Source: a bacterium
GTDB lineage: Bacteria; Patescibacteriota; Minisyncoccia; 2-02-FULL-40-12; IGHO2-12-FULL-4
Assembly: GCA_030647955.1 (NCBI GenBank)
Contig: JAUSIQ010000004.1
Coordinates: forward strand, 1-36,532
Length of the DNA stretch: 36,532 nucleotides
Direction of reading: 5' to 3'
The position numbers were made by a program, and so were the translations under genes. Shown here piece by piece: positions 1 through 36,532 of the stretch. The stretch's first letter is position 1. Each line of letters opens with the position of its first letter. The notes under the pieces were generated by a model, which made no database searches, was not told the DNA's origin, and worked only from the letters and a program-made list of their open reading frames with translations.

Positions 1-624
1 AAAGAATTTGAAAAACACATGGCTTATTTAGCGAAGCATCATTTTAACGTCATCTCAATTTCAGATTTAGTCGGCAAGCTACAAAGGAAAGAAAAAATTC
101 CTGCCAAAACGGTGGTGATTACCATCGATGATGGTTACGAAGATAATTACACGCATGCCTTCCCCATTTTAAAAAAATATAAACTGCCGGCGGGAATTTT
201 TGTGGCCACGGACTTGATCGGGCAATTTACCACGGCACGGAAGGGGACGACTATGAATAAGTTGGGTTGGTCGCAAATGGAGGAGATGCTTAATAGTGGC
301 TTAATCGAGGTTTTTCCTCATTCTCATACTCATCCTAAGCTAGATCAACTCACTCCTGAATTTGCCGAAAAAGAAGTTAAGGTTTCTCGGCATACTTTGG
401 AAAATCAGCTGGGCAAAAGCTTACCCATTTTCGCCTATCCGTATGGGCGGTATAATAGGGAAGTGATTGAGATTTTGAGGAACCAAGGCTTTGAGGCGGC
501 CTTTACGGTCAAAACCGGCCGAGTGCATCCGGGAGATAATCTATTTTTATTAAAACGAAATTCCATCGATTCCAAAGTCAGCTTTGCGATGTTCAGGGGG
601 ATCGTCCGGAGCGGACGAACCTAG
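1..624 (+). CDS. Polysaccharide deacetylase (NodB domain), 5' end cut by window
   Basis: This is a carbohydrate esterase 4 / NodB-type deacetylase, a metal-dependent enzyme that removes acetyl groups from N-acetylated sugars in cell-wall or surface glycan. The three usual blocks are visible: ITIDDGYED (catalytic and metal Asp pair), HSHTH (metal-binding His pair) and FAYPYGRYN. The frame is open to base 1, and the residues before the first ATG at 19 (KEFEKH) match the usual family lead-in, so the real start lies upstream of the window. The last residues (IVRSGRT) are encoded by a pair of overlapping hairpins and look like an acquired tail. It is the first gene of a plus-strand run of glycan genes. 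Family call firm; substrate unknown. Confidence 0.88.
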   Translation, partial: KEFEKHMAYLAKHHFNVISISDLVGKLQRKEKIPAKTVVITIDDGYEDNYTHAFPILKKYKLPAGIFVATDLIGQFTTARKGTTMNKLGWSQMEEMLNSGLIEVFPHSHTHPKLDQLTPEFAEKEVKVSRHTLENQLGKSLPIFAYPYGRYNREVIEILRNQGFEAAFTVKTGRVHPGDNLFLLKRNSIDSKVSFAMFRGIVRSGRT

Positions 625-630
625 TTCGTC
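602..630 (+). repeat. Two overlapping hairpins across the deacetylase stop codon
   Basis: TCGTCCG (602-608) pairs with CGGACGA (612-618), and GACGAAC (614-620) pairs with GTTCGTC (624-630). The stems share bases 614-618, so only one can form at a time. The second has the TAG stop at 622-624 in and beside its three-base loop. There is no T-run, so this is REP-like rather than a classical terminator. Confidence 0.55.
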
Positions 631-716
631 AAGTTTGTAAAGTTTATCAAGTTAAAGATATGAAATTGAAAAAATGGTCCGTATTAAACTTTAAGAACTT
701 TATAACTTTATAAACT
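625..716. repeat. AT-rich intergenic inverted repeat, copy 1
   Basis: This spacer holds TAAAGTTTATCA (638-649) and, in inverted orientation, ACTTTATAACTTTA (697-710). The same 12-mer and the reverse complement of the same 14-mer recur at 6288-6346 and 7338-7419. The two halves form an imperfect inverted repeat. No clear promoter or SD could be assigned for the gene starting at 717. Confidence 0.65.
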
Positions 717-1919
717 ATGTCACGCATTTTCATCACATCTTACCCATACGTTTACGAAAGATACTTTAAGGTCTGGGATTATTTTTCGGAAAAAGACCGG
801 CTGGTTTTTATTCTGCCTAAAAAGTGGACGGCCAAAAAAGGGAAGATTTTGGTAGAGGCTCCGCGCCGGGAGGATCTGCGTATTATTCCCGTACCAGCCT
901 ATTTTAATCATTCGCACTATCCTCTGATTCGTGGTTTGTTGAAGGGTTGGATGCCGCAAGCAAAGCGGATTATAAAAGACGAAGCTCAGCCGGGAGATAT
1001 TCTGTACACCGCCATCGAGCCTAATTTACTGACCACTTATTTAAACTCGAAGTTGGCCAAAAAACTTGGGATGAAGCACGTCTTTTTTACTTGGCAGAAT
1101 GTCCCGTACAAAAAAAGACTGCATGGATCCAAATTGAGAATCACCGAGCGGTTGATTCGTAAAACCATTGCGAACTCCGTGGGAGCGATTGCCGGCAACA
1201 CCAAAGCGGCCGAAATTTTAAGAGAATACTTGCCCGCCGAAGCTTCAGCGAAGGAGGGTGCCGGACCGGATTTTAAGATTTTAGTGGCTCCAATTTCCGG
1301 AGTGGATGTAAAAAGTTTTCGTCCCAAAATTCAGTCTGATTTTCGGCAGAAATATAATCTTGAAGGAAAAACGGTGTTAACTTTTGCTGGAGTCTTTGAT
1401 GAGCGCAAAGGCATTCCGGCTTTGCTGGAAGCGTTTGAACAATCACAAAAAGAAAACTCAAATTTACATTTAGTAATGATCGGAGTGGGTAAGTTGCAAA
1501 AATATATTGAAGACTTTGTTCGCGATCATCAACTAGAAGATAAGGTGACGATGATCAAGTGGCTGCCCAACGAAGAGTTGCCGGGAGTGTTATGCGCTTC
1601 TGATATTTTTGTTCATCCTTCCGAACCGTTTGGGGGTTGGGAGGAGCAATTCGGATACTCTATGGCCGAAGCCTCGGCTTGTGGCTTGTCGGTGATTTCC
1701 ACGCACTCCGGTTCAATTGACGAGTTAATTATCGATGGCAAGTCCGGAATTTTAATTGAGCCGGGTAATCGAGAGCAGTTAAAAGAAGCGATATTAAAAA
1801 TGGCTGCTGATCGTCACTGGCGCGGTAACCTGGGGATGATGGGGCGCATGCATATGGAGGAAAATTACGGCCACGACATCATCGCCGAAAAATTTTCGGA
1901 GTTTTTTAAACAATTGTAA
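717..1919 (+). CDS. Glycosyltransferase family 4 (GT-B)
   Basis: A 400-residue GT-B glycosyltransferase with the C-terminal Glycos_transf_1 domain, expected to move a sugar from a nucleotide donor to a growing glycan at the cytoplasmic face. The C-terminal half shows FAGVFDERKGIPALLEAF, then HPSEPFGGWEEQFGYSMAEA, which holds the donor-binding acidic region, followed by ACGLSVISTHSGSIDELI and GILIEP. The N-terminal half is variable, as usual. No SD precedes the ATG; the spacer is the AT-rich repeat. Around residues 172-180 the frame carries PAEASAKEG, encoded by a palindromic REP-like sequence and probably an insertion between the two lobes. Donor and acceptor cannot be told. Confidence 0.88.
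   Translation: MSRIFITSYPYVYERYFKVWDYFSEKDRLVFILPKKWTAKKGKILVEAPRREDLRIIPVPAYFNHSHYPLIRGLLKGWMPQAKRIIKDEAQPGDILYTAIEPNLLTTYLNSKLAKKLGMKHVFFTWQNVPYKKRLHGSKLRITERLIRKTIANSVGAIAGNTKAAEILREYLPAEASAKEGAGPDFKILVAPISGVDVKSFRPKIQSDFRQKYNLEGKTVLTFAGVFDERKGIPALLEAFEQSQKENSNLHLVMIGVGKLQKYIEDFVRDHQLEDKVTMIKWLPNEELPGVLCASDIFVHPSEPFGGWEEQFGYSMAEASACGLSVISTHSGSIDELIIDGKSGILIEPGNREQLKEAILKMAADRHWRGNLGMMGRMHMEENYGHDIIAEKFSEFFKQL
1233..1258. repeat. REP-like palindromic element inside the GT4 reading frame
   Basis: CCGCC (1234-1238) and GGAGG (1253-1257) flank GAAGCTTC and CTTCAGCGAAG, giving an imperfect hairpin. It is translated in frame as PAEASAKEG. From memory, very similar GCCGAAGCTTCAGCGAAGG-type sequences are abundant in some Parcubacteria-like genomes; I cannot verify that here. 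Confidence 0.5.
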
Positions 1920-1942
1920 GAAATTGCACTTTGTTTTAAAAT
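1914..1942 (+). promoter_or_regulatory. Predicted promoter for the Nudix gene, leaderless spacing
   Basis: A -35 TTGTAA (1914-1919), a 17-base spacer and a -10 TAAAAT (1937-1942) end six bases before the ATG at 1949. The expected transcription start therefore falls on or next to the start codon. The -35 overlaps the stop codon of the glycosyltransferase. There is no SD. Confidence 0.5.
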
Positions 1943-1948
1943 GGATTC

Positions 1949-2413
1949 ATGGATAAGAAAGATCTGATCGAAGAATTAAAGAAGCAAACTCCTGTTCCGG
2001 GGTTAGATCCGGAAATTTTTGATATATTGAGGGGGTTGGTGCCGATGGTGGCACTGGAATTGTTTGTAACACGAACAGAGGGCGGATTTGGATTAAAGAA
2101 AAAGAAGGTGGGGGATGTCGAAGGCTGGTCTTTACCGGGAGGATTTATCGGAATGAATGAAAGTTTTGAGAAGGCCTGCGAAAGAATTGCCCAAAGAGAA
2201 TTGGGAATTAAGGTAACCGATTTAAAATTTTTAAATGTTTTTAACTGGCCAGAAGGCAGTGATCGTCCGGCTCGTGGTCATGCCGTCACCCTTCTCTTTA
2301 GCTGTATCGCTCAGGAGGCTTCCGACCATATTGCCTATTTTCGTCAGATTCCCAAAGACACTCTTCCTCATCATCGAACTATGCTGGAGACTGGCTTGAA
2401 GCTTGTTAATTAG
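1949..2413 (+). CDS. Nudix hydrolase, GDP-mannose mannosyl hydrolase type
   Basis: A 154-residue Nudix protein. The Nudix box runs GGFIGMNESFEKACERIAQR then ELGI (residues 64-87). Two positions that are Glu in the canonical box are Ile80 and Arg83. E. coli GDP-mannose mannosyl hydrolase (Gmm/NudD) departs from the box at the same two places (RLTMAELG), and the overall length and the LPGG approach also fit. Gmm-type enzymes hydrolyse GDP-mannose to GDP and mannose, which would control the GDP-mannose pool for the GDP-sugar enzymes coded elsewhere in the window. The gene has its own predicted promoter with no leader. An ordinary Nudix pyrophosphatase remains possible. Nudix family firm, substrate inferred. 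Confidence 0.7.
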   Translation: MDKKDLIEELKKQTPVPGLDPEIFDILRGLVPMVALELFVTRTEGGFGLKKKKVGDVEGWSLPGGFIGMNESFEKACERIAQRELGIKVTDLKFLNVFNWPEGSDRPARGHAVTLLFSCIAQEASDHIAYFRQIPKDTLPHHRTMLETGLKLVN

Positions 2414-2425
2414 AAAAATGGCACC

Positions 2426-3457
2426 ATGGAAGAATCGTCGTCTCGTAAGAGAGTAATTGTGGTAAGTCCGGCCGATTCATTTTTTACCGACCCGCACGTG
2501 CGGGCTTTTCAGGCTTTAGGGTTTGACTGTATTGCTTTTGATAATCGTAGTGGGGCCATTTACTCTAGTCCGTTCCTGCGCCGAGCCATGCGGGTCTTTC
2601 CGAAATTAAGGATTATTAAAAGAATCACTCTCGACCAAACCAATAAAAAGTTGTTACATCTGGTAAAGTCCTATCAACCCCATCTAATATTTGGAGTAAA
2701 AGCAGAAAACATCTATCCGCAAACGATTACGAAGATCAGGCAGATGGGTGCCAAAACCATCTGTTTTTATATTGACCTCATGGATCATTGGCCGGTTATC
2801 AGTCAGTTAGCTCCGGCCTACGACTTATTTTTTAATCAGGATCGCTTGGTTGTCAATCGATTGCGACGAGAGCTGAGCCTTACCAACTCGTTTTATATGG
2901 CTCACTCTGCCGAACCATTACCCGATGCTTTGACTAATCGCATTAATAAGTATGACATTTCATTTATCGGTACGCATAATAATCAAACTTATCCGAACCG
3001 AGAGAGGTATTTGAAAGAAATTGGAGATCTGGATCTTAATATTTGGGGAACAGACGGTTGGAAGACTTCTCCGTTGGCCGGATGCTTTAGGGGACGATCT
3101 TTTGGAGATCAGCGCTTTGAGATTTATGGCCATAGTAAAATTGTCATTGATATTAATTGGGATGTCATGCCGGCCGAGGGATTAAGTAATCGCCCTTTTG
3201 AAGTGACCGGAAGCGGGGCCTGTTTCTTTGTGGATCTGATACGCGAAGATATTAAAAGATGTTATGAAGAGGGCAAAGAGTTTGTGTCGTTCTCTGACGA
3301 AAAAGATTTGCGCGAGAAGGTGCGGTATTATTTAGAGCATGACGAGGAGCGTGAGCGTATCGCTCGAGCCGGTTATCAAAAGACAGTGGAACGGCACACC
3401 TATGTTAACCGTGTTAGACAACTTTTGGATATAATGGAGCATCCTGAAAAGTTTTGA
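2426..3457 (+). CDS. CgeB-like glycosyltransferase (GT-B)
   Basis: A 343-residue protein of the spore-maturation CgeB / Glyco_trans_1_2 type. It begins with a Rossmann strand (RVIVVSPADSFF), has the mid-protein YDLFFNQD and YDISFIGTHNNQTYPNRERY (the CgeB fold usually has D-x-x-F-x-G there), and a C-terminal donor-binding segment, EGLSNRPFEVTGSGACFFVD, followed by the usual tail helix (HDEERERIARAGYQKTVERH). It lies 12 bases after the Nudix gene and is probably co-transcribed. No SD; the bases before the ATG (AAAATGGCACC) resemble those before the Nudix start (AAAATGGATTC). A second, distant CgeB-like protein is coded at 24419-25420. Role: sugar transfer in the glycan pathway; substrate unknown. 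Confidence 0.75.
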   Translation: MEESSSRKRVIVVSPADSFFTDPHVRAFQALGFDCIAFDNRSGAIYSSPFLRRAMRVFPKLRIIKRITLDQTNKKLLHLVKSYQPHLIFGVKAENIYPQTITKIRQMGAKTICFYIDLMDHWPVISQLAPAYDLFFNQDRLVVNRLRRELSLTNSFYMAHSAEPLPDALTNRINKYDISFIGTHNNQTYPNRERYLKEIGDLDLNIWGTDGWKTSPLAGCFRGRSFGDQRFEIYGHSKIVIDINWDVMPAEGLSNRPFEVTGSGACFFVDLIREDIKRCYEEGKEFVSFSDEKDLREKVRYYLEHDEERERIARAGYQKTVERHTYVNRVRQLLDIMEHPEKF

Positions 3458-3526
3458 GCGGGGTTGACGAATAAGGAATTAGTGCTATTGTTGTGGGTAT
3501 GCGGATATGGACGTGAGGAAAAGGAT

Positions 3527-4207
3527 ATGACTCCGGAAGAAATGGCTCTTTGTCAGCTTAGCACTCTGGTCTTTAATGATAGTGTTGACGTTAATCTGGA
3601 TTTTACTTATGTAACTGCGGAAAGTAACCAGAATCAACATGCAGGTGTAGCTAGGGCGGTGGATCTATCATACAATTGGCAATGGGATTCTGTGGTTTTT
3701 GGGATAGCCGGCTTTGATCATCTAGCGTCAGGCGGTGAGTCCGTCGAGGTCACTGAAAATAAAATGATCGCGGGTGGGATTTGTCCACGTTTGTTACGTC
3801 GGATAAATTACCCCGATTCTTCGGTTGGTCCGGACGGTGCTCATCATACGGGAACCGAAATGGCCCTGGTAGCGCGTTTTATTCTTGAAAACAATTATAG
3901 GCGGGTTGGCGTTATCGCCGCCCCATTTCATCAGCTGCGTAGTTATTTACATCTTCTGACTGCTTTGCATCGAGTCGGTTCTTCTGGGCAGTCAGTACAA
4001 GTGTTCAACTACCCAGGAGTTCCAGAAGATTCGTTTGAAGAGGCTCACTATTGGCTTCAGGAGACAAGCTATTCTCATGGAAAAGATCGCGGTTCACGCC
4101 TAGCCATTTTAGTGGCAGAAATATCCAAAATCTTACAATATTGGAGAAAAGGAGATTTGATTTCTCCAATAGAAGCACTGGGATATTTTGTACTTCATCG
4201 TTCCTAA
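3527..4207 (+). CDS. DUF218 / YdcF-like protein
   Basis: About 226 residues. The region AGFDHLASGGESVEVTENKM, then HHTGTEMALVARFILENNYR and VGVIAAPFHQLRSYLHLL, matches the order of a DUF218 (YdcF/SanA/ElyC) domain: a Gly-rich turn, a Glu- or Thr-containing helix, then a strand ending in an H..R motif (usually T-x-x-x-H-x-x-R). ElyC and SanA proteins act in envelope carbon or lipid-carrier metabolism in E. coli, which would suit a glycan locus, but the match is weak and no membrane segment is seen. I chose ATG 3527 because GAGGA at 3515-3519 lies seven bases before it. The frame stays open upstream to TTG 3464 and GTG 3482. A strong terminator follows. Confidence 0.5.
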   Translation: MTPEEMALCQLSTLVFNDSVDVNLDFTYVTAESNQNQHAGVARAVDLSYNWQWDSVVFGIAGFDHLASGGESVEVTENKMIAGGICPRLLRRINYPDSSVGPDGAHHTGTEMALVARFILENNYRRVGVIAAPFHQLRSYLHLLTALHRVGSSGQSVQVFNYPGVPEDSFEEAHYWLQETSYSHGKDRGSRLAILVAEISKILQYWRKGDLISPIEALGYFVLHRS

Positions 4208-4213
4208 TTTTTT

Positions 4214-4240
4214 GCCCCGCTTCGGTGGGGCTTTGTTTTA
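4214..4240 (+). terminator. Rho-independent terminator with UUCG loop
   Basis: GCCCCGC (4214-4220), loop TTCG, then GTGGGGC (4225-4231) followed by a T-rich tract (CTTTGTTTTA). The C(UUCG)G closure is an especially stable tetraloop. It ends the first plus-strand transcription unit, directly after the DUF218-like gene. Confidence 0.85.
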
Positions 4241-4252
4241 TGTGCCGATCTC

Positions 4253-4281
4253 TTGCCTAAAAGGGTTTTTTTTGGTATCTT
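4253..4281 (+). promoter_or_regulatory. Predicted promoter for the C-methyltransferase unit
   Basis: A -35 TTGCCT (4253-4258), 17-base spacer and -10 TATCTT (4276-4281) lie between the terminator and the ATG at 4299, leaving a leader of about ten bases without an SD. Confidence 0.4.
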
Positions 4282-4298
4282 ATGTACACATTTTACTC

Positions 4299-5543
4299 AT
4301 GAAAATGGCCGAAAAAACGATTATCAAGCTGGAACGGTGCCGCATTTGCAAAGGAAAAAAATTCTTCCCCTTCTTGAAGTTGCGATCGATGCCGAGGCCG
4401 AATGGGTTTTTGAAGAAGCCCATCAAGGAAGAACGTTACCCTTTGGACGTGAGCCGATGCCAGACTTGTGGCCATGTTCAGCTTGACCATGTCATCAGTG
4501 CCAAAGCGCTTTTCTCCCGCTACCTTTACATGTCTTCGATGTCCAAAACGATGTTGGATCATTTCCGAACTTCCGCCAAAAATTTAGTTAAGAGATTTAA
4601 GTTAAAGCCAGGGGCTTCGGTAATGGATATCGGCAGTAATGATGGAATTTTTTTGAGCACCTTTCCGAAAGGAATTAAGACCTTAGGCATTGATCCCGCC
4701 AAGAATTTAAAAGCAGTGGCGCAGGCTAGGGGAGTAGAAACTTATGTGGCTTTCTTCTCGGAACAAACAGCTAAAACCGTTCTGAAGAAATATGGTCCGG
4801 CCGATCTAATTTCTGGCATTAATGTTTTTGCTCACATCCATGATTTAGACGGTGTTTTTGATGGTGTACAGGTTCTTCTTAAAAAAGACGGAGTGTTGCT
4901 CATGGAGTTTCCCTACTTGGTGGATCTCGTCGCCAAAAAAGAGTTTGATACGATATACCACGAGCACCTCTCTTATTTTTTACTCAAACCCCTGCAGCTT
5001 ATTTTAGCTCGACACGGCTTAGAAATTTTTGATGCGGAGCGGTTTCCCACCCATGGCGGAACTGTTCGTCTTTATGTCCAGCGCACCATCAACAAGCCTT
5101 ACACTGTTACGTCCAGTGTCGTTAAACTTGGAAGGCTGGAGGATAGACTCGGCATGTATAAAGATGCGACCTATGCCAAGTTTTCAAAAAATATCCAGTC
5201 TATTCCTGTAGGGCTCATCGCTTTGGTCAAAAAACTACGGAAAGCCAATAAACGCGTGATCGGTTATGGAGCCTCCGCAAAAGCCAATGTGCTTTTGAAT
5301 ATGTGTGGATTTGGTCCAAAAGATGTAGAATATATTGTGGACTCGACTCCGTACAAGCAAGGACTCTATACCCCCGGGGCGCACATTCCGATCGTATCCG
5401 AAGAGCGTCTTAAAGAGGACCGTCCGGATTATGCCATTATGTTCATTTGGAATTTTCTAGATGAGGTTCTAAAAAAACAGCAGGGCTTCTTAAAGCGAGG
5501 CGGAAAGTTTATTGTTCCCGTTCCCAAGATAAAAATTATTTGA
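4299..5543 (+). CDS. Sugar C-methyltransferase (TylCIII/NovU/TcaB9 type), paralogue 1
   Basis: A 414-residue three-part enzyme. An N-terminal zinc site has Cys14, Cys17, Cys54 and Cys57 (CRIC, CQTC). A class I SAM domain has VMDIGSNDG at 108-116. A C-terminal Rossmann-like Methyltransf_14 domain ends in GGKFIVPVPKIKII. The motif YHEHLSY (220-226) carries the Tyr and His that in TcaB9 promote methylation at a carbon beside a 4-keto group. The family puts a methyl branch on a keto-deoxysugar nucleotide, usually at C3. The frame extends upstream to 4188, but that would run through the terminator, so ATG 4299 (or 4305) is the start. A paralogue lies at 9296-10558. Confidence 0.85.
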   Translation: MKMAEKTIIKLERCRICKGKKFFPFLKLRSMPRPNGFLKKPIKEERYPLDVSRCQTCGHVQLDHVISAKALFSRYLYMSSMSKTMLDHFRTSAKNLVKRFKLKPGASVMDIGSNDGIFLSTFPKGIKTLGIDPAKNLKAVAQARGVETYVAFFSEQTAKTVLKKYGPADLISGINVFAHIHDLDGVFDGVQVLLKKDGVLLMEFPYLVDLVAKKEFDTIYHEHLSYFLLKPLQLILARHGLEIFDAERFPTHGGTVRLYVQRTINKPYTVTSSVVKLGRLEDRLGMYKDATYAKFSKNIQSIPVGLIALVKKLRKANKRVIGYGASAKANVLLNMCGFGPKDVEYIVDSTPYKQGLYTPGAHIPIVSEERLKEDRPDYAIMFIWNFLDEVLKKQQGFLKRGGKFIVPVPKIKII

Positions 5544-5562
5544 GACCTTTTGCAAAAGGTCT
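5543..5562 (+). promoter_or_regulatory. Perfect 20-base palindrome covering the next gene's SD
   Basis: The palindrome AGACCTTTTGCAAAAGGTCT starts on the last base of the C-methyltransferase stop codon. Its right arm holds AAAAGG (5554-5559), the only SD-like stretch before the ATG at 5568. When folded, the SD is paired; a ribosome reaching the stop codon would open it. No T-run follows, so termination is unlikely. Confidence 0.55.
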
Positions 5563-5567
5563 AAACC

Positions 5568-6296
5568 ATGCGAGCCGTAAAAAAAATTATCCAACGCCTC
5601 TTCTCTTTTTTTGGCTTGAAAATATCCAGAATGAGGCCGGGAATTTTGACTGAAGAAAATCGTTTTAAGTGGCTCCAGGCGCTGGAGATCAGGACTGTTA
5701 TCGATATTGGAGCGAGCAAGGGCAATGCTTCTTGGCAATTTCATCAGCTGTTTCCTACTGCTTCCATCTATGCTTTTGAGCCTTTGCAAGACTGTTTTAA
5801 TCTGATGATCAAGAAAATGGAGGGAGTTCCCAAATTTCAGGCTTTTAACCTGGCGCTTAGCGATGAAGCAGGTGAGACCAGTATTTTTAGAAGTTCTTAT
5901 TCCGGGTCTTCTTCCTTGCTTCCTATGGGTCAGTTGCACAAAGATACTTTTCCTCAGACCGCTGGCCAAAGACGGGAGACGATTCAAACCGACACGCTTG
6001 ACCATGCTTTAGAAAAACAAAAGTTGCAAGAAAATATCCTGATTAAAATAGATGTGCAGGGCTTGGAAGATCGAGTGCTACGAGGGGGACTTAAAACTTT
6101 GGCACGAACCAAAGTTGTGGTTTTGGAAACTTCTTATGTTTCTCTGTACGATGGCCAACCGCTCTTCGACGATATTTACAAGGTGCTGGTGAATTTGGGT
6201 TTTGTCTATGTCGGGCTATGGGGAGAGGATTTTCACAGCCCCCAAGATGGCCGTCCGCTTCAGCAAGATAGTATTTTTATTAGGGAGAGTTCATAA
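5568..6296 (+). CDS. FkbM-family SAM-dependent methyltransferase
   Basis: A 242-residue FkbM-type O-methyltransferase. The SAM-binding strand and Gly loop read TVIDIGASKGNASWQF, the second acidic strand is IYAFEPLQDCF, and the family hallmark KIDVQGLEDRVLRGG is present. These enzymes commonly methylate sugar hydroxyls in surface glycans and natural products. It starts 24 bases after the C-methyltransferase, and its SD lies in a hairpin, so translation looks coupled to the upstream gene. The TAA stop lies inside the second copy of the AT-rich repeat. Family call firm; acceptor unknown. Confidence 0.88.
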   Translation: MRAVKKIIQRLFSFFGLKISRMRPGILTEENRFKWLQALEIRTVIDIGASKGNASWQFHQLFPTASIYAFEPLQDCFNLMIKKMEGVPKFQAFNLALSDEAGETSIFRSSYSGSSSLLPMGQLHKDTFPQTAGQRRETIQTDTLDHALEKQKLQENILIKIDVQGLEDRVLRGGLKTLARTKVVVLETSYVSLYDGQPLFDDIYKVLVNLGFVYVGLWGEDFHSPQDGRPLQQDSIFIRESS

Positions 6297-6346
6297 AGTT
6301 TATCAAGTTCATAAAGTTATAAAGTGCTTCAATGACTTTATGAACT
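6288..6346. repeat. AT-rich intergenic inverted repeat, copy 2
   Basis: AGTTCATAAAGT occurs twice directly (6288-6299 and 6306-6317) and once inverted (6335-6346), so a perfect 12-base hairpin can form. It also holds TAAAGTTTATCA (6294-6305) and TAAAGTTATAAAGT (6312-6325), shared with the other two copies. It overlaps the stop codon of the FkbM gene. Confidence 0.7.
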
Positions 6347-6351
6347 AAATC

Positions 6352-7371
6352 ATGGAATTAGGTATTCTCAAAAAAGAAGAGGTACGGAATTATTTTGACC
6401 AAACCAATCTGGTGGCTTATTCTGAAGCTTTCGGAAAGTTTGCGCTAAGCGCTTATGAGAGCCAGCAGTCTTTTATTGGAATAAATAAAGGAGAGGACTT
6501 AAAAGCTTTTTTCCCCGTTTTTGAGAGAGTTTGTCGTAATCAAAAAACGGCCGAGGTCCCCCTTTTTATTTATACTGATATCTTTTTTGTCGATAAAAAT
6601 TTCAATCTTGGGGCAAAAAAACTGGGAGAGCAGTTATTAAAGTTTTTAAAAGCCGATGTTTTGCGATTTAATCTTTACCATTTAAATTCCAGCGATCGCT
6701 CGAATTTAAATTATGATGGATTGGATCACATTTTTACGGCGATGGTGGCAGACTTGGGGCGAGCCCAAAATTATGAGGAGTATTTGGCGAAAGTTTTGAG
6801 CAAAAATGCGCGTAGCAAGATTTACAAAGCCTGCCAAAGCGGACTGGAGCTAACCTGGCTTACGTCCGAAGATCTAACCGTTTTTCACCAACTTTATAGT
6901 GCACATGTACGAATGTTGGGTTCCCGTCCCCATTCTTTAGAATATTTTCAGAAAATGTTGGCTGCTTATACCCCGGGCCGGGATCTGTTTATGATGGGCG
7001 CCAAGAAAAACGGCCGATTGATTACCGCCAACCTTTTTGTCATAAATAAGGATTACATGGAGGTCCGTTTTTTGGCCGATGATCTGGATTTGCGCCACCT
7101 CTTTCCCAATAATTTTCTATACGCCAAAATGATTCAATGGGCTTATGGGCAAGGGATTCGTTGCATTGATTTCGGAGGTATCCCCAAAGAGATGCGCTCC
7201 AATATTGAGTTCAAGATGAGCTTGGGGGCAGAGGAATGGCCAATTTACACCAAATATTTTTTCAGAAATTCTTGGCAAAAATTATGGTTCAAAGTGGGAA
7301 GAAAATGGCTCTATTGGAAGAAATATCGGCAGCAGAAGTTTATAAAGTTTATCAGGTTTGTAAAGTTATAA
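6352..7371 (+). CDS. FemAB/GNAT-like acyltransferase (Acetyltransf_6)
   Basis: A 339-residue protein with the layout of BioF2/FemAB-type acyltransferases: a degenerate N-terminal GNAT half, then NARSKIYKACQSGLELTW, HVRMLGSRPHSLEYFQKM, a core strand pair with LITANLFVINKDYMEVRFLA, and YGQGIRCIDFGG before FKMSLGAEEWP. Family members attach an amino-acyl or acyl group to peptidoglycan precursors or exopolysaccharide; here an acyl decoration of the glycan is the natural guess. No SD precedes the ATG. The C-terminus (KFIKFIRFVKL) is encoded by the third AT-rich repeat and is probably not part of the ancestral protein. Substrate and donor unknown. Confidence 0.75.
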   Translation: MELGILKKEEVRNYFDQTNLVAYSEAFGKFALSAYESQQSFIGINKGEDLKAFFPVFERVCRNQKTAEVPLFIYTDIFFVDKNFNLGAKKLGEQLLKFLKADVLRFNLYHLNSSDRSNLNYDGLDHIFTAMVADLGRAQNYEEYLAKVLSKNARSKIYKACQSGLELTWLTSEDLTVFHQLYSAHVRMLGSRPHSLEYFQKMLAAYTPGRDLFMMGAKKNGRLITANLFVINKDYMEVRFLADDLDLRHLFPNNFLYAKMIQWAYGQGIRCIDFGGIPKEMRSNIEFKMSLGAEEWPIYTKYFFRNSWQKLWFKVGRKWLYWKKYRQQKFIKFIRFVKL

Positions 7372-7419
7372 AGTTAAAATTTACTTTATGAACATTATAA
7401 CTTGATAACTCGAAGAACT
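7338..7419. repeat. AT-rich inverted repeat, copy 3, extending into the acyltransferase end
   Basis: TAAAGTTTATCA (7343-7354) and TAAAGTTATAAAGT (7361-7374) match copy 2 exactly. ACTTTATGAAC (7383-7393) is the inverted arm, also as in copy 2. The left arm is translated as the last dozen residues of the acyltransferase, and the right arm lies before the GT4 gene at 7424. Confidence 0.7.
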
Positions 7420-7423
7420 ATTT

Positions 7424-8569
7424 ATGAGAATCCTTTATATCGCCAATCAGCGTATTCCTACCGAGAAAGCCTATGGCCTGCAAATTTCTAAAATGTGTGA
7501 GGCTTTTGCCGATCTGGGCCACGAGGTGGTTTTAATGGCACCGACGCGACGCAATCCAATCAAGGAAGATCTCTTTGATTATTATAACGTCCGTCGCAAT
7601 TTTAAGTTCAAAAAAATATGGGCGCTAGATTTTTATTTACCCGGCAAGTGGGATCGTCTGGCGTTTGAAATTAAAACCTTCTGTTCGGCGATGGTGGTGG
7701 CTTGTCGAGCTTGGCTTGGCCATTACGATGTTATTTATTCTCGAGATGAGTGGCCGCTTTGGTTTTTGAGTTTTTGTCGTCCGGGGAAAATTGTTTTTGA
7801 GGCCCATAAATTTTCTAAACCCAAAGGATTTATGTATGGACGCTTAAATAAACTCTCTAGGCCTTTGATCGTGATTACGCAGGGGCTCAAAAAGTCTTTT
7901 GCGGGTTGGGGCTATAAAATTGAGCGGATGGTCGTTTCTCCGGACGGAGTCGACTTGGAAGAATTTTCTCTTACGGTTTCTCAAGAAGATGCGCGTAAAA
8001 AAGCCAGTTTGCCCTTGGATAAGAAGATTGTGATGTATACTGGTCATTTGTATGATTGGAAAGGAGTAGATACTTTGATTGATGCCGTAAAACTTTTTCC
8101 GGAGGATTATCTTCTGGTTTTAGTCGGAGGAACGGAAGAAGACTTGTCCGCCTATAGTAGAAAGATTAAGGACAAAGGGTTTGCTCGGAAGATCTTTCTC
8201 TTAGGACGGTGGCCACACGGGGCCATCCCTAATTTCTTAAGAGCGGCGGATGTCTTGGTATTGCCAAACAAGGGCGGAGATCAGCTTTCGGAGAGTTATA
8301 CCTCACCCTTAAAACTTTTTGAGTATATGGCCTCGGGGCGTCCAATCATTGCTTCGGATCTTCCTTCGTTAAGAGAAGTACTGAATGAGGATAATGCGGT
8401 TTTGGTAGAGCCCAATAATGCCATGACTTTGTTTAACGCCATTAAAAAAATCATAGATGATCCGGCTTTGGGTAAGCGTATCAGCTCGAAGGCCCTTGAA
8501 GAAGTTAAAAAATATACTTGGCGCAAACGCGCGGAGCAGATTCTAAATTTTCTTGGGCAATCTCGATAA
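7424..8569 (+). CDS. Glycosyltransferase family 4 (GT-B)
   Basis: A 381-residue GT4 enzyme. The N-terminal Rossmann lobe begins MRILYIANQRIPTEKAYGLQ and contains FADLGHEVVLMAP. The C-terminal lobe has VMYTGHLYDWKGVDTLIDAV, LRAADVLVLPNKGG, the donor site SPLKLFEYMASGRPIIASDL and LREVL. Such proteins transfer a sugar from a nucleotide donor to the lipid-linked glycan in the cytoplasm. It follows the third AT-rich repeat without a clear SD. Its last 27 bases overlap, tail to tail, the end of the short-chain dehydrogenase on the other strand. No terminator is visible, so the convergent transcripts probably overlap. Confidence 0.88.
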   Translation: MRILYIANQRIPTEKAYGLQISKMCEAFADLGHEVVLMAPTRRNPIKEDLFDYYNVRRNFKFKKIWALDFYLPGKWDRLAFEIKTFCSAMVVACRAWLGHYDVIYSRDEWPLWFLSFCRPGKIVFEAHKFSKPKGFMYGRLNKLSRPLIVITQGLKKSFAGWGYKIERMVVSPDGVDLEEFSLTVSQEDARKKASLPLDKKIVMYTGHLYDWKGVDTLIDAVKLFPEDYLLVLVGGTEEDLSAYSRKIKDKGFARKIFLLGRWPHGAIPNFLRAADVLVLPNKGGDQLSESYTSPLKLFEYMASGRPIIASDLPSLREVLNEDNAVLVEPNNAMTLFNAIKKIIDDPALGKRISSKALEEVKKYTWRKRAEQILNFLGQSR

Positions 8570-9277
8570 TATCTTTTCTTGGCGATCTCGCACAACGATT
8601 ATATCCCCGTTTTGATAGCGGCTTTTCCCTAAAATAATTTTTCTCACGCATCGACTAATAAATTCCGGCCCCTGCTTAGAGGCGGCATCACCGGCAATTT
8701 TCTCTCGCATGGGTGTATTGGTGGGTCCGGGGCAGATTGTAAAGCAGGGGGAGGATGATGGTCTCTGGGCTAAGGCCGTAGAGAGGACATGGAGGGCGGC
8801 TTTGGAGGCAGAGTAAACCGGGAAAGTGGGATTGCTGCGCAAGGCGGCCGTGGAAGAAATATTAATTATTCCTCCCTCCTTATTTAGGAAAGGAAGGAGT
8901 AGGTGAATGAGGTAATAGGGAGCGAGGAAGTTGACTCTCACTGTTAACTCTGCGTTTTGCAATGTCTCTTTTTTAGCAATGTGTCCTGCTGAGTTCACTA
9001 TCCAATCTATAACCCGAAAGTTTTTCTTTGTAAAATTGATAAAGCTTTTTATTTCGCTATAATTGGATAAATTTAAATCGTAGACTGAACAACGTCCTCC
9101 ATCGGCGATAATAGATTTCTGAAGATGGTGTAAGCGAGATTTGTTTCGTCCCGTAGCGATAATCAGTGCCCCGGCATTAGCCAGGCTTATGGCGATCTCC
9201 TGACCGATTCCGCTACTTGCCCCGGTAACGATGATTTTTTTATTATTCAGTTCCGTCATCGAACAAGATCTTAGCAT
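8543..9277 (-). CDS. Short-chain dehydrogenase/reductase (classical SDR)
   Basis: A 244-residue classical SDR with the coenzyme motif TGASSGIG, the NSAG motif, Ser in INISSTAA and the active-site pair YSASK, then CPGPTNTPM after the catalytic helix. These oxidise or reduce a hydroxyl/keto group with NAD(P). The only reading beyond that is its position in a glycan locus, where it could reduce a keto-sugar or act on a lipid. It stands alone on the minus strand between two plus-strand blocks. ATG 9277 is preceded by AAAGGG ten bases upstream; ATG 9259 (MTELNN) is a possible alternative. Its predicted promoter lies inside the divergent C-methyltransferase gene. Confidence 0.85.
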   Translation of the reverse strand: MLRSCSMTELNNKKIIVTGASSGIGQEIAISLANAGALIIATGRNKSRLHHLQKSIIADGGRCSVYDLNLSNYSEIKSFINFTKKNFRVIDWIVNSAGHIAKKETLQNAELTVRVNFLAPYYLIHLLLPFLNKEGGIINISSTAALRSNPTFPVYSASKAALHVLSTALAQRPSSSPCFTICPGPTNTPMREKIAGDAASKQGPEFISRCVRKIILGKSRYQNGDIIVVRDRQEKILSRLPKKI

Positions 9278-9295
9278 GGCGGTTAATCCCTTTCA

Positions 9296-10558
9296 ATGAA
9301 TATCAATGATTCCCTGGCTAATATAGGACAAGCGGCTAAGCGCTGTCACATGTGTCGGGATAAAAATCTTCAACCCGTACTTGATCTTGGCTTTCACCCC
9401 CCCTCCGATGCTTTTTTGAGGCCGGAACATCTATCTATTCCGGAGGTAAGATATCCTCTTCGTTTAGTTAGTTGTCAGGCTTGCGGACTCTTGCAGATAG
9501 ACTACTTGGTAAAACCGGAGATTCTTTATCAGCGAGATTATCCTTACGAATCCTCAACTACGGCGACAGGCCGAGCGCATTATCACAAGATGGCCGCAGA
9601 GATTTGTGAGCAGTTTTCCCTTCCCGAGAAATCCTTAGCGATCGATATCGGCAGTAATGTGGGGGTGCTACTGGAGGGATTTCAAAAAAAAGGCATGAAT
9701 ATTTTAGGCGTGGATCCGGCCGAGACTGCCGGGCGTAAGGCGATCGCTAACGGGATACCCACTATTATTGATTTTTTTGGAGAGAAGTTGGCGTATAAAA
9801 TCGTAAAAAAATATGGAAAGGCTCGGATTATTACCGGTACGAACGTTTTTGCCCATATTCTAGATCTTGATGGTGTAGTAAGGGGCATGAAAGTTTTGTT
9901 GGCCCCCAAGGGCGTGATTAGTATTGAAGCGCCCTATGCCGTTGATCTTGTGAAGAATTTGGAATACGATACTATTTATCATGAGCACATTGGATATTTA
10001 TCCGTAAGACCGATGGCGCGATATTTCAAACGGTTTGGCCTGGAATTATTTGATGTTAAGAAGTCAAAAATTCATGGCGGCACGTTGCGCTATTACGTCG
10101 GTAGGAAAGGTGCTTATAAAGTAAGTCCAGCCATTGCGGAGCACATTAAGCTGGAAGAGAAATTCGGACTTTATTCTTTAAAAGAGTTACGAAAATTTGC
10201 CACTAAGGTTGGGGAGCAGCGCTTGGCTTTAGTAGAGCTATTGGGTAAGTTAAAAAAAGAAGGCAAAACAGTGGTAGGTATTTCTGCGCCGGCTAAGGGT
10301 AATACTTTGCTGAATTACTGTAACCTGGACGGGCTCTATCTGGATTTTCTTACAGAAAAAACGCAGATAAAGATTGGGCGTCATTCTCCGGGAATGCACA
10401 TTCCGGTTCGTTCTGACCAGGAGGTATTGGATGTTAAACCGGACTATGCTCTTATTCTGGCCTGGAATTTCGCGGAGGAGATTATGAAAAATTTATCCGA
10501 ATTTAAAAAAGCGGGCGGGAAGTTTATTATTCCCATCCCGAAACCGAAAATAATTTAG
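9296..10558 (+). CDS. Sugar C-methyltransferase (TylCIII/NovU/TcaB9 type), paralogue 2
   Basis: A 420-residue enzyme with the same three parts as the protein at 4299-5543: zinc cysteines 17, 20, 60 and 63 (CHMC, CQAC), SAM motif AIDIGSNVG near 115-123, the active-site YHEHIGY (228-234) and the C-terminal domain ending GGKFIIPIPKPKII. It should methylate a ring carbon of a 4-keto sugar nucleotide. The start is only 18 bases from the divergent SDR start, with no SD. Downstream is a cupin that could be the matching 3,5-epimerase, a pairing seen in branched deoxysugar pathways. Two such enzymes in one locus suggest two C-branched sugars or two positions on one sugar. Confidence 0.87.
   Translation: MNINDSLANIGQAAKRCHMCRDKNLQPVLDLGFHPPSDAFLRPEHLSIPEVRYPLRLVSCQACGLLQIDYLVKPEILYQRDYPYESSTTATGRAHYHKMAAEICEQFSLPEKSLAIDIGSNVGVLLEGFQKKGMNILGVDPAETAGRKAIANGIPTIIDFFGEKLAYKIVKKYGKARIITGTNVFAHILDLDGVVRGMKVLLAPKGVISIEAPYAVDLVKNLEYDTIYHEHIGYLSVRPMARYFKRFGLELFDVKKSKIHGGTLRYYVGRKGAYKVSPAIAEHIKLEEKFGLYSLKELRKFATKVGEQRLALVELLGKLKKEGKTVVGISAPAKGNTLLNYCNLDGLYLDFLTEKTQIKIGRHSPGMHIPVRSDQEVLDVKPDYALILAWNFAEEIMKNLSEFKKAGGKFIIPIPKPKII
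9320..9349 (-). promoter_or_regulatory. Predicted promoter of the SDR gene, inside the C-methyltransferase gene
   Basis: On the minus strand a -35 GTGACA (9344-9349), 18-base spacer and -10 TATATT (9320-9325) would start RNA near 9313, giving a leader of about 36 bases that contains AAAGGG. The two divergent 5' ends therefore overlap. Confidence 0.45.
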
Positions 10559-10567
10559 AACCTTTCC

Positions 10568-10614
10568 GCTTAAATTCCGGAGCCCGAAGATTGGGGGCTC
10601 TGCGGAATTTAAGC
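10568..10614. repeat. Long imperfect hairpin after the C-methyltransferase
   Basis: GCTTAAATTCCG (10568-10579) with CGGAATTTAAGC (10603-10614), and GAGCCC (10580-10585) with GGGCTC (10595-10600), form an 18-pair stem with a two-base bulge and a nine-base loop. No T-run follows. It could protect or process the 3' end of the upstream mRNA or be a REP-like element. Confidence 0.65.
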
Positions 10615-10618
10615 CCTA

Positions 10619-10688
10619 GGGGTTTCCCCAATTTCTTCGTTAAAATCTCCACCTGAGATTCTCCGTACTCAAGTACGTCTCATCTCAG
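10619..10688. repeat. Two further hairpins in the C-methyltransferase to cupin spacer
   Basis: GGGG-TTT-CCCC lies at 10619-10629. CTGAGAT (10653-10659) pairs with ATCTCAG (10682-10688) around an inner GTACT-CA-AGTAC (10665-10676). With the long hairpin these fill most of the 189-base spacer, which shows no convincing gene. Confidence 0.45.
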
Positions 10689-10708
10689 TGCTCGATTTTG
10701 CCTCGAAC

Positions 10709-10737
10709 TTGGGGAAACGGAAATGTTCTAGTAGAAT
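10709..10737 (+). promoter_or_regulatory. Predicted promoter for the cupin gene
   Basis: A weak -35 TTGGGG (10709-10714), 17-base spacer and -10 TAGAAT (10732-10737), ten bases before the ATG at 10748. Expected leader is only a few bases, with no SD. Confidence 0.35.
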
Positions 10738-10747
10738 TAATAATCGT

Positions 10748-11122
10748 ATGAAAAAAGTAAAAGTTTACAATGTCGATCCGGTATTTAGTGACCAGCGCGG
10801 CCATATTTTTGATATTTTGGAAGAAAACGTGGGACACGTGGGTATGGTTACGTTCGCGAAAAAAGGCTTGGCTCGCGGAAAGCATTATCATAAAAAATCT
10901 ACGCAATATACTTACATTCTTAATGGCAAGGTAAAGCTGATTACCTCTGATGTGAAAGGGAATAATAAAAACGAGTTTGTATTAGAGAAAGGAGCCTTTG
11001 CTGAAATTCCGCCGAATGTGGTGCACACCTATGTTTCTTTGAGTAAAGCGGAGATGCTCGATATGACCACGGTCAATCGTAAAAAGCAGGGATACGAGAA
11101 AGATACTATTAGAGTCTCGTAA
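10748..11122 (+). CDS. RmlC-like cupin, sugar epimerase / CapF C-terminal type
   Basis: A 124-residue single-domain cupin. It opens DPVFSDQRGHIFDIL, a phrase typical of sugar-nucleotide cupins, then has ARGKHYHKKSTQYTYILNGK (cupin box 1 with the His pair), GAFAEIPPNVVHTYVSL (box 2 with His) and a short tail. Related proteins include dTDP-4-keto-sugar 3,5-epimerases, FdtA-type 3,4-ketoisomerases and the cupin half of CapF. All act on keto-sugar nucleotides, which suits its place just after a sugar C-methyltransferase. The frame extends upstream to GTG 10688, but that would run through the promoter region; ATG 10748 is the first good start. Exact reaction unknown. Confidence 0.75.
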   Translation: MKKVKVYNVDPVFSDQRGHIFDILEENVGHVGMVTFAKKGLARGKHYHKKSTQYTYILNGKVKLITSDVKGNNKNEFVLEKGAFAEIPPNVVHTYVSLSKAEMLDMTTVNRKKQGYEKDTIRVS

Positions 11123-11142
11123 ACTTTCTGCTCAGTTTTATC

Positions 11143-12240
11143 ATGAGAATATGCCTCGTGGCTAACAACTTAAATCCCCACGCTGGCTGGGGTAGATTAG
11201 TGTCTAATGTGGCGGAAAAAATCAAAACCTTGGGTCACGAGGTCGGTTTTATATTGGAGAAAGGAGTGAATAATGAAAATACTTTGGTAGTGCCCTTGAA
11301 TCTTAAGCTTAGCAATCTTTTCAATTTGCCAGGGTCTATGAGAAGGGTAAGGCGATTTGCAGCCGGTTATGACGCGGTGATCTCTTATGATATTAATCCT
11401 TACGGCATTGTCGTCTCTTTAGCGATGCTCGGATTGAAGAAAAAGAAAGTGGCTTACGCTATCGCCACTTATTCCGTGCTAACCTCCGGGCACTTCTTTA
11501 AAAACATGTTAATGCGCTGGGCCTACCAACAAGCTGATGCGGTATGGTCGGTCAGTAAATTCGTAGTGCAGCAGATCGAGAAGTCGGGATATAAAATTAA
11601 GACTTGCGAGATCATTCCGGTGGGAGTGGATACCAGTTTTTTTAAAAAAACCGAGCGGTCAGTTTCTAGACCAATTCCCTCTCCCTATATTTTGAGCGTG
11701 GGTGCCCTCAAGTATCGTAAAGGTTTCCATGTTTCTATTCCGGCTTTTGCGGCCATTGCCAAAGATTTTCCGGACTTAAAATATGTCATCATCGGCGATC
11801 AGGACATGTCTTATGCTAAAAGGATGAAAGCTCTGGCGGCCGAGCTTCAGATTGAGGACCGGATTATATTTTTGGAAAAAATCAGCGACGAGGATTTATT
11901 GAAATATTACTATAACGCTTCTTTATTTGTGTTAACTCCGATCACAACTCGGGAGATGATAGAAGGTTTTGGAATGGTATACTTAGAAGCAGGAGCCTGT
12001 GCGCGGCCAGTAGTGGGGACTTTAGATTCGGGAGCGGAGGCGGCTATTGTTGAGGGAGTCACCGGTTTTTTGGCTCAACCGGAAGCTGGTGCTGTAGCAA
12101 TTGCAATGCGTAAGATCTTGGAGAATGCTACTTTAGCCGCTTCGATGGGAGCGAATGGAGTGAAAAGAGCGGCTGAATTTGATTGGGATAAGGTGGCGGG
12201 GATGTATGTGGATAGTTTACAGAAACTTTTGCGATCATGA
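11143..12240 (+). CDS. Glycosyltransferase family 4 (GT-B)
   Basis: A 365-residue GT4 enzyme. The N-terminal lobe begins MRICLVANNLNPHAGWGRLV, with the Gly-rich acceptor-side loop. The C-terminal lobe has ILSVGALKYRKGFHVSIPAF, VIIGDQDM, LFVLTP and the EX7E donor motif in MIEGFGMVYLEAGACARPVV, then VEGVTGFLAQPE. It should transfer a sugar from a nucleotide donor to the glycan. It starts 20 bases after the cupin gene without an SD and overlaps the next gene by four bases (ATGA), so 11143-14137 looks like a translationally coupled operon. Donor and linkage unknown. Confidence 0.88.
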   Translation: MRICLVANNLNPHAGWGRLVSNVAEKIKTLGHEVGFILEKGVNNENTLVVPLNLKLSNLFNLPGSMRRVRRFAAGYDAVISYDINPYGIVVSLAMLGLKKKKVAYAIATYSVLTSGHFFKNMLMRWAYQQADAVWSVSKFVVQQIEKSGYKIKTCEIIPVGVDTSFFKKTERSVSRPIPSPYILSVGALKYRKGFHVSIPAFAAIAKDFPDLKYVIIGDQDMSYAKRMKALAAELQIEDRIIFLEKISDEDLLKYYYNASLFVLTPITTREMIEGFGMVYLEAGACARPVVGTLDSGAEAAIVEGVTGFLAQPEAGAVAIAMRKILENATLAASMGANGVKRAAEFDWDKVAGMYVDSLQKLLRS

Positions 12241-12866
12241 GTCTTCCTTTATTAAATACTATAAAAAGTCGTTGGCGACGGCCCTGGCGTTACAGCCAGA
12301 TTTTTTGGCTGGTGATTCGGATGAAGCCCAGAAAAATTATGGAGATTGGTACCTGGACCGGGGATCGTGCCTTAACTATGATTAAGTTGGCCAAGGGTTA
12401 TCGTCGACAAAAAGAAATTGATTATTACGGTTTTGATCTCTTCGAAGAGATGACTCAGGAGAGATACTCCGAAGAAATTTCGAAGTGGCCTCCGGCTCAA
12501 GCGGAGGCGCAGGCTAAGCTTTCTGCTACGGGAATAAACATTCACTTGTTTCAAGGAGATACGATGAAAACCTTGCCCCAAGAAGTACCTGCTCTACCCA
12601 AAATGGATCTGATTTTTATTGATGGTGGGCATAGCCTGGAAACGAGTGCTAATGATTGGCAGTGGGCGAGTCGGCTGATGCATGAAAAGACCGTAGTAAT
12701 TTTTGATGATTACTGGTCTGATCGAACTGACGCAGGCTGTAAAGTAACAGTAGACTCTTTAGATCGAACAAAATATAGTGTGACTCTTTGGCCACTGGTC
12801 GATAAATTCAAAAAAACTGCCTTTGGGCCACTGAAGATTAAGCTAGCCAAAGTTACGAAGAGATGA
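12237..12866 (+). CDS. Class I SAM methyltransferase (Methyltransf_24-like)
   Basis: A 209-residue methyltransferase. The SAM-binding segment is IMEIGTWTGDRALTMI, followed by YYGFDLFEEMT, and the late strand MDLIFIDGGHSLETSANDW with VVIFDDYW. The IDG-x-H and DD pair is typical of the Methyltransf_24 / sugar O-methyltransferase and cephalosporin-hydroxylase-like group, where the acidic residues bind a metal. It probably methylates a sugar hydroxyl or phosphate. Residues 85-91 (PPAQAEA) are encoded by a palindromic hairpin that may be an inserted repeat. It overlaps both neighbours by four bases. Substrate unknown. Confidence 0.78.
   Translation: MSLPLLNTIKSRWRRPWRYSQIFWLVIRMKPRKIMEIGTWTGDRALTMIKLAKGYRRQKEIDYYGFDLFEEMTQERYSEEISKWPPAQAEAQAKLSATGINIHLFQGDTMKTLPQEVPALPKMDLIFIDGGHSLETSANDWQWASRLMHEKTVVIFDDYWSDRTDAGCKVTVDSLDRTKYSVTLWPLVDKFKKTAFGPLKIKLAKVTKR
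12488..12508. repeat. Palindromic element inside the methyltransferase frame
   Basis: GCCTCCG (12488-12494), seven-base loop and CGGAGGC (12502-12508) form a perfect 7-pair stem that is translated in frame within PPAQAEAQA. It sits in a loop region between conserved motifs. Confidence 0.4.
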
Positions 12867-14137
12867 AAAATAAAAAGTTCTTACTAGGAATTTTACTAGC
12901 AGGATTAGCAGTAAGACTTTTTCTGTTGGTCTATTTCTCGGAAAAGCCATCCTTCTTTCTTGACGATGACTCTCCCGGGTATCTGCAGTTGGCCGAAAAC
13001 ATTAAGCAGGGGAATGGCTTCTCGTGGGAATCTGCCGCTCCTTATACTCCCAATTCTTTTCGTACTCCAGGATATCCCTTCTTTCTTCTTTTGCACCGTG
13101 CTATTACAGGTAATTATCGCTCGGCTTTGGTGACACAAATTCTTTTGGTGGTAGCCACGGCTTATCTCATTTTTCTATTAGCCAAAAATTTTGGTGGTTA
13201 TCTTTGGGGTACGGTGGCCGTCGGTGTTTTTCTGTTTATGCCTTTTTCGGTGATGGTTTCTGTTCGGTACCTCACGCAGTCTTTGTTTGTCTTCAGTTTG
13301 TTGGGGGTGGTCTGGGTATGGTTGCAGTTTCTTAAAACAGATCATCACCGCTATCTTTGGATTACGGTTGTGCTGCTACCAACTCTAGCGCTTATTCGTC
13401 CTATCGCTTTTTATGTTTACCTGCCGTTCTTGGTCGGTTATCTTTGGTATCGTTATCGGGCTGATCAAAAAATCAACTGGACTCGTTTTCTGATTATTGC
13501 CGTACTGATGGTAGCGGTATTTTTTATGGTTTTGAGTCCGTGGCTGATTCGCAACTGGTTTTTGTTCGGGCATTTCTCGCTGGCTTCCATTCCCTCTTAC
13601 CAGCTCTACTTTTACGATACTCCGGCGGTGTACGCCCATAACCATGGTCTAAGTTATGCTGAGGCGCGGCAGTTTCTGGAAAAAGATATTGAAAAATATT
13701 TTAGGGTGGCTCGCTTTGAAGACTATATGACGTTCGAAGTCAGTGGGGTATTAGCTGATCGAGCTTGGCACTATCTGCTTGAATCCTGGCCGGGTTTACT
13801 GATAACGCGAGCCGTACTGTTTCTTAAATTTTTTGTCCGAGACGGAATTCGCTATTGGGGTGAGTTTGGGTTGGGCGGGTTTCTTCTAGAGTTGGGAGCT
13901 CTGGTGGAGAGGGGAGTACTATCCCTGCTTGGGTTGGGGACGGCACTGTTTACCTGGAGAGTTTTAAGACGCCGAGACTTTGTCTCCGGGGCAGGTGGCT
14001 TCTTAATGATCCTCATCGCTTACTTTGCTCTGCTGACCGGAGCGGTGGCTTCTGCGGGTCTTCGTTTTCCTGTCGAGCCCCTTATCATTCTTGTCGGTCT
14101 CTTTGGCCTCACCACCCTAAAAAGCTTTAAAACATAG
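12863..14137 (+). CDS. GT39-like integral membrane glycosyltransferase (PMT_2/ArnT fold)
   Basis: A 424-residue polytopic membrane protein. The first membrane segment (LLGILLAGLAVRLFLLVYF) is followed by a loop with FFLDDDSPGYLQLAENIKQG and later SFRTPGYPFFLLLHR, the usual catalytic-Asp lead and R-x-P-G-Y-P-x motif of GT39-type enzymes. About ten further hydrophobic segments follow. Such enzymes use a polyprenyl-phosphate-linked sugar on the outer side of the membrane and glycosylate protein or lipid. It is the only clearly membrane-embedded enzyme here and could carry out the last transfer after export. It overlaps the upstream methyltransferase by four bases and converges on the next gene with a 15-base gap. 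Confidence 0.82.
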   Translation: MKNKKFLLGILLAGLAVRLFLLVYFSEKPSFFLDDDSPGYLQLAENIKQGNGFSWESAAPYTPNSFRTPGYPFFLLLHRAITGNYRSALVTQILLVVATAYLIFLLAKNFGGYLWGTVAVGVFLFMPFSVMVSVRYLTQSLFVFSLLGVVWVWLQFLKTDHHRYLWITVVLLPTLALIRPIAFYVYLPFLVGYLWYRYRADQKINWTRFLIIAVLMVAVFFMVLSPWLIRNWFLFGHFSLASIPSYQLYFYDTPAVYAHNHGLSYAEARQFLEKDIEKYFRVARFEDYMTFEVSGVLADRAWHYLLESWPGLLITRAVLFLKFFVRDGIRYWGEFGLGGFLLELGALVERGVLSLLGLGTALFTWRVLRRRDFVSGAGGFLMILIAYFALLTGAVASAGLRFPVEPLIILVGLFGLTTLKSFKT

Positions 14138-14152
14138 CGTGGGGCTTTTCTA

Positions 14153-15115
14153 TTACTTTAATGACTTTATTTTTTTATACAAAGAAGGGAAGTTGGATTT
14201 TAAGAACCAGCGCCACTGCTGTCGCCAAAAGTGGTTGATGTCCATGTAGTGTTTAAAGATATAGTCGTCCGTTCTCTTGTTGATAGACGTGGAAGTGGGA
14301 TGCACGAGGGGGAAGGTGATGGGCTCGACTGGAACATGGGCCCGCTCATCATTGGGATCCATAGCTTTATGGGCACCCTCGGTGTCAAAACCAATATTAG
14401 TCATTAAATTGGTTTTGGGAACGATTGATAATCCGCCCTGTGTCCAGCGAGTAAAAAACCATTGTGTGTCCCAGCTATCTACGGTTTGGGCGTAGTATTG
14501 ATCAAAAAGGTGGTTATAATGCTCCACCGCCGGTGGATTTTTTAAAACCCTTTCGAGGAGTCCGGATTTTTTTATTTCCGGCCATTTTTTTACATTGACA
14601 TCGTAATATTGCCAGGCGCGTCGCCAGGTAGCCCAGCCGCATATTAACCCAATATTAGAAAAATAATAGCTCTCGTTGCAACGGAATTTTTGATCTTTGA
14701 CGGCCATATTATAACCACCGATATGCATGATTCTTTCATCGTGGCGGTACTTAGCCAGCAACTCTTGGCAAAAAGGGAAAAAGCTCTGATCCGGCAAGCA
14801 GTCGTCTTCGATGATAATTGCTTCTTCGGTGTTGGCAAAAAGCCAATCTAAACCGGAGGAAATTCTTTTTTTGCATCCCAAGTTTTTATCGGCATAGTTT
14901 TTAAATACTTGGCAGGGCCAGTCGATACCTTGCTCAATAATATTACGAACCTCTTGGCATTTAATGGCCTCGGCTTCATGGCGAGGGCCGTCGGCGATAA
15001 TATAGAGTTTTTCGGGGCGAGCTTTTTTAATGGCCTCAAAAACCCGAGCAGTTTTACCGGGGCGATTAAAAACCATAAACGCCACAGGAGTAGTCAGTTT
15101 GAAATCTTGAGACAT
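14153..15115 (-). CDS. GT2-like glycosyltransferase (HlpA-like)
   Basis: A 320-residue GT-A protein of the kind often annotated as hemolytic protein HlpA-like or GNT-I-like. It opens TPVAFMVFNRPGKTARVFEA, has KLYIIADGPR and the metal-binding acidic motif EEAIIIEDDCLPDQSFFPF, then CGWATWRRAW and DSWDTQWFFTRW, a conserved GWATWxRxW block in this family. It should transfer a sugar from a nucleotide donor. It starts three bases after the upstream gene ends, so it is the last gene of the 17060-14153 minus-strand operon. The tail is rich in aromatic and basic residues and may touch the membrane. Substrate unknown. Confidence 0.8.
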   Translation of the reverse strand: MSQDFKLTTPVAFMVFNRPGKTARVFEAIKKARPEKLYIIADGPRHEAEAIKCQEVRNIIEQGIDWPCQVFKNYADKNLGCKKRISSGLDWLFANTEEAIIIEDDCLPDQSFFPFCQELLAKYRHDERIMHIGGYNMAVKDQKFRCNESYYFSNIGLICGWATWRRAWQYYDVNVKKWPEIKKSGLLERVLKNPPAVEHYNHLFDQYYAQTVDSWDTQWFFTRWTQGGLSIVPKTNLMTNIGFDTEGAHKAMDPNDERAHVPVEPITFPLVHPTSTSINKRTDDYIFKHYMDINHFWRQQWRWFLKSNFPSLYKKIKSLK

Positions 15116-15118
15116 AAA

Positions 15119-16087
15119 TTAGGTGTGATGTATTATAGATCTTGCTTTTTTAATCAACCTGCCGATTACCGGCCATTTTTTAATACAGTCTTTAGTGAAG
15201 GCTCGGCGTAGTTGAATTAGGCGAAATTTGATCAGATCTGTTGTGGTGATGTGGCATAAAGAGCGTAAATCATTACGAGCTTGTGGATCACGAATGCTTT
15301 TCCAGTTTTCGCGCAGGTTCATTTCCAGGGTGGGAAATGTGAAAGTCATTAGCAGAAACTCGCGTCCATCATATCCGCAAAGCTTGCCGTTCAGCATTTT
15401 AATCCTATCTTTAATATAACGCGGTTCGGGATGAAAGTGTTCAGCAGAAAGACTGTTGACCTTGTGGATTTTAACCGATGGTTCGTAGCACCATTCCAGG
15501 TTGATATGTTTGTCGGTATGTTCATTGAGTAGAATGAATTTTTCGGGGTGGCGCTGACGCAGCAGAGAAAAGACGGCCATTAGTTCGTATTGCGGTATAT
15601 CTTCCCGCTCTTTGGCTAATAGTTCGTTGATGGTGTTAACGATGGGCATATCCATTTTGTGGGCATGTCCGTGGATCCATTCTTTTTGGGCCAGAGATTC
15701 TTGGGAATTAAGGGTGACGGTATTTTCTCCAAAGCCATGCTTAATAAAAAAGTTTGGAAGACTCTGGGTGAAATCCAAGTTGCCGCAGACTACGGTGTCG
15801 AGATCGAGCCAAATGACGTCCTCTCCCTGGCGCATGTGCTTCTCTAGGATAAAAAAACGATGAAAGGTGAGGTTGAACCAGCGAATGCTGGGGTAGAGGA
15901 CAGCGAAGTCTCTTTCTTCTTCATGGTGCACTTCGACCCGATCTCTCCGTAGCCATGTCCCGGGCATATTAGTATAAACGATTATTTTAAAATTTTGGTG
16001 ATGCCGCGCGACGGCATTGTAGAAAAGATCAAAAGCCTTTCGTAGAACAAAAGGATGAACACGGCCAATATCAAAGACCATGGTCAT
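15119..16087 (-). CDS. GT-A glycosyltransferase with DxD motif
   Basis: A roughly 322-residue protein with a GT-A-like N-terminal half: MVFDIGRVHPFVLRKAFDLF, FKIIVYTN and the metal-binding VIWLDLDTVVCGNLD (DLD at 95-97), as in GT8-like or uncharacterised DxD transferases. The C-terminal part has no motif I recognise. The frame extends to a TTG at 16162 inside the upstream SDR gene; ATG 16087 (or 16081), 25 bases after that gene's stop, is the better start, although no SD is visible. It lies mid-operon between an extended SDR and a GT2-like enzyme, so sugar transfer in the same pathway is likely. Confidence 0.68.
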   Translation of the reverse strand: MTMVFDIGRVHPFVLRKAFDLFYNAVARHHQNFKIIVYTNMPGTWLRRDRVEVHHEEERDFAVLYPSIRWFNLTFHRFFILEKHMRQGEDVIWLDLDTVVCGNLDFTQSLPNFFIKHGFGENTVTLNSQESLAQKEWIHGHAHKMDMPIVNTINELLAKEREDIPQYELMAVFSLLRQRHPEKFILLNEHTDKHINLEWCYEPSVKIHKVNSLSAEHFHPEPRYIKDRIKMLNGKLCGYDGREFLLMTFTFPTLEMNLRENWKSIRDPQARNDLRSLCHITTTDLIKFRLIQLRRAFTKDCIKKWPVIGRLIKKARSIIHHT

Positions 16088-16112
16088 GATGGTAACTGGT
16101 CTGTCAATGATT

Positions 16113-17060
16113 TTACTTGAAGTATTCAAGATTCGACCCAGCCCATTTAATATAGGAATCAATCCCGCTCCAGATATTGGTTCGAGGCCTCCAGCCTATA
16201 GAGGTAGCTTTGGAGATGTCAGCGTTAAATTCCAATACTTCCCCGGGGCGAGCGGGTCCATATGCTACGATTGAACCAAATCTTTTGGCGACATGGTGAG
16301 CGATAGCGGCGATGGAGGTGTTCTTCCCGCTAGCGAAATTGATAACATGTCCGGAGAGATTTTTTTTCTTTAAGATCAGGTTGTACATGTTAACAATGTC
16401 AGAAACGTGGCTGAAATCTCGAGTTTGTTTTCCGTCACCAAAAACGGTAAGGCTCTGTTTCTGTATTGCGCGAGCGGTTAAGATAGGGATTAGTGCTCCG
16501 TATTGACCGGATTTCTGTCTTTCGCCGAAAACATTGAAGGGGCGAATGATTACTACATCAGTTCCGAAGGATTTATAGTAGCTATAGCAGAGACGATCGG
16601 CAGCTGCCTTGGAAGCCGCATAAGGACTATTCGGTACTAACTTGGCGTGCTCATCCAGCTTTCTCTTACGGCTATCATCTCCATAAACTTCGCAAGTAGA
16701 GCAAAAAATTAAGCGCTTTTTGTGTTTGGTTACGGCGTTGAGAATGTTTACAGTACCCATGACGTTAACCTCGGTGACTAAAGAAGGGTTGTCTAGAGAT
16801 TCTTCCACGTTGACCTTGGCGGCTAAGTGGAATACCACCTCCTGATTTTTGACCAACTTATCGACTACGGCGTTATCTAGAATAGTTCCCCAAACTATTT
16901 TTACCGGATATTTTCCTTTAACGGTTTTTAAAAATTTAACATTCAAATCTGCTCGCGGAGAGCGAGTATTTAAGATGGTGATGGCATGCCCTTTTTTTAT
17001 TAAATCCGCGGCGAGATGACTTCCTTGAAAACCCGCTCCGCCGGTAATAAGTATTTTCAT
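16113..17060 (-). CDS. Extended SDR: sugar-nucleotide dehydratase/decarboxylase/epimerase
   Basis: A 315-residue extended SDR acting on an NDP-sugar. It has the NAD motif GGAGFQGSHL, FHLAAKVNVEESLDNP, the active-site strand CSTCEVYGDD, YAASK (Tyr and Lys) and IIRPFNVFGERQ, then GDGKQTRDFSHVSD and PGEV. The TCEVYG site resembles TDEVYG of dTDP-glucose 4,6-dehydratases and TSEVYG of UDP-glucuronate decarboxylases, but Cys replaces the Asp or Ser, so the reaction cannot be assigned. ATG 17060 lies close behind a predicted promoter, leaving almost no leader. It heads the operon that continues with two glycosyltransferases. Confidence 0.82.
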   Translation of the reverse strand: MKILITGGAGFQGSHLAADLIKKGHAITILNTRSPRADLNVKFLKTVKGKYPVKIVWGTILDNAVVDKLVKNQEVVFHLAAKVNVEESLDNPSLVTEVNVMGTVNILNAVTKHKKRLIFCSTCEVYGDDSRKRKLDEHAKLVPNSPYAASKAAADRLCYSYYKSFGTDVVIIRPFNVFGERQKSGQYGALIPILTARAIQKQSLTVFGDGKQTRDFSHVSDIVNMYNLILKKKNLSGHVINFASGKNTSIAAIAHHVAKRFGSIVAYGPARPGEVLEFNADISKATSIGWRPRTNIWSGIDSYIKWAGSNLEYFK

Positions 17061-17069
17061 CGTAAAGCC

Positions 17070-17098
17070 AATATAGCGGAAAATATTGTAATTGAAAA
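17070..17098 (-). promoter_or_regulatory. Predicted promoter of the extended-SDR operon, near-leaderless
   Basis: On the minus strand a -35 TTTTCA (17093-17098), 17-base spacer and -10 TATATT (17070-17075) stand nine bases before the ATG at 17060. The expected leader is about three bases, with no SD. Confidence 0.45.
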
Positions 17099-17120
17099 TC
17101 TTCTCATTTCCAGTTTTCTA

Positions 17121-17129
17121 TGGTATAAC
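17121..17129 (+). promoter_or_regulatory. Predicted extended -10 promoter of the radical SAM gene
   Basis: TGG followed by TATAAC (17124-17129) forms an extended -10 element; the -35 at 17101-17106 (TTCTCA) is poor. RNA would start near 17136, giving a leader of about 27 bases with the SD AAGAGGA before the ATG at 17163. Confidence 0.45.
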
Positions 17130-17162
17130 CTAACCAGAACTTTTATAAAATTAAGAGGACTT

Positions 17163-19055
17163 ATGGCCAAAAGAGGATTGCGCTTAGACAAGGATTTTCC
17201 GGTGGTGAAGCCTTCTAGTTCTCAATGGGGCATTCTAGATATTTTGCATGAAACTAATGCGGATAGGGTATGTTTAGCTGCGCGCTCGGCGGGTTTTAAA
17301 GGTGATACGGACATTCTATTGGCTGCTCCCTTGCCCTCCCCGGTCTCTCCTCAACAGAACGAAGCATTAGGATTGTTTTATATCGGAGAGTCCGCGCGAC
17401 GATTTGGCTTCCGCGTAGAGTACTGGGACGCTCGGCATGAGCATGAAGAAGTTTTCTGGAAAAAATTAGCTTCAGCTAATACGGTTGGATTTACAGCTAT
17501 TACGGGTTATCAGCTTTCAGAATTTGTACGTTTAGCAGAATTGGTCAAAAAGCGCTATCCAAATATGCCAGTTATTTTGGGCGGAGCGCATGCCACTCTA
17601 ACTAAGCCGGAAGTTAATCTAGCCGATCCGCTAGTGGATTTTGTGGTCCTGGGAGAAGGAGAGTTGCGTCTGCCAGCTTTGCTGTACAGTTTTTATACCG
17701 GAGAAGGGATGAAGCTGGTAGATGGGATTGGCTATAGAACCGAAGATGGAGAATTTATTATCAATCCTAGCGTGCATGTTCCTGATCCGGCGAAAGGGCA
17801 TTTAGTGCGTGCGGTTTCACCTTGGACGATGCCATATTTCAAAGCCGCAGCGGCGCGCAACGAGATGATCTTGCCAACTAGTCGTGGCTGTCCGTGGTCA
17901 ACTGATTCTTGCGATTTTTGCAGTGTCGGAAAACAGTATCTAGATTCCTACCGTGGCTTTCCCTTTGAGTTGTGGAGAGATGATATTCTGGCCGTGCATA
18001 AAGAGGTGCGGGTAAGGCACATCGAGCCGGAAGATGAAAACTCGGCTTTAGCTATTTTGGAGGCACAACCGTATCTCCCGTTTCTAAAAGAACTGGGAGC
18101 TTCCTCTCATCTACATTTGCGATCGGATCAGCTTTTGGATGCTCAGCGGGTAAAATGGTTGGCAAAAATGGGAGTAGTGCGAGTTCATATCGGAGTGGAG
18201 TCGGGTAATGAGCGGGTGCTGAATCAGGTGATGCATAAAAATGAGCATGTCGAGGATCACTTCGTGGCGGCCCGCAATCTCGCCACTGCGGGTATCGAAA
18301 TGGTCGGGACTTATATCGTGGCCAACCCGACCGAAAATTGGGAAGAGATTAAACAGACTTTGGACTTGGCCGAAGATTTATCGAAGGTTTTTCCAAAAGG
18401 GGGATACCGAGCCACGATTTATGTGCTAGCGGCTCTCCCTGGTACACCCATTTTCTATACCATCGAGCGTATGCAGGAGTTCAATGCACGATTAGAAGAG
18501 CGAGGCGACTTAAAAGAACTAGCCGCTTGGTATAAGCTCCCCGTGAAAGCAGAGGAAAGAATAAAGCTAGACCCTCAATTACAGGTTTGGGGGAAGGGTC
18601 AAGAACGGCATCCCAAAGTAGCGGATACGGTACAGGAGGTGCTGGGTAAATTTTTGATCGGACAGGAAGGTTTGGGGCGATTAAAAGAAGAAACCCATAA
18701 GTGGTTGTGGCCGACCCCGACGACTTTACGAGGCTGGACGCAGGTCTCCGCGGCCTATAATCCCTACTTACCAAAGGAGTGGAATGCGATTTATCCCATT
18801 GCGGGAATGCATCACAATAAATTTCATAAGAGTCCGCAAAATTTTCCAGGATGGAAGCGAATTTTGATTAAACCCTTTGAATGGTTGAGCGATGTTCGTT
18901 ATCGCCATCATTTCTTTAAGTATGCCGCTTTTGAACTCTGGTTGCTCGAGCATCTTTTGCGGTGGGCATCAAAGCGTTCGGTGGGTAAAAATTTGGATGA
19001 AGTCCACCGGCGCAAATTTATGGAATCGTACTCCGAAACATTAGCTGGACATTAA
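17163..19055 (+). CDS. Cobalamin-binding-domain radical SAM protein with CX6CX2C
   Basis: A 630-residue protein with a B12-binding-like N-terminal domain (about 50-200: LGLFYIGESARRFGFRVEYW, ANTVGFTAITGYQLSEFVRL, MPVILGGAHATL, FVVLGEGE), then a radical SAM barrel. The cluster motif is SRGCPWSTDSCDFCSVG, Cys243, Cys250 and Cys253, that is CX6CX2C rather than the usual CX3CX2C. Barrel landmarks HIGVESGNERVLNQVMHK and GTYIVANPTENWEEI follow. B12-type radical SAM enzymes often methylate unactivated carbon or rearrange rings. ATG 17163 has a good SD; the frame opens earlier at 17016. The C-terminal 200 residues are not recognised. A terminator overlaps the stop. It stands alone, divergent from the SDR operon. 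Confidence 0.8.
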   Translation: MAKRGLRLDKDFPVVKPSSSQWGILDILHETNADRVCLAARSAGFKGDTDILLAAPLPSPVSPQQNEALGLFYIGESARRFGFRVEYWDARHEHEEVFWKKLASANTVGFTAITGYQLSEFVRLAELVKKRYPNMPVILGGAHATLTKPEVNLADPLVDFVVLGEGELRLPALLYSFYTGEGMKLVDGIGYRTEDGEFIINPSVHVPDPAKGHLVRAVSPWTMPYFKAAAARNEMILPTSRGCPWSTDSCDFCSVGKQYLDSYRGFPFELWRDDILAVHKEVRVRHIEPEDENSALAILEAQPYLPFLKELGASSHLHLRSDQLLDAQRVKWLAKMGVVRVHIGVESGNERVLNQVMHKNEHVEDHFVAARNLATAGIEMVGTYIVANPTENWEEIKQTLDLAEDLSKVFPKGGYRATIYVLAALPGTPIFYTIERMQEFNARLEERGDLKELAAWYKLPVKAEERIKLDPQLQVWGKGQERHPKVADTVQEVLGKFLIGQEGLGRLKEETHKWLWPTPTTLRGWTQVSAAYNPYLPKEWNAIYPIAGMHHNKFHKSPQNFPGWKRILIKPFEWLSDVRYRHHFFKYAAFELWLLEHLLRWASKRSVGKNLDEVHRRKFMESYSETLAGH

Positions 19056-19080
19056 AGACTTGTTTTGACAAGTCTTTTTT
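19054..19080 (+). terminator. Rho-independent terminator of the radical SAM gene
   Basis: AAAGACTTG (19054-19062), loop TTTTGA, CAAGTCTTT (19069-19077) and a T-run. The stem includes the last two bases of the TAA stop codon. It separates the radical SAM gene from the heptose kinase gene that begins 30 bases later. Confidence 0.85.
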
Positions 19081-19097
19081 ATTTTCGATTCAACGCG

Positions 19098-19103
19098 TAT
19101 AAT
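19098..19103 (+). promoter_or_regulatory. Consensus -10 box six bases before the heptose kinase ATG (leaderless)
   Basis: A perfect TATAAT at 19098-19103 is followed by six bases and the ATG at 19110, so transcription should begin at the start codon. No good -35 lies 16-18 bases upstream (that place is the terminator T-run). No SD is present. Confidence 0.55.
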
Positions 19104-19109
19104 GCCAGC

Positions 19110-20135
19110 ATGATATTGGCTAGAGCTCCAATGCGCATAAGTTTTGTGGGGGGCGGAACTGATCTTCCCGATTTTTATCGTCGCTCACCGGGGCGAGTGA
19201 TTTCGACGGCCATCAATCAGTTTGTTTCGATTGTGGTTCATCGTACGCCTTATGTCGATAAAATTTCGGCGCGCTACTCTCTCTCTGAAACAGTCGATCG
19301 GCCCCATGATTTAGAGCATCCTATTATTCGGGCGGCTTTATTAGACCTTGGTATTAATAAGGGAATTGAGATTGCTTCTTTCGGTAGCTTATCGGCTAAA
19401 ATGGGTCTGGGTTCTTCTTCTAGTTTTTCGGTGGCCCTGCTCAAAGGCCTTCATGCTTTTCAGGGTAAAAAGCTCGATCGTGCAGAGGTTGCCGAAGCGG
19501 CTTGTCGCCTGGAGATCGATCTACTTAATCAGCCCATCGGCAAACAAGATCAATACGCAGCCGCTTTCGGTGGCTTTAATATCTTTCAGTTCAATCCTGA
19601 TGGAACTGTGGATGTAGAGCCTATTCTACTGGATTACCAAAAAAGATCCGCCCTAGAAAAACACATTTTACTTTTCTTCACAGGACTAACCCGCTCTGCG
19701 GCCGCGGTGCTTTCGGAACAGCGCTCCAATATAGACGCGAAGTTCGGTACTCTGCAAAAGATGGCGGAATCTGTTTATGAATTTAAAGAACAACTATTAA
19801 AAGGAAACTGGCCGGTCTTAGGGGCGATGCTTCACGAAGGCTGGCAGCAAAAAAGAAGTCTGGCCTCTACCATTTCTAATTCGGTTATCGATCAGCTTTA
19901 TTTAAAAGGAATGGAAGCGGGAGCGTGGGGTGGAAAGGTCTTGGGAGCAGGAGGAGGGGGGTGCGTTATGTTCTTAGCAGATCCTGAGCGCCAAGAATAC
20001 ATTAAGCAGGCAGTGTCGGTCGTGGCTCGCGATAATCATTTAGAAGATTTTCGGCATATTTCGGTTAAGTTTGTTCAATCCGGAGCGGAAGTATTATTTA
20101 ATGGCGATGGGCATTTTAATTCCCACCTAATTTAA
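19110..20135 (+). CDS. hddA: GHMP kinase, D-glycero-D-manno-heptose 7-phosphate kinase (HddA-like)
   Basis: A 341-residue GHMP kinase. It opens ILARAPMRISFVGGGTDLPD, has the ATP loop KMGLGSSSSFSVALLKGLHA (GLGSSSS at 99-105), IGKQDQYAAAFGGFN, and the third motif WGGKVLGAGGGGCVMFLAD. These match the HddA group, which phosphorylates D-glycero-D-manno-heptose 7-phosphate at C1 to the alpha-1,7-bisphosphate, the second step toward GDP-D,D-heptose. The partner isomerase gene overlaps its stop by one base (TAATG), which strongly supports the role. ATG 19110 was chosen over an in-frame ATG at 19065 because the latter lies in the terminator and the family starts here. L-fucose kinase-like relatives are a less likely reading. 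Confidence 0.85.
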   Translation: MILARAPMRISFVGGGTDLPDFYRRSPGRVISTAINQFVSIVVHRTPYVDKISARYSLSETVDRPHDLEHPIIRAALLDLGINKGIEIASFGSLSAKMGLGSSSSFSVALLKGLHAFQGKKLDRAEVAEAACRLEIDLLNQPIGKQDQYAAAFGGFNIFQFNPDGTVDVEPILLDYQKRSALEKHILLFFTGLTRSAAAVLSEQRSNIDAKFGTLQKMAESVYEFKEQLLKGNWPVLGAMLHEGWQQKRSLASTISNSVIDQLYLKGMEAGAWGGKVLGAGGGGCVMFLADPERQEYIKQAVSVVARDNHLEDFRHISVKFVQSGAEVLFNGDGHFNSHLI

Positions 20136-20722
20136 TGGAAGAGTATATTCAAAAATTTTCTAATAAAGTTATTGCCGCGATCGAAAATTTACCTAAGCGA
20201 GAGATATCTAAAGCCTTAAATATTTTGCAGGCCGTCTATGAGCGAGATGGGCGTATCTATGTTTTTGGTAATGGTGGTTCCTTGGCGTTGGCCACACATT
20301 GGGTGAGCGATTTTAATAAGACCGTTTTTAGTCATCACCTTAGTAAAACGGTGCGGCGCTTTCAGGCGATTCGATTACCAACCACTGAAGAAGAGCTCAC
20401 CGCCTGGGCTAACGATGTCGGCTTTGAAATGGTTTTCGCTGGACCGTTGCAAAACTATTTACAGGATTCAGATGTGGTTATTGCTATTTCTAGCTCCGGC
20501 CAATCCCCCAATGTTATTAAAGCCGTAGAGTTGGCCAAGAAAAATAAAATTCCGATTATTGGGTTGTCGGGGTTTGATGGTGGAAAGTTGAACACCTTAG
20601 CGGACGCGAAGATTTTTGTCTCGACCGAAAAAGGGGAGTACGAAATAGTCGAGGGGGTGCACGCGGTTATTTTGCACATGCTCACTAAATACTTCCAGGA
20701 CTACTTTGACCACCTGGAGTGA
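20135..20722 (+). CDS. gmhA: SIS-domain sedoheptulose-7-phosphate isomerase (GmhA-like)
   Basis: A 195-residue SIS-domain protein. The phosphosugar-binding parts are VFGNGGSLALATHWVSDFNK, VVIAISSSGQSPNVIKAVEL and IPIIGLSGFDGGKLNTLADA, in the order found in GmhA. The reaction expected is sedoheptulose 7-phosphate to D-glycero-D-manno-heptose 7-phosphate, the first step of bacterial heptose synthesis. The start codon shares a base with the stop of the HddA-like kinase, so the two are translationally coupled. The C-terminus reads EKGEYEIVEGVHAVILHMLT, where the E...H helix holds usual active-site residues. Another SIS isomerase function is possible, but the kinase next to it makes GmhA by far the best reading. 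The gene ends two bases before the convergent GT2 gene. Confidence 0.83.
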   Translation: MEEYIQKFSNKVIAAIENLPKREISKALNILQAVYERDGRIYVFGNGGSLALATHWVSDFNKTVFSHHLSKTVRRFQAIRLPTTEEELTAWANDVGFEMVFAGPLQNYLQDSDVVIAISSSGQSPNVIKAVELAKKNKIPIIGLSGFDGGKLNTLADAKIFVSTEKGEYEIVEGVHAVILHMLTKYFQDYFDHLE

Positions 20723-20724
20723 AT

Positions 20725-21645
20725 TTAAAATAATTTCTTCTTAATAAACCAACGCGTGCTGGTTTTTATTTTTTGACGGTAATCCCGATTAATAATGGAA
20801 GAGTCTGGGGGCGTTGGATGGGAGTGATCCATAAAAGATTTTCGGAATTTTTGTAGATTTTTTAGCGCTCGTAGAAAAGTACCGATACGATCTGCTTTTC
20901 CTTTTAAGGCCTGGTCCAAGTTTGTAAACTCCTCATCGGAAAGGGATAAAAAACTTTGCCAATATCTTTTTCGGATCAGAAAACTGCTCTGTTGAGTTTC
21001 GCTGGAAAGACGGACGGTGGTGGACTGGGGATAGAAGCGATAGAGTAGGTAAGACTCTGCTAAGTTAGCGAAACGGATTTGTTTAATTAAGCGTGCCCAA
21101 AGCCAATAATCTTCTGATAAAAATTCGGTGGTGTAGGTTTCTTTTTGCAGAACTTCTTTACGGATCATCACGCTGGGATGGGCCATCGGATTTTTGAATG
21201 CCATGGTCCAGGCGATAAGGTGGTGAGTGGTGGGCAGGGCTAACAAATCAAGTTTCTCTCCGTGCTCGTTAATTTTTTGAGCCTGAGTGCCGACCGCCCC
21301 AATGTCCGGATGTTGCTCTAAAAATTGCACCTGCTTTTCAAATCGGTTCGGTAAACTGATGTCATCACCATCCATACGGGCTATATATTGTCCTTGAGCA
21401 GCTTTAATTCCCGTATTTAAAGAAGGAACAATGCCGTGACCTTCGTGGTGCTGGAGGTGCCGTAAACGAGGATCAGCGAAGCTGGCGATGGTTTTAAAAT
21501 CTTCGGGATCGCCGTCACTTTCGGTAACTACAAGCAATTCAAAGTCAGTGAAAGTTTGTTGGAGAATACTTTCGATGGCCAAACTCAAATAGCGTCCGCA
21601 ATGAAAGACCGGCATGATCACAGAAATTTTCGGAGCGTTACTCAT
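20725..21645 (-). CDS. Glycosyltransferase family 2 (GT-A)
   Basis: A 306-residue GT2 enzyme: SVIMPVFHCGRYLSLAIESI, LQQTFTDFELLVV, GIVPSLNTGIKAAQGQYIAR and the metal-binding MDGDD, followed by RFEKQVQFLEQHPDIGAVGT and a later FLSEDYWLWARL, the usual acceptor-side ED motif. It should transfer a sugar from a nucleotide donor to the lipid-linked glycan. The basic and aromatic C-terminus (WFIKKKLF) may touch the membrane. It overlaps the upstream 4-epimerase-like gene by four bases (ATGA), so these two are co-translated. No terminator was seen at its end, which almost abuts the end of the isomerase gene on the other strand. Confidence 0.88.
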   Translation of the reverse strand: MSNAPKISVIMPVFHCGRYLSLAIESILQQTFTDFELLVVTESDGDPEDFKTIASFADPRLRHLQHHEGHGIVPSLNTGIKAAQGQYIARMDGDDISLPNRFEKQVQFLEQHPDIGAVGTQAQKINEHGEKLDLLALPTTHHLIAWTMAFKNPMAHPSVMIRKEVLQKETYTTEFLSEDYWLWARLIKQIRFANLAESYLLYRFYPQSTTVRLSSETQQSSFLIRKRYWQSFLSLSDEEFTNLDQALKGKADRIGTFLRALKNLQKFRKSFMDHSHPTPPDSSIINRDYRQKIKTSTRWFIKKKLF

Positions 21646-22580
21646 AGGTTAGCCAGGACCGCTTTTTTGATTGCTTCAGTGGAAGAATATTTTGCCTTCC
21701 AATGCAGGGCATGGACCCTCTTTAAATTATAAGAGTATTTTGGTACGTCTCCAATCCAACCCTTACTTCCGCCGGTGTAAACGATTTTAGGAGCAATTTT
21801 CATGGTCTTGATGACAATGGCGGCAATCTTTTTGACAGTGATGCGATCGTGGACTCCAATATTGGCACAATTAATCTTTTGATGAGTATGTTTTACGAAA
21901 TGGGTGATGCCTTCGATAAGATCTTGAACGTGAATATAGGGTTTGCTTTGTTGGCCATCACCTAAAATCTCTAAAGTTTTGGGATTATTTTTCAGTTTTT
22001 TTATAAAATCGAATATCACTCCATGCGTAGCCCGGCCTCCAACAACATTGGCAAAGCGCACGATCCAGACCTGCAGGTTAAAAGCTTCGGCGTAGGCCGA
22101 GAGGTAGCCTTCGGCGGCTAATTTACTTGCCCCATAAAACGAAATGGGTAAAAATGGCCCAGTATCTTCGTCTAGGGGTTTGGAACTAGGCTGGTAAACC
22201 GCGGAGCTCGAAGCGAAAACTATTTTTCGACAAGAGGAGGTGGTCATCGCCTCCAAAATGGAATAAGTAGTTTCAAAATTTAATTCTAAATCTAGTCGGC
22301 GATTTTTTAATCCCCGCCCAATATCCGAATTAGCGGCGAGGTGGTAAACGATGGAAAAATTTTCTTTGACGAATAATTTTTTGGTTTTACTTGTGTTGCG
22401 GAGGTCAACTTTAACAAAAGAGAAGTTGGGATGCGGATCGAGGTGTTTAATATTCTGCCATCGGCCCAAATAAAAATTGTCGGCGACGGTTATATGATGT
22501 CCTTGAGCAATGAGGTGGTCGGCCAGATGAGAACCGATAAATCCGGCTCCACCAGCGATGAGAATATTTTCTTTAGGCAT
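21642..22580 (-). CDS. Extended SDR, UDP-glucose 4-epimerase-like
   Basis: A 312-residue extended SDR: NILIAGGAGFIGSHLADHLI (NAD binding), VYHLAANSDIGRGLKN, FASSSAVYQPSSKPLDEDTG (active-site Ser region), FYGASKLAAEGYL (Tyr and Lys), IVRFANVVGGRATHGVIFDF and GDGQQSKPYIHVQDLI. The pattern is that of GalE-like and related NDP-sugar epimerases; a dehydratase usually has an acid pair after the Thr that is not seen here. The usual product would be an epimerised UDP-sugar. A terminator-shaped hairpin ends one base before its ATG; a promoter candidate lies just upstream of that hairpin. It forms a two-gene unit with the GT2 gene. Confidence 0.82.
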   Translation of the reverse strand: MPKENILIAGGAGFIGSHLADHLIAQGHHITVADNFYLGRWQNIKHLDPHPNFSFVKVDLRNTSKTKKLFVKENFSIVYHLAANSDIGRGLKNRRLDLELNFETTYSILEAMTTSSCRKIVFASSSAVYQPSSKPLDEDTGPFLPISFYGASKLAAEGYLSAYAEAFNLQVWIVRFANVVGGRATHGVIFDFIKKLKNNPKTLEILGDGQQSKPYIHVQDLIEGITHFVKHTHQKINCANIGVHDRITVKKIAAIVIKTMKIAPKIVYTGGSKGWIGDVPKYSYNLKRVHALHWKAKYSSTEAIKKAVLANL

Positions 22581-22581
22581 G

Positions 22582-22606
22582 AAAAAGCGGCAATTAGTAT
22601 GCCGCT
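22582..22606 (-). terminator. Rho-independent terminator of the nucleotidyltransferase gene
   Basis: On the minus strand AGCGGCA (22606-22600), seven-base loop, TGCCGCT (22592-22586) and a T-run (22586-22582) that runs up to the ATG of the next gene at 22580. It terminates the 24338-22618 unit. Confidence 0.8.
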
Positions 22607-22635
22607 ATTGTCACATTCTAGGAAGTTTTGGTCAA
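22607..22635 (-). promoter_or_regulatory. Predicted promoter of the 4-epimerase/GT2 unit, upstream of the terminator hairpin
   Basis: On the minus strand a -35 TTGACC (22630-22635), 17-base spacer and -10 GACAAT (22607-22612) preceded by TGT (extended -10). RNA would begin near 22600, so it would lack the 5' arm of the terminator and escape it. Confidence 0.4.
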
Positions 22636-23349
22636 GGGAATGATAAGTCCTTGCTCATAATCAGTGGTAACTTGGGAGTACCGTTCCTCTGTTCCCATGT
22701 CTTTAATATATTCCGGAGTATTATAAGCCATCAGCTTCTTTCCTTTTTCCAGGGCAGAAACCAGTCCGTCCTTTTCAAGACTAGATTTACCGTCAGGTAG
22801 AAAATCAATAATTTGAGGGGATAGAATGTAAATTCCCGCATTACCGATGTTTGGATATTCACTCGGAACACGATTACTTTTGGAATACCAGCTCACCACC
22901 CTACCTTGGGGGTTAACTTCCATCAAGTCGCTATCATGAGGATGGGAACTGGGATGGACCACCAAAGTAGCCGAAGGACTATGAAGCCGGTGGAAAGTGA
23001 TTAAAGATTGTAAATTCATCCCAATCATAATATCCCCATTCAATAGGAGAAAATCTTCGGTCAGTTCCGGAGCTAATATTTTAATAGCTCCGCCCGTACC
23101 CAGAGGAGTTTCTTCGTGGGAGTAAGTAATCTTCACCCCCCATTGTTCGCCGGTGCCGCAATAATTCCAGATGTCTCCCGATCCATAGCCGGTCGATAAG
23201 ATGATCTCAGTTAAGCTGTGGCGCTTCAGTAATAAAATTTGATGTTCGAGAACGGGCTTATCGCCGATGGGTACGAGGGGTTTGGGTAGCCCCCGGCTAA
23301 TATTTTTCAACCTAGTTCCTTCTCCGCCCGTTAAAATGACTGTTTTCAT
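22618..23349 (-). CDS. Sugar-1-phosphate nucleotidyltransferase (candidate HddC)
   Basis: A 243-residue NTP_transferase: MKTVILTGGEGTRLKNISRG with LPKPLVPIGDKPVLEHQI (nucleotide loop), GTGGAIK, LLNGDIMIGMNL (metal-binding Asp), IGNAGIYILSPQII, LEKDGL and YIKDMGTEERYSQV. The last phrase is typical of HddC and RmlA/ManC relatives and of HddC-phosphatase fusions. With the heptose isomerase and kinase in the same window, the best guess is guanylyltransfer to D-glycero-alpha-D-manno-heptose 1-phosphate. Glucose- or mannose-1-phosphate is also possible. ATG 23349 was chosen over an upstream in-frame start because AGGAG lies seven bases before it. It follows the GDP-mannose-epimerase-like gene by eight bases. 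Confidence 0.78.
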   Translation of the reverse strand: MKTVILTGGEGTRLKNISRGLPKPLVPIGDKPVLEHQILLLKRHSLTEIILSTGYGSGDIWNYCGTGEQWGVKITYSHEETPLGTGGAIKILAPELTEDFLLLNGDIMIGMNLQSLITFHRLHSPSATLVVHPSSHPHDSDLMEVNPQGRVVSWYSKSNRVPSEYPNIGNAGIYILSPQIIDFLPDGKSSLEKDGLVSALEKGKKLMAYNTPEYIKDMGTEERYSQVTTDYEQGLIIPLTKTS

Positions 23350-23357
23350 GTTCTCTC

Positions 23358-24338
23358 CTACGGCTGCGCAATCATCTGATCGTAAATCCATTGGTAAGTT
23401 GTTTCTAGGCCCATAGTTAATTTAGTGGACGGTTCCCAGTTAAAAAGAGATTTGATCAGAGCATTGTCGCTATTGCGTCCTCGTACGCTAAGGGGAGCGG
23501 AGGGATTGTAATTTCTTTTCAATTTAATGCCAGCAATATTTTCTGCGATAGTGACCAGTTGGTTAACGGTGACTAACTCGCTACTTCCGATATTAAGCGG
23601 TTCGCTAAAATCACTATGCATCAGCAATTCCATTGCTATCAGGCAGTCGTCGATGTGGGTGAAGCTGCGAGTTTGCTCTCCGTCCCCCTCGATTTTGATC
23701 TCATGTTTGCCGGAAATCTTAGCCTCGATTACTTTGCGGCAGATAGCCGCGGGGGCTTTTTCGTGTCCTCCGTTCCAGGTACCATAAGGACCATAAACAT
23801 TGTGGAATCTGGCAATACGTACCGGTACTCCAAAGTCATCGCGATAATCCATGCAGTGTTGTTCGCTAAATAACTTCTCCCAGCCGCATCTTTTTTCCGG
23901 TTCGGCGGGGATGGCATCGCTTTCTCTGAGAGCGATGACGTTAGTGTTAGTCTGCTTTTCGGCTGGATAAACACAGGCCGAGGAGGCATAGAAATACCGC
24001 TCTAATCGAGCATAAGACTGGGCTGCTAATAACAAGTGAGCATTGATAAGCACTGATCTGGAGCAGAGCGCGCGATTTTTTTCGATAAAGCCCATGCCGC
24101 TCATGTTGCAGGCCAGATTGTAAACTACCTGAGCTTGGTTAACGGCTGCGCCGCAGCTGTTCCATTTCTGGAGATCGAGTTGATGATTGTTTAGTTCGGG
24201 AAAAAATCGAAACCACTCTCTAAAAGGCTTAATGTCAACTGCTCTAACCAGATTACTCGGATCCTGCCTGAGTTTAGCGACAAGATGTCCGCCGATAAAT
24301 CCACCAGCACCGCACACTACGATTAACTTTTTGGCCAT
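23358..24338 (-). CDS. GDP-mannose 3,5-epimerase-like extended SDR, catalytic Tyr replaced by Cys
   Basis: A 326-residue extended SDR that follows plant GDP-mannose 3,5-epimerase (GME) closely from memory: CGAGGFIGGHL, YNLACNMSGMGFIEKN, FYASSACVYP, ESDAIPAEP, ARFHNVYGPYGTWNGGHEKA with PAAICRK, GDGEQTRSFTHIDD and VRGRNSDN. Cys122 and Lys194 correspond to the acid/base pair of GME (plant Cys145 and Lys217). The redox Tyr of YxxxK is Cys151 (codon TGC, RCGWEK), with Lys155 kept. GME makes GDP-L-galactose and GDP-L-gulose from GDP-mannose by oxidation, epimerisation and reduction; losing the Tyr could impair the redox steps. ATG 24338 has SD AAGGAAG at ideal spacing, and a promoter precedes it. 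Confidence 0.8.
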   Translation of the reverse strand: MAKKLIVVCGAGGFIGGHLVAKLRQDPSNLVRAVDIKPFREWFRFFPELNNHQLDLQKWNSCGAAVNQAQVVYNLACNMSGMGFIEKNRALCSRSVLINAHLLLAAQSYARLERYFYASSACVYPAEKQTNTNVIALRESDAIPAEPEKRCGWEKLFSEQHCMDYRDDFGVPVRIARFHNVYGPYGTWNGGHEKAPAAICRKVIEAKISGKHEIKIEGDGEQTRSFTHIDDCLIAMELLMHSDFSEPLNIGSSELVTVNQLVTIAENIAGIKLKRNYNPSAPLSVRGRNSDNALIKSLFNWEPSTKLTMGLETTYQWIYDQMIAQP

Positions 24339-24370
24339 TTTGTCTTCCTTTTTCAAAGTTCTCTGACCAA

Positions 24371-24399
24371 AATATACGGAAAAAGATCAGCCCCGACAA
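24371..24399 (-). promoter_or_regulatory. Predicted promoter of the GDP-mannose-epimerase-like unit
   Basis: On the minus strand a -35 TTGTCG (24394-24399), 17-base spacer and -10 TATATT (24371-24376). The predicted RNA starts near 24364 with a leader of about 26 bases including the SD AAGGAAG. Confidence 0.5.
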
Positions 24400-24418
24400 T
24401 ATTGACTAATTAATTTTT

Positions 24419-25420
24419 TTACTGCGGCAGATTAAGATCCGCAAAGATTTTTTTAAAGCGGTGTTCCCAAAGATGCTCCTTTCTGGTGCGGTCGTAATAG
24501 GCTGTAGAGATTTTTTGGCGCTCTGTTTCGTGGGCTAAAAGCCACCGAGCTTTTTCGATACATTCTTCCAGAGAAGTGTAGTCCATATATTCTTGGTTGC
24601 GAGTATAAAATTCATCCAGGGCCGGATTGAGATCGCAAAGCATGACCGTTCCACTCAAGCCCATCTCAAAAACTCTGCCCTTGATCTGAAGACCTGGGCC
24701 ATGGCTAGCTCGCAAGGGAGTGAAAGTTATTTTACTGCGGTTCCAGGTGCCATTCACTTCTTTGGGGCCAGAGAGGGCATTGTCTTCATAGGGAATGCGG
24801 CAAAGGTTAGCAATTGTTCGTTTGATTCTTTTTTTGAGGGGAAGATTGGTAGCCGGAGTGCTGCGTCCAAAAGTCAGTAATGGCAGGTGCTTATTTATCT
24901 GACGAATCTGCTGTCCCCGTTCCCCGTAAGTTAAACCGACAAAGCTGAAATCAATGTCTTTGGGTACCTTGGAACCATCATAAAATCCCGGGCAGGCCCA
25001 TTGGCTTAAAATCAAATTGGGATAATTTTGTTTATGGGCTTCATAGATGTGGCGATAGGTGGTAATCATGTTTGTAAAATAGGGGTACCACTTTTTGGAA
25101 TAATCTTCCCAGCGCCAATCATCGTCGCTATTCCAGCCCACCAGAGTCGTATATTTTTTAGCCTCCTCTAGAATCTCCGGCCGGAACTCTTCTTGAGTTA
25201 GTACGATTAAGACCAAATCATACCCACCATGCTTTATGGTCGAAAGGAAGAAATCATTAAACATTTCTTTATTGATCCGGGCCTGGGCATAGTGATCCAA
25301 AAAATGAACTTCATGGCCCATCTGGCGGGGAATGGAGGTAAAAGCTGAAAACCACGGATCAGCGATCCGTGGGTCACCATAGTAATAATAGTTGGTGCAG
25401 ATTAAAATCTTCATAGACAC
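24419..25420 (-). CDS. CgeB-like glycosyltransferase (GT-B)
   Basis: A 333-residue protein of the CgeB / Glyco_trans_1_2 type. It begins MKILICTNYYYYGDPRIADP, has YDLVLIVLTQEEFRPEILEE, LVGWNSDDDWRWEDYSKKW, DIDFSFVGLTYGERGQQIRQ (the D-x-x-F-x-G signature) and a donor-site segment QIKGRVFEMGLSGTVMLCDL with LLAHETERQKI at the end. It should move a sugar from a nucleotide donor. ATG 25420 and ATG 25414 are both possible starts. It is six bases from the upstream methyltransferase and ends the 27174-24419 unit; no clear terminator hairpin follows. It is only distantly similar to the CgeB-like protein at 2426-3457. Confidence 0.75.
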   Translation of the reverse strand: MSMKILICTNYYYYGDPRIADPWFSAFTSIPRQMGHEVHFLDHYAQARINKEMFNDFFLSTIKHGGYDLVLIVLTQEEFRPEILEEAKKYTTLVGWNSDDDWRWEDYSKKWYPYFTNMITTYRHIYEAHKQNYPNLILSQWACPGFYDGSKVPKDIDFSFVGLTYGERGQQIRQINKHLPLLTFGRSTPATNLPLKKRIKRTIANLCRIPYEDNALSGPKEVNGTWNRSKITFTPLRASHGPGLQIKGRVFEMGLSGTVMLCDLNPALDEFYTRNQEYMDYTSLEECIEKARWLLAHETERQKISTAYYDRTRKEHLWEHRFKKIFADLNLPQ

Positions 25421-25426
25421 ATTGAG

Positions 25427-26128
25427 CTATTTCTTAATAGCGACGACGTGTAACCCATAACATAGCACTTCGGAAGAACTGTGGTCATGCTTGGCGATGC
25501 GCTCCAGCCACCAAAGGACGAGACGCTTAACGGTTCGGAAAAATATTTTATCCAAAAAAGTAACTTTAGAATACTGCTTGGTCAGATCACGGAGGCGGTG
25601 AAATTCTTGAGCTAAAACGGCAAAGTAGCTGCCATTAAATTCCAGATTTTGAATCTCAAAACCATTCTCGTGCAAGATTTTTTGATACCAGTATTTGGAA
25701 AAACCAGTAGAGAAATAATAAGGCGCAAAATGAGTTAAGGAAGAAAATGGGGCGGTGATAATGAGTCGCCCGCCAGTTTTTAAAATGCGGGAAAATTCCC
25801 GGATAACTCTAATCGGTTCGGGAATATGTTCCAGAACTTCGATGCACATGACCGCATCAAACGAGTGGTCGGGGACGGGGATTTTTGTAATGTCCGAGAC
25901 AATGTCGACTTTACCGCGATCCCATTTTTTAGTTTGCAGTCCCTCTTGATTGCCCGCGCCGTCATATTGATCAAAATCTTGGCTGACATATTCCAGGTGA
26001 GCGCAGAATTTTTTGTAGGCCAACTCTCCCGCTCCCGCGTCTAATATTTTTGATCCGGTTGGAATGCAAGCTATAGTTTCTTCCAGCCACTTTTCGCGGT
26101 CAGCCTGATTGGCGGTGCCGATACTCAT
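25427..26128 (-). CDS. Class I SAM methyltransferase (Methyltransf_11)
   Basis: A 233-residue methyltransferase with the SAM-binding strand GSKILDAGAGELAYKKF, EYVSQDFDQYDG, the motif DHSFDAVMCIEVLEHIPEPI and RILKTGGRLIITAPFSSLTH, as in Methyltransf_11 proteins. The remainder (LRDLTKQYSKVTFLDKIFF with VLWWLERIA) contains hydrophobic patches that could contact membrane lipid. Its substrate is not evident; sugars, lipids and quinones are all handled by this family. It overlaps the GT2 gene by four bases and precedes the CgeB-like gene by six, so it probably tailors the glycan made by the two flanking glycosyltransferases. Confidence 0.83.
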   Translation of the reverse strand: MSIGTANQADREKWLEETIACIPTGSKILDAGAGELAYKKFCAHLEYVSQDFDQYDGAGNQEGLQTKKWDRGKVDIVSDITKIPVPDHSFDAVMCIEVLEHIPEPIRVIREFSRILKTGGRLIITAPFSSLTHFAPYYFSTGFSKYWYQKILHENGFEIQNLEFNGSYFAVLAQEFHRLRDLTKQYSKVTFLDKIFFRTVKRLVLWWLERIAKHDHSSSEVLCYGLHVVAIKK

Positions 26129-27174
26129 TTGGCAATACTTTTAGTGATATGTTTTTGGATAGCCAGTTTGAAATTTTGCGGAAGGATTTTTTTAATATTC
26201 GACTTGACCAGATAAGCAAAGCTTAATTTTAGGTCTTTTTTAACCTGATCATACTTTAATATAGAAAATTTAAAGGGTAATATATTACCTTGGCCATCTC
26301 TAAATTTATGATCAACTAGTCCTTTCTCCAATTTTTCCCCGTATTTCTTTATTTTTTTTCTAGCCATATTCGCGCACTCGCGTTCAAATTTTATAACTCC
26401 TTTTTTGTGACCTTCGGAATTACTATGAAAACGGCCGAAATTAGCTACTGTCGGAATGAAATAAGGCAAATAGCCCCCAACATTAAGGCGGTGATTGAAT
26501 TCTAGCCAATAGTTCCCGATACTTTTAAAATCCGACTCCATGCATACTTCAAATACTTTTTTTCTGGCGCAAAGGTTGCCTTCCGGTAAAGCGAATTTAG
26601 TCCGTAGCCAGTAGTAAACAAATTCTTCTTTTTGGGGAGGCAGATCTTGATGGAATTGTTCATAGGAAATTTCTCCTAAAGTGCCGTTCTCCAGTAAGTA
26701 CTGGGGGAGTCCCCAAACCAAAGAAATTTCTTGGTCGCGGTCTAATGTCTCGGCACATTTTTTTAGCCAATCTGGATCGAGGTAGCCATCGGTAACATAG
26801 CAAGACATGACATACTGGCCGCGAGCCATTTTTAGGGCTTTCCACATGGCATCGAGGGTGCCGCTGTCTTTTTCCGAAACCCACTTAACGGTAGGGTACT
26901 TTTTTAAAATTGAGACGGTCTCATCGGTGGAGTCTCCATCTATGACGATTAATTCAAAATTACGGTAGGTCTGATTGAGAATGGAGTTGAGGGTATCACG
27001 AAGATACGGGCCGTTATTACGGCCGATGGTGATGACGCTTATCTTGGGAGAAGGGTCGATGGGTGCAGTAGAGGGTGGAGCTTGGAGAATAGTCGGTGCT
27101 TTTCCGCGCGCCTCTTTGGCTTTGGCTACTTCTTTTTGTAGTGTCTCTGTGGAGTTGTTTTCTTCCGTGGCCAT
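26125..27174 (-). CDS. Glycosyltransferase family 2 (GT-A)
   Basis: A 349-residue GT2 enzyme with an N-terminal extension of about 45 residues rich in Glu, Lys, Thr and Pro. The catalytic domain has ISVITIGRNNGPYLRDTLNS, ILNQTYRNFELIVIDGDSTD, VSEKDSGTLDAMWKALKMAR and GQYVMSCYVTDGYLDPDWL. The EKDSG-x-x-DA segment is usual in the WcaA/colanic-like GT2 group. Here the metal-binding spot reads TDG rather than DDD/SDD. It should transfer a sugar onto the lipid-linked glycan. The ATG at 27174 lies five bases after a predicted -10 box, and the gene heads a three-gene unit with coupled translation. Confidence 0.87.
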   Translation of the reverse strand: MATEENNSTETLQKEVAKAKEARGKAPTILQAPPSTAPIDPSPKISVITIGRNNGPYLRDTLNSILNQTYRNFELIVIDGDSTDETVSILKKYPTVKWVSEKDSGTLDAMWKALKMARGQYVMSCYVTDGYLDPDWLKKCAETLDRDQEISLVWGLPQYLLENGTLGEISYEQFHQDLPPQKEEFVYYWLRTKFALPEGNLCARKKVFEVCMESDFKSIGNYWLEFNHRLNVGGYLPYFIPTVANFGRFHSNSEGHKKGVIKFERECANMARKKIKKYGEKLEKGLVDHKFRDGQGNILPFKFSILKYDQVKKDLKLSFAYLVKSNIKKILPQNFKLAIQKHITKSIAK

Positions 27175-27179
27175 ATCTT

Positions 27180-27208
27180 TTTTTAGCAGAAAAGTGGATG
27201 TTAGGCAA
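27180..27208 (-). promoter_or_regulatory. Predicted promoter of the GT2/methyltransferase/CgeB unit, leaderless spacing
   Basis: On the minus strand a -35 TTGCCT (27203-27208), 17-base spacer and -10 TAAAAA (27180-27185) preceded by TGC (extended -10) end five bases before the ATG at 27174. Expected RNA start is on the ATG. Confidence 0.5.
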
Positions 27209-27221
27209 ACTCCGTGATCGA

Positions 27222-27250
27222 AATGAAAAACCCTTGAAAAATCAAGGGTT
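27222..27250 (-). terminator. Rho-independent terminator of the SDR at 27242
   Basis: On the minus strand AACCCTTGA (27250-27242), four-base loop, TCAAGGGTT (27237-27229), then a T-rich tract TTTTTCATTTC. The stem includes the TGA stop codon of the upstream SDR. Confidence 0.83.
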
Positions 27251-28261
27251 GTTAAAAATATCCCACCGCTTATTGGTTTCGTGGCGGTGTTTATCGTACC
27301 AGTGCATCGTTTCTCTTAAGCCATCTTCCAGACTAACTAATGGTTTCCATCCTAAACCTTGGGCACGGCTGGTATCTAGTACTCTGGCTTGGTCGCCTCG
27401 CGGTTTGGAAGTATCCCATGTTATTTCCGGATGGTGGCCGGAAAGTCGTATAATGGTTTCGGCTAATTCTCGAATAGAGGTGCTTCTTCCGCTACCAATA
27501 TTAACCGGTAGGCCCGGATTGGTTTCGGCTACCAAGAGCATCCCCTTGGCTACATCTTCCGTGTAGATGAAATCCCTGACGGCTGAACCGTTCCCCCAGA
27601 TGACCAAAGGATCTTCATTGCTAACCACGCGCTTGATTAAGGCGGGGACAACCATGGAATTAGAAGAATCAAAATTATCGTAAGGACCATAAACGGTGGC
27701 TGGTCTGACAATATTGATGTTTTGCCATCCGTACTGCTTCTCATACAGTTCAGCTTGCAATTCTCCCATACGCTTGACCCAACCGGCTGCTTTATCATGT
27801 TCCGATGGGGGCTTTTGCCAAGCTTCGTCTTCTAGGAAGGTTGGAGCTGGTCCGTATACTCCGAGGGTGCTGGTAAATAGAAATCCTTCCGTTTCGCATC
27901 TTTTAGCTGCTTCCAATAACTGGGTGTTAAAAATCATCATATTGTAGAAGACTGTGGCGGGACTGGCGGCCATGGCGGCTGGGGAACCCTTTACACACAA
28001 AAGATTAAAAACATAATCAATATCTTGGCATGCCCATAGGCAGTTATCCAGAATAGTAAGATCGGTGCGTAAAAATTCCGCTTCGGGGTGGGTGCGGGAA
28101 GGATCATCCAGAGAGGCGATCCGTACCACAGCTCCTTTTTTTAGGAGTAGTTTTACCAGGGGGATACCGATCAAACCGGTTCCCCCTGCCACCAATACTT
28201 TTTTACCTTCGAAAGAATACGGATTTCTAAAATGATCAGTTTTCAACGGACTTGATGCCAT
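27242..28261 (-). CDS. Extended SDR (NDP-sugar epimerase/dehydratase)
   Basis: A 339-residue extended SDR: KKVLVAGGTGLIGIPLVKLL (NAD-binding), YVFNLLCVKGSPAAMAASPA, FLFTSTLGVYGPAPTF (Ser/Thr active-site region), SEHDKAAGWVKRMGELQAEL, NIVRPATVYGPYDNFDSSNS and WGNGSAVRDFIYTEDVAKGM. The usual YxxxK site is hard to place: the expected segment reads AGWVKRMGE, so Trp seems to stand where the Tyr is expected. It overlaps the radical SAM gene at 28236 by 26 bases; ATG 28261 has SD AGGAG nine bases upstream, whereas the upstream in-frame ATG at 28348 lies inside that gene. The sugar substrate is not known. A terminator overlaps its stop. Confidence 0.78.
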   Translation of the reverse strand: MASSPLKTDHFRNPYSFEGKKVLVAGGTGLIGIPLVKLLLKKGAVVRIASLDDPSRTHPEAEFLRTDLTILDNCLWACQDIDYVFNLLCVKGSPAAMAASPATVFYNMMIFNTQLLEAAKRCETEGFLFTSTLGVYGPAPTFLEDEAWQKPPSEHDKAAGWVKRMGELQAELYEKQYGWQNINIVRPATVYGPYDNFDSSNSMVVPALIKRVVSNEDPLVIWGNGSAVRDFIYTEDVAKGMLLVAETNPGLPVNIGSGRSTSIRELAETIIRLSGHHPEITWDTSKPRGDQARVLDTSRAQGLGWKPLVSLEDGLRETMHWYDKHRHETNKRWDIFNNP

Positions 28262-30299
28262 AAAGATACGCTCCTCTTCGGTTGCACCACCAAACCATCT
28301 TTTCGTACCACTCTTCCCAAGATAACCATTTTTCATTGGTTCTATCAATAAGGTAGGTGCGAGATTGTCTTTGGAGGTCGATCGGTTGGCCTAGCATGAT
28401 CGAGCGGTAAAATTCCCAGACATTATTATGGAGTGTCAGTTTTATATCTTCTGTTTGGAAAGGTAACTTTATCAGGTGTTTATTGAGGGCCAAGGCGTCT
28501 ATAAGCAAGGAATGCTCAGGCTCAGTAATCACGCCCTTCTCGGCTAGGAAAGCTTTTAATACTCTTTCCGCTTCTTCATAGAACCGGCCTAATTTTTCTT
28601 TTCGGCAGAGTTCAATAAAGACGTACTCCTCCGGAGGCCAGAAGATATCCAAATACTTCTCGGCATGGATAAATTCCTCTTGGCCAGCTTGAATATTAAG
28701 CGCCGCTTGGGTAAATAAATTGTGAACTTCACGCAGGGTGTCAAATTCTTCTCTTGAGGACGCCAGAGCTTCAAACTGGCCATCGGAAAATAGCTCAATC
28801 ATTTCACGATAGGAGAGGCCATAAACTTCATGCAAAACAAGCATAGGAAGTTGCAGTAATTTGTTGAAGTACAATAGCCCGGTCATCCAGCTGAAGACTC
28901 GAGTTCGCACCCAAGCGGTCGGCGGCATCGTATTGGTGGCCACAATGAGCTCTTGCCACTCATCGATACCATCAAGGGTTTCCAGTTTTTTTCCGTGAAT
29001 ATTAATGATCCTACTCTTCACTAATTTCATGTCATATTCTTCTTGATATTCAGGATCACCCATTTCGGCATTGGGCATGTTAGACAAGTTATTGAATTGA
29101 ATGCGGTTGTGTTGGCCTTGGTCGATCAAGTGGTCGACTCCGGCCGCAAATGTATCGTAGGTTTCTTCGGGCATGCCCAGAATCATGTCTGACATCGTAA
29201 AGACTCCCTGGGCGGCCAGGCGTTTCTGAATACTGTAGTAAAGGTCCATCTCCATATTATCGCGGCGGACTGCTTTGAGGGTGGCCGGATTGAGAGATTG
29301 AATGGACATTACCGTGGCCTTGTTCAAGCCGGCTTTTTCCAAAACCTCCAATGCTTCCACGGTGTGATCTTTAGGGTTTTTGGCATTTTGGACGGAAATT
29401 CCTTCTGGATAGCCCGTGTGCATCTTGACCTCGGCAAACTTTCGCGCAATAGCGACGTCGCGTTTCAAGATTCCAAAATTGGCGTTAGCCAGAAAGTGGT
29501 AAGGGATTTTTTTGGAGGCGATCCATTCGATGGTTTTGAAAACATCATCGAGGTCAAACTGGGCTATTTTGTCTTCAACTGCTCCGCCCCAGTCGCAATA
29601 GGTACATTGATACGGACATCCCCGGTCAGTTTCCCACATGGCGATCCAGCGTTGATCCGGGTAGCGATCCAGGAGCTGATCAAAAGCTCCGGCGGCAAAC
29701 GGAAGTGGCACTTTTGATAAGTCAAAAACGCGGGGAGCGCGAAAATTTTGAAAGAAATGTCCATGCGGGTCGGTGTAACTGATAGAGGGAATGTCCTTTT
29801 TATCTCGACAACCATCGACCAGCATTCTTTGTAGAATAGTAGTAAAAACGGTTTCGCCCTCACCATGGCAAGCCATATCAACAAAGGGACAATCCTGGTG
29901 AAATTTTTTGGTGATTCCGATACGCTTTGGTCTCAAATCGGTCAGTTCCGGAGCGCTCTTTCTGATTCTGGTGAACTGCTTCATCTGATCTGGCACATGT
30001 GGTCCGCCAAAAACAATAACGGTTTCGGGCTTTTGTCTCTTGAGTTCGGTGGCGATAGCCTTGGAAATTTCAAAGTTCCATACATATGTGCTGAACCCGA
30101 CAATATCCGCCTCTACTAAAGAGGCAACGGTTGATGCTACTGAGGTCCTCTTGTAAATCGGCACCATAAATTCATAATTTTGGGGCTGATCCAGATTCGT
30201 TTGGGCATAAGACTGCAGAATTCCGACCGAGTAAGGTAGATAACACTGGCCCGAAAACTCGTTGTTAACCTGCACTAAGCCGACTTTAATCTTTGGCAT
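28236..30299 (-). CDS. Cobalamin-binding-domain radical SAM protein (canonical CX3CX2C)
   Basis: A 687-residue protein. The N-terminal B12-binding-like domain (about 1-160) reads LPYSVGILQSYAQTNL, ADIVGFSTYVWNFEISKAIA, VIVFGGPHVPDQ and MACHGEGETVF. The radical SAM motif is RGCPYQCTYCDWGG, with Cys228, Cys232 and Cys235, then FLANANFGILKRDVAIARKF, VMSIQSLNPATLKAVRRDNM and MSDMILGMPEETYDTF. Proteins of this type methylate or rearrange substrates at unreactive carbons. The 250-residue C-terminal extension is helical and not recognised. ATG 30299 has the SD AGGAG. It is co-transcribed with the SDR that overlaps its end, which points to a sugar-nucleotide or glycan substrate. Confidence 0.83.
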   Translation of the reverse strand: MPKIKVGLVQVNNEFSGQCYLPYSVGILQSYAQTNLDQPQNYEFMVPIYKRTSVASTVASLVEADIVGFSTYVWNFEISKAIATELKRQKPETVIVFGGPHVPDQMKQFTRIRKSAPELTDLRPKRIGITKKFHQDCPFVDMACHGEGETVFTTILQRMLVDGCRDKKDIPSISYTDPHGHFFQNFRAPRVFDLSKVPLPFAAGAFDQLLDRYPDQRWIAMWETDRGCPYQCTYCDWGGAVEDKIAQFDLDDVFKTIEWIASKKIPYHFLANANFGILKRDVAIARKFAEVKMHTGYPEGISVQNAKNPKDHTVEALEVLEKAGLNKATVMSIQSLNPATLKAVRRDNMEMDLYYSIQKRLAAQGVFTMSDMILGMPEETYDTFAAGVDHLIDQGQHNRIQFNNLSNMPNAEMGDPEYQEEYDMKLVKSRIINIHGKKLETLDGIDEWQELIVATNTMPPTAWVRTRVFSWMTGLLYFNKLLQLPMLVLHEVYGLSYREMIELFSDGQFEALASSREEFDTLREVHNLFTQAALNIQAGQEEFIHAEKYLDIFWPPEEYVFIELCRKEKLGRFYEEAERVLKAFLAEKGVITEPEHSLLIDALALNKHLIKLPFQTEDIKLTLHNNVWEFYRSIMLGQPIDLQRQSRTYLIDRTNEKWLSWEEWYEKMVWWCNRRGAYLYGIKSVEN

Positions 30300-30334
30300 T
30301 AAGAACTCCTAGTTGTTAAATGACGATTGGCTGT

Positions 30335-30363
30335 ACGCTAACACAAAAAATAATGTTTGTCAC
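30335..30363 (-). promoter_or_regulatory. Possible promoter of the radical SAM/SDR unit
   Basis: On the minus strand a -35 GTGACA (30358-30363), 17-base spacer and a weak -10 TAGCGT (30335-30340) preceded by TGT (extended -10). It lies between the terminator of the upstream unit and the SD-bearing start at 30299. Confidence 0.3.
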
Positions 30364-30370
30364 TAAAAGC

Positions 30371-30403
30371 GTAAAAATTTAAAAAAGCGGGTTAGCCGCT
30401 TTT
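30371..30403 (-). terminator. Rho-independent terminator of the methyltransferase at 30433
   Basis: On the minus strand AAAAGCGG (30403-30396), five-base loop and CCGCTTTT (30390-30383), then a T-rich tract (TTAAATTTTTA). It lies about 30 bases after the stop of the zinc-ribbon methyltransferase. Confidence 0.8.
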
Positions 30404-30432
30404 ATGATGAACCTTCCTTAGCAGATCTCTTT

Positions 30433-31497
30433 TTAGACGCTAAATGTTATGAATCCTGACCAATGGTTTGGCGCAATCATTTTTTTGTCACTTAAGTTGA
30501 GAGTTTGAAAGAATTGTTCAATATGAGATACGCTGTATTTAATAACAGCATTAAGTGGAGGCAGGTGTTTTTTGAGCGGCAAATCTTTTCTATATAATCT
30601 AGCTATGTCGGTAATATTCTTTGGTGGTCTAATTAATTTTGGTTTATTTTGATTGTTCTGTCTCGGCTTGAGCAATAAGCCGACATGGCACGGTTTATAA
30701 AAAAAATCTTCCACAATCTCAAGTCCTCCAAGTTCCGCCAGGTAAGTTAGGTGTTCTTTTGAGAAATTACTTTTATGAGTAAGATATAAAGCATCACTCC
30801 AGCTCACATAATTCCAGATGGTCGGCACTTCCAGATACAAAAGACCGGAGTTCGGATTAAGAAGATTTTTAATTCTTTTTATTACGGTAACTGGATTATC
30901 AATATGTTCAAGACATGCGGAGAAAATGATAACATCATAACGTCTTTTTTGACGGACAAATGTTTCAATAGAGTCGGCTACTACTTTTATCCCCCACTTT
31001 TTTCTTAAGTAGTTGGTTTTGTTTATTTCTGGTTCAACTGCTTCAACTCGGAAACCTTTCTCCCGAAATAAGTTTGTTCCTGTGCCAAAAGCCGCTCCCA
31101 CGTCAAGAAGGTGCCCCGTTTTTCTATATCTTGATATTGCTTCGTAATATTTTTCGTAACGAGCGATTCTGTCCAACTCTACCTCGGGATTAAAAACCTC
31201 CGGTACGGCAGTCTCTATTATTTGCCAGCATTTTTTAAACCATTTTAATCCCGGGCTGACTGATCTAAATGTAAATAAGCAACTGACACAGGTTACTGTG
31301 GAAAAAAAATTCAGTTGGCCATTTATGTAAACTTCAGTCAACAATCGGAGATCTTTCGACAGACACACTGGGCATCGCGATATTATCAGAAGATCATTTT
31401 TTTCAATTTCATATACCCTTGGATTTTCTTTCTTTTCTTTTAATTTTTTTAAGGTACTCTTTTTTTGCTCATCTAAATAATGTGCAGCGTCATTCAT
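30433..31497 (-). CDS. Class I SAM methyltransferase with N-terminal zinc-ribbon-like region
   Basis: A 354-residue protein. After a charged N-terminus come CPVC and CVSC (a CX2C pair about 30 residues apart, zinc-binding in look), then LLDVGAAFGTGTNLFREKGF (SAM binding), RVEAVEPEINK, YDVIIFSACLEHIDNPVTVI and NPNSGLLYLEVPTIWNYVSW. This Methyltransf_23 style, CX2C pair included, occurs in many glycan clusters. It lacks the Methyltransf_14 domain and the YHEH motif of the C-methyltransferases, so O- or N-methylation is likelier. ATG 31497 follows the SD AAAGGG; an in-frame ATG at 31563 falls inside the predicted promoter. It stands as a single-gene unit with its own promoter and terminator. Confidence 0.78.
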   Translation of the reverse strand: MNDAAHYLDEQKKSTLKKLKEKKENPRVYEIEKNDLLIISRCPVCLSKDLRLLTEVYINGQLNFFSTVTCVSCLFTFRSVSPGLKWFKKCWQIIETAVPEVFNPEVELDRIARYEKYYEAISRYRKTGHLLDVGAAFGTGTNLFREKGFRVEAVEPEINKTNYLRKKWGIKVVADSIETFVRQKRRYDVIIFSACLEHIDNPVTVIKRIKNLLNPNSGLLYLEVPTIWNYVSWSDALYLTHKSNFSKEHLTYLAELGGLEIVEDFFYKPCHVGLLLKPRQNNQNKPKLIRPPKNITDIARLYRKDLPLKKHLPPLNAVIKYSVSHIEQFFQTLNLSDKKMIAPNHWSGFITFSV

Positions 31498-31534
31498 GAA
31501 TTTTACCCTTTCTGTCACCCCGTTGTTTAGAGGG

Positions 31535-31563
31535 AGTTTACAACAGTTTAATTCTGAATTCAA
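31535..31563 (-). promoter_or_regulatory. Predicted promoter of the zinc-ribbon methyltransferase
   Basis: On the minus strand a -35 TTGAAT (31558-31563), 17-base spacer and -10 TAAACT (31535-31540); the leader would be about 30 bases and include the SD AAAGGG. Confidence 0.45.
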
Positions 31564-31581
31564 GCCCCCATATTCTTAATG

Positions 31582-31608
31582 AAAACCCCCGCTTTGGCGG
31601 GGTTTTTT
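31582..31608. terminator. Bidirectional-looking terminator after the HemN-like gene
   Basis: CCCCGC (31587-31592), loop TTTG, GCGGGG (31597-31602), flanked by AAAA on the left and TTTTTT on the right, so it would work on either strand. Its job here is on the minus strand, ending the HemN-like transcript about 55 bases after that stop. Confidence 0.85.
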
Positions 31609-31661
31609 GTAAAAGAAATTAAGAAGGTGAAACATGTATTACAATTGAATAAGTGGGGGGA

Positions 31662-33059
31662 TTAAAATCGGGGTCGGCTTTTCTTGTATGCATCAAAAAC
31701 ATAACAGATGGTATTGGTAAATTGATGTCCTTTTTCGGTGACAATGATCGCTCGATTCTTGATTTCTACCAGTTCATCTTTGATATAACTATCCAATGAA
31801 GCCAATTCTTCCTTAAAATAATTTTCAAAATTAATGCCATATTTAGCATCTATGCCTTCGAAACCTATAGAGAAGAAACTCCGTAAGGTTTGGATTACAT
31901 CCCGTCTCATTAGATCATCTTGGTTTTGTTTGTGGCCGCGGAATATCGGAAACAACCCTTGCTCCAGAGCTTCCTGATATTTTTGAACATCGTAGAAATT
32001 CTGAAAATAGTAATTACCGAGAGTGCTGTAACTATGGACTCCCACGCTAAGAATACTATCATATCTTCCTGCCGTCACTCCTAGAGCATTCCAATGCATC
32101 TTGCCATCGGCCATAGCTCTCGCCACAGAATCAGTCGGCTTAGCAAAATGATCATATCCGGTGCGGACGTAACCGCCTTGGGTTAATGTTTCCAAGGCTA
32201 CGGCAAAGAGCTCCTTGCGTTCATAATAATCTGGTAAACGATCGGGTCTTCCATGTTTTCCATCAGACATAAGACTCTGGTGTTTTGTGAAGTGCGGAGC
32301 CAGATGAAGATAATTGAGACAAATACGATCTGGGGAAAGACGGACACATTCCGCAGCTGTCCTTCTAATGGTCTCCTTGGTTTGATGGGGTAGGCCGCAG
32401 ATAATGTCAAAATTTACGCCATTAGAAAAAAGATCATCGGTCTCGTTGCTCATGAGATCTTCCACTAATTTAATGGGCTGTACTCTATTTATGGCTCCTT
32501 GAACTTTTGGATCAAAATCCTGAATACCCATAGAGATTCTGTTTATACCCTTATCGTGGTAATACCTAAGCATCTCTCTGGTGGTATGCCTTGGATCTAT
32601 TTCGATAGAAAATTCACTCAGATTCTCCATATTTACTATTGACCCCAAATTTTCTACTAAGCAATCGAAATCAGGTATAGTTAAATCTGTCGGAGAGCCA
32701 CCACCTAAATGTATCTCCGTAAAATTCGGAGTCAGAGAATGCTGATTAAAGAATTCTCGCAATAGACGAATTTCTGAATAAAGCATCCCAAGATAATTTT
32801 TTCTCTTATTCTGGTCTTTGGTAATTTCTCCAATATGACAAGTACAAAACCAGCAAAGTTCTGTGCAATAGAGAATGTGGACATATAGCAAAAGGGGAGT
32901 GGTCGGTTCGTTAGTCAGTAGTTCTAGTAAGGCTGAACGATAGTCTTTGTCTCCGACGCTAGTTGACCAAAAGCTCTTATGCGGATATTCAGTATACATA
33001 AAGGCATTGGTTATCTGCAGAATGTTAGGATCTACATGATTTAGCATTTGCAACCTCAT
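31662..33059 (-). CDS. HemN-like radical SAM protein (oxygen-independent coproporphyrinogen III oxidase family)
   Basis: A 465-residue protein that follows E. coli HemN along most of its length. It has LLLYVHILYCTELCWFCTCH, the CX3CX2CXC motif of the family (Cys65, 69, 72, 74), HLGGGSPTDL, EIDPRHTTREML, RISMGIQDFDPKVQGAINR, LPHQT, DHFAKPTDSVARA and a C-terminal RRDVIQTLRSFF with FENYFKEELASL and TEKGHQFTNTICYVFDAY. HemN decarboxylates coproporphyrinogen III in haem synthesis. No other tetrapyrrole gene is visible here, so it could be a true HemN, or a relative with another substrate. The start follows an extended -10 promoter with a short leader lacking an SD. Confidence 0.8.
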   Translation of the reverse strand: MRLQMLNHVDPNILQITNAFMYTEYPHKSFWSTSVGDKDYRSALLELLTNEPTTPLLLYVHILYCTELCWFCTCHIGEITKDQNKRKNYLGMLYSEIRLLREFFNQHSLTPNFTEIHLGGGSPTDLTIPDFDCLVENLGSIVNMENLSEFSIEIDPRHTTREMLRYYHDKGINRISMGIQDFDPKVQGAINRVQPIKLVEDLMSNETDDLFSNGVNFDIICGLPHQTKETIRRTAAECVRLSPDRICLNYLHLAPHFTKHQSLMSDGKHGRPDRLPDYYERKELFAVALETLTQGGYVRTGYDHFAKPTDSVARAMADGKMHWNALGVTAGRYDSILSVGVHSYSTLGNYYFQNFYDVQKYQEALEQGLFPIFRGHKQNQDDLMRRDVIQTLRSFFSIGFEGIDAKYGINFENYFKEELASLDSYIKDELVEIKNRAIIVTEKGHQFTNTICYVFDAYKKSRPRF

Positions 33060-33078
33060 TTTTAAAAAACTTTAAACT

Positions 33079-33107
33079 ATTATACCAAATAAACCACCTC
33101 GCAGCAA
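33079..33107 (-). promoter_or_regulatory. Predicted promoter of the HemN-like gene
   Basis: On the minus strand a -35 TTGCTG (33102-33107), 17-base spacer and a perfect -10 TATAAT (33079-33084) preceded by TGG (extended -10). The -35 lies inside a hairpin (33097-33116). The leader would be about 13 bases without an SD. Confidence 0.6.
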
Positions 33108-33218
33108 GCTGCGAGGTAGCATAAGAGTCTAAGACTCTTATGCCCCGATGCGGAGCATCGGGGTGTTAACCCTTTTAGCTTCGCTCGGACAAAATGTAAG
33201 ATAAAAATCTTCCATTTT
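33097..33218. repeat. Array of four hairpins in the HemN-like/radical SAM spacer
   Basis: Four hairpins follow one another: CCTCGCAGC-AA-GCTGCGAGG (33097-33116); GCATAAGAGTCT-A-AGACTCTTATGC (33119-33143); CCCCGATGC-GGA-GCATCGGGG (33143-33163); and AAAATGTAAGAT-AAAA-ATCTTCCATTTT (33191-33218, one mismatch). None has a good T-run. No gene is seen in this spacer. Confidence 0.7.
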
Positions 33219-33231
33219 GCTCCTCGCTCAG

Positions 33232-33258
33232 TAAAATAAAAAGACGCTGTCCAGCGCC
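33232..33258 (-). terminator. Rho-independent terminator of the third B12-type radical SAM gene
   Basis: On the minus strand GGCGCTG (33258-33252), loop GA, CAGCGTC (33249-33243) with one G-T pair, then CTTTTTATTTTA. The stem begins at the stop codon of the radical SAM gene. Confidence 0.75.
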
Positions 33259-35135
33259 TAGTTTAAATTTATTTTATTTTGTAGTTCTTCAATCAATTTA
33301 TCCAAGCCTAGTATCGGAAATCTCTTTCGCCAATAGTCATTTCCTGTCGCATATTTCCTAGCTAGGCCCAAGCGATAGTCGGCTTGCTCTGTGTTTTTAA
33401 GTTTAAATTCCAGAAGAGCGAAGAATAGATTGCCCAGAGCATTTTCTTTGTGGGTTTTATCACACATATTGACGAATAGTTTGTGGAGCATATTTATTTT
33501 AATCGGATCTTCAAGCTTCCAAAGTTTCTCATAGTTAACCATATAATCCATTACAAACCAGATATCGATTAGCTCACTTCGTTTGGGGATTCTGTCCAGA
33601 TTTTCTCCGCAAAGATGGTTTATGAAGGGTAGAGCTTTTGCTTTCTCTTCCCCGCTTCTTCGATCTTGCTTGCCAGTTGATCCCACTACCGGTCTTTCCG
33701 ACCCATCTAGCAGCTCTTGTTTTGTTATGGTTCCTTGGGCCAAGGCATGATTGGTCATATCAACACCGGGGATGAAATTAAGGGGTTGAATTGTATACCA
33801 ATCTAAATCCATTTGCTTGGCAACATTTATAGTGTCCCAGATCATCTTTATTGATTCGCCGGGAAAATTTCTTTCTGGCTCGGGAGGGAAACCAACCATC
33901 AGTAATCCCTTAGTGAATATCTTGGGATATTTTTTCATTATTTCTCCGGCTCGGAGGTAGTGTTTAACGCCACTTGGCTTAGGTATGTTTCTAAGTACCT
34001 CTGGATTGCCAGACTCAATGCCAAAGCTCAAAGCGATACAGCCTGATTCGGCAGCGGCATGAGCAATTTCCTCGGTCAGTGCTGAGGCGATAACTCCGTT
34101 AGAGGCATCCCAGGTGATGTTTAATTTTCTTTTTGTCCAGCCTTCGAAAAGAGCGATCGTTCTTTTTTCCCCATTCAGTAAATCATCATCTAGCATCATC
34201 ACATGGCTGATTCCGTATTTATCTCTTTTTCTTTCAAGTTCATCTAAAACAATATCTATGTCTCGTTTTAATACTATGCCTCGACCATTAAACTCATCAA
34301 CGGAACAAAATCTGCAATGAGCTCGACAGCCTCTATTAATGAGAACTGTTCCTGCTCTCGTCCCCGGAGGGAATAACCAGTAAAAAGTTCCGATTCTTCC
34401 AATGGAACTATATTTTTCGATCAGCAAGTCATGAAAATTAGGAGCGATATTTAGGGTTTCTGTTTTTGGTTCTGCCCTCTTTGTAATAGCCGTGTAGCGG
34501 CCATCAATGAGGGTGGCAATTTGAGTAATGTTTTCTGTCCCGATCTTGTTGTTGGCTATATCCAGAAAATGTCCAAAGCTGTCGTTGCCTTCATTGAGGC
34601 ACACAAAATCTATTTCTTTACAATCCTCAAGAACTAGTTGACCCGGAGAGGATTTAATCTCAGCGGAGGCCATCGTGGTATGCACACCACCAGCAACGAC
34701 AACAATATTTGGATTACATTCTTTAACTAATCTGGCAATTCTTACCATCGAACGATGATAGATGGTGAACATACAAGTAACTCCAACCACATCCGGCCGG
34801 AATTCATTCAGTTTTCGCTTTAACCATTCTTCCCAAGCGTTATACCTGAAATTATTAGGATCACTTTTGAAATTATCCTGAATCATAAAATTCAGGTCAA
34901 TAATATCGGTCGTATAGCCCCGTAATTCAATACAAGAAGATATGATACCCAAACCGTAAGGTTCATAAACGGGGTATCTGTTGTCTTTTGCTACACCAGG
35001 ATTCCAATCTTCTTCTGGGACATTGGGTGGCTCAATGAGTAAAATGCGCTGACAGTCCGAAGGAAAAGTCTGCCGTATTTTATTAGCAATTTTTTTAACT
35101 TCCAGATTTACTTCGAGCTGGATTAATTCTGCCAT
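33258..35135 (-). CDS. Cobalamin-binding-domain radical SAM protein (third)
   Basis: A 625-residue protein. The N-terminal B12-binding-like domain has RILLIEPPNVPEEDW, PYGLGIISSCIELRGYTTDI, PDVVGVTCMFTIYHRSMVRI, IVVVAGGVHTTMASAEI and DFVCLNEGNDSF. The cluster motif is INRGCRAHCRFCSVDEFNGR, with Cys270, Cys274 and Cys277, then HVMMLDDDLLNGEKRTIALF, LSFGIESGNPEVLRNIPKPS and LLMVGFPPEPERNFPGESIK. Enzymes of this type do radical methylation or other hard C-H chemistry; the substrate is unknown. ATG 35135 follows AAGGAAGG; the frame continues to 35231, but that would overrun the promoter. It is a single-gene unit with its own promoter and terminator, between the HemN-like and PhyH-like genes. Confidence 0.82.
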   Translation of the reverse strand: MAELIQLEVNLEVKKIANKIRQTFPSDCQRILLIEPPNVPEEDWNPGVAKDNRYPVYEPYGLGIISSCIELRGYTTDIIDLNFMIQDNFKSDPNNFRYNAWEEWLKRKLNEFRPDVVGVTCMFTIYHRSMVRIARLVKECNPNIVVVAGGVHTTMASAEIKSSPGQLVLEDCKEIDFVCLNEGNDSFGHFLDIANNKIGTENITQIATLIDGRYTAITKRAEPKTETLNIAPNFHDLLIEKYSSIGRIGTFYWLFPPGTRAGTVLINRGCRAHCRFCSVDEFNGRGIVLKRDIDIVLDELERKRDKYGISHVMMLDDDLLNGEKRTIALFEGWTKRKLNITWDASNGVIASALTEEIAHAAAESGCIALSFGIESGNPEVLRNIPKPSGVKHYLRAGEIMKKYPKIFTKGLLMVGFPPEPERNFPGESIKMIWDTINVAKQMDLDWYTIQPLNFIPGVDMTNHALAQGTITKQELLDGSERPVVGSTGKQDRRSGEEKAKALPFINHLCGENLDRIPKRSELIDIWFVMDYMVNYEKLWKLEDPIKINMLHKLFVNMCDKTHKENALGNLFFALLEFKLKNTEQADYRLGLARKYATGNDYWRKRFPILGLDKLIEELQNKINLN

Positions 35136-35187
35136 GGGCCTTCCTTTCTCGGAGGATATTTCGTTACTTGTAAAATTACTGAATAAT

Positions 35188-35216
35188 ATCGTATCGTAAA
35201 AAGTAATTATTGTCCA
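35188..35216 (-). promoter_or_regulatory. Predicted promoter of the third radical SAM gene
   Basis: On the minus strand a -35 TGGACA (35211-35216), 17-base spacer and -10 TACGAT (35188-35193). The leader would be about 46 bases, with a good SD. The ATCGTA repeat gives a second, poorly spaced -10-like box at 35193-35198. Confidence 0.45.
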
Positions 35217-35257
35217 TACCTTACCTGCCATAAGGTTTTCATTCTGTTAATAAAGTC

Positions 35258-35295
35258 TTCGCAAAGAAAAATACCCTTTGTTACTTAGGGTATTT
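35258..35295 (-). terminator. Rho-independent terminator of the PhyH-like gene
   Basis: On the minus strand AAATACCCT (35295-35287), nine-base loop, AGGGTATTT (35277-35269) and TTTCTTTG. It lies about 60 bases after the dioxygenase stop codon. Confidence 0.8.
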
Positions 35296-35353
35296 AGATG
35301 CATCTCCAAGTTCATTGCTTTGATTTGTTGTGTAAAGAACCAGGGATTACTCA

Positions 35354-36154
35354 TTATCTGATCGGGAGCTCTTTCCTCTGGCCGGTTTTCCCGGCTATAA
35401 ATTTATAGCCGTTAGTCAAATAAGGGATAAGTAGCATTGGCCGATCTCTGTTTAGTGAATTATTCGGATAAGAACCGTGAACACAATGGCTGTGAAGGAA
35501 AAGGACAGAGCCCTTTTTCATTGGAAGATCAATCCTTTTGTTTCTATATTTTTTTGGCAAACTTTTAGTGACGTCATGTCCCGGATTTTTGCCCGGCTTT
35601 TCTTGGAAACTCTTCACGAATTCAGCTTTAAGGAGCGCTTCCATGTGAGAGCCTGGATAAATAAACATACATCCATTTTCCGGGTCTTGGTCGGAAAAAA
35701 CTAAATTGGCAGTTATGTAGGCACCCTGTTTGGCTCGCGGGTAAGCATTATCCTGATGAGGATTCCAAGCCTGCTTGGCGTATGGCGAGCCAGCTTTTTT
35801 GAAGAGGAACATGGATTGAACATTTACTACGCAACCCACATCTCTTCTTTGCAGGATCTCCAAACCGGTAACTACAGCAGGGTGCTTGATTAGCATTTGC
35901 TTTACGTATCTGTGGACCCATCTTTCGTTTGGTCCGTATACATGAGACCAGAAATCAACCCTATCTAAGTTCATAATTCCTTTGTATTCCTCATCTTTAA
36001 TTTTTATTCTATGTAAATCAAAGATCTCAACCGCTTTATCGCATTCATCATCAGCGAGTACATTTTCTACGATAAGGAATCCGTTATCGTCGTAGAATTT
36101 AACTTGCTCTGGATTTAATTCGATCGGTCTGTCAAACATGGGCTTCTGTTTCAT
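35354..36154 (-). CDS. PhyH-type (phytanoyl-CoA dioxygenase) Fe(II)/2-oxoglutarate oxygenase
   Basis: A 266-residue protein with the PhyH fold. The facial triad reads NPHQDNAYP (His133, Asp135) and HCVHGSYPNN (His226), and the following RDRPML has the Arg that usually binds 2-oxoglutarate. ENGCMFIYPGSHMEALLKAE is the family's usual G-C-(L/M)-x-x-x-P-G-S-H block. These enzymes hydroxylate or dechlorinate unactivated carbons using O2, Fe(II) and 2-oxoglutarate, and often occur in secondary-metabolite or glycan tailoring. It starts three bases after the upstream SDR ends, with an AAGGAG SD ten bases before the ATG, so the two are co-expressed. The substrate is unknown. Confidence 0.82.
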   Translation of the reverse strand: MKQKPMFDRPIELNPEQVKFYDDNGFLIVENVLADDECDKAVEIFDLHRIKIKDEEYKGIMNLDRVDFWSHVYGPNERWVHRYVKQMLIKHPAVVTGLEILQRRDVGCVVNVQSMFLFKKAGSPYAKQAWNPHQDNAYPRAKQGAYITANLVFSDQDPENGCMFIYPGSHMEALLKAEFVKSFQEKPGKNPGHDVTKSLPKKYRNKRIDLPMKKGSVLFLHSHCVHGSYPNNSLNRDRPMLLIPYLTNGYKFIAGKTGQRKELPIR

Positions 36155-36157
36155 CGC

Positions 36158-36532
36158 TCATCGCTCCTTGTTTTTAATGTTCTCATTATGCCAGCTTAAT
36201 GTCATTCTAATGCCAGTGTCAAGATTAATTTGTGGCATCCAAGCGAATCTATCTCGGGCCTTTTTGGCGCTGATGGATATCTTTGTGCCCATGGTTGGCC
36301 CATGGGGATCATAGACAATCTCTAATTTTTTACCGGAGATTCGGACCATTCTCTCAACTAATTCTTTTATAGAAACCGACTCTTCCGAGCCAAGATTGAA
36401 AATGTCAAAGTTATCGTCCTGCTGGTCTATGAGCTTGCGGACGAAGTGAATGAAATCAGAAACATAAAGGAAATCCCTGACTTCCCGGCCATGCCCCCAG
36501 ACGATGATTTTCCCGCCATCTTCAGTCTCTGA
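36158..36532 (-). CDS. Extended SDR, C-terminal part only, 5' end cut by window
   Basis: The minus-strand frame is open to the last base of the window, giving 124 visible residues and the stop. It has IIVWGHGREVRDFLYVSDFI, NLGSEESVSIKELVERMV and GTKISISAKKARDRFAWMPQ with INLDTGIRMTLSW, which is the standard C-terminal half of NDP-sugar SDRs. VWG-x-G-x-x-x-R-DF-x-YV-x-D and the DTGI...W tail resemble GDP-fucose-synthase-like and related epimerases. The active site lies outside the window, so the reaction is open. It is directly upstream of the PhyH-like gene in the same unit. Confidence 0.78.
   Translation of the reverse strand, partial: SETEDGGKIIVWGHGREVRDFLYVSDFIHFVRKLIDQQDDNFDIFNLGSEESVSIKELVERMVRISGKKLEIVYDPHGPTMGTKISISAKKARDRFAWMPQINLDTGIRMTLSWHNENIKNKER

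Follow-up and report, generated by a model that had tools for sequence, protein, structure and literature searches.

A glycan island in a CPR genome of 0.94 Mb, related to Yanofskybacteria, carries three B12-binding radical SAM proteins (RS1, RS2 and RS3), a protein resembling HemN (HemN-like) and an oxygenase of the PhyH type, and our analysis suggests that all of these except RS1 take part in one conserved pathway, which would lead to a 3-deoxy, C-branched, radical-tailored sugar for a surface glycan. We give this reading, which is drawn from sequence comparisons, a probability of about 0.6. Its observed basis is the gene set, the protein families to which the products belong, the linkage of the genes across relatives, which is strongly supported, the signature of a dehydratase, and a HemN-like protein that does not serve heme synthesis.

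The five genes are located where the preliminary description had placed them in the window, that is, the whole stretch of 36,532 nucleotides that was analysed (Table 1). RS2, RS3, and the genes for the HemN-like protein and the PhyH oxygenase are the in-window portion of a conserved, co-oriented array on the minus strand (contig positions ~27242-48311), which the right edge of the window truncates within SDR_e. The tailoring of a sugar or lipid part of the glycan that had been proposed from the window is partly supported but was incomplete: past the window the set goes on with a 3-dehydratase of the ColD type and paired E1alpha and E1beta, which suggest a more specific product. These, and a heptose-type kinase, are the key partners in the array. 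A fourth B12-radical-SAM gene, RS4, lies further along in the same island.

Table 1. Features of the island. Positions are those of the window unless the contig is named.
Feature	Position	Strand	Evidence and remarks
RS1, B12-binding radical SAM	17163..19055	+	Pfam: B12-binding 1.5e-16, Radical_SAM 2.4e-13
GHMP kinase, HddA-like (heptose 7-phosphate kinase family)	19065..20135	+	Pfam; NCBIfam HddA 144 bits (cut-off 600); adjoins RS1
SIS isomerase, GmhA-like	20135..20722	+	Pfam; NCBIfam gmhA 97 bits (cut-off 209)
Sugar-1-phosphate nucleotidyltransferase (mannose-1-P guanylyltransferase/HddC-like)	22618..23391	-	Pfam NTP_transferase 2.7e-33; NCBIfam man1P_GTase and HddC both under cut-off
SDR_d, NAD-dependent epimerase/dehydratase family	27242..28348	-	Pfam; overlaps RS2; upstream start uncertain
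RS2, B12-binding radical SAM	28236..30299	-	Pfam: B12-binding 2.8e-08, Radical_SAM 1.1e-12
MT23, SAM methyltransferase	30433..31563	-	Pfam
HemN-like radical SAM	31662..33059	-	Radical_SAM 6.6e-14; TIGR00538 hemN 352 bits (cut-off 325)
RS3, B12-binding radical SAM	33258..35135	-	Pfam: B12-binding 1.7e-12, Radical_SAM 3.5e-14
PhyH-type Fe(II)/2-oxoglutarate oxygenase	35354..36154	-	Pfam PhyH 6.3e-23
SDR_e, cut by the window end	36158..36532 (to contig 37153)	-	Pfam
ColD-type 3-dehydratase (DegT protein), past the window end	contig 40190-41380	-	His for PLP Lys; PDB ColD best match
RS4, B12-radical-SAM	contig 55512-57278		

The co-occurrence of the genes was determined in 287 relatives, the genome itself included, at E <= 1e-100. 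RS2 was found in 13 genomes, RS3 in 8 and the HemN-like gene in 4; RS2 and RS3 overlap in 7 genomes (hypergeometric p 4e-10), and the HemN-like gene overlaps with RS2 in 4 and with RS3 in 4 (p 3e-6 and 3e-7, respectively), all three values ignoring phylogeny. Seven of the eight genomes with RS3 also carry RS2, and all four with the HemN-like gene carry both. The set is modular, as six genomes have RS2 but no RS3 and one has RS3 but no RS2. The three orthologs mostly lie within kilobases of each other in relatives, and the gene order is conserved; in genome G027 it is HddA, E1, PfpI, cupin, HAD, ColD-like, SDR_f, PhyH, RS3, HemN, SDR_adh2, SDR_e, RS2 and SDR_d.

Relatives of RS3 were found at 80 loci from many phyla, at which the same genes repeatedly adjoin it: E1beta (23 loci), SDR_f (23), E1alpha (21), RS2 (18), HddA_b (18), SDR_d (18), HemN (17), PhyH (16), HddC (16), PfpI (14) and SDR_e (13, associated with PhyH and RS2). 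SDR_d also lies near RS2 or RS3 orthologs in G027, G038, G044, G077 and G155. The gap between RS3 and HemN is at most 153 bp in 8 loci, and in 7 the two share one strand. As controls we took 29 glycan loci that carry different B12-radical-SAM genes, and none of them has RS2, HemN, PhyH, E1 or PfpI; the controls all come from CPR genomes, the 80 RS3 loci not all. The carriers of the set include CPR bacteria, SAR11 single cells from the ocean and a cultured Magnetospirillum (Magnetospirillum sp. UT-4), whose locus has the ColD-like, HddA and E1alpha/E1beta genes and RS3, HemN, RS2 and an aldo-keto reductase in a single run.

The link to glycan genes that had been suggested for the window is borne out, as RS2, RS3, HemN-like and PhyH genes are tied in relatives to glycan, SDR and heptose-type genes; the random occurrence without such a link that had been named as a refuting result was not observed. 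Twelve stretches at RS2/RS3 orthologs have on average 2.1 B12-radical-SAM genes and 5.4 glycan-type genes, and 20 blind-picked stretches of 20 kb from the same or related genomes have none of the former and on average 0.3 of the latter (Mann-Whitney p = 5e-7). The C-methyltransferase genes of the window are not regular partners, being present at 6 and 2 of the 80 RS3 loci, and neither is MT23, which has a single relative (43%, in genome G023). An isopropylmalate-synthase-like gene, present at 4 of the 80 loci and absent from the CPR stretches examined, was ruled out as a core member.

The three radical SAM proteins had also been treated as one set, which must be read as two plus one. RS1 is grouped with the heptose-type genes at 19065-20722, apart from the RS2/RS3 array, and belongs with that operon. 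An initial search of the genomes returned no relative of RS1, and the nearest one has only 28-29% identity and a different gene context, which excludes RS1 from the array. Its cluster motif is CX6CX2C, while 61 of the 62 scored RS1/RS5-type relatives have CX3CX2C.

The placement of RS1 and RS4 in other modules, together with the occurrence of RS2 without RS3, would also be expected if the radical SAM genes encoded independent tailoring enzymes for different sugars made in one island, RS2, RS3 and HemN being separate; in CPR genomes, glycan loci frequently contain more than one B12-radical-SAM gene among glycosyltransferases (up to 6 per ~20 kb). We consider this unlikely, because RS2, RS3, HemN and PhyH recur together in different phyla, accompanied by the same genes for the dehydratase, E1 and SDRs and often adjoining. 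Still less probable is a role of the set in making a glycosylated natural product for secretion instead of a surface polymer. The nearest chemical precedents (avilamycin, paulomycin, carbapenems and cystobactamids) are indeed natural products, but the island contains a Wzm/Wzt-like ABC exporter, Wzx-, WaaL- and WbaP-like genes and many glycosyltransferases, and no PKS or NRPS domains were found in the window proteins scanned.

Within the conserved array, RS2 is a probable C-methyltransferase of the KedN5/TokK/CysS group. The profile of its orthologs, which come from 12 relative genomes at E <= 1e-100, scores 461 bits against TokK and 321 bits against CysS; the NF033712 (KedN5) score of RS2, 226 bits against a cut-off of 700, places it in a related group outside that subfamily. 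The CX3CX2C cysteines are invariant in an alignment of 13 rows, and the conserved W74 is aligned with Trp76 of TokK, the Trp under the cobalt (PMC13331322).

RS3 has a C-terminal domain of its own besides the B12-binding and radical SAM domains, and its CX3CX2C cysteines are invariant in an alignment of 54 rows. Its reading frame is open to 35231, although the start at 35135 better matches the orthologs in the alignment. The predicted structure (pLDDT 92.3) has TsrM, MgmA, OxsB, CysS, AprD4 and TokK as the nearest solved folds. The top NCBIfam models, Sden_1168 (139 bits, cut-off 575) and PhpK (103 bits, cut-off 600), are matched far below their cut-offs; these matches, and a weak match of PhyH to methylphosphonate hydroxylase, are what would make RS3 a P-methyltransferase for a phosphinate-bearing glycan, which is very improbable given that PEP mutase is absent from 5 of the 7 genomes tested (G000, G027, G031, G038 and Magnetospirillum sp. 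UT-4). RS3 more plausibly performs a further radical tailoring of the sugar.

The HemN-like protein passes TIGR00538, yet, judged from its residues and from the genomes that carry it, it is not a heme enzyme. HemE is absent from G000, G027, G031 and G155, four CPR genomes with the HemN-like gene, and HemB is absent from these and from G038. The residues aligned with F310, Q311 and I329 of HemN, which belong to its second SAM site (F310/Q311 lying in the NFQGYT segment), are altered: in the protein the segment reads NALGVT and Y stands opposite I329, and three canonical copies have NFQGYT or NFMGYT. Magnetospirillum sp. UT-4 (G288), G293 and G291 carry a canonical HemN elsewhere in the genome and a separate copy in the locus. 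A function as coproporphyrinogen III dehydrogenase, with the B12 radical SAM proteins engaged in BchE-like tetrapyrrole chemistry, as the TIGR00538 score and weak BchE matches might suggest, is hardly credible against the missing enzymes, the altered F310/Q311/I329 region and the second, canonical copies.

Regarding the partner genes, the DegT protein was assigned to the ColD type, and the alternative of an aminotransferase dropped, because His takes the place of the PLP-binding Lys in each of the 15 distinct relatives with more than 31% identity and the score against PDB ColD is 187 bits, versus 111 for perosamine synthase. E1alpha and E1beta are fused as a single protein in G027, and a thiamine motif is found in 16 of 16 E1 orthologs with a relaxed pattern and in 5 of 16 with a stricter one. 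By analogy with known sugar clusters, the pair would transfer an acyl unit to a keto sugar. PhyH matches PF05721 with 82.6 bits (gathering score 22).

From these families we infer the substrate and the order of the steps, as well as what RS3, HemN and PhyH catalyse. A heptose or similar phosphate would be activated via the GmhA-, HddA- and HddC-like enzymes; since the HddA and HddC matches fall far under the NCBIfam cut-offs, a sugar other than a heptose may be used. GMD/SDR enzymes would then give a 4-keto sugar, from which the ColD-type dehydratase would remove O-3. E1alpha/E1beta would decarboxylate an alpha-keto acid (pyruvate or longer) and attach the resulting acyl group at the keto carbon, to give a C-branched higher sugar comparable to those of avilamycin, paulomycin and yersiniose, which SDRs, or in some relatives an aldo-keto reductase, would reduce. 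Finally, RS2 may add one or more methyls to an unactivated carbon by TokK/CysS-type chemistry, and RS3, the HemN-like enzyme and PhyH may carry out more radical or oxidative tailoring.

Most of the known sugar pathways that include radical steps come from antibiotics. The CPR genome analysed here is reduced, without a heme pathway or an evident B12 importer (FecCD-family cobalamin transporters gave sub-threshold matches only), yet it retains a B12-radical-SAM pair and a HemN relative, probably for a surface glycan, which suggests that bacterial surface sugars include a class so far unseen chemically. A protein that passes the HemN model may have nothing to do with heme, which makes that model an annotation trap. 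It is also important to note that Magnetospirillum sp. UT-4 is an isolate with the set, which opens the pathway to direct testing. In line with the earlier statement, searches of the open-access literature found no described pathway with such a gene set, or with the combination of two B12 radical enzymes, a re-purposed HemN relative and a branched sugar, and returned nothing relevant on glycan loci or CPR bacteria with radical SAM enzymes. At somewhat less than even odds, the array represents a widespread, undescribed pathway, common to CPR, SAR11, Nitrospira-like, Omnitrophota and Magnetospirillum lineages, to a higher sugar that is 3-deoxy, C-branched and radically C-methylated; a radical SAM enzyme derived from HemN would there have acquired a novel reaction, with a sugar or keto acid as substrate.

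Each enzyme of the array has a known counterpart from which it departs. RS2 aligns with TokK, CysS and KedN5 across the B12 and radical SAM domains and retains both the cluster motif RGCPYxCTYCDWG and the Trp that lies beneath the cobalt, but its C-terminal region differs, and it lies in a sugar gene context whereas those enzymes act on a pantetheinyl substrate. RS3 shares the B12-binding and radical SAM architecture with PhpK and Sden_1168, and by fold with TsrM, MgmA, OxsB and AprD4, the last indicating that the same fold is able to serve sugar dehydration; it differs from PhpK and Sden_1168 in falling under every family cut-off, in its own C-terminal domain and in the genomes lacking PEP mutase. 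The HemN-like protein is similar to HemN (1olt) over its whole length and has CxxxCxxCxC, GGG(S/T)P, E145 and Q172, but departs from it in the altered second-site residues, in the lack of a heme pathway and in having sugar genes as neighbours. The dehydratase shares the DegT fold, the His for the PLP Lys and the top PDB match with the ColD/RfbH 3-dehydratases of colitose and 3,6-dideoxyhexoses, but is accompanied by E1 and radical enzymes. The separate E1alpha/E1beta-like subunits in a sugar cluster resemble AviB1/AviB2 and Pau11/Pau12, which form two-carbon branches, a likeness at the level of protein families, and the donor here may be a longer keto acid. The aldo-keto reductase in some relatives' loci recalls Pau7, and the E1 pair adjoins the 3-dehydratase, as in the yersiniose system (YerE).

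Our analysis strongly supports a conserved sugar pathway, whose best-supported product is a 3-deoxy, C-branched, radical-tailored sugar, and we infer its substrate, the order of its steps and three of its tailoring reactions. The five proteins named in the preliminary description, namely three B12-binding radical SAM proteins (RS1 to RS3), a HemN-like protein and a PhyH-type oxygenase, are present at the positions and with the domains assigned to them. Their proposal as a single set holds in part: RS2, the HemN-like protein, RS3 and PhyH are separated by short gaps in one array, which runs beyond the window, whereas RS1 lies in a separate unit. The best relative of RS1, in genome G061, is only 28-29% identical, the remaining relatives being general RS5-type proteins, and its cluster motif, CX6CX2C, has three extra residues and differs from that of 61 of the 62 scored relatives.

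Features of the window, its contig and related loci (L, loci of relatives except L008/L009, stretches of the window's own contig)
Feature	Coordinates	Strand
RS1	window 17163-19055	plus
RS1 unit: RS1, HddA-like kinase, GmhA-like isomerase	window 17163-20722	plus
RS2	window 28236-30299	minus
HemN-like protein	window 31662-33059	minus
RS3	window 33258-35135	minus
PhyH-type oxygenase	window 35354-36154	minus
Array past PhyH: SDR_e, SDR_adh2, HAD, SDR_f, RmlC, ColD-like, HAD, cupin, PfpI, E1beta, E1alpha, peptidoglycan-binding protein, HddA_b	to contig 48311	
PfpI/DJ-1 and cupin-like pair	contig 42100-43433 (L008)	
RS4 module, outside the window	contig 50958-58602 (L008/L009)	
RS4, fourth B12-radical-SAM gene	contig 55512-57278	
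Proteins lacking a Pfam match	window 3464-4207, 14153-15115, 15119-16162	
Isopropylmalate/homocitrate-synthase-like genes	L170:5138-6409, L182:3747-4904, L200, L218	

The window covers positions 1-36532 of its contig, which comprises 104,265 bases of a 0.943 Mb genome that is 97.8% complete. The closest named relatives of RS3 (71-76% identity) belong to Candidatus Yanofskybacteria genomes; therefore, the host is a CPR bacterium. Glycan genes of the island extend to about 75 kb on the contig, and this continuation includes an ABC exporter and flippase-, ligase- and WbaP-like genes. Three island proteins of 247-347 aa have no Pfam match at E <= 1.

A random scatter of B12-radical-SAM genes, the alternative to a link with glycans, was not seen: none occurred in 20 sampled stretches (20 kb each) of this genome or related ones. 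Glycan-type genes averaged 4.7 in 29 RS1/RS5-type stretches, 5.4 in 12 RS2/RS3 stretches and 0.3 in random ones, densities that are lower bounds because the labels derive from the window's own island proteins. In six other CPR genomes (G107, G060, G123, G180, G218, G245), several B12-radical-SAM genes lie amid glycosyltransferases and methyltransferases in glycan loci. Glycan loci of CPR relatives (L041-L048, L152-L158) carry up to 6 such genes, between which lie GT4 glycosyltransferases and small methyltransferases. The host's fifth gene of this type is on a different contig. RS4 is part of a further conserved module, which also contains NeuB-like, NeuA-like, glutamate-semialdehyde-aminotransferase-like, AKR, SDR and sugar isomerase genes; orthologs in G023 (L057) and G035 (L060) are 52-74% identical, and parts are present in G155 and G027.

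Among 287 relatives, including the genome itself, orthologs (E <= 1e-100) of RS2, RS3 and HemN are present in 13, 8 and 4 genomes. RS2 is present in 7 of the 8 RS3 genomes, and all HemN genomes have both RS2 and RS3 (pairwise co-occurrence p = 4e-10, 3e-6 and 3e-7, values that ignore kinship); the array's gene order is matched almost exactly in G027. When GTDB genomes were scanned with an alignment of RS3, 80 loci were recovered; among the groups represented are Nitrospirota, Omnitrophota, Planctomycetota, Pelagibacteraceae, Rhodospirillaceae, Nitrospinota and Marinimicrobia. Phyla are mixed in the RS3 tree (20 label changes against a minimum of 13), which is consistent with horizontal transfer, although bins and paralogs could give the same pattern. 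Shared neighbours turn up repeatedly in these RS3 loci. RS2, HemN, PhyH, E1alpha, E1beta, PfpI, cupin, SDR_e and SDR_f each occur in 11 to 21 of 63 RS3 loci and in none of 29 control CPR glycan loci with other B12-radical-SAM genes (p 0.0001 to 0.015, uncorrected for multiple testing, between locus sets that differ in phylum). RS3 and HemN are spaced by <=153 bp in 8 loci, on the same strand in 7. The PfpI and cupin-like genes are tightly linked, occurring together in 10 of 53 long RS3 loci, and cupin never occurs without PfpI. In L170, the RS3 gene is broken into two frames, which may be a sequencing error.

RS2 belongs to the TokK/CysS group (ortholog profile: TokK 461 bits, CysS 321 bits) and keeps the tryptophan that in TokK sits under cobalt; its score is under the KedN5 cut-off. 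Its likely reaction is C-methylation. The predicted structure of RS3 (pLDDT 92.3) has as nearest folds TsrM, MgmA, OxsB, CysS, AprD4 and TokK, among which are methylases as well as one enzyme that contracts a ring and another that dehydrates a sugar. The HemN-like protein scores above the hemN model cut-off, but neither HemE nor HemB was found in the four CPR genomes carrying it. Compared with canonical HemN, which some genomes (Magnetospirillum sp. UT-4 among them) encode at a site apart from the locus, it is altered in the region of F310, Q311 and I329, residues of the second SAM site. In the HemN tree, locus copies are mostly separate from canonical ones, yet form no single clean clade.

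Among PDB entries, ColD is the closest match to the DegT protein of the array (187 bits, versus 111 for perosamine synthase), and the DegT protein has His at the aminotransferase PLP lysine position, as do 15 of 15 distinct relatives above 31% identity; more distant DegT genes of RS3 loci include true lysine types. E1alpha and E1beta are members of the dehydrogenase E1 families, fused into a single protein in G027, and the thiamine motif is kept in 16 of 16 E1alpha orthologs. Four relatives have an isopropylmalate/homocitrate-synthase-like gene in their RS3 loci; the E1 pair may therefore use as donor a keto acid longer than pyruvate, perhaps one extended by this gene's product. AviB1/AviB2 and Pau11/Pau12, also pairs of E1-like proteins, have been implicated in adding two-carbon branches to sugars, and YerE places such a branch on CDP-3,6-dideoxy-4-keto-glucose, which comes from a 3-dehydratase branch (PMC4425429, PMC4753412, PMC12247030). 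In several relatives, RS2 is adjoined by an AKR, the family to which the paulomycin ketoreductase Pau7 belongs.
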